Assembly: GCA_902777355.1 (NCBI GenBank)
Contig: CACYTU010000039.1
Location: 1-58,487, forward strand
Direction of reading: 5' to 3'
Length of the DNA: 58,487 nucleotides
From: an uncultured Lachnospiraceae bacterium
Lineage (GTDB): Bacteria > Bacillota > Clostridia > Lachnospirales > Lachnospiraceae
The notes below the pieces were generated by a model, which saw only the letters and a program-made list of their open reading frames with translations, was not told where the DNA came from and made no database searches. Of this stretch, positions 1-58,487 are shown piece after piece (the first letter of the stretch is position 1; each line of letters opens with the position of its first letter). Both the position numbers and the translations under genes were made by a program.

Positions 1-130
1 GTGCAGTTGGCAGACCCTCAGTGCGCCTTCCGGGCGCAAGCAGGAAACAACCCCTTATAGGGGTGGAGCAGGCCACCGGCTGAGCCGGTGGTCCTGACTT
101 ATGGCACGGCCTGCGGGATGCCTTTTTTCC
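1..130 (+). other. GC-rich structured segment ending in a terminator-like hairpin (partial)
   Basis: The window opens in a GC-rich stretch with several short palindromes, including a 7-bp stem with a TGA loop (CACCGGC/GCCGGTG near 75-91). It is followed by a GGCA...TGCC stem and six T residues at about 111-128. This looks like the 3' part of a transcript or structured RNA that begins outside the window. No RNA family was recognised, and no convincing coding frame runs through it. Confidence 0.3.
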
Positions 131-245
131 GCCTCTACCCTGTTGATACGGCCTGTACAATGAATTTTTCCGCATTTTCCCTGCTTTTTTAGAAAAGACA
201 GGAAAAACTGTCCAAAAACAGGATTGAAAAGCGCTGGAAGTTTTT

Positions 246-296
246 TACAAGATATTGTAATTCGCTCTTGAAATCCACACTAAATGTGGGTATATT
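246..296 (+). promoter_or_regulatory. nrdD promoter with two NrdR-box-like palindromes
   Basis: A sigma-A-type promoter is visible: -35 TTGAAA (268-273), 17-bp spacer, -10 TATATT (291-296). The spacer is filled by the palindrome CCACA-CTAAA-TGTGG (275-289). A second palindrome, TACAAGATATTGTA (246-259), lies upstream with its centre about 30 bp away. Paired palindromes about three helical turns apart over a ribonucleotide reductase promoter are the usual arrangement for the repressor NrdR. Assignment to NrdR is inference from position and symmetry. Confidence 0.5.
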
Positions 297-419
297 AGTA
301 GTGCACGCTCCGCATATCCTGTGGGGGGCCATGAAAACAAGCCTGTGCCTGCACAAAGCAGCAGCGGATTTTGAGTGAATCCTGCACGAAAGCAGAGTGC
401 GGACCGGAGCCTGTTTTCA

Positions 420-640
420 GGAAAAAACAGCAAGAACAGCAAAAACAGCAAGAGCAGTAAATATAGTAACAACAGTAAAACAGCAAGAGCAGTAAATATA
501 GTAAAAACAGTAAAACAGCAAGAGCAGTAAATACAGTAAAAACAGTAAAACAGCAAGAGCAGTAAATATAGTAACAACAGTAAAACAGCAAGAGCAGTAA
601 ATATAGTAAATACAGCAAAAACAGTAAATATAGCATTTAA
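420..640 (+). repeat. 35-bp tandem repeats in the nrdD leader
   Basis: About five head-to-tail copies of a roughly 35-bp A-rich unit start near 446, 481, 515, 551 and 585. Each begins CAGCAAGAGCAGTAAATA and contains smaller CAGTAAA sub-repeats. They occupy most of the roughly 400-nt untranslated stretch between the promoter and the nrdD start. Leucine-rich open frames on the opposite strand are by-products of the repeats. Confidence 0.8.
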
Positions 641-700
641 GCCGGGAACACTTCCGGATTGCAGTTTTACCATTCACAAGAGGGGAGCAGAGAAAACAAG

Positions 701-3253
701 ATGAGCATCACAAAGATCAGGAAGCGCGACGGCAGGGTCGTGGATTTTGACATCACAAAGATTGAAAACGCGATCGCAAAGGCATTTATCGCATCGGGCG
801 AAGTGGACGCGAGAGATGTCTCCGCAGTCTCCAGGGCAATCGGGCTTCTGCTGATGAGCGGACGCGAAGAAGTGGACAAGATGCCTGAGGTCGAAGAGAT
901 CCAGGACCGAGTCGAGAGTGCGCTGATGAAGGCCGGCTATCCCAAGACCGCCAAGAGCTATATCCTCTACCGCAGCCAGCACCAGAAGGTACGTGACACC
1001 AAGAAGACCCTGCTGGACTACAAGAAGCTGGTGGACGGCTATATTGGTGCCGAAAAAGACTGGCGCGTCAAGGAGAATTCCACTGTCACTCTCAGTGTCG
1101 GCGGCCTGATCCTCTCCAACTCCGGCGCGATCACTGCCAACTACTGGCTGACTGAGGTCTATGACGATGAGATCGCCGATGCCCACCGCAAATGTTTCAT
1201 CCACCTGCATGACCTGTCCATGCTGACCGGCTACTGTGCGGGCTGGAGTCTGAAGCAGCTCATTCAGGAAGGACTCGGCGGTGTTCCCGGCAGGATCACA
1301 TCCGCTCCCGCCAAGCACCTCTCCACCCTCTGCAACCAGATGGTCAATTTCCTGGGCATCATGCAGAACGAGTGGGCAGGCGCCCAGGCCTTCTCCTCCT
1401 TTGACACATATCTGGCACCCTTCGTCAAGATCGACAACCTGTCCTACAGCGAAGTAATGCAGTGTGTCCAGTCCTTTATCTACGGCGTCAACACCCCCTC
1501 CAGATGGGGCACACAGGCTCCCTTTACCAACGTGACTCTGGACTGGACAGTCCCGGCTGATATGAAGGATATGCCTGCCATCGTCGGCGGCAAGCCCCAG
1601 GATTTCACCTACGGCGACTGCAAGAAGGAAATGGACATGGTCAACAAGGCCTTCATCGAGATCATGATCCGGGGCGACGCCAACGGACGCGGTTTCCAGT
1701 ATCCGATCCCGACCTATTCCATCACCAGGGACTTTGACTGGAGCGAGACCGAGAACAACCGCCTCCTCTTTGAGATGACCGCCAAATACGGCACCCCTTA
1801 TTTTTCCAATTATGTAAACTCTGACATGGAGCCTTCCGATGTCCGCTCCATGTGCTGCCGTCTCCGCCTCGACCTGCGCGAGCTGCGAAAAAAAGGCGGC
1901 GGTTACTTCGGATCCGGTGAGAGCACCGGTTCCATCGGCGTAGTCACCCTCAACCTTCCCCGCATGGCTTATATAGCCCAGAACGCGGATGAGTTCTACG
2001 CCATGCTCGACCGCTACATGGATATCGCGGCCAGATCCCTGCGCGTGAAGCGCCAGGTCATCACCCGCCTGATGAATGAGGGCCTGTATCCCTACACACG
2101 CCGTTACCTGGGAACCTTTTCCAATCACTTCTCCACCATCGGCATCGTGGGCATGAACGAAGCCATCGAGAACGCTGCGTGGGTGCCCGGAGATATCACC
2201 GGCAAGCAGGGACACATCTTCGCTATGCAGGTTCTGCAGCATATGCGTGACCGCCTCTCCGACTATCAGGAGAAATACGGCGACCTCTATAACCTGGAGG
2301 CCACCCCTGCGGAGTCCACGACCTTCCGCTTTGCCAAGCACGATACGGAGGAGTTCCCCAAGATCATCACCGCAGAGAAGAACGGTGGCGCCCCCTACTA
2401 CACCAACAGCACGCATCTGCCGGTCGGCTTCACAGACGATATCTTCGACGCCCTGGAGATGGAGGACGACATGCAGACCATGTACACCTCCGGAACTGTT
2501 TTCCACGGCTTCCTGGGTCAGGAGCTTCCGGACTGGAAGGCCGCCAGCGCGCTGGTAAAGAAGATCGCCGAGAACTTCCGCCTGCCTTATTACACGCTCT
2601 CTCCGACTTATTCAGTCTGCATGGAGCACGGCTATATTTCAGGCAAGCATTTCGAGTGCCCCTATTGCGGAAAAGACGCCGAGGTCTATTCCAGGATCAC
2701 CGGCTACTATCGCCCGGTCCGCAACTGGAATGACGGTAAGGTTTCCGAGTTCAAAAACCGCCGCACATACGCTGAGAAGAAGATGTCCAAACTGTTACGC
2801 AACAATTTAAAACGTAATATGACAATTAATAGCGTAATATACGCTTCGGAGCACCAGGATGGAAACGACAATTCAAAACGTAATATGATGTCCTTTGAGG
2901 ATCATGAAGGTAACTACAGTTCCCAGCAGACTGGCGTTGCAGATTACAAGGGGGATCATGACATCGTCGATGCAGCAGTTGCAGATGTGGCAAACCGCAA
3001 AGCTGCAGAACCTTGGGCCGTCCTTGTCGTAACAAAGACATGCCCGAACTGCGCCGCGGCCAAAAAGATGCTCGATAAGGCAGGCTTTACTTATAAGGTC
3101 GTCTACGCGGACGATAAAAATGGTGCCGCAATCGCCAAGGAAAACGACATTGTCCAGGCACCGACACTTCTTGTCCCGGCAGAAGACGGGTATAAGAAGT
3201 TCACAAATGTAAGTGAAATATCAAAGTTCACCAAGGCGTCTGTCACCGCATGA
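701..3253 (+). CDS. nrdD: anaerobic ribonucleoside-triphosphate reductase, chimeric host-transposon protein
   Basis: Class III ribonucleotide reductase, which makes dNTPs from NTPs without oxygen using a glycyl radical. Seen: N-terminal ATP-cone (ITKIRKRDGRVVDFD), a CxxC-type zinc site (ECPYCG), and the radical site RITGYYRPVRNWN with Gly668. A glutaredoxin-like domain with CPNC at 781-784 ends the protein. Start: ATG 701 follows AGGGGAG; an upstream in-frame ATG at 659 lacks a comparable site. Residues 1-697 are host. Residues 698-850 are encoded by the left end of a Tn7-like element that cut the gene, so the linker (NNLKRN...DNSKRN) is translated transposase-binding DNA and the redox domain is the element's replacement copy. 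The native domain is stranded at 18420-18829; hand alignment gives about 58% identity over 74 residues. No nrdG activase gene is seen nearby. Function is probably retained but unproven. Confidence 0.93.
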   Translation: MSITKIRKRDGRVVDFDITKIENAIAKAFIASGEVDARDVSAVSRAIGLLLMSGREEVDKMPEVEEIQDRVESALMKAGYPKTAKSYILYRSQHQKVRDTKKTLLDYKKLVDGYIGAEKDWRVKENSTVTLSVGGLILSNSGAITANYWLTEVYDDEIADAHRKCFIHLHDLSMLTGYCAGWSLKQLIQEGLGGVPGRITSAPAKHLSTLCNQMVNFLGIMQNEWAGAQAFSSFDTYLAPFVKIDNLSYSEVMQCVQSFIYGVNTPSRWGTQAPFTNVTLDWTVPADMKDMPAIVGGKPQDFTYGDCKKEMDMVNKAFIEIMIRGDANGRGFQYPIPTYSITRDFDWSETENNRLLFEMTAKYGTPYFSNYVNSDMEPSDVRSMCCRLRLDLRELRKKGGGYFGSGESTGSIGVVTLNLPRMAYIAQNADEFYAMLDRYMDIAARSLRVKRQVITRLMNEGLYPYTRRYLGTFSNHFSTIGIVGMNEAIENAAWVPGDITGKQGHIFAMQVLQHMRDRLSDYQEKYGDLYNLEATPAESTTFRFAKHDTEEFPKIITAEKNGGAPYYTNSTHLPVGFTDDIFDALEMEDDMQTMYTSGTVFHGFLGQELPDWKAASALVKKIAENFRLPYYTLSPTYSVCMEHGYISGKHFECPYCGKDAEVYSRITGYYRPVRNWNDGKVSEFKNRRTYAEKKMSKLLRNNLKRNMTINSVIYASEHQDGNDNSKRNMMSFEDHEGNYSSQQTGVADYKGDHDIVDAAVADVANRKAAEPWAVLVVTKTCPNCAAAKKMLDKAGFTYKVVYADDKNGAAIAKENDIVQAPTLLVPAEDGYKKFTNVSEISKFTKASVTA
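2788..2792. other. target-site duplication CAAAC, left copy of outer element
   Basis: CAAAC directly precedes the TGTTACGC terminus at 2793 and is repeated directly after the ...GGGAAACA terminus at 18414. Five-bp duplications are characteristic of Tn7-family insertion. Confidence 0.9.
2793..2884 (+). repeat. outer element nrdD-proximal end: three TnsB-type sites
   Basis: Terminus TGTTACGC, then ACAATTTAAAACGTAAT (2802-2818), ACAATTAATAGCGTAAT (2822-2838) and ACAATTCAAAACGTAAT (2868-2884). The whole array is inside the open reading frame of nrdD, so the sites are also codons: two of them read NNLKRNM and DNSKRNM. Confidence 0.88.
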
Positions 3254-3260
3254 CCGCTTT

Positions 3261-3265
3261 GCTTT
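3261..3265. other. target-site duplication GCTTT, left copy of nested element
   Basis: GCTTT lies directly before the TGGTTTTTGCC terminus at 3266 and again directly after the ...GGCAAACACCA terminus at 7418 (7419-7423). An extra GCTTT precedes it at 3256-3260. Together with the mirrored end repeats this supports a 5-bp duplication. Confidence 0.75.
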
Positions 3266-3273
3266 TGGTTTTT

Positions 3274-3543
3274 GCCAACGTAAAAGGTAACGACTCCAAC
3301 ATAAAGGTAACGACTATCCAAAAATGCCAAATTATTTCCATTTTGGCGTGCTAACATAAAGGTAATGGTGATTTTATAGCAACCGAAATATTGCCATAAA
3401 ATCGCCATTTTTTTTGCCTACATATAGGTAACGAAAATACGCGTTTTTTCGCTGTCCTCGATTTTTGCCAACATAAAGGTCACCAAAACGCAAAAAATTT
3501 GCTAACATAAGGGTAACATATTTTTTGCTAACATAAGGTAAAT
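3274..3543 (+). repeat. left-end site array of nested element
   Basis: Seven 17-18-bp sites on the plus strand start at 3274, 3295, 3350, 3416, 3467, 3501 and 3527. The consensus is GCYAACATAAAGGTAAC. The last one ends 17 bp before the tniQ start codon, so transposase binding could also control tniQ transcription. Confidence 0.85.
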
Positions 3544-3560
3544 GACGGGGGACATGGAAG

Positions 3561-5441
3561 ATGCTTTTGGATTTGATGGATTTGCCTAAGATCATGGAGG
3601 ATGAGGACATAGTCGGATGGCTTGGAAGCATAGCTTCAGCCAACGGCTGGGACAGCAGGTCGTTTATGTCTGCCTTTTTCCCGGAGAACATATACACTTT
3701 TCGTGGTACTTTGTCAGTTGTAAGGGACTATATCGGCATCTACAAAAAATACGGAAGGTTCGGCTTTCCGGATCCGGGAACGATGCTGATGCTGCACTCG
3801 GCAGTTCCGGTATCCGGGCTTTTCATGGACGACTTTTACGTGGGTACGCTGGCGGACATGACACTGAACGGGACGGACATGTTGCCGTTCGAAAGTAAAA
3901 GGCTGTACAGGACATTCATGTACTGCCCGCTTTGCGCCAAAGAGGACCTGGGCAGGGAAGGCAGGGTGGCTGTCCACATACCTCATCAGGTGCCGGGTGT
4001 GATCGCATGCTATATACATGGCGTAAAGCTGTTTGAGGACCCTTATGCGGAGCCGGAAAAAGCTAGGGAACAGGATATACGCACGGCACAGGCTGTCCAT
4101 GCACTGTACCGTGGACAGGCGATAGGGGCTTTCGAAGACATCTCAGATCTCCTGCGCAGGAGGGCGAAAGAGCGCGGGATATCCCATGAAATCAGGCGAG
4201 ATACATTCCCGGTCCATGCTACAGCTGTTTCATTAGCAGCTTCCTTATTCACAGATGAGGAACTTTTACAGCTCTATAAAAAGGATGCCAACTGGTTCAA
4301 TGCCTGTAGGATTGCCGTGCAGAAGGATTCCCCGGGGGCGAAGGAGTTTTCCAGGCGGCACCCCCTGCTCACCTATACATGCGACAAATGCGGGACCAGG
4401 GTCACCCAGTACGCCCTGACGGCGCTTACGGGCGGGATGTGCCCGGTCTGCGCTTCTCATACACGGTGGCAGGAAAGGACTGCGAGGCGAGCAAGGCACT
4501 GTATAGACCCGGACTTCAGGATCGTCCGGTTCCACGGGAATAACAAGATCGATGTCCGGCATGTTCCATGCGGGCGGGTCATAGAAGACCATTCGATCAT
4601 GTATGTATTCCGTAACAGAAAAGTGACCTGCCCATTTTGTAAAAATGACAGTTACCAAGGCCATATAGGCGAGACCCGGACCATGAACTGCGGGCTTAAG
4701 GCCGTTATCACAAAGTTTGACTCAAAACAGGATATTGACCTAAAATTCGAAGACGGGAGCGAGGTCAAGGGAATAAAGTATTCAAGATTTTTGAAGGGCA
4801 GCGTCATCCCAAATAGGTTTTATCAGAACAGCCATATCAACGAGAAGAATGTTATGAACTGTGGCGTAGAAGGTGTGGTCATAAGATATGCTTCGTTTTC
4901 TGACATAGATGTACTTTTCCCAGATGGGTCTGTGGCGTGCGGGGTTACTTACAAAGCCTTTAAGCTGGGCCAGCTGATCCCAGAAAGTCTAAAGCCGGAT
5001 GACGGGCATATCAGCCCATGGAAAACACGACACAAGGAGCGCCAGGGGAAAACACGGCACAAGGAGCGCCAGGGGGAAACACGGCGCATGAATTGTGGAC
5101 TCATGGCAACCATCATCGATTACAAAGGAGCCGAAGACATGGTCGTGTGTTTTGAGACCGGAGAAAAGAGGGCGAATGTAAGGTATTCTAACTTCCTTAG
5201 AGGGGAGATAGCTCCGGAGGGGTTTTACAGTCCCAAGGTCAATGAGGAACGCGTCATGAAGAATGGACTCAAAGCAAAGGTCATTGCCGTCCACAGCTAT
5301 CTTGATGTTGACGTTCAGTTTGAAAATGGCGAGATTCGCAAAGGCATACCCCATGCATCTTTTCTAAAGGGGTACGTAAGGTCAGAAATTGGCATGGCAT
5401 GCCGGAGACATCATTTGGAATGGAAGGCGATGTGGATGTAA
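3561..5441 (+). CDS. TniQ/TnsD-family target selector of the nested element
   Basis: 626 residues. TniQ proteins choose the insertion site for Tn7-like transposases by binding target DNA. Seen: N-terminal TniQ-like segment (LPKIMEDEDIVGWLGSIA), and a CPLC...HIPHQVPGVIACYIHG zinc site at about 122-155 that matches TniQ. Two further CxxC ribbons follow (TCDKCG...CPVC about 275-300; HVPCG...CPFC about 335-365). The C-terminal third is an array of four related units of about 57 residues, starting near 370, 428, 505 and 562. Each runs MNCGLKAxI, a D[IV]DV-FEDG-like strand, and a YSxFLKG motif. Units 2 and 3 are separated by a short duplicated KTRHKERQG segment. Start ATG 3561 follows GGGGG at close range; it is the only in-frame ATG nearby. 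The array is probably the DNA-reading part (inference). Confidence 0.82.
   Translation: MLLDLMDLPKIMEDEDIVGWLGSIASANGWDSRSFMSAFFPENIYTFRGTLSVVRDYIGIYKKYGRFGFPDPGTMLMLHSAVPVSGLFMDDFYVGTLADMTLNGTDMLPFESKRLYRTFMYCPLCAKEDLGREGRVAVHIPHQVPGVIACYIHGVKLFEDPYAEPEKAREQDIRTAQAVHALYRGQAIGAFEDISDLLRRRAKERGISHEIRRDTFPVHATAVSLAASLFTDEELLQLYKKDANWFNACRIAVQKDSPGAKEFSRRHPLLTYTCDKCGTRVTQYALTALTGGMCPVCASHTRWQERTARRARHCIDPDFRIVRFHGNNKIDVRHVPCGRVIEDHSIMYVFRNRKVTCPFCKNDSYQGHIGETRTMNCGLKAVITKFDSKQDIDLKFEDGSEVKGIKYSRFLKGSVIPNRFYQNSHINEKNVMNCGVEGVVIRYASFSDIDVLFPDGSVACGVTYKAFKLGQLIPESLKPDDGHISPWKTRHKERQGKTRHKERQGETRRMNCGLMATIIDYKGAEDMVVCFETGEKRANVRYSNFLRGEIAPEGFYSPKVNEERVMKNGLKAKVIAVHSYLDVDVQFENGEIRKGIPHASFLKGYVRSEIGMACRRHHLEWKAMWM
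5021..5087 (+). repeat. 27-bp tandem duplication inside tniQ of nested element
   Basis: Two near-identical 27-bp units (5021-5047, 5048-5074) plus a partial third encode KTRHKERQG twice and then GETRR. The duplication is in frame and lengthens the linker between the second and third repeat units of the protein. Confidence 0.85.
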
Positions 5442-5444
5442 ACA

Positions 5445-5615
5445 ATGAATTTACTTATGATTTCTGATATCCATTTGAAAACACGGATATTTCATGGGGC
5501 ATCAGAACCGATGAAAGAAATAAATGTGGACCTGGCAGTCTGCCCGATGGATATAGCTGATGATTCAGTGGCTGATGTAGCCTCAATCGGGCCTGATTGT
5601 TGCATAATAATTTAA
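5445..5615 (+). CDS. small open frame, 56 residues, unknown
   Basis: ATG at 5445 begins three bases after the tniQ stop and reads MNLLMISDIHLKTR... to a TAA at 5613-5615, twelve bases before the next gene. It fills the gap between two genes on the same strand, but has no clear ribosome binding site of its own, so coupling to tniQ would be needed. No family was recognised. It may instead be the decayed end of a longer tniQ-like tail. Confidence 0.3.
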   Translation: MNLLMISDIHLKTRIFHGASEPMKEINVDLAVCPMDIADDSVADVASIGPDCCIII

Positions 5616-5627
5616 GGAAGTAAGATA

Positions 5628-6347
5628 ATGACCGATTATCATTATTACATAACGTCGTTGGAGGCTGTTCTCAGCAGGCATATACCGGCAAATAGGTACT
5701 CTTTTTACACTAGGAAAGACAGCGCTGTGTGTCTGATGGAAGAGAAATGGGAATCTTCTTTCTTTTCCAAGATGACTATGTGGAGAATATCAGTCCCTGA
5801 TGATCAGGACTATCTATTTGATGAGGTAAAAGACGCGTGTCTTAAAATGCTCGATATTCTGGCGGGGAATACCAGGGATGCCATTGTGCAGGAGTTTTGG
5901 AAAGAAATAGAGGAGAGTAGGTATGTCAACTCGGCTAAAGGTAATAGCGACCGTGCACTCACAGAAAATATCAATGATCTTATAGTCGATTGTAAGATGG
6001 CAAGTTTACTGCTCCGCATAGGCGCGAAATGTGAAGCCCAGGATGCAAAAACTCTTCTGGAAACTCTTCATGTCCTTGAAGGGCTCCTGCTTCCAGGTGA
6101 AGAAAACGATCCTACAGTAAACAAACGAAAGGGGTGCAATACATCTTCAACCGAAATGGAAGTTCCGATCTTTCAGAAGGTCGCGCTGACGATTCCCGAA
6201 GCTGCCAAGTATAGCAACATTGGAATCAATAAGATCGACGAACTGCTCCGAAAGCCAAACTGTCCTTTCGTGTTGTTCGTCGGGACAAAAAGGCTGGTCA
6301 AACGGAAGGAATTTGAAGAATTTATCCATACCCATATTGTAATATAA
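5628..6347 (+). CDS. excisionase-like helix-turn-helix protein
   Basis: 239 residues. The last 65 residues (FQKVALTIPEAAKY...IGINKIDELL...KRLVKRKEFEEFI) resemble the Tn916-type excisionase fold: a winged-helix protein in which an EAAKY helix and a KRKxFEEF wing contact DNA. The first 170 residues are not recognised and look helical and soluble. ATG 5628 follows GGAAGTAAG at good spacing. It lies between tniQ and a strong terminator (6474-6513), so it is probably co-transcribed with tniQ. Excisionases belong to tyrosine-recombinase systems and none is present here, so a regulatory or DNA-architecture role in this element is more likely (inference). Confidence 0.6.
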   Translation: MTDYHYYITSLEAVLSRHIPANRYSFYTRKDSAVCLMEEKWESSFFSKMTMWRISVPDDQDYLFDEVKDACLKMLDILAGNTRDAIVQEFWKEIEESRYVNSAKGNSDRALTENINDLIVDCKMASLLLRIGAKCEAQDAKTLLETLHVLEGLLLPGEENDPTVNKRKGCNTSSTEMEVPIFQKVALTIPEAAKYSNIGINKIDELLRKPNCPFVLFVGTKRLVKRKEFEEFIHTHIVI

Positions 6348-6362
6348 AGAGTCGCTGTTCAA

Positions 6363-6782
6363 CAGTTAAACAGCTGGGTTAGGCATAGACTGGCAGTATG
6401 GAGGATTGATATTCTCGACTGGTGTTTATGTTCATGCCGTGAAGAGGCTGACACTTTACGATCGAAATATACAGGACCGAGGCCTGTTCAAACAGGCTTT
6501 CCGGTCTTTTTTTGTGAGAGACGCGGCATACTCTCGTTGCTTGTGCTATCTTAAACGGAAATATCCTATAATATAAGTATAGAAGATTTATTATAATTCT
6601 ATAACCTATGCGTTTCTCACATAATATAGATGTAAAGTATTTTTAATGCTCGTGAACAAGGTGGTGGTTCTTTTTTTGTGAGAGACACGGCATACTCTCG
6701 TTGCCTGTGCTGTCTTAAACGGAAATATCCTATAATATAAATATAGGGGAAGACTCAGTAAAAATAGTGAGAGAATAGACCA
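6363..6782 (+). repeat. intergenic region with terminator and 78-bp direct repeat
   Basis: The gap contains no gene. A 78-bp sequence at 6505-6582 is repeated with few changes at 6669-6746 (offset 164 bp). Each copy starts with a run of T and ends in CCTATAATATAA, a good -10 element. The second copy lies about 35 bp upstream of the next gene and probably supplies its promoter. The first copy overlaps the terminator T-tract of the preceding gene. Confidence 0.8.
6474..6513 (+). terminator. Rho-independent terminator after excisionase-like gene
   Basis: Interrupted stem GGACCG/CGGTC with an inner GCCTG/CAGGC, followed by seven T residues at 6507-6513. Confidence 0.75.
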
Positions 6783-7166
6783 ATGGAACTAAAATATATT
6801 GAACTGAAAACCGGATGGAATGATAACGGCCCGGCATGGATTGGGTTTGTAAAAGAATCCCGTTCGGGAAGGATGGTATATTTTAATGACCATGCCTTCC
6901 GGAGACACAGCGGGGAATACAGTAACTATATCGATGTGGAAACCCAGGAAGAGTACTGGATCTCCGGAATGAAGAAAAACGGAGAGGACAGGCACTGGGC
7001 GGGAGGAGGCGCTATCACGATCGACAGCAGGGCGGTTGAAGTGTATAAGTCATTGACAGGGCTGAAAGAACTCCCATCAAGCAAATACCGGATCCAGGAA
7101 ATACCGGATCGTTTTCCTGTTGACCGTATTCATGCGCTCATGAATCGCAGAAAAAGTGACTCATAA
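6783..7166 (+). CDS. small cargo protein of unknown function
   Basis: 127 residues, MELKYIELKTGWNDNGPAWIGF..., with conserved-looking motifs GWNDNGPAWIG, RMVYFNDHAFRR, EEYWISGMKKNGEDRHWAGGG. From memory this pattern recurs in small uncharacterised bacterial proteins of accessory regions, sometimes misnamed deoxyxylulose-phosphate synthase; it has nothing of that enzyme. No signal peptide or membrane segment is seen. It is the only cargo gene in the nested element, lies just inside the right-end repeats and has its own promoter-like -10 upstream. The function is unknown. Confidence 0.65.
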   Translation: MELKYIELKTGWNDNGPAWIGFVKESRSGRMVYFNDHAFRRHSGEYSNYIDVETQEEYWISGMKKNGEDRHWAGGGAITIDSRAVEVYKSLTGLKELPSSKYRIQEIPDRFPVDRIHALMNRRKSDS

Positions 7167-7180
7167 TTATTGGCAAGCAT

Positions 7181-7410
7181 GTTTACTATATGTTGGCAAA
7201 AAATAATGTGTTACCTTTATGAAGGAAAAGTTCTTCTTAATAGCGTTACTGTTATGTTGGAAGAAAAAAGTTGGCAAAAGCGGAAAGGGTATTTACGATA
7301 TGATGGAAATAATACCACCCCGTAAAAATTCCAATAGTTACCTTTTTAGAAGGCAAAAACAGCTTAAAAAATACCTCTAAAAGGGGCAGTATGTTACCTT
7401 TAACGTTGGC
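7181..7410 (-). repeat. right-end site array of nested element
   Basis: Six sites on the minus strand, at 7181-7197, 7210-7226, 7245-7261, 7291-7307, 7337-7354 and 7393-7410, match GCCAACATAAAGGTAAC to varying degrees. The outermost is the best and mirrors the outermost left site. Confidence 0.8.
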
Positions 7411-7424
7411 AAACACCAGCTTTG

Positions 7425-7453
7425 TGGATTTTGCCGATGTCCAAGGTAACGAC
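7425..7453 (+). repeat. orphan third element end
   Basis: Just after the right GCTTT duplication there is a 29-bp sequence that matches the extreme left end of the nested element at 24 of 29 positions and has the same orientation (TGGATTTTGCC...AAGGTAACGAC). It is outside the nested element as bounded here, so it looks like the remnant of another related element at the same place. Confidence 0.6.
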
Positions 7454-7535
7454 CCTTGAATGAAAGGGAGAATCCGGAGTCCTGAGAGAACTCCGAGTAA
7501 CTCCGCCAAACGCTACTATATGAAATAACACAAAA

Positions 7536-7562
7536 GGCATCTCCACGAGGAGGTGCCTTTTT
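7536..7562. terminator. Rho-independent terminator
   Basis: GGCATCTCC-ACGA-GGAGGTGCC stem (7536-7557) followed by TTTTT and preceded by AAAA. It separates transcription entering from nrdD and the nested element from the tns operon. Confidence 0.85.
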
Positions 7563-7735
7563 GTTGTGGGAAAACGTAACATTGCGATTAAAAACTATGA
7601 AAAATACAATTTAAAACGTAATAAAGTAATATGGAACTAAAAAAATACATTATAAAATATAATATATTGAGCGTTAAGACAAAATAAAATATAATATAGA
7701 TGCTCATAACGAATAGTAGATAACAATCGAAGGAG

Positions 7736-10201
7736 GTGTTCAAGATAATCAGAATACCACGTATCATCGAGCCTGATGAGGATGAAACATTTGCCTCGTG
7801 GATCATCCGCCTGGCAAAGGAAAATGTCATCTCAGATACAAGATCATTCATATTGGCGTTCATATATCCCAACGAGCCCGGCACCCGAAAAACATTTCCT
7901 CAAATGGACCACCGGATCCCATTTGAACTCTTTTGGAAGGCGCTTGAGTGCGTTCACGAGGAAACAGATGAGTCAGAGCTGTTCATAAGGACATCTACGT
8001 TTACTGGAACTTCGCCCTTCATGCCGGAGGAACAGCGCCAAAGGTATATCAACCAGGCATTTTATACAGATAAACGGATGGAAGCCCTTTTTCCTGTTCC
8101 CCACGGGACAATTGACGGTTTGTATATATGCCCTGAATGTGTTGCCGGGGAACTGCAGGATAAGGGGTATTTTACTCTTCACAGAGCTCATCATCTTCCC
8201 GGCGTAACGATGTGCCACAAGCATAGGTGCGCCCTGGGAAAGATAACGGACAAATATTTAAACTTATGTCCTGACAAAGTCCCTAAATATACAGGCCTCA
8301 ATGTGACGGATCCGTCACTGGCACATAAGTATGCTGTTTTTGCAAAGGATTTCATGGACGAGAAGCCTGATTGCAGCCAAAAAGAGGTCGTCAGCCTGAT
8401 CCTTGAGAAAAAAACGAACGAAACAGCAAGCCTAATGGCCCAGGCAGGCTATTCAGCCATAGTTGACAGGCTGGATTCTTTTTTTACTGCACAGCTGCGG
8501 AGCAGGTATCTCTCAGCTTCATCTGTCATGGCTGTTTTGATGTATTTATTCGACGGGGATGCCAGAGCCGTAGCCAAAGCGCTTCAGGAAAAAGTTGACC
8601 CTCGTGTTCGGGAGGAGTTCTTCCGGAAGCTGGGAGCAGGAGAGTATTCTCTTGTAAGCAGGTACCGAAATGATATAGTAACGCTCAGGCATGACAAGTG
8701 TGGAGAGACATTCTGCACGTCGCCTTACGGATTCCTCTCAGGATGGAAATGCCCATCATGCAGCAAAAACCTGACATTACAGGAACAATATGAGGAACTC
8801 ATCAAAAACATAGGAGATGGAGAATATACTCCATTGAGCCCTTTTACCAGTATGGACAGGAAGGTATCCCTTCTGCATCAAAGGTGTGGGAAAGAACTCT
8901 CGTTAAAAGCGAGAGCATTCCTGTATGAAGGGGTGAGGTGTGATTGCCGATACCGTGTTGATTATGACGTTGCGAAAGAAAAGATAGAAAATTACGAAGG
9001 TTTTTCCCTCGTTGAATTCATAAGTGCGGATAAACCTGTAAAGATCCGTCACAAATGCGGTGGTGAATTCAGTATCCACTATGAAAAATTTCTGGAATCA
9101 CCCAGATGCAGGGTGTGCCAGAGGCAGGGGCATCTCGATATTCGGACAACAAACGACCTGGTAAAAGACATATCTGACCTGACAGGCAACGAATATACTC
9201 TGCTCGGCACATACGAAGGCGCAAGGACTCCCGTAAAGATAAGGCACAATATCTGTAAAACCGTACAGGAGTATATGCCCCATCGTTTCCTTGATGGACA
9301 AAGGTGCAGAAAATGCAGGAAGATTCTCACAGAACGTGAATTTTCAGAGTATGTAAAGCAGTATTCACTTGGGCGTTATGAGGTTACAGGGCGGCCAACG
9401 AGAAACATGTACAGGATACATGATAATGTAACAGGCGAAGACAGGGAGATGCTGAAAGCAAAGGCCCTGCAGGAGCTGTCCCGGCCAACGCCTTCTCCAC
9501 TGCTTCCATTAGACGGCAAAGGTGATCCAGAGCCTGTGCGGAACAAACGAAAGTCAGAAGGACTTTTGTCATATCTTGCAGAACATTTCGGGGATGAGCT
9601 CATATTTGCTGAAGACATACAATACAAAGAACTGCAGGGGGATGCGCTGTACGATGTTCTATCAGGTCTAGTGAAAGGAAACCATCTCCGGCGCCATGCA
9701 ACGGGAATCTATACCATATCCGAAAAGACATTCAGCGATGATGACCTTATTGTTGCTCGTTACCTCAAGAGATATGGGCACAGGATAGGTTTTTTAAGGG
9801 GCGCAAGTTATGCTGGCATGCTTGGGCTTGCTGATAAGCCGACAGGCTGGCATATCGCTACAAATAAAGAATCTTTCAAAACAGCAAACAGAAAAACAAG
9901 GTTTCTTGGGAAAGATATCCATATTAAAGGAATGCCGGTTGAGATCACCGATAAGAATTACATTGTTCTGGAGGCGGTCGATTTCCTCGTCCAGTACAAA
10001 CAGTGTACAACCCTTCCTGTTAATGAGGTGATAACAGCAGTCCGGCGGCATTTGATAGAGGAAAACGGCGGAAAACTTCCGGAAAGGAAACAGTTCGACG
10101 AACTTATCAACGGATACAGAACAGCCAATATAAGGACCATGATGACGAGGCTCATAGATATGCTGTATATGGAAGGAGGTGAAAATGCCAAGGATAACTG
10201 A
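7736..10201 (+). CDS. TniQ/TnsD-family target selector of the outer element, with zinc-ribbon array and AbiEi-like tail
   Basis: 821 residues. TniQ part: IRIPRIIEPDEDETFASWIIRLA near the start, then CPEC...HHLPGVTMCHKHRC zinc site at about 132-165. Next come four zinc-ribbon units of about 60 residues with a KCG...F...CPSC pattern (about 319-343, 380-405, 437-461, 501-527). The last 210 residues (from about 606) look like a DUF6088/AbiEi-antitoxin-type winged helix: LRRHATGIYTIS, then GASYAGMLGLADKPTGWHIATN and ITDKNYIVLEAVDFL. The start is uncertain: GTG 7736 overlaps the AAGGAGGT ribosome site itself, and no ATG lies just downstream, so a rare ATA (7745) or ATC (7748) start is possible. The stop overlaps tnsA by 17 bp. 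The protein probably recognises the conserved nrdD region before the insertion point (inference). Confidence 0.83.
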   Translation: MFKIIRIPRIIEPDEDETFASWIIRLAKENVISDTRSFILAFIYPNEPGTRKTFPQMDHRIPFELFWKALECVHEETDESELFIRTSTFTGTSPFMPEEQRQRYINQAFYTDKRMEALFPVPHGTIDGLYICPECVAGELQDKGYFTLHRAHHLPGVTMCHKHRCALGKITDKYLNLCPDKVPKYTGLNVTDPSLAHKYAVFAKDFMDEKPDCSQKEVVSLILEKKTNETASLMAQAGYSAIVDRLDSFFTAQLRSRYLSASSVMAVLMYLFDGDARAVAKALQEKVDPRVREEFFRKLGAGEYSLVSRYRNDIVTLRHDKCGETFCTSPYGFLSGWKCPSCSKNLTLQEQYEELIKNIGDGEYTPLSPFTSMDRKVSLLHQRCGKELSLKARAFLYEGVRCDCRYRVDYDVAKEKIENYEGFSLVEFISADKPVKIRHKCGGEFSIHYEKFLESPRCRVCQRQGHLDIRTTNDLVKDISDLTGNEYTLLGTYEGARTPVKIRHNICKTVQEYMPHRFLDGQRCRKCRKILTEREFSEYVKQYSLGRYEVTGRPTRNMYRIHDNVTGEDREMLKAKALQELSRPTPSPLLPLDGKGDPEPVRNKRKSEGLLSYLAEHFGDELIFAEDIQYKELQGDALYDVLSGLVKGNHLRRHATGIYTISEKTFSDDDLIVARYLKRYGHRIGFLRGASYAGMLGLADKPTGWHIATNKESFKTANRKTRFLGKDIHIKGMPVEITDKNYIVLEAVDFLVQYKQCTTLPVNEVITAVRRHLIEENGGKLPERKQFDELINGYRTANIRTMMTRLIDMLYMEGGENAKDN

Positions 10202-10874
10202 AGCAGGCAAGCGCAGGGAAGGGCGTGGAAAGGGGCATGGTGCAAACTACAAGCCCTGGATAAAGATAAGGGAATTCAACAGCGCCGGGACCACGGCCAA
10301 TGTCGTAGACTGGAAACACGGAAGAACGACACAGCTCCTGTCACAGGGCGAAGAATGGTATTATTATGTTCTGAGGTGGGATGACAATGTAACCGATATA
10401 CGGGAGCAGTTCCCGCTGTTTGAACCCGAAGATACAGTCAGGATCGCTGATGCTTTTGGTTTTAGACATCCCAAGGATAGAAATACAACCATGACAACGG
10501 ATATGCTCGTCGATTATGCCGACGGGCACCAGGAAGCTTTCTCGATCAAGGATAGCCGCAAGGACGTGGATTATAAGCTCGCGAAAACTGAGTACGAGAT
10601 GAATCAGGCCATGCGGACAGCTGAGAAACTCCTTATCGAGAAGAAGTACTGGGCAGAGAAGGGGATCACCTGGAAACTCCTTTATAAGGAAGACCTTGAC
10701 CCGCAATATGTGAACAATATCCGTCGAATCGTAGTTTATTATGACGAGAACAAAGTCCACGATGACATTTCAAGGGTCAAACACCTGATCGCGACAAAAC
10801 AAATAACAGTGGACCTGTTTAAGCCGATCGATTATAGGGAACTTGTCACAGAACACTTAAGGTTGGGAGGCTAA
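10185..10874 (+). CDS. tnsA: TnsA-like transposon endonuclease
   Basis: About 229 residues. TnsA cuts the 5' strand at transposon ends and pairs with TnsB, allowing cut-and-paste rather than copy-in transposition. The restriction-enzyme-like catalytic residues are in place: Glu in GEEWYYYVLRW, Asp in MTTDMLVDYAD, and the QEAFSIKDSRK Lys. This gives the E-D-xxK pattern of the family. Start ATG 10185 lies 5 bp after AGGAGG (10174-10179); the GTG at 10179 overlaps that site and is less likely. It overlaps the end of tniQ by 17 bp and abuts tnsB with no gap, so it is translationally coupled in the operon. TnsA with TnsB predicts cut-and-paste movement without cointegrates. Confidence 0.9.
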   Translation: MPRITEAGKRREGRGKGHGANYKPWIKIREFNSAGTTANVVDWKHGRTTQLLSQGEEWYYYVLRWDDNVTDIREQFPLFEPEDTVRIADAFGFRHPKDRNTTMTTDMLVDYADGHQEAFSIKDSRKDVDYKLAKTEYEMNQAMRTAEKLLIEKKYWAEKGITWKLLYKEDLDPQYVNNIRRIVVYYDENKVHDDISRVKHLIATKQITVDLFKPIDYRELVTEHLRLGG

Positions 10875-13052
10875 ATGAACGAAGTAGTTATACAGGTCGG
10901 GGATATCCTGCAGATTGATAAAAGCATATACAGGATTCTTTATATTTCATCACCGTCCATCGTACTGTGTCAGATGAATACTCCCAAAATAAACATTGGG
11001 GAACACGATCTTCAAGCAATCAGAACTGGTGTTTTAAATGAAGATATAAGAGTGATTAAAGATGTTGAAACGGCGGTGGTTGATACAGCGACGCTGTCTG
11101 AAGCAGAAAAAAGGGCATTTGAATTAAGGAAAAACATAATAAAGGATATAAATGCGACATATGCTCCATCATATTTGAGCCTAAATGGAAAACTCCATAG
11201 ACAGGAAATAGACGATATCCTGATCAAATACAACTTAACAAGACCGAGATTTTGGCGTATTTGCCGAACTTATCTCCAATCAGGGATGAAAGAGTCATCG
11301 CTCCTTCGCAAGAAACGTCCCAAGACCGGAGACAGTGAAGCGGGTAAAAAACGCGGATCAAAAGGAGATCTCGGGATCGCGGCCGGGTGCCCCCTTACTC
11401 CCGAAGTCATAGAAGCGTTCAAGTATGGCCTTAGCTTTTACAAATCAGGCAGAGCGAAGAGCTTCAAGGCAGCGTACGACACCATGAACAACAGATATTT
11501 TTTTCATGATGTTGTAGTAGGAGGGAAAGTACAGAGCAGGCTGCTGCCGATCGATGAAAGGCCGACATTCAGGCAGTTCTACTATTATTGCCATAAAAAC
11601 CTGCCCAGGGAAGAGTATGACGCGATCAAGACATCAAAGATGGAACAGCGCAACAACAAGAGGCTCCTTTTGTCAGAGGATGCCGCAAACGTGGAGGCGC
11701 CAGGTGAAAAAGTAGAAGCAGATTCCCTTGAAGTAGACCTTTCCCTGATCTCACTGTTCAATAGCGTAACGAACCAGACCATCGGAAGACCCATTGTTTA
11801 CTGCATGAGGGATGTGCTGACACATGCGGTCGTCGCGGTCTCTGTGAGTTTGGAGAATAACAGTTTTCTCGGATATACAAACCTGTTCCTGAACCTTGGA
11901 GAGGACAAAAAAGAGTTTTGTGCAAAATATGACATCGATCTTAATGACGAACGGCTCTTCCCTTCCAATTTCCTGCCTTTGGATTTCTATTCTGACCGGG
12001 GCTCTGATTACAAATCCGATCCGGCCGAAAAGCTGTGTAATGCCCTCGGGATCAACAGACACATTGTCACCGGGGGTTCAGGAAGCATGAAAGGCATGAT
12101 AGAACAGTGGTTCCATCAGATCCACACGATGGTCAATCCTTACACAGAGGGTGCCGGGCAGATCCAGAAAAGGCACGACTCCCAGCATCACAAGCAGGCT
12201 GTTCTTACGGTGCATGATTTCACAAAGATGCTGTTGATCTGTATCCTGTCCTACAACCAAAAACATATGGACAACTATAAGCCTCGTGCCTGTGAGATAA
12301 AGGACGGGATAGATTCTACCCCTTCTGTGCTGTGGGAGTACTACTGCAAAACAAAAGGCGCTCCCCGTCCGATCACAGACAGAACAGATTATTTATATAA
12401 ACTGCTCATACCAAAACAGGGGAAGATCGACAAGAAGGGCATCCATTTCAAAGGACTCACGTATATAAACTATGATGATGAGGACCTCCTTGGCCGTATG
12501 TACAGGGCCCAGAATAAAAAGTATGCTCTAAGCGTCAGATATGACCCAAGGGATAACAGCAGGATTTATTACACGGATTCTGTTGGAAACATGGTCTACG
12601 CGGAAATGAATGAAGGGGTCGGCTGGCAAGGGGATATTAAAGGACTGACATTCAAAGAAACAAGTGATTACTTCAAAATGATAGCAGTCAAAAACAAAGA
12701 AGCGCGTCAAAGGAATGAGGAGATCGACGCTATGCGGGCGGACCTTGTGGAAAATATTGTTGAATCTGCCAAGGCTAACAGCCCTACATATGCAGAGACT
12801 GCAAACATGAAAAAGGTGAGAGAGCAGGAAAAACAGCTGATCAACAGAATGGACTCTATCACCGACAGGATCGCTAAGGAAGAAGGGAAAGCTATCGGAG
12901 AAAGTTCCGACAGCACAAAGATAATTGATATCGGTTTGCCGGGACCGTCTGAAGCCACGGAACCCAGGCAGGAACTGACAGAAAAAGAATATCTCAATAT
13001 GGTCGGTAATTTCTACGACTATGAAGGAGAATACGAAGAGGAGGACAGCTGA
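10875..13052 (+). CDS. tnsB: TnsB-like DDE transposase
   Basis: 725 residues. TnsB binds the end repeats and performs 3' cleavage and strand transfer through an RNase-H-fold DDE site. Likely catalytic residues: Asp283 in VEADSLEVD, Asp374 in FYSDRGSDY, and Glu410 in KGMIEQWFHQ. The 35-residue gap between the last two fits the retroviral-integrase family. The N-terminal 150 residues contain helix-turn-helix-like segments (RQEIDDILIKYNLTRPRFWRICRTYL) for end binding. The C-terminal tail is charged and probably contacts TnsC. The start ATG directly follows the tnsA stop, with GGGAGG about 6 bp before it. Its sites are expected to be the ACAATTnnAAACGTAAT repeats at 2.8 and 18.3 kb and the copy before the operon. 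Confidence 0.93.
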   Translation: MNEVVIQVGDILQIDKSIYRILYISSPSIVLCQMNTPKINIGEHDLQAIRTGVLNEDIRVIKDVETAVVDTATLSEAEKRAFELRKNIIKDINATYAPSYLSLNGKLHRQEIDDILIKYNLTRPRFWRICRTYLQSGMKESSLLRKKRPKTGDSEAGKKRGSKGDLGIAAGCPLTPEVIEAFKYGLSFYKSGRAKSFKAAYDTMNNRYFFHDVVVGGKVQSRLLPIDERPTFRQFYYYCHKNLPREEYDAIKTSKMEQRNNKRLLLSEDAANVEAPGEKVEADSLEVDLSLISLFNSVTNQTIGRPIVYCMRDVLTHAVVAVSVSLENNSFLGYTNLFLNLGEDKKEFCAKYDIDLNDERLFPSNFLPLDFYSDRGSDYKSDPAEKLCNALGINRHIVTGGSGSMKGMIEQWFHQIHTMVNPYTEGAGQIQKRHDSQHHKQAVLTVHDFTKMLLICILSYNQKHMDNYKPRACEIKDGIDSTPSVLWEYYCKTKGAPRPITDRTDYLYKLLIPKQGKIDKKGIHFKGLTYINYDDEDLLGRMYRAQNKKYALSVRYDPRDNSRIYYTDSVGNMVYAEMNEGVGWQGDIKGLTFKETSDYFKMIAVKNKEARQRNEEIDAMRADLVENIVESAKANSPTYAETANMKKVREQEKQLINRMDSITDRIAKEEGKAIGESSDSTKIIDIGLPGPSEATEPRQELTEKEYLNMVGNFYDYEGEYEEEDS

Positions 13053-13133
13053 CCACACGTCAAAAAAACTAAATAACGTACTGCTTTATGGAAATATTAA
13101 CAAATACGGACAACGGGGCAAGGGAGGAAGACA

Positions 13134-14768
13134 ATGTCTTCATTTATAGAATATGAGTACGAAAAACTGGAAAATGGCAGCAGACAGTATGATGCAGTTG
13201 ATTATTTATCAATGAGAGGAGTAAAGGCAAGGTACGTTAGTTACAGCACGGATACGGGAAACCCGTATATAGAAGCGCTTCCAAAGCCAAGAACACAGAG
13301 CGAACTTGATATTGCCTGCCGGAGAGGTATTCCCGGATACAGGTACGAAGAAGAAAAAAAGAAGGAGCCACACGAAAAGATATTATCTATATTGAAACTG
13401 AGGGACGTACGGTTCCCTCTGCCGTTAAATTATGAACTTGAAGATGAGGTATTTGATGCGCTGGTCCTGTCTTATCGGGCACGAAATATGTTCCGCGACG
13501 CGCGCGGCGACATAAGGCTGGAGTATGAAGCCAGGAACCAAGAGCAACATACGGACGGCCGCCTTGTCGGGAATGACGCAGCTGCGACGAATGCCGGCAT
13601 AACACTGATCGGTTATTCCGGGTGTGGGAAGTCATCAGCGCTTGAAACATTGTTCCGCAACTATCCGCAGTACATCATACACAAAGGGAAAGGGATGACC
13701 ACCTACCCGCAGATCGTATATCTTGTCGTCCAGTGTCCACCTCATTCAAATTTCAGGGGCTTGTACAAGAACATTGGTGTCGCTATAGACCGGGCTCTTG
13801 GTAACGTAAAACCAGTATATGAGAATGAACTGGACGCTGGAAACCGGGGAAATCTTTCTGCTTATAATGACAAAGTACGATATCTTATAGAAAAATTTGC
13901 CATTGGGATCATTATCTTTGACGAGATCCAGCACATACACTTTGATGCCACGTTGGAAAATTCTTTTGAGAGTATCCTTGAACTGTCGAATCAGACCAAG
14001 GTTGCCTTCGGTGTTGTCGGTACTGAGGACTCATATGGAAAGATCTTTTCGGGGAACCTCCGGCAGTCAAGGCGACTGGGAGCGGAGATACACGCAGATG
14101 TATACTGCCAGAACAGAGTGCTGTTTGATTATAATGTAAAGCAATTGTTTAAATACCAGTGGTTTAACAAACTTGTCGAACCGGATGAAGAGATCATCAA
14201 TAAGCTGTATGATTGTACAAAAGGGATCATTGACCAGCTTGTAGGGCTTTACATGTACATGAACATAGATTATGTACGAGCGCAGAGGAAGCCAAAGGTC
14301 AATGCGGATTATGTCCAGCGCACGATGGAACGGCATTACCCGGGGATGATGGATCTTTTGTCGGACCTGAAAGACCCGAAAGTCGAAGCTGAAAGGGCAA
14401 AGCTCGCGAAACAAGCCAATGATGATATGCAGCAGATCGCACAGGAAGAAAAGAGAAAAGCCGCCGAGAAGGCGGCGCTGAACGCCAATAAGGCACCAGA
14501 CGCTGAGCGGATCGTAGAACTGAAGCAGTTCGTTGTGAGCAGGATCATGGAGATTGACGACAGGTTCAATGCTTCTACGATAGAAAATATGGTCGATAAG
14601 GTACTTGGTTCCAAGGAGGGAAAAGAAAAGTCCAATGATGATATAGCCATCATGAGGATGACATTCAAAAAACTTCAAAACGCAGGGAAAACAGATAAGA
14701 GAAAGGCACCTAAGAAGAAAAAGGCCTCGCCTGCAGAAATATTATCATTCCTGGAAGATAATGAATGA
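13134..14768 (+). CDS. tnsC: TnsC-like AAA+ transposition regulator
   Basis: 544 residues. TnsC is the ATPase that connects the target-bound TniQ/TnsD to the TnsAB transposase and gives target immunity. Walker A GYSGCGKSSALE is at about 160-171, Walker B GIIIFDEIQHIHFD at about 257-270, and a GVVGTEDSY sensor-like segment follows. The C-terminal third is charged and predicted coiled (EEKRKAAEKAALNANK). Start ATG 13134 follows GGGAGGAAG; 81 bp separate it from tnsB. It is the last gene of the tniQ-tnsA-tnsB-tnsC operon. At 544 residues it is about the same size as Tn7 TnsC. Confidence 0.9.
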   Translation: MSSFIEYEYEKLENGSRQYDAVDYLSMRGVKARYVSYSTDTGNPYIEALPKPRTQSELDIACRRGIPGYRYEEEKKKEPHEKILSILKLRDVRFPLPLNYELEDEVFDALVLSYRARNMFRDARGDIRLEYEARNQEQHTDGRLVGNDAAATNAGITLIGYSGCGKSSALETLFRNYPQYIIHKGKGMTTYPQIVYLVVQCPPHSNFRGLYKNIGVAIDRALGNVKPVYENELDAGNRGNLSAYNDKVRYLIEKFAIGIIIFDEIQHIHFDATLENSFESILELSNQTKVAFGVVGTEDSYGKIFSGNLRQSRRLGAEIHADVYCQNRVLFDYNVKQLFKYQWFNKLVEPDEEIINKLYDCTKGIIDQLVGLYMYMNIDYVRAQRKPKVNADYVQRTMERHYPGMMDLLSDLKDPKVEAERAKLAKQANDDMQQIAQEEKRKAAEKAALNANKAPDAERIVELKQFVVSRIMEIDDRFNASTIENMVDKVLGSKEGKEKSNDDIAIMRMTFKKLQNAGKTDKRKAPKKKKASPAEILSFLEDNE

Positions 14769-15069
14769 CGGATATGCATATTAACATATTGAAAAGAAAG
14801 AATATGTTGGAGATATTTCTTTACAGTGGACAAATGTTCGAATAAAGTGTAATATATTGTTGAAACGTGTTGACGATACGGGCGGATGAGCAGGAGATAG
14901 GCCGGTCAAAATGCTGCATTATGCCGGTCTGGCCCTGCTTTCTGGAAACCCGTATTAACAAGACCATAGAAGCTTGACGAAATGGTCCTGCAGTTTGCTC
15001 CCGGATGCAAGAAGGGGAAAGGCAGCAAGGCTGGCAAAGGGCAAAGAATAACAATAACGAGGATAAGCT
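14769..15069 (+). promoter_or_regulatory. intergenic region between tnsC and the restriction-modification gene
   Basis: 301 bp without a gene. A long imperfect stem (AGCAGG...GGCCGG paired with CCGG..GGCC..CCTGCT, about 14887-14941) with a weak T-tract may end the tns operon. The remainder should hold the promoter of the next gene; no clear -35/-10 pair stands out. Confidence 0.35.
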
Positions 15070-17859
15070 ATGACAGATGCTCAGCAGAGAGAAGCTGCAA
15101 GGCAGTTTTTCTATCGGTGGCAGAACAAAGGAAATGAGAAGCAGGACGCCAGTTCATATTGGGTCGAAATTCTTCATGACATTCTTGATGTCGGAGATGT
15201 GACTCAGCGTGTGGAGTTTGAAAAGCCCGTGATTGGGCCGGACGGGAATACAAAATACATCGATGTATATATCCCGGAGACGCGTGTCCTGATTGAGCAG
15301 AAGTCTTTAGGAATTCCGCTCGACAAGCCTCAGGCGGGACACGCCGGGATGACCCCATATGAACAGGCCAAGATGTACGATAACGGCCTGCCGTTTGACG
15401 AAAAGGCCAGATGGATTATTACATCGAACTTCGGCGAAATTTGGATCTACGATATGAACCAGAAAAAGCCGGAAAGTAATATTGTGAAGCTCGCTCTGCA
15501 GGAACTTTCCGCGAAGTATCATATGCTGGACTTTGTCGTGAACCGGGAAACCAAGAAAATCACGCAGGAGATGGAAGTTTCCCTGAAAGCCGGTGAAATC
15601 GTCGGGGAACTGTACGATGCCTTCCACAAGCAATTTAAAAATCCTGATGATCCAGAGACGCTCAAGAGCCTGAACAAGCTGTGCGTCCGCCTGGTATTCT
15701 GCCTGTATGGCGAGGACGCCGACGTTTTCGGTAAGAAGAGCCTTTTCCATGACTACATGGCTCAGTTCAAGCCGTCCCAAGCACGAAAGGCTCTGCGGGA
15801 TCTCTTCCGAATCCTTAATCAAAAACCAGAAGAACGTGACAAGTATCTTGCGGACGATGATCCTATACTTGCATCTTTTCCGTATGTAAATGGAGGGCTG
15901 TTTGATGGAGATGACGCGGAAATTCCGCCCTTCACAGACGAAATCATGGATCTGCTACTAAACAAAGCGTCCAATGATTTTGACTGGTCCGGCATCAACG
16001 GAACGATTTTTGGCGCTGTGTTTGAGTCTACGCTGAATCCTGAGATCCGACGTTCCGGCGGCATGCATTACACCGCCATCGAGAACATCCATAAGGTGAT
16101 AGACCCACTTTTCCTTGACGACCTGAAAGAAGAATTTGAATCCATCAAGGCTATTGAAATCTGGAAGACCCAGAAGACGAAGCTAGAGGCCTTCCAAAAT
16201 AAGCTGGCGTCATTAACATTCATGGATCCAGCGGCCGGATCCGGTAATTTTCTAACAGAGACCTACACAAGCCTGCGTAAGATTGAGAATGAAGTGATAA
16301 AGCTCTTATCCCGCGGACAGATGACTCTGGGCGAGGTCATGAATCCCATCAAAGTCAGCATTGGTCAGTTCGCGGGCATTGAAATTAATGACTTTGCGGT
16401 CACAGTTGCACGTACTGCCCTCTGGATCGCCGAAAACCAGATGATGAAGGAGACCGAGGACATTGTCCAGATGGATCTCGACTTTTTGCCCTTAAAAACC
16501 AATGCCAATATCGTAGAGGGGAACGCACTGGAGATCAACTGGAACGATGTGGTACCCAACACTAAACTGACTTATCTACTTGGCAATCCTCCCTTTGTCG
16601 GCGCGCGGCTGATGAGTAGGAACCAGAAGGCGGATGTGAACCGACTTTTTGCGGGATTTAAGAATGCCGGGGATCTGGATTACGTGGCATGCTGGTACAA
16701 GAAGGCCTCCGACTATATTGCTGGCACAGGGATACGATGCGCTCTGGTCTCTACCAATAGCATCACCCAAGGTGTGGCCGTCCCAACCCTCTGGAAGCCC
16801 CTCTTCGAGGAAGGCATCCATATTGATTTTGCTTACCGAACCTTCCGTTGGGACAGCGAGGCCACAATCAAGGCCCATGTCCACTGCGTGATCGTAGGTT
16901 TTTCCAAGGCAGAGAAAAACGGGGATAAGATACTTTTTTCGGAGGAGGGAACAAAGGAACATGTAAAAAATATCAATGGATACTTGCTTGACGCGGAAGA
17001 TGTATTTGTCAGCAGTAGGAGCACGCCATTGTGTGATGTTCCAAAGATTGGTATCGGGAACCAGCCGATTGATGACGGAAATTATCTTTTTACAAAAGAA
17101 GATATGGAAGCTTTTATCAAAAAAGAGCCTTCGTCTAAAAAATGGTTCAAACCATGGTATGGCTCTCAGGAATTCATCAACCGAAAGCCACGCTACTGCT
17201 TGTGGCTCGGCGATTGCCCCCCAAACGAGCTTAAAAAAATGCCACAGTGCATGAAGCGAGTGGAAGCTGTCCGTGCTTTTCGCGTTGCCAGCAGGAGATC
17301 ATCCACGAAGAAGCTGGCCCAGTATCCGACCAGGTTTCAGACAGAAAACATGCCGAAGGGGACGTACATCGTAATCCCGGAGGTTTCTTCGGAACGCAGG
17401 CGTTATGTCCCGATGGGCTTCATGACTCCGGATATTTTGTGTAGCAATTTGGTAAAAGTCATGCCTCACGCGACGATCTACCACTTTGGCATCCTACAAT
17501 CTAATGTCCATATGTCCTGGATGCGTGCTGTCGCCGGGCGTCTGGAAATGAGATACAGGTACTCTAAGGATATTGTCTATAACAACTTTCCTTGGCCTAA
17601 TCCCACACCTGAACAAAAAGAGAGGATAGAGAAGACGGCGCAAGGTATCTTAGATGCCCGTGCCATTTACCCCGACAGCAGTCTTGCAGACCTCTATGAC
17701 CCGCTAACTATGCCTCCAGAGTTGCGTAAAGCTCACCAGAAAAACGACGCCGCCGTCATGCAAGCTTACGGCATGCCGATCAAGGAAACGGATGAGGCCG
17801 CCTGCGTAGCCTGGTTAATGCGACTGTACCAGGAAAAAGTACAAGCAACCAGCAAATAA
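15070..17859 (+). CDS. MmeI-like (type IIL) restriction-modification enzyme
   Basis: 929 residues in one chain. These enzymes cut unmodified DNA and methylate adenine on one strand of their site, with a single shared recognition domain. Seen: N-terminal nuclease site Asp65...Glu76-Gln-Lys78 (YIDVYIPETRVLIEQKSLG), matching the D-ExK spacing of MmeI. A helical spacer follows, then methyltransferase motif I FMDPAAGSGNFL (about 383-394) and motif IV GNPPF (about 505-509). A C-terminal region (EFINRKPRYCLWLGD...RYSKDIVYNNFPWP) resembles the target-recognition part. Start ATG follows GAGGAT. It is defence cargo of the transposon, at the far end of the element, on the same strand as tns genes. It could instead be called a BREX-type methylase, but the N-terminal nuclease argues against that. 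Confidence 0.85.
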   Translation: MTDAQQREAARQFFYRWQNKGNEKQDASSYWVEILHDILDVGDVTQRVEFEKPVIGPDGNTKYIDVYIPETRVLIEQKSLGIPLDKPQAGHAGMTPYEQAKMYDNGLPFDEKARWIITSNFGEIWIYDMNQKKPESNIVKLALQELSAKYHMLDFVVNRETKKITQEMEVSLKAGEIVGELYDAFHKQFKNPDDPETLKSLNKLCVRLVFCLYGEDADVFGKKSLFHDYMAQFKPSQARKALRDLFRILNQKPEERDKYLADDDPILASFPYVNGGLFDGDDAEIPPFTDEIMDLLLNKASNDFDWSGINGTIFGAVFESTLNPEIRRSGGMHYTAIENIHKVIDPLFLDDLKEEFESIKAIEIWKTQKTKLEAFQNKLASLTFMDPAAGSGNFLTETYTSLRKIENEVIKLLSRGQMTLGEVMNPIKVSIGQFAGIEINDFAVTVARTALWIAENQMMKETEDIVQMDLDFLPLKTNANIVEGNALEINWNDVVPNTKLTYLLGNPPFVGARLMSRNQKADVNRLFAGFKNAGDLDYVACWYKKASDYIAGTGIRCALVSTNSITQGVAVPTLWKPLFEEGIHIDFAYRTFRWDSEATIKAHVHCVIVGFSKAEKNGDKILFSEEGTKEHVKNINGYLLDAEDVFVSSRSTPLCDVPKIGIGNQPIDDGNYLFTKEDMEAFIKKEPSSKKWFKPWYGSQEFINRKPRYCLWLGDCPPNELKKMPQCMKRVEAVRAFRVASRRSSTKKLAQYPTRFQTENMPKGTYIVIPEVSSERRRYVPMGFMTPDILCSNLVKVMPHATIYHFGILQSNVHMSWMRAVAGRLEMRYRYSKDIVYNNFPWPNPTPEQKERIEKTAQGILDARAIYPDSSLADLYDPLTMPPELRKAHQKNDAAVMQAYGMPIKETDEAACVAWLMRLYQEKVQATSK

Positions 17860-17870
17860 GGAGAAGAAAT

Positions 17871-18027
17871 ATGCCCAGGGAAAAGAAGGACGCCCGGTAC
17901 CTGAACATAAAACTTTCTTCTTATATATACGGGCCTTAATAAGACGGCAGCGACTGAGAAGATAATGGAAAAATTTTTCAATGAGTATTTCGATAAGCCG
18001 GAAGAAGAACGCAACCCGTTCGGGTAA
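17871..18027 (+). pseudogene. decayed ribbon-helix-helix regulator
   Basis: A good ribosome site (AAGGAGAAG) precedes ATG 17871, which reads MPREKKDARYLNIKLSSYIYGP and stops at 17937-17939. From 17944, in a different frame, the sequence continues TAATEKIMEKFFNEYF...EERNPFG to TAA 18025-18027. Together these look like the start and end of one short ribbon-helix-helix-type protein with a deletion and frameshift in the middle. The full-length form would be about 60-70 residues. It lies 11 bp after the restriction-modification gene, where it may once have been a small regulator or antitoxin. Confidence 0.6.
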
Positions 18028-18151
18028 GTTTGACTCAGAAGAATATAAAACTATCTGTTCGGATCTCTGCATGTACAGAGAATTTACAAATATGGAGATG
18101 CATGCCGTGTTCCATATACGGACGAAGCTGTGTCGGGAAGACACAAAATGG

Positions 18152-18177
18152 GCGCCGAGAATATCGGCGCTCTTTTT
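18152..18177 (+). terminator. Rho-independent terminator of the cargo operon
   Basis: GCGCCGA-GAATA-TCGGCGC perfect 7-bp stem (18152-18170) followed by TCTTTTT. It lies about 100 bp inside the element's right end and would shield the end from cargo transcription. Confidence 0.85.
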
Positions 18178-18279
18178 GTGCTTTATGAAGGCATCCCCTT
18201 TGTTATGCGAAGGAAGATGTGGTATAGTATAGAAGCATGTTGGCCTTCATATGGTAGTATACACGCTGTTCCACAACAT

Positions 18280-18414
18280 GTTTCATTTATAATTGTAGAA
18301 AAACGATAACAAATCCCGGGGATACAAAATGCATATTTCGTTTATAATTGTAGAAATATCGAAAATCTTCGGGGAAATAGGCAATCTTGTTTCATTTATA
18401 ATTGTAGGGAAACA
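18280..18414 (-). repeat. outer element far end: three TnsB-type sites
   Basis: Three minus-strand sites ACAATTATAAAYGAAAY lie at 18280-18296, 18335-18351 and 18389-18405, evenly spaced about 54 bp apart. The terminus is GGGAAACA (18414). Site spacing at the other end is tighter and irregular (20 and 46 bp), so the two ends are asymmetric as in Tn7. Confidence 0.88.
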
Positions 18415-18419
18415 CAAAC
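18415..18419. other. target-site duplication CAAAC, right copy of outer element
   Basis: This is the right-hand copy of the 5-bp duplication. It lies in frame with the displaced nrdD codons (AAA CCT GTC). Confidence 0.9.
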
Positions 18420-18829
18420 CTGTCCGCGGAATCTCTTCAAAGGGTTCTGTCGCAGGCAATGCCTGGCAGACACAGCAGAGCCAGATGGCCCAGGCTGTCT
18501 CAGCAGGCGTAAATCCCGCACAGACAACTCCTGCAGCTCCTGCAGCTCCTGCTGCCGGGACAAAGAAGGTGACTGCTGACCGCAAGGCCATCCTGGTTGC
18601 TACAAAGACCTGCCCCAACTGCGGCGCGGCCAAAAAGATGCTGGAAAAAGCCCACATCCCTTACCAGGTGATCTATGCCGACAACCCCGAGGGCATGTCG
18701 TTTGCGGAGGCCAACAACATTATCCAGGCCCCGACCCTGCTGATGCCCAACGGCGAAACATATGACAAATATACCAACATTGCCGAGATTTCCGCTTTCA
18801 TGAAGAACCGCAGACCTGTCCTGGCATAA
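18420..18829 (+). pseudogene. nrdD: displaced native 3' end of nrdD (glutaredoxin-like domain)
   Basis: Reads PVRGISSKGSVAGNAW... through an Ala/Pro-rich linker to a redox domain with TKTCPNCGAAKKML and IIQAPTLL, ending at TAA 18827-18829. It joins base 2792 in perfect frame when 2793-18419 are removed, giving 833 residues. It is now cut off from its gene. An ATG at 18329 inside the transposon end is in frame and would make a 166-residue protein, with only a weak GGGGA before it, so it could still be a small free glutaredoxin or an unexpressed remnant. The domain is intact with no stop or frameshift, suggesting the insertion is recent. Confidence 0.88.
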
Positions 18830-18919
18830 TTGAGGCAGAACAGGGCAGGGAAAACAGTCATGTCCCCTGTGCCGGGTCATCATCCGGGCTGAGCCTGTTC
18901 GTCTGAATAAAAAAAGACC

Positions 18920-18966
18920 AAAAAAATCCTCTCATCCGACCACAAATCGGGTGAGGGGATTTTTTG
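18920..18966. terminator. bidirectional terminator after native nrdD end
   Basis: AAAAAATCC...TCATCCGA / TCGGGTGA...GGATTTTTT: long stem with A-run before and T-run after. It serves the original nrdD unit and the convergent minus-strand gene at 19129. The rest of the 18830-19128 gap shows no gene. Confidence 0.85.
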
Positions 18967-19128
18967 TTCCTGATGACACGTCCTGTGAAATGCGGCTTTC
19001 CGCTTTACATATCTGAGGCCATGGGCGGGTGCCCGCAGACATGTATGATTGTCTGCGCGCTGATCCGCTCTTACGGACTCTGGCAATGCTCCGAACATCC
19101 GCACACCGCCCCGCTGCTTTGATCAGCC

Positions 19129-20112
19129 TTAAAGTTCGGTCTCGCTCCAGTCATCCTGCAGCTCCAGCTGTTTCCAGCTGATGCTCTTATCACCGGCCTT
19201 CTGCCGGTGGAGTTCACCGACCATGTGCCGGACGACCTTGTCCCGGTCGCCTTCATGGAAGCGCCGCAGATAAGGCTGGTCGCCCTCCACGTCAGTGAAA
19301 TAATAGATGACGTCCTGCCTCTGCGCGGAGGAGTAGACTGCCAGCTTTCCCTTGAAGGATTCGCCCTGGTAGAGGTGATAGCCCCGGATCAGTTCAGCAA
19401 TGTCCGCCTGCAGCATGACCTCCGCCTGCCTGCCCTGAAGCTCTTCCGCCGCGGTGTTCATCCTGTCGAGAGAATAATTCAGATTCCCGGCCAGCAGGGC
19501 GCTGATGTCAGTGCGTCCTCCTTCCATGGCCGTAAACCCCTGCAGGACCTGCTTTTCTCCGTTTTCCATACAGGAGATCTGACGGACCGAAGCGGTGTCT
19601 ACCGCCAGTCCTTCCGCGGCTGCAGCCAGACAATAGCCCAGAAAATACTCGTCCTGCTCAGATCGCACCAAAGAGAGCAGGCTGCCGCCCGGACGCAGGT
19701 GCTTTTGCAGGGAGTGGACTTCCTCCTCATAGTAGTCCATGAGAAGCGAAGCCCGGCGCAGGTATAAAGTGCCCCGCTTCCAGACCGGAAAACTATCCCC
19801 GGGCTGCAGGGGACGCAGAGGAGCCACCCCCAGTGAGAGCACTGTGTCAAATTTGCCGCCTTCGTAGCTTTTGAGATCGCCACAGAGAAAGAGGGGACCG
19901 GAAAGGGATCCCTCCCCGGCCCTGTCATCTGTTTTTTCTCCTGACCATTCATCCCGTGAAGGTTCCAGACAGACGACCGCGGAAGCCGGGAACAGGCGGC
20001 TGATGTGCCGCGCGCATTCCGGATCGATCCCGGAACAGAGTATCTTGCCGCCGAACAAATCTTTGTTTTTGTCGATCCAGCGATTGATTTTTTCCACAAT
20101 ATTATTTTTCAT
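19129..20112 (-). CDS. methyltransferase-like protein of unknown substrate
   Basis: 327 residues from the preferred start. The N-terminal half fits a Rossmann-type SAM methyltransferase: GGKILCSGIDPECARHI (glycine-rich loop), AVVCLEPSRDEW, FDTVLSLGVA and LRPGGSLLSLV. The loop is degenerate compared with the usual GxGxG, so SAM binding is not certain. The C-terminal 120 residues are not recognised. Start: the ATG at 20112 has GAGGTGG just upstream. The frame stays open further upstream but runs through a tandem repeat and is Cys/Pro/His-rich there, so that part is not believed. It stands alone on the minus strand, facing nrdD. Confidence 0.55.
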   Translation of the reverse strand: MKNNIVEKINRWIDKNKDLFGGKILCSGIDPECARHISRLFPASAVVCLEPSRDEWSGEKTDDRAGEGSLSGPLFLCGDLKSYEGGKFDTVLSLGVAPLRPLQPGDSFPVWKRGTLYLRRASLLMDYYEEEVHSLQKHLRPGGSLLSLVRSEQDEYFLGYCLAAAAEGLAVDTASVRQISCMENGEKQVLQGFTAMEGGRTDISALLAGNLNYSLDRMNTAAEELQGRQAEVMLQADIAELIRGYHLYQGESFKGKLAVYSSAQRQDVIYYFTDVEGDQPYLRRFHEGDRDKVVRHMVGELHRQKAGDKSISWKQLELQDDWSETEL

Positions 20113-20275
20113 CCCCACCTCAATAGAATATAACAAAACGTTTTCGCAGAAGACACCCGGGCGCAGAGTGCAGAACACGTGACCTGCGGCCGGATTTTTA
20201 CTCGTATATACAGAATCCATTTTACATCCCTTAAGAACATAGTTCAATCTGTCCGGACAGCAGCAGGCATGAAAT

Positions 20276-20385
20276 GAGCATGGAACGGGCATTGAATGAG
20301 CGTGGGACGGGCATGGAATGAGCATGGAACGGGCATGAGATGAGCATGGAGCAGGCATTGAATGAGCATGGGACGGGCACGGAAT
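20276..20385 (+). repeat. 22-bp tandem repeat, five copies
   Basis: Five copies of a 22-bp unit of the type GAGCATGGAACGGGCATTGA lie between the two divergent genes at 20112 and 20789. Copies differ by a few bases each. Confidence 0.88.
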
Positions 20386-20500
20386 GTGCCCAAATCCGGA
20401 CAGACAGGGATAAAGACGGAATTCTGTGAAGATTAATGGCAATCGATCAATCGTACTAATAATAATACAGTAAATGTATACAAAAAAGTCGCGCCAAATA

Positions 20501-20530
20501 TTGAAGTTATTGTGAAAAAAATTATATAAT
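20501..20530 (+). promoter_or_regulatory. promoter of the lut cluster
   Basis: TTGAAG (20501-20506), 18-bp A-rich spacer, TATAAT (20525-20530). The transcript would carry about 250 nt of leader before lutC, with a GAAACCCG/CGGGTTTC stem at 20723-20761 just ahead of the ribosome site. No known riboswitch was recognised in it. Confidence 0.6.
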
Positions 20531-20788
20531 TTGTATATATTTTACTCGTTCGTATCGGCAGGTTTTTGAATCTTCACAGAGTGAAGGCTGGAGGCGGCGA
20601 AAACAGCCGTCCTGTTCAAAATATAAGACAGCGGCAGGGAAGGTAAAACCGGATTTACGGACCGCGCGCCTGCGGAGCGAAACAGCAAAACAAGGTAATA
20701 CAATGGGGCATCAATGGCGCACGAAACCCGCATCAGCAGGGGATAGATAGCATCGGGTTTCAGCAAAAAAGAGAAAGGAGTGAGCTGT

Positions 20789-21337
20789 ATGAGTACAACA
20801 GATGCGCTGTATGAACGTTTCAAGACGAATCTGGCAGCCGTCAACGGGGAATGTTCATTGGCAGTCAAAGCAGATGCCGCCAAGGTTGTGGCAGATCTCT
20901 TCCGCGAGAAGGGATTGAAGACGACCTGCGTGGCAGAGACGGACTTCCTTCGTGAACTTGGAATTGTTCCCGCACTGAAAGAGGCAGGAATCGAGGTCTT
21001 CACCGACCACATCCGTCTGCATGCGGAGACCGCTCAGGGAGGCATTTCCGAGGCGCAGTACGGCATCGCCGATCTTGGCAGCATTCTCCAGGTCGGAGAT
21101 GAAGTGGATGCCAGAATCGTGGCGACTATGGCGGAGGACTATGTCGGAATCGTAAAGGAATCCACGATCGTCGACGACTATGACGCTATGTTTGACCTGC
21201 TCTGCGGATTGCCGGAACTTCCGAATTTCGTCGGATTCATCACCGGACCCAGCAGAACTGCAGATATCGAGTGCGTGAGCACAGTAGGTGTGCACGGACC
21301 TCTCAGACTCAATATCGTGGTGGTACAGGACGCCTGA
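20789..21337 (+). CDS. lutC: LutC-like lactate utilization protein (LUD domain)
   Basis: 182 residues. LUD-domain proteins of the LutC type belong to the LutABC complex, which oxidises L-lactate to pyruvate. Seen: the typical GPSRTADIE motif followed by GVHGPLRLNIVVV near the C-terminus, and TDHIRLHAETAQGGISEAQYGIAD in the middle. Start ATG 20789 lies 8 bp after AAAGGAG; a GTG at 20780 overlaps the site. Its neighbour 126 bp downstream encodes the LutB and LutA parts, so all three functions are present in two genes. Cytosolic. Confidence 0.88.
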   Translation: MSTTDALYERFKTNLAAVNGECSLAVKADAAKVVADLFREKGLKTTCVAETDFLRELGIVPALKEAGIEVFTDHIRLHAETAQGGISEAQYGIADLGSILQVGDEVDARIVATMAEDYVGIVKESTIVDDYDAMFDLLCGLPELPNFVGFITGPSRTADIECVSTVGVHGPLRLNIVVVQDA

Positions 21338-21463
21338 CCCGCGGACCGGACCGGTTCATTCCCGACCCGAGGCCTGAACCACTCTGATCCGTTCCGGAAA
21401 ATCTGTATACATCTCGAACGCCGATGCGTCAGCAACGGCTTTTGGAAAGGAGAAAATTAAAAC

Positions 21464-23620
21464 ATGGCTAGTCTGGAGCTTAAGCGGGAAATACAGGAAG
21501 CCTTAAAGAATACGACCCTCAGCAGAACGCTGGGAACATTCTGCGCTACCTATCCTGCAAAGAGAGAAAAATCTTATGCCGGCGTCGATTTTGAGTCGAC
21601 CCGCGACAGTATCAAAGAAGTCAAGACCTACGCTGCAGAGCATGTCGATGAGATGATCGAAGAGTTCACCAAGAACTGCACTGCAAGAGGCGGCAATGTC
21701 TTCCACGCCCACAGCACGGAAGAGGCAATGGAGTATATCCGCAACCTTGTCAAGGAAAAAGGCGTCAAGACCATCGTCAAGTCCAAATCCATGGCATCTG
21801 AAGAACTACATATGAACCAAGTACTGGGCGATGACGGCGTCCTGGTCCAGGAGACCGACCTGGGTGAGTTCATCATCGCCCTGGAAGGCAACACACCTGT
21901 CCACATGGTCATGCCGGCCCTCCACCTCAACAAGGAGCAGGTCGCTGATTACTTTACTGAATATACAAAAGTGAAAAATGAGCCCATCATCGCGGAGGAG
22001 GTCAAGACAGCCCGCCGCGTCATGCGCGATAAGTTCACACATGCTGAAATGGGCGTTTCCGGCGCCAACGTCGCTGTGGCCGAGACCGGAACGGTCTTCA
22101 CCATGACCAACGAAGGCAACGGCCGTATGGTCGGCACGCTGCCCAATATTCATCTGTATGTATTCGGTATCGAGAAGTTCGTCAAGAGCCTCTCCGACGC
22201 CCGCTATATTTTCAAGGCACTTCCCCGTAACGGCACGGGCCAGCGCATCACATCCTATATCTGCATGTACAGCGGTGCTACCGAGGTCACAACGGACAAA
22301 GAAGCCGACACCAAGGAAAAGAAAGAATTCTACGCGGTCATCCTCGATGATCCCGGACGCCGCGCCATCCTTGCGGATCCCGACTTCCGCGAGGTCTACA
22401 ACTGCATCCGCTGCGGCGCATGTCTTGACGTATGTCCGGCCTTTGCTCTTCTGGGCGGCCACGTCTACGGCTCCAAAGTCTACACCGGCGGTATCGGAAC
22501 CATCCTGACACACTTCCTGGTCTCCGAGGAGCGCGCGGATGAGATCCAGAACATCTGCCTGCAGTGCGGACGCTGCAAAGAGGTCTGCGGCGGCGGCCTC
22601 CACATCCCTGAGATGATCATGAAACTGCGTGAGCGCAGCTACGAAGCGAACCCCAATCCTGTTTACAAGTTCGCTCTGGACGCGGTCAGCGACAGAAAGC
22701 TCTTCCACTCCATGCTGAGGATCGCCTCTGTGGCACAGGAGCCTTTCACCAAGGGCACCAACTTCATCCGCCATCTGCCCATGTTCCTGTCCGGCATGAC
22801 CGAGGGCAGAAGCCTGATGAGCATTGCCCCCGTGCCTTTCCGCGACATCTTCCCGACCATTCAGCAGAAGGTCGACAATCCCAAGGGCAAGATCGCTATG
22901 TTCACCGGCTGCATGCTCGATTTCGCCTATGTCGATATCGCCAAGGCTGTCATCGCCAACCTGAACTCGATCGGCTATGTTGTCGACATGCCTATGGGCC
23001 AGTCCTGCTGCGGCGCTCCCGCCACTTACATGGGCGACAGGGAGAACGCGAAGAAGACCGCGGAGCTCAATGTCGAGGCCATGCACGCAGAGGACTACGA
23101 TTACGTCGTATCCGCATGTCCTACCTGCACGCACCAGCTGCGTGAATACAGGACCTTCTTCGAGGAAGGCTCCGACATGTACAAGAAGGCTGCAGAGCTG
23201 GGCGACAAGACCTTCGATTTCTGCAAGCTCTTCTATGATCTTGGAGGACTTGAGGAATCCGGCGACGCATCGCCCATCACCATCACCTATCATGATTCCT
23301 GCCACCTCAGGAGAGAGCTGGGTGTCTGGAAAGAGCAGAGAGAGCTGCTCACAAAGACCAACGGCATCACCCTGGTCGAGATGGTCGATTCCGACGTCTG
23401 CTGCGGTTTCGGCGGAACCTACAGCATCAAGCTTCCCGAGGTCGCGACACCGATCCTGGCCAAAAAACTTGCCCACATCAAGGATACAGGCGCAAGCCTT
23501 GTCGCGGTCGACTGTCCCGGCTGCCTGATGCAGATCCGCGGCGGTATGGACGCAAACGATATTCCGATCGAAGTCAAGCACACCGCTGTGATCCTTGCGG
23601 AGAAGCGCGGCCTGATCTGA
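21464..23620 (+). CDS. fused LutB-LutA lactate utilization iron-sulfur protein
   Basis: 718 residues. The first 290 residues are a LUD domain, followed by two 4Fe-4S motifs, CIRCGACLDVCP (about 314) and CLQCGRCKEVC (about 365): together LutB. The last 260 residues are a LutA-type heterodisulfide-reductase-like region with two CCG motifs (SCCGAPATYMG about 513, with CPTC about 552; VCCGFGGTYS about 645, with CPGC about 684). In Bacillus LutA and LutB are separate; here they are one chain in B-A order. Strong ribosome site AAAGGAGA before ATG. It forms a unit with lutC and is followed after 44 bp by the quinone-type genes, suggesting lactate electrons enter a membrane quinone or ETF chain (inference). 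Confidence 0.9.
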   Translation: MASLELKREIQEALKNTTLSRTLGTFCATYPAKREKSYAGVDFESTRDSIKEVKTYAAEHVDEMIEEFTKNCTARGGNVFHAHSTEEAMEYIRNLVKEKGVKTIVKSKSMASEELHMNQVLGDDGVLVQETDLGEFIIALEGNTPVHMVMPALHLNKEQVADYFTEYTKVKNEPIIAEEVKTARRVMRDKFTHAEMGVSGANVAVAETGTVFTMTNEGNGRMVGTLPNIHLYVFGIEKFVKSLSDARYIFKALPRNGTGQRITSYICMYSGATEVTTDKEADTKEKKEFYAVILDDPGRRAILADPDFREVYNCIRCGACLDVCPAFALLGGHVYGSKVYTGGIGTILTHFLVSEERADEIQNICLQCGRCKEVCGGGLHIPEMIMKLRERSYEANPNPVYKFALDAVSDRKLFHSMLRIASVAQEPFTKGTNFIRHLPMFLSGMTEGRSLMSIAPVPFRDIFPTIQQKVDNPKGKIAMFTGCMLDFAYVDIAKAVIANLNSIGYVVDMPMGQSCCGAPATYMGDRENAKKTAELNVEAMHAEDYDYVVSACPTCTHQLREYRTFFEEGSDMYKKAAELGDKTFDFCKLFYDLGGLEESGDASPITITYHDSCHLRRELGVWKEQRELLTKTNGITLVEMVDSDVCCGFGGTYSIKLPEVATPILAKKLAHIKDTGASLVAVDCPGCLMQIRGGMDANDIPIEVKHTAVILAEKRGLI

Positions 23621-23664
23621 TCGCAAGAGATATATTCAGAGAGAATTATTTTCTGTAAAACATA

Positions 23665-24642
23665 ATGACAAACAGTATAAAAGGTAATAGAACTGCCGCT
23701 CCTGAGATCCCGGAGATCCCCTATGAGCGAATGACCGCTGCGGCGGCCATCCGCCTGGCGGCGGTCCACACATGGCCTGCAGCGGTCTGCCCTGTATTGT
23801 TCGGCATCTTCTGGTGCCTGCAGCGGGGGATTTACCTGTCACCGGCACAGGCCATCCTGCTTGCGGCAGCGTGTGTGCTTTCACAGTCTTCGGTGAACAC
23901 TCTCAACGACTACGTCGACTTTGTCAGCGGCGCAGACAGCGAGAAAGACAATGTGGAAGTCAACGACGCAGTGCTGATCTACTATCGGGTGAATCCCGGA
24001 CATGCCCTGGCGCTGGGGATCATATATCTGATCTCCGCCGCGCTCTGCGGAGTGGCGGCTTCCTGGCACTCGGGTCCGGCACCCTTTATCATCGGAATCC
24101 TGGGAGGACTCACGGTCCTCGGGTACAGCGTTTCGCCTGTCCCGGCCGCTTCCCTTCCGGTGGGAGAAGCACTGTCGGGATTTGTCATGGGAGCCCTGAT
24201 TCCCATGGGCACCGCAGCTGTGGCCGACGGGAATTTCCACCCGGAAATACTCCCCGAGTGCCTGCCCCTGATCCTGGGGATCGCGCTGATCATGCTGAGC
24301 AACAACGGCAGCGACATCGAAAAAGACATAGCTGCACAGCGCGCGACCCTTCCGGTCCTGCTGGGACGCGAAAAGGCTCTGATCCTCTACCGTGTAATGC
24401 TTGCGGTCTGGATCGCGCTTCTGTGCATCCAGCCTCTCACACGCCTGGGGAAGATCGGTTTTCTGAGCATAGTGCTCACACTGATCCTGGGCCGCCGGCC
24501 GTTCGGCTTTCTGATCCGGGCCCGCCTCCTTCCGGGGGACAGGATCCGTCAGATGAAAAGCGTCACAGCGGCAAATCTGATCGGCAACGGACTGCTGGGA
24601 CTGGCCTATGCGGCCGCCTGGTTTCTGCAGCTTCCGGGCTGA
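23665..24642 (+). CDS. menA: UbiA-family prenyltransferase, MenA-like
   Basis: 325 residues, about eight to nine hydrophobic segments, so an integral membrane protein. UbiA enzymes attach a polyprenyl chain to an aromatic acceptor. The first Asp-rich motif is seen as NTLNDYVDFVSGADSEKD and the second as NNGSDIEKD, both with the spacing of MenA (1,4-dihydroxy-2-naphthoate polyprenyltransferase). The next gene is a MenG/UbiE methyltransferase, which supports a menaquinone-type product. The other men genes are not in the window, so the acceptor is uncertain. The ribosome site is weak (AGAGAG). Confidence 0.75.
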   Translation: MTNSIKGNRTAAPEIPEIPYERMTAAAAIRLAAVHTWPAAVCPVLFGIFWCLQRGIYLSPAQAILLAAACVLSQSSVNTLNDYVDFVSGADSEKDNVEVNDAVLIYYRVNPGHALALGIIYLISAALCGVAASWHSGPAPFIIGILGGLTVLGYSVSPVPAASLPVGEALSGFVMGALIPMGTAAVADGNFHPEILPECLPLILGIALIMLSNNGSDIEKDIAAQRATLPVLLGREKALILYRVMLAVWIALLCIQPLTRLGKIGFLSIVLTLILGRRPFGFLIRARLLPGDRIRQMKSVTAANLIGNGLLGLAYAAAWFLQLPG

Positions 24643-24777
24643 GTCCGGGCTGAGGATTGAATTATCAGGCCCGGGAGGATCCCGAAAGGGCAATGTGCCC
24701 GCGGCAGCCGGCAAGGCAGCTGCAGAACAAAAACCCAACAGAACCGAACAGGGAAAAACAACAGTTTAACCTTCAAT

Positions 24778-25521
24778 ATGAAAAACAGGAAAACGCCGGC
24801 GGACGTGTACGAGATTTTTCAGACACTGGCGCCGCGCTATGACAGGGCAAATGCCCGGATCAGCCTTGGCCTTGAGCGGGGCTGGAAAAATATGCTGGTG
24901 AAGCGACTGCCGGCCGGGATCGGGGCCGGAGAGCAGGTGCTGGACGTCTGCTGCGGCACCGGCGACATAGCGATCGCCCTCGCGGGAGAAAATCCGGATC
25001 TGGCAATCACCGGACTTGATTTTTCACCTGCCATGCTGGAGGTCGCAAGGGAAAAGGGAAAAGGGCTCTCCAACCTGACCTGGGTAGAGGGAGACGCCAT
25101 GGAACTTCCCTTTCCCGACGGGACTTTCGCGGCTGCCTGCATTTCGTTCGGCCTCAGGAACACACCGGATTACGCGCGTGTTCTGCGGGAGATGAAACGA
25201 GTCGTGCGGCCGGGAGGAAAGGTATACTGCCTGGACTCCTTTGTCCCGGACAATCCGATCATTCTGCCTGCCTACCGCCTCTACTTCCGGCACATCATGC
25301 CGGTTCTCGGCGGAGGAAGGAAGTATCATGAACAATATACCTGGCTTTATCAGTCGACGGAGCAGTTTCCCAGGAGGAAAAAACTGATGCGTCAGTTTGC
25401 CCGGACAGGGCTTGCGCAGGTACAGAGCCGAAGCAGAATGCTGGGCGCCTGTGTCCTGGTCGAAGGAACAAAGCCGGAACAGATTACAACAGGAGAAAAC
25501 TATGAGCGAAGAAAAATTTGA
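24778..25521 (+). CDS. menG: UbiE/MenG-like quinone methyltransferase
   Basis: 247 residues. Demethylmenaquinone methyltransferases put the last methyl on the quinone ring. Seen: EIFQTLAPRYDRANARISLGLERGWK at the N-terminus, as in UbiE; SAM motif VLDVCCGTGDIAIALA; the UbiE signature segments ISFGLRNTPDYARVLREMKRVVRPGG and PVLGGGRKYHEQYTWLYQS. Length is normal for the family. Start ATG 24778 has no strong ribosome site. The last 20 bp overlap fixC, implying translational coupling and a shared function in quinone-linked electron transfer. Confidence 0.85.
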   Translation: MKNRKTPADVYEIFQTLAPRYDRANARISLGLERGWKNMLVKRLPAGIGAGEQVLDVCCGTGDIAIALAGENPDLAITGLDFSPAMLEVAREKGKGLSNLTWVEGDAMELPFPDGTFAAACISFGLRNTPDYARVLREMKRVVRPGGKVYCLDSFVPDNPIILPAYRLYFRHIMPVLGGGRKYHEQYTWLYQSTEQFPRRKKLMRQFARTGLAQVQSRSRMLGACVLVEGTKPEQITTGENYERRKI

Positions 25522-26797
25522 CGCCATAATCGTAGGAGGAGGACTGGCCGGCGCAACTGCGGCATATGTTCTTGCAAATGCCGGGCTGGAAGTTCTGCTG
25601 GCAGACCGCGGCGATTTCTGCGGCTCCAAGAACGTGACCGGCGGACGTCTCTATGGGCACAGCATGGAGAAGGTCATCCCCGGTTTTGCCGAGGAAGCTC
25701 CTATCGAGCGAAAAGTCACGCACGAAAAGATTTCGCTGATGACTCCGAAGAGCTCTCTGGACATCGGATTCAGCTCCTCGAAGCTTGCGGAGGAGGCCGA
25801 GAGCACATCTTACACGATCCTGCACTCCAAATTTGACAAATGGCTTGCCGACAAGTGCGAGGAAGCGGGCGTCATGCTGGTTCCCGGCATCCGTGTCGAC
25901 AGCTGTGTCGTCGAGGACGGAAAAGTAGTGGGAATCGACGCCGGCGGCGAGGTCATGTATTCAGACGTCGTCATTCTGGCGGACGGTGTCAACTCTCTGC
26001 TGGCCCAGCGCCTGGGCATGAAGAAAGAACTCACCCCCCACGAAGTGGCTGTCGGTGTCAAGGAAGTCATCAAACTGGATGAAGAAGTCATCAACCAGCG
26101 CTTCGGTGTCCGTGGAGACGAGGGTGTCGCCTGGCTTTCCGCCGGTGACGCGACTGCCGGAGCTTTCGGCGGCGGCCTTCTCTACACCAACAAGGACACC
26201 ATCTCCATCGGTATCGTGGCGACTCTGGCAGATATCGGCTACACCGATATTTCTATCCCGGATCTGCTGGACCGCTACAAAGAGCACCCCGCGATCAAGC
26301 CCTATATTGAAGGCGGCGAGGTCATTGAGTACAGTGCCCACCTTGTTCCCGAGGCCGGCATTCACATGATCCCTGAACTTGTCCGTGACGGCGTTCTCGT
26401 GACCGGCGACGCGGCGGGATTTGTCGTGAACCTGGGCTTCACAGTCCGCGGCATGGACTTCGCGATCGAGTCCGGACGTCTTGCGGCAGAGGCTGTCATC
26501 GCAGCCAGAGAAGCAGGCGACTTCAGTAAGGAACAGCTTTCCTCCTATGTGAAAGCCCTCGACGAGAGCTTTATCATGAAGGACATGAAGGCACTCAAGG
26601 GATTCCCGACCATCCTCTCCCGCAGAGAGATCTTCAAAGACCTGCCCGAGATGGTGGACGACATGTGCACAAAGGCATTCACGGTCAGCGGAAAGCCCAG
26701 CATGGACTTCATTATGTATGTAATCAATTCTCTGGCATCCCACCTGAGCGTCGCGCAGCTGATGAGTCTGGTCGGGGATATCATGGACGCGTTCTGA
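25502..26797 (+). CDS. fixC: FixC-like electron-transfer flavoprotein:quinone oxidoreductase
   Basis: 431 residues. FixC-type flavoproteins pass electrons from ETF (FixAB) to quinone together with the ferredoxin-like FixX. Seen: FAD-binding AIIVGGGLAGATAAYVLA at the start, FCGSKNVTGGRLYG, and the second FAD motif VLVTGDAAGFVVNLGFTVRG near 300-320. Length is usual. Start ATG 25502 has AGGAG 7 bp upstream; the frame is open further upstream inside menG and is not used. fixX follows after 112 bp. fixA and fixB are not in this window. Confidence 0.9.
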   Translation: MSEEKFDAIIVGGGLAGATAAYVLANAGLEVLLADRGDFCGSKNVTGGRLYGHSMEKVIPGFAEEAPIERKVTHEKISLMTPKSSLDIGFSSSKLAEEAESTSYTILHSKFDKWLADKCEEAGVMLVPGIRVDSCVVEDGKVVGIDAGGEVMYSDVVILADGVNSLLAQRLGMKKELTPHEVAVGVKEVIKLDEEVINQRFGVRGDEGVAWLSAGDATAGAFGGGLLYTNKDTISIGIVATLADIGYTDISIPDLLDRYKEHPAIKPYIEGGEVIEYSAHLVPEAGIHMIPELVRDGVLVTGDAAGFVVNLGFTVRGMDFAIESGRLAAEAVIAAREAGDFSKEQLSSYVKALDESFIMKDMKALKGFPTILSRREIFKDLPEMVDDMCTKAFTVSGKPSMDFIMYVINSLASHLSVAQLMSLVGDIMDAF

Positions 26798-26909
26798 CCG
26801 GCATCCAGAGGCCAGAATGAGATGATCCGGCGATCAGAGGTCAGATTTTGATGATTCTGCGGTCAGACCGGAAAGCGATGATTGATTCTACGTATAAGAG
26901 GGAATAAAA

Positions 26910-27194
26910 ATGGCTAAAATGAGTGTAGATGATAAGCTGGGACTGGATTTGTTCCACACAGATGAGCACAATCCCCATATCACTGTGAATGAGGATTATG
27001 ACAATATGGAGGAGATCCAAAAGATCCTCCTCGCATGCCCCGCCGGCCTTTACCACTACGAAAACGGTAAAGTGACATTCAGCCACGAGGGCTGCCTGGA
27101 GTGCGGCACCTGCCGTGTACTCTCCATTGACAAGGTCGTCAAGACCTGGGACCACCCCATGGGAGGTGCTGGCGTACAGTTCCGCCAGGGCTGA
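26910..27194 (+). CDS. fixX: FixX-like ferredoxin
   Basis: 94 residues. Small iron-sulfur partner of FixC. Seen: LLACPAGLYHYENGKVTFSHEGCLECGTCRVL in outline, that is a CPAGLY motif and a CxxCGxC motif, with a C-terminal TWDHPMGGAGVQFRQG tail typical of FixX. Ribosome site AGAGGGA before ATG. Placed directly after fixC on the same strand. Confidence 0.9.
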   Translation: MAKMSVDDKLGLDLFHTDEHNPHITVNEDYDNMEEIQKILLACPAGLYHYENGKVTFSHEGCLECGTCRVLSIDKVVKTWDHPMGGAGVQFRQG

Positions 27195-27251
27195 TCCATA
27201 ACGATTCCGCCGCATCATTCGGGCGGCAGGAATTCCTATAAGACTGACACA

Positions 27252-27293
27252 GCTCTCCGCCGCGGCACACAAGGGCCGGGCGGAGAGCCTTTT
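27252..27293 (+). terminator. terminator-like hairpin after fixX
   Basis: GCTCTCCGCC / GGCGGAGAGC perfect 10-bp stem with a loop of about 16 nt, then CTTTT. It may end or attenuate transcription before the ArsA-like genes. Confidence 0.7.
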
Positions 27294-27436
27294 AAGTAAG
27301 ACTGTCAAAGACGATCAAATTGAAGCGATGCCTGAGCGCGGAACGCGGCAGGGCGCCGCTTCTTAACTGTGACTATGAATCTGTGAGCTGTGCTTATGGC
27401 GGAGCACAGGATGAAAGAGGCTTTGGAGAAAAGGAC

Positions 27437-28618
27437 ATGACAGGGATTTTTATCATCACCGGAAAAGGCGGAGTCGGAAAGACCAGCGTGGCGGCCGCGC
27501 ATGCGGTGCGCAGTGCCGCGGAGGGAAAAAACACCCTCCTGGTCAGCGCGGATATGGCCCACAACCTGGGCGACATTTTCCAGACAAGAGCCGGTGGACA
27601 TGTCCAGGAAATAGGCCCCTGCCTGTCAGTCCTTGAACTGGATCCATACCTGCTGATGAGGGAGGAATATCCCCATATCAACAAATCGATTGCCAACCTC
27701 TCCGGCAGCATGGGAATGGCAGTCGGTCAGATCGGTGACAGTTATATGATTCCCGGTCTGGAAAACCTTTTTTCACTTCTTAAAATCCGCGACCTGTACC
27801 AGAGCGGTACATATGACCGGATCATCGTGGACTGCGCCCCCACCGGCGAGACTCTTTCTCTTCTCAAACTTCCGGAACTGCTGTCCTGGTATGTGGAAAA
27901 GTTTTCGCCAGTCGGCAGGACTTTGACAAGAGTCCTGACCCCTCTTGCAAAGATCCGCTATCAGATGGATCTGCCGGATGGCGCTGCCATGGATGAACTG
28001 GGACAGCTCTACCAGAAGCTGCTCAGACTCCAGGATCTGCTCAAGGATCCGGAGACCACCCGTGTGCGTCTTGTCTGCACTCCGGAGAGAATGGTCGTCG
28101 AAGAGACCAGGCGCAGCTATATGTACCTGAATCTCTACAGATACCCGGTGGACTGCGTCTTTATCAACAGGATCCTTCCAGGGAAAACAGGCAGTGATTT
28201 TATGGACAGCTGGCGGAAGATTCAGGCGGGATATATCTCGGAACTGGAGAGTGTTTTCAGTGAACTGACCATCACCAGAATCCCCTGGTATCCCCTGGAA
28301 ATCAGGGGAGCGCAGGCAGTAGAGTATCTGAGCCGGGATGCCCTTGGAGATGAGAACCTCTTTGACCGTCCGGTCAGGACAGACAATGAGGTATATGCCC
28401 GGATTGAAGGAGGCTACAGCCTGACTATCCGCGTCCCCGGAGCAGCTCCCGAAGATGTCAAAGTCTTCCCACGGGAGATGGATGTGGATATCAGGATCCG
28501 CAATTTTATGCGCAGTATCCCCCTTCCCGGTGTTCTGCGCGGAGCGGAAATGACTTCCGCCCGGGTCGAGGACGGAAGCCTGACCATCTGCTACGCTGTG
28601 AAAACTCAGGACACATGA
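27437..28618 (+). CDS. ArsA/Get3-family ATPase, first copy
   Basis: 393 residues from ATG 27437, which has GGAG 8 bp upstream. Deviant Walker A GKGGVGKTS at the N-terminus and DCAPTGETLSLLKLPE switch motif identify the ArsA/Get3 family, dimeric P-loop ATPases that hand over hydrophobic or metal cargo. The last 75 residues (YSLTIRVPGAAPEDVKVF) resemble the small HSP20-like domain seen at the end of bacterial Get3-like proteins. No arsenic genes are near; it is followed 79 bp later by a paralogue of exactly the same length. Its location after fixCX suggests a role in maturation or membrane handling of these redox proteins (inference). Confidence 0.8.
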   Translation: MTGIFIITGKGGVGKTSVAAAHAVRSAAEGKNTLLVSADMAHNLGDIFQTRAGGHVQEIGPCLSVLELDPYLLMREEYPHINKSIANLSGSMGMAVGQIGDSYMIPGLENLFSLLKIRDLYQSGTYDRIIVDCAPTGETLSLLKLPELLSWYVEKFSPVGRTLTRVLTPLAKIRYQMDLPDGAAMDELGQLYQKLLRLQDLLKDPETTRVRLVCTPERMVVEETRRSYMYLNLYRYPVDCVFINRILPGKTGSDFMDSWRKIQAGYISELESVFSELTITRIPWYPLEIRGAQAVEYLSRDALGDENLFDRPVRTDNEVYARIEGGYSLTIRVPGAAPEDVKVFPREMDVDIRIRNFMRSIPLPGVLRGAEMTSARVEDGSLTICYAVKTQDT

Positions 28619-28697
28619 AACGGCGGGCGGCACATTTCGGACGGGTGAAACTTAAGCTGTGACCGCATCAACCATCACTGTAGAAAGAACAATTAAA

Positions 28698-29879
28698 ATG
28701 AGAATTCTGATCTATACCGGAAAAGGCGGCGTGGGGAAAACAAGCATTGCAGCCGCGACGGCCGTGAGGCTGGCGAAAGAAGGGAAAAAGGTGCTGCTTA
28801 TGAGCACGGACCAGGCACACAGTCTGGGCGACTCCCTCTGCATGAAACTGGATACCGAACCCCGCCAGGTATTCCCGGGACTGGAGGCGATAGAGATCGA
28901 CCCCTCCAAAGAGAGCAGGCGGGCCTGGGGGACTCTTCAGGATTATCTGCGTCAGCTGATCGAGCAGAAGGCCAACGGAGGCATAGAAGCGGATGAAGTC
29001 CTGCTCTTTCCGGGGCTCGAGGAGCTGTGTTCCCTGATCCGGATTCTGGAAGCATATGAAGAGGGAAAACACGATGTGATCATCGTGGACTGTGCCCCTA
29101 CCGGCGAGACACTGGCTCTTCTGCGCTATCCGGAGCGCCTGTCGGTGCTGGCGGACCGCCTTCTCCCTATGGTTCGCGGTGTTACGAGTGTATTTGGAGG
29201 ACTGATCTCCAGGAAGACCACCGTTCCCAAGCCCAGGGACCTGGTCTTCGCGGAATTTGACGCTCTGGTCAAACGTCTGAATGAGCTTCAGAAGATCCTG
29301 CGGGACCGGGCTGTGACCAGCATGAGGATTGTTACCACGCCCGAGAGAATCGTCCTTGAGGAGGCCAGAAGAAGCTTCACCTGGATCAATGAGTATGATT
29401 TCGGCGTGGACGCTGTATGTATGAACAGGGTTTATCCCGAGGAGGCCATGCAGGGTTACTTTGAGGGATGGCGACAGATGCAGCGGGAGAGCCTGAGGAT
29501 CGCGTCCGAGAGCTTTCCCGGCAGGAAGCATTTCATCCTGCCTCTCCAGAAGACAGAAATCCGGGGGCTTGAAGTACTGGAAAGCATTGCGGGGAAACTG
29601 TACGGCAGCGACGATCCGGCAGAGATTTTCTGTAAAGAAGAAGCCTTCCGGATGGTCTATGATGAGCAGACCGGTGTCAGGAGTCTCATTATCTCACTTC
29701 CCTATGCGGAGGAGGACGAGATACGTGTCGAAAAAGAAGAAAACGACCTCCTCTTGTATGTGCGCAGCGAGGTGCGCCGCCTCCGTCTTCCCGACCTGCT
29801 CTGCAGACGCGACCTGGGTGTCTGGCGTTTTCAGAACGGAGAGCTGACTGTCCCATTCACATATTCCTGGCAGAAGTAG
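28698..29879 (+). CDS. ArsA/Get3-family ATPase, second copy
   Basis: 393 residues. Same architecture as the preceding gene: GKGGVGKTS P-loop, DCAPTGETLALLRYPE, LPLQKTEIRGLEVL in the middle, and an HSP20-like C-terminal part (LIISLPYAEEDEIRVEKEENDLLLYV). The two copies are clearly homologous but well diverged, so an old duplication, and could form a heterodimer. The ribosome site is weak (AGAAAG). Last gene of the cluster before a bidirectional terminator. Confidence 0.8.
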   Translation: MRILIYTGKGGVGKTSIAAATAVRLAKEGKKVLLMSTDQAHSLGDSLCMKLDTEPRQVFPGLEAIEIDPSKESRRAWGTLQDYLRQLIEQKANGGIEADEVLLFPGLEELCSLIRILEAYEEGKHDVIIVDCAPTGETLALLRYPERLSVLADRLLPMVRGVTSVFGGLISRKTTVPKPRDLVFAEFDALVKRLNELQKILRDRAVTSMRIVTTPERIVLEEARRSFTWINEYDFGVDAVCMNRVYPEEAMQGYFEGWRQMQRESLRIASESFPGRKHFILPLQKTEIRGLEVLESIAGKLYGSDDPAEIFCKEEAFRMVYDEQTGVRSLIISLPYAEEDEIRVEKEENDLLLYVRSEVRRLRLPDLLCRRDLGVWRFQNGELTVPFTYSWQK

Positions 29880-30174
29880 AATACTGGAAGAAACAGAATA
29901 CTGGAAGAAAACATGTTTGGAAGCGTGAAAAATCCTGCCGATGCATTATTTTTCACTCCGGATGTATGTGCCGCGAGACGGCTCAAACATCCTGTGATCC
30001 TTCACCGTTTTCGCCTGCGCGAAAACGCCTCACACACATGCGGAGCATGTGTTGACGCCCTTGCGGGCGGCATGGCCGGAAAGAGAGATTAAAGCAGCGC
30101 AAAAAGAGCCGGAATGTGGTTTTCATTCCGGCTCTTTTTATATAGAAGATGGCATTAATCAGAAGACTATATAC
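29880..30174. other. intergenic region with three small palindromes
   Basis: No gene. Between 30006 and 30074 stand three consecutive short hairpins: GTTTTCGC-CTGC-GCGAAAAC, CACATGC-GGA-GCATGTG and GCCC-TTGC-GGGC. A bidirectional terminator follows. Confidence 0.5.
30101..30139. terminator. bidirectional terminator
   Basis: AAAAAGAGCCGGAATG / CATTCCGGCTCTTTTT, a perfect stem between two convergent genes. Confidence 0.92.
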
Positions 30175-31713
30175 TCAGCCCTCTTCCAGGGAGTGGGACT
30201 TGTGGACCGTGACTGTCTGGTCATAGCAGGAGAAGACGTCATCCACGAAGTTTTTGTCAGGTGAAGGAGTGAGCAGGCTGACGATCGGGACGATGATGAG
30301 TCCGGCGATCATTGCAGCTGCACCAGCATTGATGGGGGACTTAATGAAGTGAAGGAACATGTTGGAAACAGTGATTCCGACACCTGCAATGTAGCTGACC
30401 CATACAGCGGCTGTAGAAACATTCTTGAAGTACAGACCGTACAGGAAAGGAGCCAGGAACGCGCCCGCCAATGCGCCCCAGGAAATACCCATCAGCTGTG
30501 CGATGAAGGTGGGAGGATTGAGCGCGATGACGACAGAGAGGATGATGAAGAAGGCAACCAGGGCACGCATGACGACCAGCTGTGTCTTTTCAGTCATATC
30601 CTTCACAACGGTTTCTTTGAGGAAGTCCAGAGTCAGGGTGGAGCTCGATGTGAGAACCAGCGAAGACAGAGTGGACATGGAAGCGGACAGAACAAGGACG
30701 ATGACGATACCGATCAGGATATCCGGCAGGGTAGAGAGCATCTGAGGAACGATAGAGTCGTATGCGATGCTTCCGTCAGCCTTGTAGATCTCGGGGCAGT
30801 CGAAGAGGCGTCCGAAGCCGCCAAGGAAGTAGCAGCCGCCCGCGACGATCACTGCGAAGAAAGTGGAGACGATCGTGCCGGTCTGCACGGCCTTCTCATC
30901 GCGGATCGCGTAAAACTTGTGCACCATCTGGGGAAGACCCCAGGTACCCAGAGATGTCAGAATGATAACACCCAGAAGGTTCACGGGGTCAGGACCGAAA
31001 AAGCTGGCCAGCAGGCCCTGGCTGCCCTGGAGGGCGGGAACCGCCACATCATCCGCGGAGATCAGGGAGAGCTCGTGGATCGCGTTCTGAAAACCGCCGT
31101 GGCCGTTCAGGACCGCGAGAATAACTGCGGTGATGCCGAAGAGCATGATGATACCCTGGATGAAATCATTGAGAGCCGTTGCCATGTATCCGCCGACGAT
31201 GACATAGACACCGGTCAGAATTGCCATCGCGAACAGGCATACACTGTAGGGAATATCAAACGCCATCCCGAACAGGCGGGACAGACCGTTGTAGATCGAA
31301 GCTGTGTAAGGAACAAGGAAAATGAAGGCAATCGCGCTTCCGGCAATCTGCAGCGGTTTGGACTGGAATCTCTTTCCGAAGAAATCGGGCATAGTCCTGG
31401 AATCCAGCTTCTGTGTCATGACGCGGGTGCGCCTGCCCAGGATAAGCCATGCCAGAAGGGAACCGATAAAAGCATTTCCCAGACCGATCCATGTTGAAGA
31501 GAGACCATATTTCCAACCGAACTGCCCCGCGTAGCCGACGAAAACGACTGAAGAAAAATAGGAGGTACCGTAAGCGAATGCTGTGATCCAGGGACCGACC
31601 TGACGTCCGCCCAGAACGTAATCAGTGACATTGCCGGCTTTGCTGCGGCTATAGAAGCCGACACCGACCATGACGCTGAAGAAAATCAGTAACAGTAGTA
31701 TTTTCGCAAACAT
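30175..31713 (-). CDS. sodium:solute symporter (SSS family)
   Basis: 512 residues with about 13 hydrophobic segments. Members of the SSS family (for example PutP, PanF) import small organic solutes with sodium. Seen: N-terminal FYSRSKAGNVTDYVLGGRQVGPWITAFAYGTSYFSSVVFVGY in outline, the family's GGR and transport-loop region, and GSLLAWLILGRRTRVMTQK. Closest by eye to the PutP-like branch, but the substrate is not readable. Excellent AGGAGG ribosome site. Single-gene unit with its own strong promoter (31826-31854) and an operator-like palindrome over the start of transcription. Confidence 0.85.
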   Translation of the reverse strand: MFAKILLLLIFFSVMVGVGFYSRSKAGNVTDYVLGGRQVGPWITAFAYGTSYFSSVVFVGYAGQFGWKYGLSSTWIGLGNAFIGSLLAWLILGRRTRVMTQKLDSRTMPDFFGKRFQSKPLQIAGSAIAFIFLVPYTASIYNGLSRLFGMAFDIPYSVCLFAMAILTGVYVIVGGYMATALNDFIQGIIMLFGITAVILAVLNGHGGFQNAIHELSLISADDVAVPALQGSQGLLASFFGPDPVNLLGVIILTSLGTWGLPQMVHKFYAIRDEKAVQTGTIVSTFFAVIVAGGCYFLGGFGRLFDCPEIYKADGSIAYDSIVPQMLSTLPDILIGIVIVLVLSASMSTLSSLVLTSSSTLTLDFLKETVVKDMTEKTQLVVMRALVAFFIILSVVIALNPPTFIAQLMGISWGALAGAFLAPFLYGLYFKNVSTAAVWVSYIAGVGITVSNMFLHFIKSPINAGAAAMIAGLIIVPIVSLLTPSPDKNFVDDVFSCYDQTVTVHKSHSLEEG

Positions 31714-31776
31714 AAATAATACCTCCTAAAACAATTAATAAATCAATGCGGGGGTGAACAGTCCAGGCTTTAAAAG

Positions 31777-31854
31777 ACTGCGCTTTAGCACTTAAACGCT
31801 TAGACGCTTTAAAGCTCTAAAGCGTATTATAGACAGGGGAGCCATCCATGTCAA
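31777..31854 (-). promoter_or_regulatory. symporter promoter with operator-like palindromes
   Basis: Minus strand: TTGACA (31849-31854), 17-bp spacer, TATAAT (31826-31831). Directly downstream is CGCTTTA-GAGCTT-TAAAGCG (31805-31824), then a second imperfect copy with CTAAAGCGC (about 31780-31800). Two similar palindromes over the transcription start suggest cooperative repression by an unlinked regulator. From here to about 32300 the plus strand shows no convincing gene; a GC-rich hairpin-rich stretch lies at 32150-32225. Confidence 0.65.
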
Positions 31855-32322
31855 TAGAAAAATTTGTGTGAGCTGTTCAGTCTTTTCGGCCAAGAGGTTA
31901 TAAAAATCAGAACTTTATTGAAAAAACAGAGAAAACATGTAAAAAAACCGATAATCAGGATCTTTTTTCTATCATTGGCGGTACTCGAGAGGACAAATAT
32001 CGTTTCTCTTCACACCGGTCGGGAATGAAACAGGCCGGGATCCGTCCTCTTTTCTTCTATATTGTCTTTTCTCCAAACCGTCTTCCGCGAATCTGTGTTT
32101 TTTTATATATGCTTTATATGATAATCACCTGTATAATGTTACAATGTTGTAAGGAGCATTGCGGGAGCGCCAGAGCGCGGAGCAATGTGTGCAGTACTGT
32201 GAGAGCGCGGGACGCGCGAAACAGCTTGTGGCTTTGATCATATATGTCTGTGAAAGCAAGGTCATGGCCACAAGTATATACTCTGTAATCTGAAAACAGT
32301 TCTGAAAAAAACATAAACCGGG

Positions 32323-32351
32323 TTGAGAAAAAACCATCAAATCGTTATAAT
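32323..32351 (+). promoter_or_regulatory. promoter of the LCP gene
   Basis: TTGAGA (32323-32328), 17-bp spacer, TATAAT (32346-32351). Confidence 0.75.
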
Positions 32352-32368
32352 CCTTTTCACTGAAACCG

Positions 32369-32500
32369 GTCCCCGGAAAAAAGTGCCCGGGGCCTGACAT
32401 AGTATTGTGAACATCCTCCGGGGACTTCGTGCCCGGGAGGCGGGGCTGGAAGGCTCCGCCGGGAGTGTTCGCGCTAAAAGCGCCGCAGATCTGCGCAGAC
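32369..32500 (+). ncRNA. structured leader before the LCP gene, family unknown
   Basis: The roughly 200-nt leader can fold into CCCCGG/CCGGGG. It can then form a three-way junction: GAACA.CC pairs with GG..TGTTC and encloses two hairpins, CCTCCGGG/CCCGGGAGG and GGCGGGGC/GCTCCGCC. It sits just after a strong promoter and before the gene. No known riboswitch family was recognised; it may be a protein leader or stabilising structure. Confidence 0.35.
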
Positions 32501-32574
32501 GGGATCATAGAATTCACTTCTGTGTTATTCTCCCCGCCTGTTTATGAGCGGAGCGCTTTTTCATGGAGGTAAAA

Positions 32575-34038
32575 ATGGCAGGAAAAGATTCTGAATATCG
32601 TGATAGAAGCAGCAATTTTAACAGACGGGGTTCCGCTTACTCCCCGGAAGGGATGATCGAGGACGAAGAAGACTATGAAGAATTTGTCCGCTCGATGGAA
32701 AGGAAGAACAGAAGAGTCCCTTCTTCCGCAGGAAGGCAGCCGGCGCCTGCCTCTTCAGGGGGAGGAAGACGAAGGCCGGAAAACGCCGGGGGACGTGATC
32801 ACGACAGCTTTCGCGGAGACTTTCGCGCTGCCCGGGATCTGGACGATGAAGCGGAATATTATGATCCGGGGCAGAGAGAAACGAGAGGAGGACAGAGGCA
32901 GCACCCGGAGGACCGGGGCGGCATCCGGACAGATGGATCCGGAGAACAGGACAAAGGCTCCGGAAGGCGCAGAAAAAAGGGGATCGGAAGTCTCATTCTG
33001 AAAATATTTCTGATACTTCTGCTCCTGATCGTTATCGCCGGAGGCCTTCTTTTTTACAAAATGAAGGACGTTCTCAAGCTGCAGAGGGTGAATTCCATTG
33101 ACCTCGAAGAACAGCTGAGTCCGGGGATTCCATATAAAGTCAGAGCAGACGAGTATATGAACGGATACAAGAATATAGCCCTTTTCGGTGTGGACTCCCG
33201 TTCCGGAGACCTGCTTGAGGGGGATAACCGCAGTGATACTATGATGATCTGCTCGATCAATGAGAAAACCGGTGAGATCAAGCTGGTCTCCCTCTATCGT
33301 GACACTCTCCTCGATGTGGGAGACGGCCAATACAGAAAAGCCAATACCGCCTACGCCCTTGGAGGACCTGCGCAGGCAATCGATATGATGAACAAGAATC
33401 TGGATCTCAATATCGTTGATTTTGTGACAGTTGGATTTGAGGGACTGGCGCACACGATCGATGCTCTCGGAGGAATCGAGATTGAAATCGATGAGGAGGA
33501 ACGGGGATATCTCAACCAGTATGTGCATGATATGCATCTGGAGCTGGGCACAGAGGATACTCCGGTTGAATCAGCCGGCCTGGTCACCATGAACGGTATT
33601 CAGGCGACTGCTTACAGCAGGATCCGCTATACAGCAGGAGATGATTTCCGCCGCGCGGAGCGCCAGCGCACTGTTTTGTCAAAGACGCTTGAAAAGGTCA
33701 GGTCCGCGTCCCCTGCCACGCTCGTGAAAGTGGCGGACAATGTCATGGGAGACGTCGCGACCTCCCTCTCCTCATCTGAGCTGCTCGGTCTGATTATGAA
33801 AGCCGGCAAGGCAGACCTCTCGGCGACAGGCGGTGTTCCGCTGGAAGAATACAGGGGATTCCGGACTAATTATGATGAGGGAGATTATGTCCTCCCTATG
33901 GACCTGAGCGATAATGTAATCTGGCTTCATGAGTTTCTCTTTAATGAATCGGACTACACTCTTTCTGATGAAGCGAAGGCCAGAAACACTGCGATTCAGG
34001 AGTACGGAATGTACAACAGCTGGGAAACAGGTTATTGA
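32575..34038 (+). CDS. LytR-CpsA-Psr (LCP) family cell-wall protein
   Basis: 487 residues. LCP enzymes transfer lipid-linked glycopolymers onto peptidoglycan outside the cell. A long charged, Gly/Arg-rich cytosolic N-terminus (1-140) is followed by one membrane segment (SLILKIFLILLLLIVIAGGLLFY, about 140-163), then the LCP domain: FGVDSRSGDLLEGDNRSDTMM, SLYRDTLLDVG, and an Arg-rich YSRIRYTAGDDFRRAERQR. These carry the Arg and Asp residues used for phosphate and metal binding. Start: ATG 32575 uses the GGAGGT just before it; the ATG at 32563 contains that site and is rejected. Confidence 0.88.
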   Translation: MAGKDSEYRDRSSNFNRRGSAYSPEGMIEDEEDYEEFVRSMERKNRRVPSSAGRQPAPASSGGGRRRPENAGGRDHDSFRGDFRAARDLDDEAEYYDPGQRETRGGQRQHPEDRGGIRTDGSGEQDKGSGRRRKKGIGSLILKIFLILLLLIVIAGGLLFYKMKDVLKLQRVNSIDLEEQLSPGIPYKVRADEYMNGYKNIALFGVDSRSGDLLEGDNRSDTMMICSINEKTGEIKLVSLYRDTLLDVGDGQYRKANTAYALGGPAQAIDMMNKNLDLNIVDFVTVGFEGLAHTIDALGGIEIEIDEEERGYLNQYVHDMHLELGTEDTPVESAGLVTMNGIQATAYSRIRYTAGDDFRRAERQRTVLSKTLEKVRSASPATLVKVADNVMGDVATSLSSSELLGLIMKAGKADLSATGGVPLEEYRGFRTNYDEGDYVLPMDLSDNVIWLHEFLFNESDYTLSDEAKARNTAIQEYGMYNSWETGY

Positions 34039-34143
34039 TGCTCTGCCCGTGTCTGCTTCTGTGTTCCGCAGCAGCAGACGTGAGCAATAAACCGGAACGG
34101 GAACCGCATATACAGGTCGGAATGAGTACAGCGAGGTTACAAC

Positions 34144-34503
34144 ATGACATTAAGAGAGTTTTACGATCGGACGGGCGGAGATTACGAGGGCGTTCTCAGC
34201 AGAGTGCTTGATGAGGGACGTATCCGAAAATATGTAAAAATGTTTAAGAATGATCCATGCTATGGGGAGCTGGAGATGTTTCTGGAAAAAGGGAATGTGG
34301 AGCAGGCTTTCCGGGCGTCACATACACTCAAGGGTGTGTGCCTGAATATCGGCTTCAACAGGCTTTACAGCTATACAGATACTGTTACAGAAGCCCTGCG
34401 AAGCAAAGATCTGGCTCTGGCATGTGAGAACATGCCGCATCTGAGGGCAAGCTATAAGGAGATTATAGAAGGAATTGATGCCGCCTGTGCAGAGGAGGCG
34501 TAA
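34144..34503 (+). CDS. stand-alone histidine phosphotransfer (HPt) protein
   Basis: 119 residues, all-helical pattern. HPt proteins relay phosphate between response regulators and hybrid kinases. The phosphorylated His is in FRASHTLKGVCLNIGF (His60), the standard HPt motif. No kinase or receiver gene is adjacent, so the partner is elsewhere. It follows the LCP gene on the same strand after 105 bp. No membrane segment. Confidence 0.82.
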   Translation: MTLREFYDRTGGDYEGVLSRVLDEGRIRKYVKMFKNDPCYGELEMFLEKGNVEQAFRASHTLKGVCLNIGFNRLYSYTDTVTEALRSKDLALACENMPHLRASYKEIIEGIDAACAEEA

Positions 34504-34981
34504 AGGCCTGTCTGCCGCTCCCTGCGAGATTCGGGAAGCGCAAGTGCCTGCGCCGCTTCAGTAAGGCCGGTGTGGAGGATGATTACGAACAGCTGCGTGA
34601 ATCGCGCAAGCGCGGAATGCGCTGTGCAGCACGCAGCTTTTCTCATTTTCGGGCCTCGGCTCACAGCTATGGAATAAAAGTATAAAACGTTTGTGAAATA
34701 TATAAAAATTATCTAACTATAAATACGGAAGTTTGGGGAATAATGTACAAAGCCCTGCCCTTTCTTAAAAAAACATAAACTTAATATTGTGGTTTTGAAA
34801 GAATCTGTTAAAATTGTACTTGTTGATGGACGGGCAGAAATCTACACCTGGAAAATAAAAAGGAAATCACATACCGGATATTGTGCCCGGAAATCATGTC
34901 GAGGTTACATGCAGAGGTGTGGATAATGCGGGAGGCAGAGGTCTGCTGCAGGTTACCGGTATTAGAAAAGAGGTAATAATC
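34504..34981 (+). other. intergenic region before mscL
   Basis: 478 bp without a convincing gene. A hairpin AGCTGCGTG/CACGCAGCT (34591-34638), with an inner CGCGC-AA-GCGCG, ends in TTTTCTC and is probably the terminator of the HPt gene. The rest is AT-rich and should contain the mscL promoter. Confidence 0.5.
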
Positions 34982-35419
34982 ATGAAAGGCTTTATTGAAG
35001 AGTTTAAGGAATTTATCAGCCGTGGCAATGTCATGGACATGGCAGTCGGTATCATGATCGGCGGAGCTTTCACAGCAATCGTCACTTCTCTGGTCGATGA
35101 TATCATCAGTCCTATCCTGGGCGTTTTCGGAGGTCTGAATTTTGATCAGCTGAAAGTGAGTCTCGGGGGTGAGGTTACTCTGATGTATGGTAAGTTCATC
35201 ACCGCAGTGATCAACTTCCTGATCATGGCTTTTATTCTTTTCTCCATTATCAAAGCTCTCAATGCTGCATCTTCCAAGATTAAGAAGCCTGAAGAGGAAG
35301 AAGCTCCCACAACCAAGATGTGCCCTTACTGCATGTGTGATGATGTAGCGATCGGCGCTACAAAGTGCCCTCACTGCGCTTCTGTCCTTCCTGTTGAAGA
35401 GACCGCAGAGCAGGCTTGA
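34982..35419 (+). CDS. mscL: large-conductance mechanosensitive channel with zinc-ribbon tail
   Basis: 145 residues. MscL is a pentameric channel that opens under osmotic downshock. Seen: N-terminal amphipathic helix MKGFIEEFKEFISRGNVMDMAVG, first membrane helix with the gate region GIMIGGAFTAIVTSLVDDI, and second helix FLIMAFILFSIIKALN. The last 40 residues carry CPYC...CPHC, a zinc ribbon also seen in some other Firmicutes MscL proteins. Start ATG 34982 follows GAGGT; the frame is open upstream without a start context. Confidence 0.92.
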   Translation: MKGFIEEFKEFISRGNVMDMAVGIMIGGAFTAIVTSLVDDIISPILGVFGGLNFDQLKVSLGGEVTLMYGKFITAVINFLIMAFILFSIIKALNAASSKIKKPEEEEAPTTKMCPYCMCDDVAIGATKCPHCASVLPVEETAEQA

Positions 35420-35505
35420 TCTCCGGATATCTGAAAAATGCCGCAAGTGTGCGGCGCGGGGACAGGCGGCCGGGTAAATGACCGGCGGCAGCAAAATGAA
35501 AAACA

Positions 35506-35531
35506 GCGGAGACGGTTGTCTCCGCTTTTTT
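35506..35531 (+). terminator. terminator after mscL
   Basis: GCGGAGAC-GGTT-GTCTCCGC stem followed by six T residues. Confidence 0.9.
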
Positions 35532-35587
35532 CTATGACAAGACCAACAAACTGACAGGGACAATTTACCGACAGGAACATTTTGCTG

Positions 35588-37174
35588 ATGGATGATACAT
35601 ATACTGGCAACACGCATATACTACAGACGCAGCTGGAAAAATATGTCCGGCAGGGCCTTTATCCTCTACATATGCCGGGCCATAAAAGGCTGGTGCAGCC
35701 GGCACCCGGACTCCCGTCTTCCTGGGATCTCACGGAGGTTGAGGGCACAGATGACCTGCATGATGCGGGCGGGATTCTGTCTGACGCCATGAGGCGGACT
35801 GCCCGCCTGTGGGGGGCGGAAAGGACCTGGTATCTGGTCAACGGCTCTACATGCGGACTGCTGGCAGCGATCCGGTCTCTGGCCAGGAACGGGGCGGAGG
35901 TGATCTGTGCCAGAAACTGTCATAAGGCAGTGTTCCATGCGATCGGGCTCTCGGGATATCGGGTGCGCTGGCTCATGCCTGCCGTGAATGAAGAATGGGG
36001 TATCTGCGGCGGAATCAGTGCTCTTCAGGTGCAGGCTGCTCTCAGCAGATACCCTGCTGCAAAAGCGGTGATACTGACAAGTCCCACTTATGAAGGGATT
36101 CTTTCGGATATAAAAGGAATCTGCCGCGTCTGCCATGAGAAAGGGATTCCTGTACTGGTGGATGAAGCCCACGGAGCCCATCTGATGCCCCTTTCCGCAG
36201 CCTCCGGTTTCCCTGCCGGCGCCCTTGCGGGGGGAGCGGATCTGGTGGTCCAAAGTCCCCACAAGACTCTTCCCAGTCTCACGCAGACGGCGCTTCTTCA
36301 CTTACAGGGAAGGATTGCGGATCCTGCGCGGGTGGAAGAGGAACTGGATATATTTGAGACTAGTTCGCCTTCCTATCCGCTTATGGCTTCTCTGGACGGA
36401 TGTACGGGTATCCTGCGGGAGCAGGGGGAAGAACTCTTTCAGAGATGGGCTGACAGAATAGGACGCTTCGATGTGACTGTCCGCAGCAGACTTCACAGGA
36501 TCCGGATCCTGGGCCATACAGATTATTCTTCTGCCTATGGAGTCTGTGATCCCGGGAAAATACTGATCGATGCCGGACCGGTCGGAATGGACGGCAGGAA
36601 GATAGCAGGAATACTCCGGGAGAAATACCGGATGGAGACGGAGATGACCCGGGGGAGTCTGGTCCTGGCCATGACCAGTATCTGCGACGAGGAGGAAGCC
36701 CTTGACAGGCTGGCCCTTGCTCTGGAAGAGATAGAAAAGTCCTGTGCCTGCAGCAGCCCTTCACCTGCAGCGGCCATGGGAAAAGTTCCTGGCCGCAATA
36801 TGAAAATGAGCACAGCCCATGTAAAAAAAGAAGAGTCGAAAGAGGAAAAAAATGAGAGCGCAAAGCAGGAGATGATTGCCGGGACGGTACAGAATAATAC
36901 ATACATCCGGATACTTTCAGGCCTGAAGCCTGTAGTCTTCTGTACGATTGAACAGGCGGCTGCCCGGGAGTCTGAATATGTGTCTCTCGACCTGGTCACA
37001 GGCAGAATCTGTGCCGAATATCTCTATTTTTATCCTCCCGGAATCCCTGTCCTGGCTCCGGGGGAGATCATCACGAAGAAGCTGACTGAGCTTCTGAAAG
37101 AGGCAGACAGGGAAGGAGCAGCATTTTACAGACACGCCCCGGACATAAGGATGATCCGCTGTTTACGCGAGTAG
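35588..37174 (+). CDS. Orn/Lys/Arg decarboxylase-family PLP enzyme
   Basis: 528 residues. Fold type I PLP enzymes of this family decarboxylate basic amino acids to polyamines. Seen: YPLHMPGHKRL near the start, VNGSTCGLLAAI, VDEAHGAHL (PLP-ring Asp and His), and the Schiff-base lysine in QSPHKTLPSLTQT (Lys226). The C-terminal domain is interrupted by a Lys/Glu-rich stretch (about 395-430) that is probably a flexible loop. Start ATG 35588 follows CAGGAAC; TTG 35582 is possible. The substrate (Lys, Arg or Orn) cannot be told by eye. It lacks the N-terminal wing domain of the large E. coli enzymes, as usual in Gram-positives. Confidence 0.85.
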   Translation: MDDTYTGNTHILQTQLEKYVRQGLYPLHMPGHKRLVQPAPGLPSSWDLTEVEGTDDLHDAGGILSDAMRRTARLWGAERTWYLVNGSTCGLLAAIRSLARNGAEVICARNCHKAVFHAIGLSGYRVRWLMPAVNEEWGICGGISALQVQAALSRYPAAKAVILTSPTYEGILSDIKGICRVCHEKGIPVLVDEAHGAHLMPLSAASGFPAGALAGGADLVVQSPHKTLPSLTQTALLHLQGRIADPARVEEELDIFETSSPSYPLMASLDGCTGILREQGEELFQRWADRIGRFDVTVRSRLHRIRILGHTDYSSAYGVCDPGKILIDAGPVGMDGRKIAGILREKYRMETEMTRGSLVLAMTSICDEEEALDRLALALEEIEKSCACSSPSPAAAMGKVPGRNMKMSTAHVKKEESKEEKNESAKQEMIAGTVQNNTYIRILSGLKPVVFCTIEQAAARESEYVSLDLVTGRICAEYLYFYPPGIPVLAPGEIITKKLTELLKEADREGAAFYRHAPDIRMIRCLRE

Positions 37175-37229
37175 GTGCCTCATCAGAAAAACCTTCTGAA
37201 AGTCCTCAGGAATTTTAAAAGGAGGCTTT

Positions 37230-38666
37230 ATGTCTATAGAAACAAAACCCGGAGAACTCCGTGATCTGAATGCCCGCAAAGTTTTTATGATAGGAATAGG
37301 CGGATGCAGTATGTCCGGCCTCGCCCTGCTTCTCAAAAGCTATGGGTACGACGTCTCAGGCTCTACCAGTATTGATACAGAATATATTCCGGCTCTGACA
37401 AAACAGGGAATCCGCGTCTATGCCGAGGATAATCCGGAAGATATGGCAGGTTCGGATCTGGTCATTTATTCCCATGCCATAACAGCGGAAAACCCAATGG
37501 TCAAAGCTGCCCGAAAAAATGGGATCCCACTTAAGTCCAGATCCTGGCTGCTGGGCAAGCTGTCCGGGGAATTTGAGCGATCGATCTCTGTCTGCGGCAC
37601 CCATGGGAAGACTACCGTCACATCAATGATTTCCCAGATCCTGATCGATACAGATCAGGATCCGACTGTTCATATCGGGGGTATTTATCCGCCGATCGGG
37701 GGAAACGTACGCAGTGGGAAAAGCAGTCTGTTCCTCACGGAAGCGTGTGAATACCAGAGAAGCTTTCTGAGCCTCCACCCCACGGGAATCGTTCTGCTCA
37801 ATATTGACAGGGATCATCTGGACTGCTATCGGGACATTGACGAGATTGAAGAGACTTTTGGCTCTTTTTTGAAACAGCTGCCTGAAGACGGATGGGTGCT
37901 GGGATGCGGAGAAGACAGCAGAGTGCTGAAACTGCTCAAGTCATCGAACTGCAGAACTTTTGCCTACGGCCTTTCCGACACCTGTGATTATTACATGGAA
38001 AAACCTTCAGAGGACTCAGAAGGCTATTATCAGTTTGATTTCTGCCATAATGGCGAAAAACTGGGGCATGTGCACATGGGAATTCCCGGTCTTTTCAATG
38101 CCTTAAATGCCTTGTCAGCTCTTGGCGCGGCACATATCCTGGGCATAGATCCGGCTGCGGCCTGTGAGACAATAAGCAGATTCAGGGGAGCCCACCGCAG
38201 ATTCGAACTCACCGGCACCATAAACGGAGCCGAACTTATTATGGACTACGGCCATAATCCCACAGAGATGAGATACGCGGTCTCCATTGCGCGCAAGCGC
38301 TGCAAGGGAGGCAGGCTCTGGGCAGTCATGCAGCCCAATAACTACATCAGGGTAAAGACTCTTTTTCAGGACTTTCTCACTTGTACGGAAGAGGCGGATA
38401 TTACGCTTGTGACAGACATCTATGGATACAAGTACCAGGATACGGGCGACATCAGCAGCGGGATGCTGGTAGAGGGAATGCGCAGGCATCATGTCAATGC
38501 AGTCCTGACACCGGGACTTTCTGACGCTGCTGCAATGATTGAAAGCGGCGTCAGACCGGGAGACCTGGTCATAATGATGGGATGTGGAAATATCCATCTT
38601 TTAAACGATCTTCTCGTGAAAAAAGATGAAGAGCCGGTACAAGGGAAGGAGCTATCGGGAAAATGA
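37230..38666 (+). CDS. murC: UDP-N-acetylmuramate:L-alanine ligase-like Mur ligase
   Basis: 478 residues. MurC adds L-Ala to UDP-MurNAc in the cytosol with ATP. Seen: N-terminal Rossmann FMIGIGGCSMSGLALLL, P-loop VCGTHGKTTVTSMI (about 121-134), the NIDRDHLDCY motif, and the C-terminal DYGHNPTEMRYAV (ADP-binding domain). Strong ribosome site AGGAGG. The stop overlaps the start of the next gene by 4 bp (ATGA). Some anaerobes have a second MurC-like protein, so this could be a paralogue; the window has no other mur genes. Confidence 0.8.
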   Translation: MSIETKPGELRDLNARKVFMIGIGGCSMSGLALLLKSYGYDVSGSTSIDTEYIPALTKQGIRVYAEDNPEDMAGSDLVIYSHAITAENPMVKAARKNGIPLKSRSWLLGKLSGEFERSISVCGTHGKTTVTSMISQILIDTDQDPTVHIGGIYPPIGGNVRSGKSSLFLTEACEYQRSFLSLHPTGIVLLNIDRDHLDCYRDIDEIEETFGSFLKQLPEDGWVLGCGEDSRVLKLLKSSNCRTFAYGLSDTCDYYMEKPSEDSEGYYQFDFCHNGEKLGHVHMGIPGLFNALNALSALGAAHILGIDPAAACETISRFRGAHRRFELTGTINGAELIMDYGHNPTEMRYAVSIARKRCKGGRLWAVMQPNNYIRVKTLFQDFLTCTEEADITLVTDIYGYKYQDTGDISSGMLVEGMRRHHVNAVLTPGLSDAAAMIESGVRPGDLVIMMGCGNIHLLNDLLVKKDEEPVQGKELSGK

Positions 38667-39553
38667 AAGGAATCATAAGGGGAGGCGGACAAGGTACCCG
38701 CCTGCATCCTTCCACAAAAGCAGTCAATAAAAATTTGTACCCGGTCTATGACAAACCTGCGATCTATTATCCGATCTCGCTTTTGATCATGGCAGGGGTC
38801 ACTGACATCCTGATCGGTGTTTCTGCGGAGCATCAGGAGGCTTACTACAGGCTGCTTGGAGACGGGAGCCGTTTTGGCATCAACATCAGCTATTTCATCG
38901 AAGAGAGGACTATGACTCCTCCGGAAATGTTTCTGCAATGCAGGAGCTTTATCGGGACAGATTCCGTCGTTGTTGCCCTCGGGGACAATATTTTTGTCGG
39001 AGAAGACATTCGACAGACCTTGGAAGACGCGGCGGAAAATTTTGAAAAAACAAAAGGAGCCACCGTCTTCTGCAAAGAAGTAGATGACCCCTGGAATTAT
39101 GGTGTGGTGGAATACAAGGGCGACGGCAGTATCTGCAGTCTTGAAAGTAAGCCCCGGATTCCCAAAAGCAATAATGCGGTGACAGGGCTGTTCTTCTTCG
39201 ATGACACCTTGTTTGAAGTCATCGGCAGGACAAAACCGGCTGAAGACGGCTCTATAGTGCTGGCTGACCTGCTCGTAGAGTATCTCAGGGATGGCAGGCT
39301 GAATTCCGTCCTTCTGAATGAGGGTATCCAGTGGTTTGATGCCGGAACCCCCGAGAGGCTGTATCTGGCCTCCGGCGCAGTCAGGGCTTTTCAGCAGAGC
39401 CATGAAACCCTTGCGGGAAGTATAGAAGAAGCCGCGTTTGAGAAGGGCCTGATCGACCGGAACAGACTCAGCGAACTTGCCGCGGACATGAGCGCAGTTC
39501 CATTAGGGCAGTATCTGGCAGAACTGGCGCAGAAACCGGTCAGATGTGAATGA
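38663..39553 (+). CDS. rmlA: glucose-1-phosphate thymidylyltransferase-like nucleotidyltransferase
   Basis: 296 residues. RmlA makes dTDP-glucose for dTDP-sugars such as rhamnose. Seen: KGIIRGGGQGTRLHPSTKAVNKNLYPVYDKP, where the usual LAGG(S/N)GTRLYPLT is altered to RGGGQGTRLHPST. YYPISLLIMAGVTDILI, ALGDNIFVG (metal Asp) and GIQWFDAGTP are as expected. The changed first loop may affect nucleotide preference. It overlaps murC by 4 bp (coupled) and overlaps the convergent MATE gene by 14 bp at their 3' ends. Confidence 0.8.
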   Translation: MKGIIRGGGQGTRLHPSTKAVNKNLYPVYDKPAIYYPISLLIMAGVTDILIGVSAEHQEAYYRLLGDGSRFGINISYFIEERTMTPPEMFLQCRSFIGTDSVVVALGDNIFVGEDIRQTLEDAAENFEKTKGATVFCKEVDDPWNYGVVEYKGDGSICSLESKPRIPKSNNAVTGLFFFDDTLFEVIGRTKPAEDGSIVLADLLVEYLRDGRLNSVLLNEGIQWFDAGTPERLYLASGAVRAFQQSHETLAGSIEEAAFEKGLIDRNRLSELAADMSAVPLGQYLAELAQKPVRCE

Positions 39554-41327
39554 TGAGGTTATTCATTCCGTAAAGGCCGGTATACTTGACATCCTTGGCC
39601 AGCTTCATCATCATTTTTATGGCCGGCCCTTTTTCAGGATCGCTTTCATACTGCAGCTCCTTCTGATATTTTTCTACCGGATCAAAAGGTATGCCGTCAT
39701 CCCTGAATCTCAGGATCAGTTCATCGCCCTTTGCAAGCATACGGATATGCACATGGTGCGGCCGTCCGTCCGTGAATCCGTGCTGGACGATATTCCCTGC
39801 CATCTCTTCTACAGACAGAGAAACGATCTCCGCTTTATGTTTCTCAAAGCCTTTTTCCAGGGCAAAGGCGACCGCGATGCGGGAGATTCCCATGACATCA
39901 AACATAGAGTCCCCTTCGAAGCAGAGTTCATTCTCCGGCAGCACGCCGAAATCCGCGGGGAGCAAAAGCATTTTTTCCCGGAAGTTCTTTCCCTTCTGAC
40001 GCATTATATAAAGCACGGCAGCCATGACGACCGCCACATTGATAAAAGGTTTTGCAGCCCATGCTCCCCGATATCCGAGCCCGAAAAGGAAAGCCGCTGT
40101 CAGAGGAACAGGAAGCCCGAAATCCAGTATGAAACTGTAAATGTTGGCATAGAGCCTGCGTCCGGCTCCAATCAGATAAGACTGGAAGCAGTAGATGAAT
40201 ACATTCATGGGCATGGAGAGCGCAAAGAAGCGGATGGACTCGACGGCCATCTTCATGGTGGCAGCATCCCCGTTTCTGAGAAAAAGATGTCCCAGCGGCC
40301 CCGCGAAAATAAAAACGGCAGCGGCAGCAGAACAGGTCGTCATGAGCCCCTTTCGGACAGCAATTGCCTGAACATCCCGCAGGGCATCCCGGTCCTGCTC
40401 TCCGAAAAACATACTCGAGAAGGAAAGGAGTGTGCTGGCGGCTCCCAGCCACAGGGAGAAGCAGAACTTGAGTACCTGGTTGCCTACGCTCAATGCCGCG
40501 ATCACTTCACTGGTAAAGGATATGGCCAGCATATGGTTGATCGTAATGCCGCAGAAGGTATTACTGAGCTTCACCACTCCTGTGGGCATGCCGGTTATAA
40601 GTATCTCACGGCATTCCGACAGACGTATTTCTTTTGTCTGAAAGTGGAAAAAAGAACTTTTGCGTATAAAGTGACTTAACACGACCAGGAAGGAGGCTGC
40701 ATATCCGGCCGCAGTCGCCAGCCCGATCTGGAAAAGGCCTCCGTGCGTGATTTTGACCACAAAAAGATCCGCCACTATATCTACTACCGTCATTACTCCC
40801 GAGGATGTCACGACTATTTTATAGTCTCCGTCCATCTGCACAAAGGGGGTCAGGATATAGGTGGCGGCAAAAAAAGGCAGCCCTATACAATAACCTCTCA
40901 AATAATCGGAGGCGGGCTGCATCAGGTGGGCTATGCCTCCCCGCGCTCCCACGAGAACAGCGATCTGCCTGGAAAAAACAATGCTGAGCAGTGAAAGTAT
41001 AAGAGCTGCCGCAAGAGACATAATGACGGACTGGGAAAAAATGCGGTTTGCCCCTTCCTTGTCCCCTGCGCCGATCCGCCCCGAGGCCATCACATGGCCG
41101 CCTCTGGCTATGATGGAGGTCGAAATAGTCCGATAACCTACCAGAAGGAAAGAAGTGAGTCCGATCGCGGCGACTTCGTCCACATTATAATAAGAACCTA
41201 CTATGATACCATCTACAGTAGGTCCGATTGCAGTCGTCAGGTTCGAGGCGATAAAGGCGCCCATTGCAGTTGAAAACATCCGTTCAATCACAGCACTGTT
41301 GTTTCCGCTCTTATGTACTCTGCTCAT
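39540..41327 (-). CDS. MATE-family transporter fused to a histidine-kinase-type ATPase domain
   Basis: 595 residues. The first about 450 residues form about 12 membrane segments of the MATE multidrug/organic cation exporter type (N-terminal PTVDGIIVGSYYNVDEVAAIGLT; GLPFFAATYILTPFVQMDGDYK). The last about 130 residues are a cytosolic GHKL/HATPase domain: VSLSVEEMAGNIVQHGF (N box), LILRFRDDGIPFDP (G1 box) and YTGLYGMNNLIIHI (G2-like). It resembles RsbW-type anti-sigma kinases. Exporter and kinase-like domain in one chain is unusual and suggests ATP- or phosphorylation-linked control. The gene is alone on the minus strand. Confidence 0.85.
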   Translation of the reverse strand: MSRVHKSGNNSAVIERMFSTAMGAFIASNLTTAIGPTVDGIIVGSYYNVDEVAAIGLTSFLLVGYRTISTSIIARGGHVMASGRIGAGDKEGANRIFSQSVIMSLAAALILSLLSIVFSRQIAVLVGARGGIAHLMQPASDYLRGYCIGLPFFAATYILTPFVQMDGDYKIVVTSSGVMTVVDIVADLFVVKITHGGLFQIGLATAAGYAASFLVVLSHFIRKSSFFHFQTKEIRLSECREILITGMPTGVVKLSNTFCGITINHMLAISFTSEVIAALSVGNQVLKFCFSLWLGAASTLLSFSSMFFGEQDRDALRDVQAIAVRKGLMTTCSAAAAVFIFAGPLGHLFLRNGDAATMKMAVESIRFFALSMPMNVFIYCFQSYLIGAGRRLYANIYSFILDFGLPVPLTAAFLFGLGYRGAWAAKPFINVAVVMAAVLYIMRQKGKNFREKMLLLPADFGVLPENELCFEGDSMFDVMGISRIAVAFALEKGFEKHKAEIVSLSVEEMAGNIVQHGFTDGRPHHVHIRMLAKGDELILRFRDDGIPFDPVEKYQKELQYESDPEKGPAIKMMMKLAKDVKYTGLYGMNNLIIHI

Positions 41328-41874
41328 TTTTCAAAGCTCCCGCTGAATAGTTGTATCCTTCTATAATTTTTAATTTTCAACACTACAATTCATTTAAAGT
41401 CCATTTACTATAATATACTACTTCGTCAAGGTCTTCACCTGTAACTAATCCGGTGTTACAGTTCAGTCCCGCCTGATTCTTGGGGCGCCTTTTGTGCATT
41501 GCTGTTGAGGTGGGCCTTGAAAAACGCCGGTACTTGCTTTTTGCAAGCCCTGTGCGTTTTTCACGGAGCGGGAGCGTCCCACAGAAACAGTGATGCACAA
41601 AAGGTGTATTGTTTTCAGCAGGGTCTGAACTGTAACAATCCGGTATAGGTCACGGCCTTCACTTGTAAGCTGTCGTTGACTTTTAAGGATGTAATTCATA
41701 TAATAAGGCAAGGTGAAAGCCATTTGAAAAGCTTCGCGGCCATTGGCCCATGGATGCAGGACGGATTTTCTTCTGATCTCCGCCTGACGACGGCGGGATC
41801 ATCCGCCGGTTCATGAGGAGCGTAAATTGATAAAAATGCAGAGATTGAATATTTTTCAGAGAAAGGACATCAAC
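41328..41874. other. intergenic region containing a large palindrome
   Basis: 547 bp between the divergent MATE and SCIFF genes, with no convincing gene. It holds the 182-bp palindrome listed separately and, near 41690-41705, AT-rich promoter-like sequence (TTCATATAATAAGG) for the SCIFF operon. Confidence 0.5.
41455..41636. repeat. 182-bp imperfect palindrome (MITE-like or structured RNA)
   Basis: Nested inverted repeats: GTTACAGTTCAG (41455-41466) with CTGAACTGTAAC (41625-41636); a 21-bp arm at 41486-41506 with its imperfect complement at 41586-41606; TTGAAAAACGC (41517-41527) with GCGTTTTTCA (41554-41563). Perfect terminal inverted repeats of 12 bp fit a small non-autonomous element, and the inner arms fit a long hairpin. 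No clear target duplication was found. Confidence 0.6.
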
Positions 41875-42024
41875 ATGAAGCATATCGTGACATTGGATAC
41901 CCGTGATATGGCAAAGAGCGCTGTCAAGGGCGGCTGCGGCGAGTGCCAGACTTCCTGCCAGAGCGCATGCAAGACCAGCTGTGGTGTTGCAAACCAGGCC
42001 TGTGAAAACAAGGACGCGGAATAA
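41875..42024 (+). CDS. scfA: SCIFF peptide (six cysteines in forty-five residues)
   Basis: 49 residues, MKHIVTLDTRDMAKSAVKGG then CGECQTSCQSACKTSC...C. Six Cys are at 21, 24, 28, 32, 36 and 43. This is the hallmark ribosomal peptide of Clostridia, modified by its radical SAM partner, which makes Cys-Thr/Ser thioether links. Start ATG 41875 with AAAGGA 6 bp upstream; the ATG at 41836 has no such site. The maturase gene follows 127 bp downstream. The natural function of SCIFF is not known. Confidence 0.95.
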   Translation: MKHIVTLDTRDMAKSAVKGGCGECQTSCQSACKTSCGVANQACENKDAE

Positions 42025-42151
42025 TACAGAACAGCATGATCGTAAGCCTTCCTCTGAAGGCAAAAGGACATACATATTATGAGCCATGTACTCTTTGAGT
42101 TACTCTCTGAGCGCATGGCTCATTGCGTGTATAAAAAGGTTTAATTCTTAC

Positions 42152-43672
42152 ATGATTCATCAATATATTTTAAACGGTTACCATATTATTCTGGATGTGA
42201 ACAGCGGCAGTATCCATGTCACAGACGAAAAGGCCTACGAGGCGATCCGCCTGACGGACCAGGGGAAGAACCCGGAAGAAATCAGGCAGGCTCTTTTTGC
42301 CCGATACGGCAGGAAAGAGCAGGATCCTGAGCAGGGGATCAAGGCCGATGGTGTCGCAGGCCATGGGATCAAGGCCGATGGCATTGCAGACCATGGGATC
42401 AAGGCTGATGGCATTGCAGACCATGGGATCAAGGCCGATGGTGTCGCAGGCCATGGGATCACAGATGCTGAGATCACTGAATGTCTGCAGGACATTGAGG
42501 AACTCCGCGCAGCCGGGAAGCTGTTTTCTGAAGAGAATTACGCGGACAAGGCATTTGATCTCAAAAAGAGAAATACCGTGATCAAGGCTCTGTGCCTTCT
42601 GGTCGCCCATACCTGCAATCTGAACTGCAGCTACTGCTTTGCGGCGCAGGGCAATTTCCACGGACAGCACGGTCTCATGTCTTTCGAAACCGGAAAGAGG
42701 GCACTTGATTTTCTGGTGGAAAACTCCGGAATGCGCCGCAACCTGGAAGTCGATTTCTTCGGCGGAGAACCGCTGGTCAACTTCGAAGTCTGCAAACAGC
42801 TGGTCGCCTATGCCCGTTCCATTGAAAAGGAAAAAAACAAAAACTTCCGCTTCACACTGACCACAAACGGCATCGGTGTCACCGATGAAGTGATCGAGTG
42901 GGCCAACAGAGAGTGCTACAATGTCGTCCTGAGCCTCGACGGACGGAAAGAGGTCAATGACCGCTTCCGCAAGGACTATGCCGGCAGGGGAAGCTATGAC
43001 AGAATCGTTCCCAATTTTAAGAAATTTGTGGAAAAGAGAGAGGGCAGGGGCTATTACATGCGGGGCACCTTCACCCACTTTAACACGGACTTTACCAGGG
43101 ACATCTTCCACATGGCGGACGATCTGGGTTTCTCGGAACTCTCCATGGAACCGGTCGTAGCAGATCCGGACAGTCCCTCGGCGCTGAAGGAAGAGGACCT
43201 TCCCGTCATTTTTGAGCAGTATGAGATCCTGGCAAAGGACATGATCCGCAGGGAACGCGAGGGAAAACCGATCACCTTTTACCATTATATGCTGGATCTG
43301 GAGCACGGACCCTGCATCTACAAGCGCATTTCCGGGTGCGGCTCCGGAACGGAGTATCTGGCGGTGACTGCTTCGGGAGACCTGTATCCCTGCCACCAGT
43401 TTGTAAACGATCCCGAATACAAAATGGGTGACATCCGGAACGGCGTCACCAACACAGAACTTCGGGATTCATTTAAACTCTGCAACGTCTATTCGCGCCC
43501 CGAGTGCGCGGACTGCTGGGCAAAGCTCTACTGCTCCGGCGGCTGCGCCGCCAACGCCTATCACGCTGCAGGGGACATTCACGGCACCTATCAGATGGGC
43601 TGTGAAATATTCAAAAAGAGAATTGAGTGCGCGCTCATGATCAAAGTGGCGGAGGCGATGGATAAACAGTGA
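42152..43672 (+). CDS. scfB: SCIFF radical SAM maturase
   Basis: 506 residues. Radical SAM/SPASM enzyme that installs thioether crosslinks on the SCIFF peptide. Seen: peptide-binding N-terminus MIHQYILNGYHIILDVNSGSIHV, radical SAM cluster CNLNCSYCF (about 154-162), GGEPLVNF, and the C-terminal SPASM cysteines (CGSGTEYLAVTASGDLYPC, then CADCWAKLYCSGGC). Start ATG 42152 follows AAAAAGGT; the ATG at 42086 would add an unrelated hydrophobic leader. Unusual: four copies of a 10-residue repeat (GIKADGVAGH type) are inserted between the recognition domain and the radical SAM core. Confidence 0.94.
   Translation: MIHQYILNGYHIILDVNSGSIHVTDEKAYEAIRLTDQGKNPEEIRQALFARYGRKEQDPEQGIKADGVAGHGIKADGIADHGIKADGIADHGIKADGVAGHGITDAEITECLQDIEELRAAGKLFSEENYADKAFDLKKRNTVIKALCLLVAHTCNLNCSYCFAAQGNFHGQHGLMSFETGKRALDFLVENSGMRRNLEVDFFGGEPLVNFEVCKQLVAYARSIEKEKNKNFRFTLTTNGIGVTDEVIEWANRECYNVVLSLDGRKEVNDRFRKDYAGRGSYDRIVPNFKKFVEKREGRGYYMRGTFTHFNTDFTRDIFHMADDLGFSELSMEPVVADPDSPSALKEEDLPVIFEQYEILAKDMIRREREGKPITFYHYMLDLEHGPCIYKRISGCGSGTEYLAVTASGDLYPCHQFVNDPEYKMGDIRNGVTNTELRDSFKLCNVYSRPECADCWAKLYCSGGCAANAYHAAGDIHGTYQMGCEIFKKRIECALMIKVAEAMDKQ
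42335..42454 (+). repeat. 30-bp in-frame tandem repeat inside scfB
   Basis: Four head-to-tail 30-bp units encode GIKADG(V/I)A(G/D)H. Units 1 and 4 are nearly identical, and units 2 and 3 are nearly identical. Confidence 0.92.
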
Positions 43673-43755
43673 ACCTGAAGGTTTTTGCAAAAACGCGTCC
43701 CTGACCATGGCGGAGAGTGAACATGTATTAGAGATTCTGCCCCGCCCCCGGGTGA

Positions 43756-44013
43756 TCAGTATTTGGGATACCGGCTGAGCAGATTGCTTGCTCCGGTAAT
43801 ATAGTCCATGCTGACATCATAGAGACGGGCCAGGGCCAGGAACTGTTCAATGTGCATATAGGAGAGCCCTGTTTCGAAAGCGGAATAGCTTTGCTGTGTG
43901 ATTCCCAGGTATTCAGCAACTTCCGTCTGGGAGAGCCCGTTTTTCTTTCTCAGACTTTTCAGACGCAGGCATATATGCGGGGGATAGGGAGGCGGACGTT
44001 TTCTTTTTTCCAT
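43756..44013 (-). CDS. XRE-family helix-turn-helix regulator
   Basis: 85 residues. Cro/CI-type DNA-binding domain: LRLKSLRKKNGLSQTEVAEYLGITQQSYSAFETG, then YDVSMDYITG at the end. No effector domain. Good GGAGGG ribosome site. It lies convergent to scfB; target genes are not evident. A short degenerate 11-bp repeat (GGCGRTAATGA type, about 44194-44260) lies upstream. Confidence 0.85.
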   Translation of the reverse strand: MEKRKRPPPYPPHICLRLKSLRKKNGLSQTEVAEYLGITQQSYSAFETGLSYMHIEQFLALARLYDVSMDYITGASNLLSRYPKY

Positions 44014-44193
44014 GGTTCCCTCCTTTCTTTCAGAAATGCCTTACCCGCTTCCTGACCATGCTTGTGGTTATGAGCGGAACTTGCGGATCCGTGAGTGAGA
44101 AGCAAGGCACTGCTCCGCGCCGCGGGCGCTTTCCTCTCTGATTCTTTACTATCATTATTCGACATTTCGTGTCTGAAAAAACGGACTGGCGCG

Positions 44194-44260
44194 GCGGTAA
44201 TGAGGCGATAATGAGGCGGTAATGAGGCGATAATGAGGCGGTTAATAAGGCGGGAATAAG
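44194..44260 (+). repeat. 11-bp tandem repeat
   Basis: Four or more copies of GAGGCGRTAAT, decaying to the right. It lies in the 363-bp gap between the XRE gene and ylmH, which otherwise shows no gene. Confidence 0.75.
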
Positions 44261-44376
44261 GGGAAATAAGGGGTTGGTCAGGCTCCTGCGATAATTAAAG
44301 CGGCAATGAAAAAAATCTGCTCAGTCGTGCGCACAGCAGACGGCTGTTATATGATACAATGGTCGATGATTGACAA

Positions 44377-45201
44377 ATGAGACATAAAGAGAGTGAACTG
44401 CTTTCAGCCGGGAGGATCAGAGATCTGGCCCGGCAGGCACAGCAGAATGATTATTTGACTCACACAGGATTTCTGTCACTTTCGGAACAGTCGCTTGCGG
44501 CTGTGGAGACTGATGCTTCCGGCGGAGGGAAAACGTCAGGGGAGGGTCAGTATACAGGGACTCGTCATTTCTTTTACGGCGGTTTTCCGGAGGCTGACAG
44601 GAAGGTGCTCTTTTTTCTCCCTTCCTATATGGATGAGGACGAGCTTCTTCGTCAGGAGGAAGCAGGGGAAGGTATTTTGTCCTGCCTGAAGCTGACCGTG
44701 CGAGGAGCCCGTTTTACAAAAGAGATCGGACACCGGGACTGCCTGGGGGCACTGATGAACCTGGGGGTCGGCAGGGAAACGGTAGGAGACATAATGATCA
44801 CCGAAGACGGGACAGCTGCCTATATCTATGTGCTGTCCTCTATAGCGGAACATATCTGCAGGGAACTTGTCACGGTGGGACGTGCCCATGTGGACCTGGA
44901 AATCGTCCCTCCCTCATCATGCACTGTGCGCCCGGTGCTGGTTGAACGCGCCGGCAGTGTGGCTTCTGTCAGAATCGACAGTCTTGTCGCCTTGGTCTTT
45001 CGTCTGTCCCGTTCTTCGGCTCAGGAACTGGTCGCGCAGGAGAAGGTTTTTGCGGATGGAAGGATCGTGGTCTCAGCTTCCTGGGAACCGGCGCCCGGCT
45101 GCAGAATCTCTGTCCGGGGGCACGGCAAGTTTATTTATGACGGGGAAGAAAAGAAGACAAAAAAAGGCAGGCTTTTCGTGAAGACCAGAGTCTTTTCATG
45201 A
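44377..45201 (+). CDS. ylmH: YlmH-like S4-domain RNA-binding protein
   Basis: 274 residues. YlmH proteins occur near cell-division genes in Gram-positives and act on ribosomes/RNA through an S4 domain. Seen: YTGTRHFFYGGFPEADRKVLFFLPSY in the N-terminal domain, LTVRGARFTKEIGHRDCLGALMNLGVGRETVGDI in the middle, and the S4 domain from about 205 (RIDSLVALVFRLSRSSAQELV...FADGRIV...CRISVRGHGKF). Length is normal. Ribosome site weak. It is not next to ylmG/sepF/divIVA here. Confidence 0.88.
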   Translation: MRHKESELLSAGRIRDLARQAQQNDYLTHTGFLSLSEQSLAAVETDASGGGKTSGEGQYTGTRHFFYGGFPEADRKVLFFLPSYMDEDELLRQEEAGEGILSCLKLTVRGARFTKEIGHRDCLGALMNLGVGRETVGDIMITEDGTAAYIYVLSSIAEHICRELVTVGRAHVDLEIVPPSSCTVRPVLVERAGSVASVRIDSLVALVFRLSRSSAQELVAQEKVFADGRIVVSASWEPAPGCRISVRGHGKFIYDGEEKKTKKGRLFVKTRVFS

Positions 45202-45265
45202 AATATATGATTTTGTTTTCATGAAATATATAATTTTGTTTTCGTGAAATGTCTGTTTTTGTATG
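45196..45265 (+). repeat. 25-bp tandem repeat after ylmH
   Basis: Three copies of a roughly 25-bp unit (TCATGAAATATATGATTTTG type) start at the last codons of ylmH and run into the intergenic gap. Confidence 0.8.
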
Positions 45266-45355
45266 GATGTTCGTGATAATACCTGTGTAATGTGCAAATT
45301 GGACGCGGCAGCATTTGATTTTGTTTGAAAGGAGGATGGCGCAGGTACGATCCCT

Positions 45356-46597
45356 GTGTCAGAAGAGGCAATGACATATCAGGAGGCATATCGCAAATTA
45401 GAGGAATATGGACAGGAACATGTGCTCAAATATTATGAAGAGCTGAGCGAAGAAGACAGGGCGGAGCTTCTGCAGCAGATCGAAGAGACAGATTTCTCAA
45501 TCGTCAAATATGTGGAGCACAAGGGCGAAGCAGCCGCAGAAGGTGTGATTTCTCCCATCGGAGCCATGGAACTGGATGAGATTGAAAAACGCCGCGATGA
45601 ATTTAAAAAGATCGGCCTTAAAGCAGTCAAAGAGCGGAAGGTTGCCGCGGTTCTGCTGGCGGGAGGAATGGGTACCCGCCTTGGTTCCGATGACCCCAAG
45701 TGCATGTACAATATAGGTATCACACAGCCGGTCTATATCATGCAGCGGCTGGTGGAAAACCTGATGGAAGTCGTGGATGAGGCGGGGGCTTATGTTCCTT
45801 TCTTCATCATGACCAGCGACAAAAACCACGACAAGACCGTTGCCTTCATGGAAGAAATGAAATACTTCGGCTATGATCCCTCCATGGTCTATTTCTTCAA
45901 GCAGGAGATGGCTCCGGCCACTGATTACAGCGGAAAGGTCTACATGGAGAGCAAGAGCAGAATCTCCACTTCCCCCAACGGAAACGGCGGCTGGTTCCAG
46001 TCCATGAAGCGCTGCGGCCTGATCGACGTGATCCATGAACTGGGCATCGAATGGCTCAACACCTTTGCGGTCGACAATGTGCTGCAGCGGATCGCGGATC
46101 CGGTTTTTGTGGGCGCTACGATCGCGTCAGGATGCGCCTGCGGCGCCAAGACCGTCAGAAAGGCGGAACGCGACGAGCGCGTCGGCGTCATGTGCCTCAA
46201 GGACGGCCGTCCCTCTATTATTGAGTACTACGAGATGACTCCCGAACTTCTGGATGCCAAAAACGAGAATGGCGATCCCGCCTATAATTTCGGCGTGATC
46301 ATGAACTATATCTTCCGGGAGAAGGACCTCGAGCGCATCGTGGATGAGTCCCTGCCGGTCCATGTCGTGGAGAAAAAGATCGCCTGCCTTGACGCGGACG
46401 GAAATCCGGTTTCCCCCGAAGAGCCCAACGGCTACAAATTTGAACAGCTCGTACTCGATATGGTACAGGAGATGGACTCCTGCCTGCCGGTCGAAGTGGA
46501 CCGCGAACACGAATTTGCGCCTATTAAAAACAAGACAGGAGTGGACTCTGTGGAGAGCGCCAGAGAACTTTGCCTGAAGAACGGCATCAGGCTCTAA
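45356..46597 (+). CDS. UDP-sugar pyrophosphorylase (UDPGP/UAP type)
   Basis: 413 residues. Eukaryote-like UDP-N-acetylglucosamine/UDP-glucose pyrophosphorylase family, which makes UDP-sugar from sugar-1-phosphate and UTP. Seen: VAAVLLAGGMGTRLGSDDPK (nucleotide loop), FFIMTSDKNHDKTVAFME, SPNGNGGWFQSM, and VDNVLQRIADPVFVG. The N-terminal 90 residues are helical (YRKLEEYGQEHVLKYYEELS). Start: GTG 45356 or ATG 45371; AAGGAGG lies upstream at a long distance, so the exact start is open. Substrate (GlcNAc-1-P or Glc-1-P) is not determined. Confidence 0.85.
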   Translation: MSEEAMTYQEAYRKLEEYGQEHVLKYYEELSEEDRAELLQQIEETDFSIVKYVEHKGEAAAEGVISPIGAMELDEIEKRRDEFKKIGLKAVKERKVAAVLLAGGMGTRLGSDDPKCMYNIGITQPVYIMQRLVENLMEVVDEAGAYVPFFIMTSDKNHDKTVAFMEEMKYFGYDPSMVYFFKQEMAPATDYSGKVYMESKSRISTSPNGNGGWFQSMKRCGLIDVIHELGIEWLNTFAVDNVLQRIADPVFVGATIASGCACGAKTVRKAERDERVGVMCLKDGRPSIIEYYEMTPELLDAKNENGDPAYNFGVIMNYIFREKDLERIVDESLPVHVVEKKIACLDADGNPVSPEEPNGYKFEQLVLDMVQEMDSCLPVEVDREHEFAPIKNKTGVDSVESARELCLKNGIRL

Positions 46598-46604
46598 TGC
46601 ATCC

Positions 46605-46700
46605 TTTCAGTGTCCGTGGGGGCAAGCTGCACCGGAAGCCGGTGCGAATTCCTGCTGATCCGGCCATGGCCTGTGAGTAACCGCCGCTCCGGATGGCATC
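46605..46700 (+). promoter_or_regulatory. cobalamin-riboswitch-core-like sequence (tentative)
   Basis: The leader of the next gene contains CACCGGAAGCCGGTGCGAA, then TTCC, a GCTG...CC run, and GGCCTGTGA. This order resembles the GGGAA-GGUG-AAUCC-...-ACUGU core of adenosylcobalamin riboswitches. The 3' B12-box is not recognised, so this may be a fragment or chance similarity. Confidence 0.3.
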
Positions 46701-46719
46701 CGGGGAGGAAAGGAGGAAG

Positions 46720-46995
46720 ATGTTTCGTTTATGGGTGAGAGAATGGAAAGATAACCATCTCATCAAAGATACAGTGATTGAAGATTCTTCTGACGATACA
46801 CGTACACACAAAGTGTTCCGGGCTCTGGAGACGGCATGCGTCGAGTTTGATCTGGCAGTTCCGGTCTGGCTGGATGCCACGGTCAGGGATTTTCAAAGGC
46901 ACGCCAGGGCAAGATTTACCCGTGATGCTTTTGTAGAGGAAATAGATTTCGACTATCTGGAAATATATGTGATCGAAGAAGACTGCCTGTACTGA
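46720..46995 (+). CDS. small conserved-looking protein, unknown
   Basis: 91 residues, MFRLWVREWKDNHLIKDTVIED.... Soluble, acidic C-terminus (FVEEIDFDYLEIYVIEEDCLY). Start ATG 46720 has an excellent AAAGGAGGAAG ribosome site, which supports a real gene. No domain was recognised and no function is proposed. It sits between the UDP-sugar pyrophosphorylase and htrA. Confidence 0.7.
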   Translation: MFRLWVREWKDNHLIKDTVIEDSSDDTRTHKVFRALETACVEFDLAVPVWLDATVRDFQRHARARFTRDAFVEEIDFDYLEIYVIEEDCLY

Positions 46996-47575
46996 TACCC
47001 CGTCAGGGCTGTTGAACGCCGGACAAGCCCGGCTGCCCGGCATTATCTTTTACCGCTGACCTCTGACAGGGCGCGCGGAGGGCAGGCCCCGGCCGCCCGG
47101 CATTATCCGCAGCTACATTGCAATTCGCAGATATAAATACGGCTACAGACTGCCCCCGCACCGAAGACCCTGCCTGTCCGGTGCGGGGGCAGTGGCTTTG
47201 ACAGACCTTTACATTCACCTGATGCTGTTATAATATGATGTCTGGGACAGAGGGCGGCGGGAAGGCCCTGCCCTGTTTGAGCCGGTGAACTGTGTTTATG
47301 TCAGCAAGTCTCGTGACAAAAAAGCATGCAGTTTCTCAATTTGATAGAAAAAAACACACAAAAATAACACAATTCCCACCTAAACTGAGTACATCAGAAC
47401 GAAATTGAAATAGCAACGATCCGGCACTTTGTCCTGTGCCGGGCGCTCTTATTCATGATCCGGTCAGGGTGAATTTGTTTTCCGCTCCGCAGCGGACAAG
47501 GCCCTGCCCGGTGCACAGGACGGCAGGATCGGCTCTGCCCTGTGTGAATGATTTAGAAGTGGAAAGGGGTCAGTC
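46996..47575 (+). other. intergenic region before htrA
   Basis: 580 bp without a convincing gene. It contains a repeated GGCTGCCCGGCATTATC-like segment (near 47028 and 47090). A very strong stem CTGCCCCCGCACCG/CGGTGCGGGGGCAG (47150-47192) is probably the terminator of the preceding gene. A TATAAT box lies at 47229-47234. Confidence 0.5.
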
Positions 47576-49786
47576 ATGTGGGACGAAAGAGTAAATGACG
47601 AGAATAGCGGGAATGTCGGACAATCCGGAACAGATACTCCGGATACCGGTTTTTCTTTTAATACTGCAGGAGATATGACGGAGAAGCAGGAGAATAGTCC
47701 GGGGACAACAGCCCCTGAAAATATTTCCTCCGCTGCAGCTGTAAATCCCTTTGCGGACGCGCACAGCTGGAACACCGGCAAGTACGCCGGGACAAATGAT
47801 GAAAGTTCAGTCAAGGACCGGGGCAGAACTGCCGTGAGCGGCGATTCATATCAGACCCGTGACACATCCGCAGCTGCATTCAGCGGAAGCGGGTCCGGAA
47901 CAGGGTTCGGAGCCAACACCGGAGCCTCCGAAAGCTCCGGAGGATTCTCCAATGGAGGTTATACATATTCCACCAGAACGGACACATCCGCATCCGGAGC
48001 AGGCAGTGCTTACAGCTCAGCAGGCGCGCCCGGATCGGGCGGCAGCGGTGCTTACGGTTCATCAGGTGCGCCTGGATCAGGCGGCAGCGGTGCTTTCGGT
48101 TCAGCAGGTGCGCACGGATCAGGCGGCAGCGGTGCTTTCGGTTCAGCAGGTGCGCCCGGATCAGGCGGTGCTTACGGCCCGGCAGGAGCAGCCGGCAGAA
48201 ATCCTTCTTATGGAGGATCAGCAGGCCCGTCGGGCACAAGCGGTCCCGATGCATCAGCGGGGACCGGCGGCAGAGGGACAAATGCTGTCGGCACCGGCCG
48301 CTATTACGATTACAGCCGCAATTCATCCGGCAATAACGGCGGAGCAGGGAATGGTTCCGGCCGCAGAGGAAAGGCCAAAGGACGCCTTGCCGCCATTTTG
48401 GCTGTAATTCTATTCTTCATCCTCGGAGCGGGTGCAGGTGCCTATATTTCCAGCCGCGGTTCAATTTCGACAACGAGCAGCTCGGCCGGGGCGGAGTCCA
48501 AAACGGAGGGATCTGCCCGGGTAGAAGAAAAGACCGGGAAAGACAATTCACAGGAGGTGGGAAGCACTCCGGCGGAGAAAAAAGATGCTGATGAGAGCAC
48601 TCCTGTGTCAACGGAGTCTCTGTTTTCAGAGAATCCCTCGATCCGGCAGGTTGAGGCAGTAGACGCCCAGGCAGCAGGCGTAAACACGGTCGTTGCGGAT
48701 GTTGCCGAGAATGTGATGCCCGCGATCGTCTCGGTCTTCAACAAATACACTGAGGAAGCCCAATTTTTCGGGCACCCGTATACGCAGGAAAATGAATCGA
48801 CGGGTTCCGGAATCATCATCGGAGAGAGCGACGGAGAGATCCTGATCGTCACCAACAACCACGTCGTAGAAGGTGCGGACAGCCTGAGTGTCCAGTTTAT
48901 AGATGAGGAAAACTGCCAGGCTGCCCTGAAGGGCACCAATGCCGCTTCAGACCTGGCGGTCATAGCGGTCAAGCTCAGCGACCTGTCCGATCAGACTAAA
49001 AATTCGATCGCCATTGCCGGACTTGGCGATTCCAACTCTCTGCGCATCGGTGAGCAGGTGATCGCGATCGGCAACGCCCTGGGATACGGACAGTCTGTCA
49101 CAGTCGGTTACGTCAGTGCGCTCAACCGTGAGTTTTCTGAGGAGGACGGCATCACCGGCACTTTCATCCAGACGGATGCCGCCATCAACCCCGGCAATTC
49201 CGGCGGAGCCCTCCTCAATGCAGAAGGAAAAGTAGTCGGCATCAATTCCAATAAGATCGGCGGTAATGCCATAGAGGGTATGGGGTTCGCAATCCCTATT
49301 TCCAAGGCGATTCCGATCATCGACGACCTCAAGATGCAGGAGAGCAAGACCAAGGTCGCGGAAGAAGAACGCGGCGTGCTCGGTATTCGGGGCATCTCGG
49401 TCACTTCTGATGTCGCCAGCGCCTACAACATGCCGGTCGGCGCTTACGTCGAGGAGGTCATCGAAGGAAGCGGCGCAGCCGATAGCAATCTGGTCAAGGG
49501 TGATGTCATCATCGCAGTCAACGGCACTGAGGTCACCAGCATGGAGAGCCTGGCTACACAGCTGTCCTACTACAGTGCGGGGACAGAGGTGACTCTGACC
49601 ATAAAGCATCCTGTGGACGGCGGAGATTATGAAGAGAGAGAAGTGAAGGTAGTGCTTTCCAAAGCATCCGATCTCCCGACACAGGAGAGCCGCGGAGATA
49701 TGGGAGAACAGCAGCAGGGACAGCTCGAAGAGGGTATACCCGATGAGTCTACTCAGGGCCTGTTCCCGTTCATGTTTGGATTCTGA
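47576..49786 (+). CDS. htrA: HtrA/DegP-like membrane-anchored serine protease
   Basis: 736 residues. HtrA proteases degrade misfolded proteins at the cell surface. Order: long disordered Gly/Ser/Ala-rich cytosolic N-terminus (1-265) with a repeated 14-residue unit (about 145-205); one membrane segment (RLAAILAVILFFILGAGAG, about 272-292); acidic linker; trypsin-like domain with His429 (TNNHVVEG), Asp459 (ASDLAVIA) and Ser542 (NPGNSGGALL); PDZ domain (about 620-700; YVEEVIEGSGAA, VKGDVIIAVNG). Ribosome site GAAAGGGG. The N-terminus is much longer than in Bacillus HtrA. Confidence 0.92.
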   Translation: MWDERVNDENSGNVGQSGTDTPDTGFSFNTAGDMTEKQENSPGTTAPENISSAAAVNPFADAHSWNTGKYAGTNDESSVKDRGRTAVSGDSYQTRDTSAAAFSGSGSGTGFGANTGASESSGGFSNGGYTYSTRTDTSASGAGSAYSSAGAPGSGGSGAYGSSGAPGSGGSGAFGSAGAHGSGGSGAFGSAGAPGSGGAYGPAGAAGRNPSYGGSAGPSGTSGPDASAGTGGRGTNAVGTGRYYDYSRNSSGNNGGAGNGSGRRGKAKGRLAAILAVILFFILGAGAGAYISSRGSISTTSSSAGAESKTEGSARVEEKTGKDNSQEVGSTPAEKKDADESTPVSTESLFSENPSIRQVEAVDAQAAGVNTVVADVAENVMPAIVSVFNKYTEEAQFFGHPYTQENESTGSGIIIGESDGEILIVTNNHVVEGADSLSVQFIDEENCQAALKGTNAASDLAVIAVKLSDLSDQTKNSIAIAGLGDSNSLRIGEQVIAIGNALGYGQSVTVGYVSALNREFSEEDGITGTFIQTDAAINPGNSGGALLNAEGKVVGINSNKIGGNAIEGMGFAIPISKAIPIIDDLKMQESKTKVAEEERGVLGIRGISVTSDVASAYNMPVGAYVEEVIEGSGAADSNLVKGDVIIAVNGTEVTSMESLATQLSYYSAGTEVTLTIKHPVDGGDYEEREVKVVLSKASDLPTQESRGDMGEQQQGQLEEGIPDESTQGLFPFMFGF
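48016..48187 (+). repeat. 42-bp in-frame repeat in htrA
   Basis: About four copies of a 42-bp unit encode SAGAPGSGGSGAYG-like sequence. Confidence 0.88.
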
Positions 49787-49870
49787 TAAGAACCGGCCCC
49801 GGCCCGCGTTATACGCGGGGCGGGGCATTGCGGCGTTATCGGAACCGGAATATACGGAGTAAAACTGCTT

Positions 49871-51703
49871 ATGGCAAATACAAATAACAATGATCATGGG
49901 AATGGAAACACACATGAAACAGAATACTGTGTCATGTGCAGAAGACCTGATACCTCGGCTGGGAAAATGATCCATATGCCGGGGAATCTTTGTGTGTGCG
50001 GAGACTGCATGCAGAAGATGATGGATTTTGCCGGCAAAATGGATCTGTCAAATTTTGCCGGCAGTCCCTTTATGAATCCCGGACTGTTTAACCTGTTCGG
50101 CAGTCGTGACGGACAGAATGGAAAGCAGGATGATTCATCCGCAAAAAGCAGGAAGGGGTCTGCCGGAAATTCCCGGGGCAGCTCATCCGGGGCGCCCGGG
50201 GAAGACGATGCTGCTCAGTCTGACATGCTTTCTGTGCCGGAGGGCGCAGGAGATTCCTCCGCTTCCGGACAGGAATACGCCCGGGATCCGTCTGACGGTG
50301 ACTTCAGAGAAGTGACAGATGATTCTTCTCCGGAGGATGTGCCTGTCGAGATTGAGATCCGCGTTCCGGCGGATGGCATGGAGAACCCCTTTGAGAATAT
50401 AGAATCCTTCGAGGAGGACGACGAGGACGAGGACACCGGGGAGAAAAGCGGCGGCAAAAGCGGCAGAAAAGGGCCTTCGATCAGCTTTCTGAATCTCGGA
50501 GACCTTTTCGGCAACGGAGGAGGTTTCGGACAGGGCGGAGGCCCCAAAGTCAAAAAGAAGAAGAAAAACGCACGCAAACCAGTCTTTTCCATTGATAACA
50601 TTCCGGCTCCCCACAAGATCAAAGAGGAACTGGACAAATACGTCATCGGCCAGGACCGGGCCAAAAAATTCATTTCCGTGGCCGCCTATAACCACTATAA
50701 GAGGGTCAAGACGGGCACAATGGATGAAATTGAAATAGAGAAATCCAACATCCTTCTGATCGGCCCGACGGGCTGCGGCAAGACCTATCTGGTCCGCACG
50801 CTTGCGGATCTTCTGGACGTTCCTCTTGCCATCTCAGACGCGACATCTCTTACTGAGGCGGGATACATCGGTGATGACATTGAGAGCGTGATCTCCAAGC
50901 TTCTGGCGGCAGCCGACAATGACGTGGAGAAGGCTGAGAAGGGAATCGTTTTTATCGATGAAATTGACAAGATCGCCAAAAAGAAAAACACGAATTCCAG
51001 GGATGTCAGCGGCGAATCAGTACAGCAGGGTCTTCTGAAACTTCTGGAAGGAGCAGAGATAGAGGTCCCTGTCGGCGCCAGCAGTAAAAACGCTATGGTT
51101 CCTCTGGTGACAGTGAACACCAGAAACATCCTGTTTATCTGCGGCGGCGCCTTCCCGAATCTGGAGACCATCATCCGGGAGCGACTGAAAAAGCAGACCT
51201 CTATCGGATTCGGGGCGGTTTTGAAGGATGCTTTCGACGAAGATAAGAATATTCTGGACAAAGTGACCAACGAAGACCTGCGGCGTTTCGGCATGATCCC
51301 CGAATTCATCGGCAGGCTCCCTGTGCTCTGTGTATTGCAGGGACTCAATACAGAGATGCTGGTCAGGATACTCCGTGAACCCCGCAACGCGATCCTTAAA
51401 CAGTATCAGAAGCTGCTGGCTTTGGACGAGGTCGACCTTCAGTTCGAAGAGGATGCCATGCAGGCCATTGCCGAGAAGGCCTTGGAGCGGGACACCGGAG
51501 CCAGGGCGCTCAGATCTGTCATCGAAGAATTTATGATGGACATTATGTATGAGATTCCCAAGGATGATAATATCGGTACTGTGACGATTACCCGCGCCTT
51601 TGTGGAGGGCAGGGGAGGTCCGGTTATCGGGATCAGAACCGATCATCTCCGGCAGATTCCCATGAGTCCAGAATCATCCGGTCCGGAGCCCGCGGGCGTA
51701 TGA
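49871..51703 (+). CDS. clpX: ClpX-like AAA+ unfoldase with long linker
   Basis: 610 residues against about 420 for typical ClpX. Seen: N-terminal zinc-binding domain with two Cys pairs (YCVMCRRP...CVCGDCMQ), Walker A GPTGCGKTYLVRTLADLL (about 297), Walker B GIVFIDEIDKIAKK (about 359), and IPEFIGRLPVL. The KYVIGQDRAKKFISVAAYNHYKR entry to the AAA+ domain is as in ClpX. The extra about 170 residues lie between zinc and AAA+ domains and are Ser/Gly/Asp/Glu-rich, probably disordered (DDEDEDTGEKSGGKSG). clpP is not adjacent. It may be a second ClpX with altered adaptor binding. Confidence 0.88.
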   Translation: MANTNNNDHGNGNTHETEYCVMCRRPDTSAGKMIHMPGNLCVCGDCMQKMMDFAGKMDLSNFAGSPFMNPGLFNLFGSRDGQNGKQDDSSAKSRKGSAGNSRGSSSGAPGEDDAAQSDMLSVPEGAGDSSASGQEYARDPSDGDFREVTDDSSPEDVPVEIEIRVPADGMENPFENIESFEEDDEDEDTGEKSGGKSGRKGPSISFLNLGDLFGNGGGFGQGGGPKVKKKKKNARKPVFSIDNIPAPHKIKEELDKYVIGQDRAKKFISVAAYNHYKRVKTGTMDEIEIEKSNILLIGPTGCGKTYLVRTLADLLDVPLAISDATSLTEAGYIGDDIESVISKLLAAADNDVEKAEKGIVFIDEIDKIAKKKNTNSRDVSGESVQQGLLKLLEGAEIEVPVGASSKNAMVPLVTVNTRNILFICGGAFPNLETIIRERLKKQTSIGFGAVLKDAFDEDKNILDKVTNEDLRRFGMIPEFIGRLPVLCVLQGLNTEMLVRILREPRNAILKQYQKLLALDEVDLQFEEDAMQAIAEKALERDTGARALRSVIEEFMMDIMYEIPKDDNIGTVTITRAFVEGRGGPVIGIRTDHLRQIPMSPESSGPEPAGV

Positions 51704-51926
51704 CTTTAGGCCCTCAGCTGTCTGTCTTTTGCGGAGTACAGGCATTCAGGGATATTGTCCGTAACGGGAAAGTTTCTGAAAAGAACCGGAAACTCCGAAG
51801 ATAAGGATAATGGCACGGAGCAAAGGAAAAGAATCCGGGGAAAGAGAAAAGGAAAGAAAAAAACCATAGAGAAAACCATAGAGAGAAGCCGGCTGAAAAA
51901 ACGAGACGGAAAAGAAGGGGAGTTTT

Positions 51927-53696
51927 ATGGAAAAAAGAACAGGACTGAACAGAAAGGACATGAAGAGAGACCGTAAACAGGGGAGAAGAAGTGCGGAGAG
52001 GAAATCTGTTTCCACAGCCTCTGTTCTGGCCGTCCTCACGTCGTTTCTCATGATCATCAGCGGTTTTTGCGCTGTCTGCGTACAGGCAGGGGCTGCAGAA
52101 CCGAAGACAGAAGTCATCAAAACAACTTCAGAAGAAGAATTTGCTTCTGAAAGTTCCATCCTTGTCAAGGAAAACCAGGGATCTATTTCTATAAAAACCA
52201 ATGAGGTCGAGGAATATTCCTCGGGCAGGCTGATTGTAAGCGTCAAAAACGGCGAGGAAGTTAATCTGACGTCCTATGGCGCTTCCAAAATGGTGCAGAG
52301 CACCTTTGGCACGAATATCCTTCAGTTTTCCTCCGGGGAAGCTGCGAAGAATGCGGCGGAAAAAATCCGGGGGCTCTCCGGAGTCTCCTATGTGGAAGCT
52401 GATGACATGTCGATGGATTTAGGTGACACAGAGGTCGAAGAGATCCTGTTTGAGAAGGATGCGGAATCAGACAGTGCTTCCGGAAAGACTGCCGTAACAG
52501 GCGCGGATGAGTACAATTTAAAAAACAATCCGGCCACGCTGGGTACGACCGGGGGAAAGGCCACGGGATATGATATAGAGAGCGCGGGCCAGGATATAGC
52601 CTACGATTCGAGTGTCCGGATCGGGGAGGTATCGACTTCCGCTTCATATATGTCCTGGGGAGTGGAACATATCAAAGCTCACAACTATGCTGCCTACATC
52701 AGGCCGCTTACTTCGAGATCTATTAAAGTGGCAGTTGTCGACAGTGGTGTTGCCTCACATACAAGACTCAAGGGGCGCCTTCTCTCAGGAATAGATCTGG
52801 TGGACAATGATAAAAATGCTGCTGATTACAACGGGCACGGTACCCATGTAGCCGGGACTATAGTGGATTGCACACCTGGCCTCAAGGTCTATATTCTTCC
52901 GGTACGTGTCATGAATTCCTCCGGAATGGGATCCCCCTCTGCAGTAGGAAACGGCATTCGCTACGCTGCCAATGCCGGCGCCAAGGTCATCAATCTCAGC
53001 CTCGGCGGGAGGACACGCTACAAATACATTGAAGACTGCGTTGCATATGCCCACAGAAAAGGCGCGACAGTTGTTGTTGCTTCCGGAAATGAGAATGAGA
53101 ATGTCCGCTATTCCTGCCTGGCGCATTTATCGACACCGATCGTCGTGGGCGCAATCAATGATAACAATACACGGGCCGGTTTTTCCAATTACGGCTCGAC
53201 TGTCGACGTCGCAGCTCCCGGAGTAGATATCATCAGCTGCTGGCTGGACAACGCATACGCAATTGCAAGCGGAACATCTATGGCTGCTCCTCATATCTCG
53301 GCGGTTGCGGCCATGCACCGGCTGATGCGTCCAACTTATTCAGCGGATCAGATACACAGGATTGTCAGATACTATGTAAAAGACATCGGGAAAAAGGGCT
53401 GGGACAATTATTTCGGAACCGGCATTCCTTACCTGACTAAGGCGATTTCTCCTAACAAAGTGACTCTGAACAGGACGACAGCCACACTTCAGGTGAAGAA
53501 AACACTGACCCTGAAGGCGACAATCTCACCTGCCTGCTCAGGTTTAAAGAATAAACTGACCTGGTATACCAGCAACAAGGCAGTAGTAACCGTTTCAGGC
53601 GGAAAACTGACCGCCAGAAAGAAGGGTACCGCGACGATCACGGTGAAAACAGGAAACGGGAAAAAAGCCACCTGTAAAGTGACGGTCACGGACTAA
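51927..53696 (+). CDS. secreted subtilisin-like (S8) protease with BIG2-type domain
   Basis: 589 residues. Extracellular serine protease. Signal peptide: basic start, hydrophobic ASVLAVLTSFLMIISGFCAV, cleavage near QAGAAEP. A propeptide-like region follows (EYSSGRLIVSVKNGEEV; AKNAAEKIRGLSGVSYVE). Catalytic triad: Asp272 (VAVVDSGVASH), His304 (NGHGTHVAGTI), Ser451 (ASGTSMAAPHI). The C-terminal 80 residues are a bacterial Ig-like (BIG2) domain (TLKATISPA...KLTWYTSNKAVVTVSGGKLT), usual for surface proteins. Ribosome site GGGGAG. A terminator-like stem (53767-53821) follows. Confidence 0.92.
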   Translation: MEKRTGLNRKDMKRDRKQGRRSAERKSVSTASVLAVLTSFLMIISGFCAVCVQAGAAEPKTEVIKTTSEEEFASESSILVKENQGSISIKTNEVEEYSSGRLIVSVKNGEEVNLTSYGASKMVQSTFGTNILQFSSGEAAKNAAEKIRGLSGVSYVEADDMSMDLGDTEVEEILFEKDAESDSASGKTAVTGADEYNLKNNPATLGTTGGKATGYDIESAGQDIAYDSSVRIGEVSTSASYMSWGVEHIKAHNYAAYIRPLTSRSIKVAVVDSGVASHTRLKGRLLSGIDLVDNDKNAADYNGHGTHVAGTIVDCTPGLKVYILPVRVMNSSGMGSPSAVGNGIRYAANAGAKVINLSLGGRTRYKYIEDCVAYAHRKGATVVVASGNENENVRYSCLAHLSTPIVVGAINDNNTRAGFSNYGSTVDVAAPGVDIISCWLDNAYAIASGTSMAAPHISAVAAMHRLMRPTYSADQIHRIVRYYVKDIGKKGWDNYFGTGIPYLTKAISPNKVTLNRTTATLQVKKTLTLKATISPACSGLKNKLTWYTSNKAVVTVSGGKLTARKKGTATITVKTGNGKKATCKVTVTD

Positions 53697-53766
53697 ATCG
53701 TCTGCCTGGCATACCATAGCCCCGGGGCATACCCGGGACATTGTTCACACGTCCCGCAATAAAAAA

Positions 53767-53821
53767 CCGGCTTCCGACCAATGCCATTAATTGAAATGAC
53801 ATCGGGCGGGAGCCGTTTTTT
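53767..53821 (+). terminator. terminator-like stem after the S8 protease
   Basis: CGGCTTCCG...CGGGAGCCG imperfect stem followed by TTTTTTG. Confidence 0.6.
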
Positions 53822-53969
53822 GTCTGCGGTTTTATCTCAGTGCAGGAAGACTCCCGCTTCTTTAAGCGAAGCGGTGGGATTAAAAATTGCAGCCTGCCCG
53901 TCTCAGCGGCGGGGCACAATCCCCCGCTTAGATAAACGCCCCCGCACACATTCATCACAGGATGACTGC

Positions 53970-54152
53970 AGCAAATGAACTCTGAATCAGGCCTGCCTGG
54001 CTGCAGCCTTTGAACTCTGGATCAGGCCTGCTTCGCCGCGGCCTTTGAACTCTGGATCAGGCCTGCCTGGCCGCAGTCTTTGAACTCTGGATCAGGCCTG
54101 CCTGGCCGCGGTCTTTGAACTCTGGATCAGGCCTGCCTGGCCGCGGTTTTTG
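53970..54152 (-). repeat. 35-bp tandem repeat made of the 3' end of the DUF975-like gene
   Basis: About five 35-bp copies, each carrying the sequence for the last codons (AARQA-stop) of the gene at 54127-54864 plus about 15 bp beyond. Only the innermost copy is in the gene; the others form its downstream region. The remainder of the 53697-54126 gap has no gene. Confidence 0.85.
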
Positions 54153-54864
54153 ATCTGGGTGTCATCAAATCTTTATAAAAAGCAGCTGTGCAGGCATGCT
54201 GGCAGCAGCCTATCCATATGTTGGCAAGCCCCAGAGAAAAGATTCCCAGCAGGTGGAGGGGGATCAGTCTCAGTATAAGCAGGATAAAGCGCATGCGGTT
54301 ACCCTGCATCATTTTTCGGGAGGCAGCCAGAATCATGCCGGGATGACGGTCGGGAAAATCGAGCAGCAGATAATTGACCATTGCGTAGGTCGTGACCCAG
54401 TAGGTAAAGGCGATGAAGCAGAGCAGGCTCATCCCCAGTACGAGAGGAATATTTTTGAGTATTTCGTCTGCCGAAATATAATACAGTAGAAATTGAAGCG
54501 GCAGCAGGCTGACATATTCGCCGGTGGTCACAAAAAAGCGGATCCGGACTGTTCTGTCGGCATTTTCCAGAAAAGGAAGGAGCAGATCTCTGACAGAAGC
54601 GGGCTGACCATACTGCAGATTGAGAAAGACAGAGGAGAGGCCGACTCCGAGCATGCTTGCAAAGACAGACGTGATAAGGCCTGCTGTCAGATTGGTAAGC
54701 AGAGTCAAAGCGCTGCTGCGGAAAGAAAAAGAGGAGCCGATCTGGTTTAAAAGGAGTGTAATGGAGGTATAGAGAAGAAAACTCCAGACAGCGACACTCA
54801 GATTTCCCAGCAGGGAACGCCTGGCATCAGCGAAAAGTTCGGCACCGTTTTTATATTTTTTCAT
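54127..54864 (-). CDS. DUF975-like integral membrane protein
   Basis: 245 residues with about six hydrophobic segments. Similar by eye to the DUF975 family of Firmicutes membrane proteins: N-terminal ELFADARRSLLGNLSVAVWSFLL, central TYWVTTYAMVNYLLLDFPDRHPGMILAASRKMMQGNRMRFI, and WIGCCQHACTAAFYKDL at the end. The function of the family is unknown. Its 3' end has been duplicated in tandem downstream. Confidence 0.75.
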   Translation of the reverse strand: MKKYKNGAELFADARRSLLGNLSVAVWSFLLYTSITLLLNQIGSSFSFRSSALTLLTNLTAGLITSVFASMLGVGLSSVFLNLQYGQPASVRDLLLPFLENADRTVRIRFFVTTGEYVSLLPLQFLLYYISADEILKNIPLVLGMSLLCFIAFTYWVTTYAMVNYLLLDFPDRHPGMILAASRKMMQGNRMRFILLILRLIPLHLLGIFSLGLANIWIGCCQHACTAAFYKDLMTPRSKTAARQA

Positions 54865-55052
54865 AATATTTACCCATTTGCCGGTTTATACCATTTAATC
54901 CCGGAATTCTGACTGCGGCGACGGAAAAACCGATCCGGGTCTGAACTCAGGCCTGCTGAATGCCTGGGGGACTACATAAAAAACACATAAGTGCTTATAT
55001 TGGGGACTACGTAAAATCATATGAGAATTCATATGGAGGACTACATGGGAGA

Positions 55053-55424
55053 CTACTTCAAAAGAGGCTGGGACGGAAGCTGCTCCAACAGCTCGTCCAG
55101 TGTCATTCCATATTGCCGGTAAAGAGTCTCATTCAGTTGTGCTCTTGCTGCGGGATCGGAGAGTGTTTCACTTAAAGTGCGGACAGCATACCACAGGTAA
55201 ACGATATTGATTATGATGGCGGCGATACCTAAGCAGAATGCAATCTTGCCGATGCGGGAGAATTTCATGTTTCCCCCTTTAGAGAGTACGGCAAACACAA
55301 TAGCCATAGAAGCGAAAAAAAAAGGTGCGATCACAGGGATGAGAAGAGTGGAGGGAATCGCGACGGCACCCAGGAAAAAAGCCAGTACCTCCAGGCGCTT
55401 CATATAATATGCTTCCCGTTTCAT
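55053..55424 (-). CDS. small membrane protein, unknown
   Basis: 123 residues from the ATG at 55424, which has GGGGAGG just upstream. Two hydrophobic segments (FFLGAVAIPSTLLIPVIAPFFFASMAIVFAVL; IAFCLGIAAIIINIVYLWYAV) and a charged C-terminal helix ending LDELLEQLPSQPLLK. Resembles small two-helix DUF4190-like proteins common near housekeeping genes. No function is proposed. The upstream gap (55425-55822) has no gene but contains two diverged copies of a TTCATAATC...AATGCC segment. Confidence 0.65.
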   Translation of the reverse strand: MKREAYYMKRLEVLAFFLGAVAIPSTLLIPVIAPFFFASMAIVFAVLSKGGNMKFSRIGKIAFCLGIAAIIINIVYLWYAVRTLSETLSDPAARAQLNETLYRQYGMTLDELLEQLPSQPLLK

Positions 55425-55822
55425 GGAAATCCTCCCCGATCTAGATGAATCGCGCCAAACAATCGTGTTTCCGCCCTGCGGCAAGGGCCCTGCAGCAGGC
55501 CTTCCGCTCCCTTGGGCTGCTTTAATGGACGGACTGGCGGGCATACACAGCTCATAATCCGGCGCTCTGAAATATCTGTAAATGCCCTGGCGTGCACGCA
55601 TTTGCAGACGTTTTCCTCGCTGCTTTATCATAAATATAGAGTACATTTACGCTTTATGCAAATAATTAAATGAATCTGTCACTGTACTGTGGTACTGACG
55701 CTGCTTTTAAGACCGGCACGAAACAGGTGTTTTCGGGCGGTTTTACGGATTTTGGAGCGCGAAGTTCATAATCGGGGGCGGGATGCTGAAAATAATACAG
55801 TGGCGAATGCCCAAAATTATTC

Positions 55823-55851
55823 TTGACATATATATAGCTGTGCTCTATTAT
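55823..55851 (+). promoter_or_regulatory. metK promoter
   Basis: TTGACA (55823-55828), 17-bp spacer, TATTAT (55846-55851). Confidence 0.85.
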
Positions 55852-55879
55852 ACACATAATTTGAATAACGATTACTTTT

Positions 55880-56082
55880 CTCTTATTCAGAGTGGTGGAG
55901 GTACATAGGACCTGTGAAGCCACGGCAACCCCTCAAGCATCAGCTTAAGGAAGGTGCCTGCCTGAGCGAGAGTCATTTATTTCAGACTGAGGATTTTTTC
56001 GCAGAATTTGTGTTTGAATGACGATCGAACAATAAGGGGATGCTGCTTTCATCCCACATGTTTTTCATGTGGATTTTTTTTA
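55880..56082 (+). ncRNA. SAM-I (S-box) riboswitch
   Basis: Starts TCTTATTCAGAGTGGTGGAG, followed by GGACCTGTGAAGCCACGGCAACC and GGAAGGTGCCTG, the conserved S-box core in order. It lies between the metK promoter and metK and ends in an intrinsic terminator CCACATG-TTTTT-CATGTGG plus T-run (56054-56081). Binding of S-adenosylmethionine is expected to cause termination, so metK is repressed when its product is plentiful. Confidence 0.92.
56054..56081 (+). terminator. riboswitch-controlled terminator
   Basis: Perfect 7-bp stem with a five-T loop, then eight T residues; expression platform of the S-box element. Confidence 0.88.
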
Positions 56083-56352
56083 CTCTTCCGAAAAAGTCCA
56101 GGCGCGCCTCGCTGAGACATCAGGGAAGATATCCGCGTTGTAAAGTTTTTTGTAATATGTACTTCGAAATTGGAGACTTCTCCGGGGGGCAGTCCGTGGG
56201 GTTGGCAGTGTTCCGGGATAAACTCTGTTTGTGAAGTACAGCCTATCGACAATTTTTACAATATTAAAGGCGAAAACAATTATTCAATATTAAAGACGAT
56301 AATTTATCATTTACATTTTTAGAAGATCCGTATTATATGGAGAAGGGAGAAC

Positions 56353-57540
56353 ATGGACAAATTTATTTTTACATCTGAATCCGTCACGGAAGGACACCCC
56401 GATAAGGTTTGTGATGCTATTTCTGATGCTGTTCTGGACGCATGCATGGCGCAGGACCCCATGAGCAGAGTAGCCTGTGAGACAATGGCTTCCACCGGAT
56501 TTGTGATGATTTGCGGTGAGATCACTACAAAGGCTGTTGTCAATTATCAGAAGGTTGTGCGCGACACGGTGAGAGAGATCGGATATATCAGTTCGGAAAC
56601 CGGATTTGATGCCGATACCTGTGCGGTCATGGTGGCGCTGGACAGACAGTCTCCCGATATTGCGATGGGTGTAAATAATGCTCTTGAGAACCGTGGAGAC
56701 GATGATGGCAATATGGAGACCGGTGCAGGCGACCAGGGTATGATGTTCGGCTTTGCGTCCAATGAGACTGACGAATATATGCCCATGCCCATTTCACTTG
56801 CCCATGCGCTCACCCGCAGGCTGGCCCAGGTCCGCAAGGAACATATACTTTCTTATCTCAGACCCGACGGCAAGGCACAGGTCTCTGTGGAATATGACGA
56901 AAACGGCAAGGCGTTCAGAATTGATGCGGTAGTTCTTTCCACACAGCACAGACCGGAAATATCCCAGGAAGAGATTCATGAAGATATGAGAAAATATGTC
57001 ATCGATCCCGTTCTTCCCGCGGAAATGGTCGATGAAAACACAAAGTATTATATCAACCCGACCGGACGTTTTGTGGTCGGCGGTCCCAACGGCGACGCGG
57101 GCCTGACAGGCAGGAAGATCATCGTTGACACCTATGGGGGATATGCCCGTCACGGCGGCGGTGCATTCTCGGGCAAGGACTGCACCAAGGTGGATCGCAG
57201 CGCCGCTTATGCGGCACGTTATGTTGCCAAGAACATGGTTGCGGCAGGATTCGCGGACAAGATGGAAATCCAGCTTGCCTATGCCATCGGAGTTGCGCGC
57301 CCCATGTCGGTCATGGTGGACACTTTCGGGACGGGCAGAATACATGAGCAGAAGATTGTCGAGATAATCAAAGAAGAGTTCGATCTCAGACCGGACGGAA
57401 TCATCAAAATGCTCAACCTGCGCCGGCCTATTTACAGACAGACCGCGGCTTACGGGCACTTCGGCCGTCCAGATCTGGATCTCCCCTGGGAGAAACTGGA
57501 CCGCGTCGAGAAACTCCGCGCCCGGCTGGCACAATTATAA
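56353..57540 (+). CDS. metK: S-adenosylmethionine synthetase
   Basis: 395 residues, normal length. Makes SAM from ATP and methionine; cytosolic tetramer. Seen: [24 protein letters not shown] at the N-terminus, [12 protein letters not shown], and [23 protein letters not shown] near the C-terminus, which hold the ATP, Mg and phosphate-binding residues. Ribosome site GAAGGGAG before ATG. Controlled by the S-box riboswitch upstream. Confidence 0.97.
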
Positions 57541-58020
57541 GACTGACATATTTATAAAACCGGCAGAATTATCAAACTGATGGAATTATAAGACTGGCGA
57601 TTTGTTATAAAGAAAAAACAGACAGCCGCACTTTGCGGCTTGGGAGAGGAGAGCCCGGCCTGCGGCGGACAAGGATCTGGTCCGTCACAGACCGGGTTTT
57701 TACGTCCTGCGGTTATTTCATGACGGATTAATGCTTTTTCTGCCCTGCGATGTTTACAGACCGGCTGAAGAAGAGGGGGGCGGAACCGCATTCTCTATAT
57801 CCTTCTGACTCATGCTGTCGGGAACTTTTCCGGGCAGAAAGAAAGGGAAAAAGGAAAGGGAAAAAGAAAGAGGAGAGAACGTAATAACGTGCGTATATAA
57901 TCGATAATAAAAACACAAAAATAACGAAAAAAATCCGGAAAAAGCATTGACAGACACGGACCTTTTTGTTAACATATCATTTGTTCGCGCGAGAAAAGTG
58001 CAGAACAACAATACCGATAC
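57541..58020 (+). other. intergenic region between metK and tRNA-Ser
   Basis: 480 bp with no convincing gene. It contains a stem AGCCGC-ACTTT-GCGGCT (57624-57640) and a terminator CTGGTC/GACCGG followed by GTTTTT (57677-57701), probably for metK. AT-rich sequence then precedes the tRNA. Confidence 0.5.
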
Positions 58021-58106
58021 GGAGAGGTATCGAAGCGGTCATAACGAGGCGGTCTTGAAAACCGTTTGTCCTAACGGGCACATGGGTTCGAATCCCATCC
58101 TCTCCG
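58021..58106 (+). tRNA. tRNA-Ser (UGA)
   Basis: 86 nt with acceptor stem GGAGAGG/CCTCTCC, anticodon loop CTTGAAA with anticodon TGA, a long variable arm typical of tRNA-Ser, T-loop GGTTCGAATCC and discriminator G. CCA is not encoded. A small hairpin AAAACAC/GTGTTTT follows. Confidence 0.95.
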
Positions 58107-58164
58107 CTCAAAACACTTCTTCGTGTTTTACAAATAAATATACCACATTGGTAGGTATCTTTTT

Positions 58165-58237
58165 GGAGAAATACCCAAGAGGCCGAAGGGGCTCCCCTGG
58201 AAAGGGAGTAGGTCGGGAGAACCGGCGCGAGGGTTTG
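58165..58237 (+). pseudogene. 3'-truncated tRNA-Ser (GGA)
   Basis: Acceptor 5' strand GGAGAAA, D arm, anticodon stem CTCCC/GGGAG with anticodon GGA and a long variable arm are intact. After GAGGGTTTGAAAT in the T loop the sequence departs: the 3' T-stem and 3' acceptor strand are absent, replaced by a hairpin (GAAATGAACC...GGTTCGTTTC) and T-run. It cannot fold as a normal tRNA. Confidence 0.7.
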
Positions 58238-58356
58238 AAATGAACCGACGTGATCGACAAAATGGTTCGTTTCATTTTTTTATCCCCTAAAACCTGAAAA
58301 AACGCAGCTTGCTTAACAATTCATAAAAACTTTCTTAAAAAAGTATAAAATAATTG

Positions 58357-58385
58357 TTGACAAGATAAAAGAGCTGTGATAGACT
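58357..58385 (+). promoter_or_regulatory. strong promoter at right edge, probably of an rRNA operon
   Basis: TTGACA (58357-58362), 17-bp spacer, TAGACT (58380-58385), followed by a leader containing GTTGTCGCGCAAGACAAAAA-type boxes. The layout resembles Firmicutes rRNA promoters. The genes it serves lie outside the window; the rest of the edge has no gene. Confidence 0.6.
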
Positions 58386-58487
58386 CAGGAAGTTGTCGCG
58401 CAAGACAAAAACACGACAACGACACAAACCGAAGACCTGCCCTGCAGGCTCCGGAACACATTCCCAACCTTATATGAGAACCAGACA

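Follow-up and report, generated by a model that had tools for sequence, protein, structure and literature searches.

The nrdD gene of an uncultured Lachnospiraceae bacterium, whose product is an enzyme of DNA precursor synthesis, is interrupted by a Tn7-like transposon of 15,622 bp (positions 2793-18414, plus strand, as are all features below unless stated otherwise), which begins TGT, ends ACA and separates the glycyl-radical core from the C-terminal redoxin domain. The first 461 bp of the element (2793-3253) continue the frame of the core through TnsB-type repeats and a linker into a substitute redoxin. We interpret this as a site-specific Tn7-like transposon whose homing target is the 3′ region of the nrdD core and whose end carries a tail that keeps NrdD full length, a reading to which we assign a probability of about 0.86. 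The window (the whole stretch analysed, 58,487 nt of contig CACYTU010000039.1, genome G000) was compared with a second insertion, in the MAG RUG12648 (G053), and with a relative of the element from Coprococcus catus VPIC661 (G102).

The interrupted gene and its replacement tail

The nrdD core (701-2792; Pfam ATP-cone 6.1e-23 and glycyl-radical NRDD 5.6e-186, with NCBIfam PRK08270 and TIGR02487 also above cut-off) is broken after the codons for Met-Ser-Lys. The glycine codon of its RITGYY motif (2702-2704), presumably that of the glycyl-radical residue, lies 88 nt upstream of the element. Across the junction the frame enters a replacement linker (2793-2998), followed by a replacement redoxin domain with CPNC and QAPTLL motifs and a stop codon (2999-3253; its Pfam Glutaredoxin score, 22.6 bits, falls short of the cut-off, 22.9). 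The resulting chimeric ORF spans 659-3253, encoding 864 aa from a TTG start or 850 aa from the ATG at 701. On the far side, the displaced native linker and redoxin tail (18420-18829) retains an intact frame (at 21.3 bits, also under the Pfam Glutaredoxin cut-off of 22.9), and the flanks, when rejoined without the element, encode an in-frame NrdD of 847 residues from 659 with the linker form of the nearest relatives. The duplications CAAAC lie at 2788-2792 and 18415-18419. A sequence-only reading of the window had described such an element with its duplications, the 461-bp linker and redox domain, the 850-residue read-through and the intact native tail, all of which are borne out here. Its range, 2793-18829, began correctly but ran past the true end at 18414 into the host's native tail, and its estimate of about 58% identity between the tails reflected a genuine divergence that we compute, for the redoxin domains, as 56.2% (45/80).

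Each end of the element carries three terminal repeats, mutually inverted, which on sequence grounds are putative transposase-binding sites. Those on the right are at 18277-18296, 18332-18351 and 18386-18405 (minus strand; 18277-18405 overall), while the left-end repeats (2802-2822, 2822-2842 and 2868-2888) are read as codons of the linker. The TnsB-type consensus is open in a single frame, and repeats 1 and 3 use that frame; repeat 2 falls in another, where the consensus has two stops, and differs from the consensus at both. The alternative frames meet stops at the 6th and 8th codon within the element. Dinucleotide shuffling left the linker open in the core frame 88 times out of 5000, which taken alone is modest evidence. 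At the other end, an ATG at 18329 is in frame with the displaced native tail, and G053 has a similar one. That the right end purposely supplies the native tail with a start codon was rejected, 599 of 5000 shuffles of the 90-nt stretch being open as well. We also rejected a former element end at 7606, for which a single exact 18-nt match was the entire support.

The replacement tail could instead be a passenger, an nrdD fragment placed in frame by history or chance, with a chimera that is inactive or unneeded while its role falls to another reductase or to a free redoxin. The shuffles leave room for this, as they make the open linker improbable though not extreme; against it, the fragment is the correct piece of the correct gene, at the correct end and in frame, its linker of 100 residues falls within the native range (56-124 in 27 relatives), and repeat 2 departs from the consensus exactly at the would-be stops. 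The spare domain has a long branch (0.81), which relaxed constraint would fit too, but the alignment shows CPNC and QAPTL retained, and the predicted fold has a mean pLDDT of 87.6. G053 has a second NRDD gene; in G000 we found a single NRDD gene, no PF02867 gene and no other reductase, in a genome that is 84% complete, an incompleteness that itself favours the passenger. On balance we consider this explanation improbable. A tail that keeps NrdD full length is the reading we prefer: the encoded chimera is probably produced and active, and G000 may well need it, bearing in mind the completeness of that genome and the second NRDD gene of G053. The earlier statement that the element repairs the gene thus stands for the reading frame, the domain and its descent, and its biochemical side we infer.

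A second insertion and uninterrupted relatives

In G053, another species of the genus, a 12,450-bp copy of the element occupies the same nrdD codon, with its own duplication, CAAGC, on both sides, spelled as in the codons of that host. The left terminus of this copy is TA, lacking TG. The spare tails of the two copies are identical at 459 of 461 positions, one difference being silent and the other His-to-Arg, compared with 252/300 for the adjacent stretch of core and 1730/1979 for a longer one (Fisher test, p = 1.8e-18 and 2.7e-21, respectively). The native tails are identical at 264 of 395 positions. Because the spare tail is conserved so far beyond the core and the native tails, it must travel with the element. 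GC3 is 54.8% in the spare domain, 47.5-56.7% in tnsABCD and 73-77% in the native domain and core. The known tail-bearing copies number two, both in MAGs of one genus; since their spare tails are nearly identical, selection on the tail inside the element cannot be gauged from them, nor do the G053 repeats offer a separate check on the frame. The tail may nevertheless be retained in the element by selection for a working NrdD.

When 61 genomes of the genus were searched with the C-terminus of the chimera, 26 gave no match and 35 did: two with the element, five for which the search gave no locus (G001, G048, G057, G061 and G065; G057, with N bases near the insertion site, was read separately) and 28 with loci. 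One of these, G071, was excluded as its contig stops just short of the site. nrdD is uninterrupted in 27/27 relatives readable past the site, and the element's linker is absent from all of them; apart from the window's own genome, G053 was alone among the 61 in matching through that linker, and it carries the element. In the seven nearest relatives with a comparable linker, this starts [SG]KP[IV][RH]G, resembling the right-hand tail of the window. Neither observation that the sequence-only reading had named as counter-evidence was made: by this count no relative lacking the element has this linker and tail, and a duplication does flank the related insertion in G053, as CAAGC. That reading had also suggested a genome search for nrdD with this linker, and had held that the spare was not a local duplication; its 56.2% identity to the native domain and its presence in two hosts agree with that view.

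Both carriers are MAGs, and the window's genome has 5.1% contamination in addition to its 84% completeness, so that the split gene might be an assembly artefact or a mixture of strains. We regard this as very improbable: the same arrangement is found on single contigs of two genomes, with different flanks and with different, self-consistent duplications, joining the flanks restores the native form found in the relatives, and the named strain C. catus VPIC661 has a related element at the corresponding position. The idea that the left tail, being contiguous with the core, is the host's and the right-hand tail foreign, or that both stem from a local duplication, can be dismissed almost outright, as element-free relatives show the linker form of the right-hand tail, a tail that joins up with the core again across the duplication, the left linker occurs in no element-free genome of the 61 searched, the left tails agree at 459/461 across two hosts against 264/395 for the right-hand tails, and the spare and native domains share 56.2% identity.

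Transposition genes, candidate target site and related elements

The element encodes a 626-aa tniQ-type protein (3561-5441; Pfam TniQ 2.3e-8) and a Tn916-Xis-like protein (5628-6347), the genes for both of which are missing in the G053 copy, and a 127-aa ORF without a family match that G053 retains (6783-7166). These are followed by a tnsD-type target selector of 821 aa with repeated Cys pairs (7736-10201; Pfam TniQ 2.5e-15), tnsA (10179-10874; Tn7_TnsA-like_N 1.7e-16), tnsB (10875-13052; Mu-transpos_C 2.6e-5, with tblastn matches to annotated Tn7 transposition genes), tnsC (13134-14768; AAA_22 1.4e-12, TniB 2.6e-8) and, as cargo, an MmeI-like type IIG restriction-modification gene (15070-17859). 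The tnsA, tnsB, tnsC and TniQ/TnsD genes each score above the Pfam cut-off, and the identical set is present in G053 and C. catus. TnsB residues D283, D288, D374 and E410, candidates for the DDE catalytic triad, are invariant in three sequences, two of them 99% alike. Pfam detected no integrase among the eight main ORFs, transposition genes and a 5-bp duplication being found instead, and no Cas effector; PADLOC, applied to four of the eight, returned TniQ models alone, for tniQ.

The sequence TGGAATGACGGTAAG (2726-2740), which codes for WNDGK, is shared with C. catus nrdD, lies 52 nt upstream of the element and is a candidate target region for TnsD. The distance from the WNxGK motif to the element is 52 nt in the window and 51 nt in C. 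catus, and that from the glycyl codon 88 and 84 nt, a comparison that draws on three insertions (window, G053 and C. catus). The C. catus element, whose TnsD and TnsB are 32% and 37% identical to those of the window, also adjoins nrdD, with an imperfect duplication (AATAT/AAAAT). Unlike the window element, which is inside the gene, it begins 15 nt beyond the stop codon and carries no piece of nrdD. The NrdD of C. catus has no redoxin tail, and the element therefore falls past the stop codon and has no spare tail.

TnsD matches (counts include G000) were found in 4/41 relatives (E ≤ 0.001), in 11/397 genomes of the family (1e-8) and, at 1e-20, in 3/392 of the order and 4/391 of the class; in the order and class scans, G1075 was the one genome besides G000 to match most of TnsD. 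The element of this more distant relative splits a gene that we take to be comM and is devoid of replacement sequence. TnsB matched 9/62 genomes in the genus at 0.001, with identity of at least 99% in G000 and G053 alone, and 6/397 in the family at 1e-50. A scan of genome contigs returned RUG12648 and C. catus VPIC661 and no others. Among plasmids, TnsB matched 2008 records, all below 60% identity, and TnsD 12, none covering 80% of the query; the viral contigs searched held no relatives of either protein. Elements are also present in G194, G282, G391 and G015.

Proposed mechanism and comparison with known systems

In our proposal, TnsD would recognise conserved sequence towards the 3′ end of the nrdD core, probably by reading the WNxGK region, and insertion would follow about 52 bp downstream of those codons. 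For an NrdD without the redoxin extension, as in C. catus, this point would lie beyond the stop codon. NrdD of the present genus has the extension, which places the insertion point within the linker, and the redox domain would otherwise be severed. The element would have captured an nrdD tail, in register with the insertion point, at the end nearest the target; the gene could then run on at full length, through the repeats and into the linker and redoxin that the element supplies. We further think it likely, with somewhat less assurance than for this proposal, that this is a dual-coded Tn7-family end, in which the same bases serve as putative transposase-binding sites and as linker codons leading to the redox domain. 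Such an end would make insertion in an essential gene tolerable and would make NrdDs with a C-terminal extension available for homing; each insertion would exchange the host's redox domain, and precise loss would restore the native isoform. It also marks nrdD as a probable site of homing, and a testable rule may follow, namely that a fixed insertion distance combined with a C-terminally extended target protein selects for a replacement end. Surveys limited to intergenic insertions would overlook such elements.

Tn7-like transposons that home through TnsD, to glmS or tRNA sites, insert at a fixed spacing from a conserved stretch of a gene (PMC11406308, PMC8649781). They share with the window element tnsABC with TniQ/TnsD, end repeats and a 5-bp duplication, and integrate downstream, leaving the target intact (PMC8649781). 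Elements of the Tn7 family are described as landing next to essential genes and so leaving them unharmed, whereas the window element lands inside the coding sequence and brings the missing 3′ part on its own end. Landing outside the target coding sequence is a usual but non-defining trait of Tn7-like transposons; it is seen in C. catus and not in G000 or G053. Insertion within a gene is known for Tn6022-type Tn7-like elements and the non-Tn7 element Tsy, which split comM, and the available text describes no replacement for it (PMC10293859), in contrast to the tail reported here. A parallel comes from prophages and islands at icd and dusA, where attP carries replacement sequence for the target gene, which is rebuilt (PMC10111431, PMC4482086). 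The window element is like these in yielding a full-length gene from element-borne sequence, the 850-residue ORF. They rely, however, on site-specific recombinases and attP-attB identity, whereas here there is a transposase system with a 5-bp duplication, coding sequence makes up the very end that is of the transposase-binding type, and the identity between spare and native domains is only 56.2%. We found no replacement sequence in a Tn7-family transposon in the open-access literature searched, itself a part of the whole, in agreement with the view of the sequence-only reading that this strategy is not known for the family. A solution familiar from integrase elements thus appears here on an unrelated recombination chemistry, in which, judging from the repeats, transposase-binding-type sites may double as codons.

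An nrdD frame rebuilt across the end of a Tn7-like element

The element lies within the nrdD coding sequence and spans 15,622 bp (window 2793-18414), with termini TGT...ACA and, as the sequence-only reading had it, a CAAAC duplication on both sides (2788-2792 and 18415-18419). It encodes tniQ, a Tn916-Xis-like gene, an ORF without a family, a tnsD-type gene, tnsA, tnsB and tnsC, with an MmeI-like type IIG restriction-modification gene as cargo. Each end has three TnsB-type repeats, the left set inverted relative to the right. Going by these features, the element is a Tn7-like transposon. The read-through of 850 residues in that reading also held: the nrdD frame opens at the ATG at 701, crosses the left end with its repeats and closes with a stop at 3253. 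When the flanks are rejoined, NrdD is again in frame and has a linker of native type. This gene is the only NRDD match in the window's own genome (84% complete), where PF02867, the large subunit of other reductases, had no match; G053, a metagenome-assembled genome (MAG) of another species of the genus, carries a second NRDD gene. Immediately upstream of nrdD is a 35-bp tandem repeat in five copies (442-620).

Searching 61 genomes of the genus with the chimera C-terminus (the end of the predicted rebuilt protein) matched 35: two element carriers, five giving no locus and 28 giving loci. The empty site was found, with 27 of the 28 loci continuing unbroken past the insertion point into a redoxin tail; in the other, from G071, the contig terminates just before that point. 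This locus (L018, contig 235) stops inside nrdD shortly before the site, as might occur with a polymorphic insertion; the G071 genome has no TnsB match. Eight of the 27 relatives group with the window and G053 in a redoxin-domain tree, and seven of these share the linker start [SG]KP[IV][RH]G of the window's right-hand tail, in agreement with its reading as the native, displaced end (G002 has a different linker).

A second copy and the origin of the spare tail

G053 bears a 12,450 bp copy of the element at the same nrdD codon, without tniQ and the Xis-like gene. The host sequences of the two loci have diverged (1730/1979 identical positions over the last 2000 nt of the nrdD core, 252/300 over its last 300 nt and 264/395 in the native tails), while the element-borne spare tail (2793-3253) is identical at 459/461 positions and the right end at 482/486. 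On this sequence comparison, the spare tail is part of the element. A 5-bp duplication also flanks the second insertion and reads CAAGC rather than CAAAC; with a different duplication in each host, the element seems to have inserted twice instead of descending from a single ancestral insertion. GC3 of the spare domain (54.8%) is near that of tnsABCD (47.5-56.7%) and differs from that of the native domain (73.3%) and of the core (76.8%), a pattern that long residence within the element would be expected to leave. The target-proximal terminus in G053 is TA, not TG, a silent CTG to CTA change in the NrdD frame, and this copy may be immobilised. The two known copies with the spare tail are both in MAGs of one genus.

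Most of the portion common to both copies is 96-99% alike, unlike the type IIG genes (window 15070-17859; 3341-6100 of the G053 locus), which align by blastn in parts only, at 76-81%, and hit the same PADLOC model. Iteron-like repeats (TTTGCYAACATAAAGGTAAC) at 3271-3543 and 7181-7412, seven on the + strand, with inverted copies at 7181 and 7210 and another, by eye, near 7393, enclose tniQ, the Xis-like gene and a 127-aa ORF. G053 retains part of them and lacks the stretch matching 3448-6439; they may mark a nested unit or regulatory sites. The terminal TnsB-type repeat recurs upstream of tnsD (7606-7625) as an exact 18-nt match; this copy is present in G053 too and possibly serves self-regulation of the tns operon. 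TnsD residues about 610-795 (9563-10120) have no Pfam match and resemble stand-alone proteins of 214-238 aa encoded by other genomes within the family and the class. The window's genome has another Tn7-like element (G000:C103), with TnsB 26% identical, and the G077 genome has four equal-scoring TnsB-match places.

The left end as linker and redoxin codons

The predicted transposase-binding repeats of the left end also read as NrdD linker codons, which makes this end, on sequence grounds, dual-coded. Only one of the three frames of the TnsB-type consensus is free of stops. The NrdD frame takes repeats 1 and 3 in that open frame; it takes repeat 2 in a frame where the consensus has two stops, and repeat 2 differs at both. 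Since both copies share this end sequence, the G053 copy is no independent test of the repeat frames. In 88 of 5000 dinucleotide shuffles the spare linker stayed open. From WNDGK to CPNC the chimera linker has 100 residues, inside the range of 56-124 in 27 relatives.

The spare domain retains CPNC and QAPTL. It is closest to tails of the window/G053 group (67.5% identity to G044; 56.2% to the window's native domain), and its long branch in the domain tree leaves its source unsure and may reflect relaxed constraint. For Pfam Glutaredoxin both spare (22.6) and native (21.3) tails score under the cut-off of 22.9. A structural model built from 22 aligned tails (mean pLDDT 87.6) has the order strand-helix-strand-helix-strand-strand-helix, and thioredoxin-like chains head its fold-search results (best E 1.5e-4; 13 at E <= 0.001). 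By sequence, NrdH-redoxin 1r7h matched at 0.0028; the best-scoring match, a pilin chain (0.00014), has no explanation.

Insertion position and comparison with known systems

In a Coprococcus catus strain, a related element (TnsD 32%, TnsB 37% identical) adjoins an nrdD without a redoxin tail, 15 nt beyond the end of the stop codon, with an imperfect duplication (AATAT/AAAAT), and carries no nrdD tail. Measured from where the shared motif TGGAATGnnGGnAAG ends, it is 51 nt away, and from the presumed glycyl-radical codon 84 nt, against 52 and 88 nt in the window. Because the window's NrdD extends into a linker and redoxin, a similar distance lands within the linker. Judging from the three insertions, TnsD would read the TGGAATGnnGGnAAG region.

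A more distant element in G1075 (contig C1; TnsD 29%, TnsB 31% identical) splits a gene that we take to be comM. The element is roughly 30 kb. The split frame hits a stop a few codons past the break, and no comM tail or replacement end was seen there. A replacement end was thus seen in the window and G053, where the product of the split gene is presumably required, and in neither of the two related elements compared (C. catus and G1075).

The available part of the target-selector survey PMC10293859 contains neither 'ribonucleo' nor 'anaerobic', and the open-access literature searched yielded no Tn7-like element linked to nrdD and none that restores a gene. For dusA islands, replacement of target-gene sequence is proposed in the available text of PMC4482086, at the 5′ end. 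Rebuilding an interrupted gene is thus a known outcome, with no Tn7-family case found in the open-access literature; the insertion strategy would be a new variation among Tn7-like transposons.
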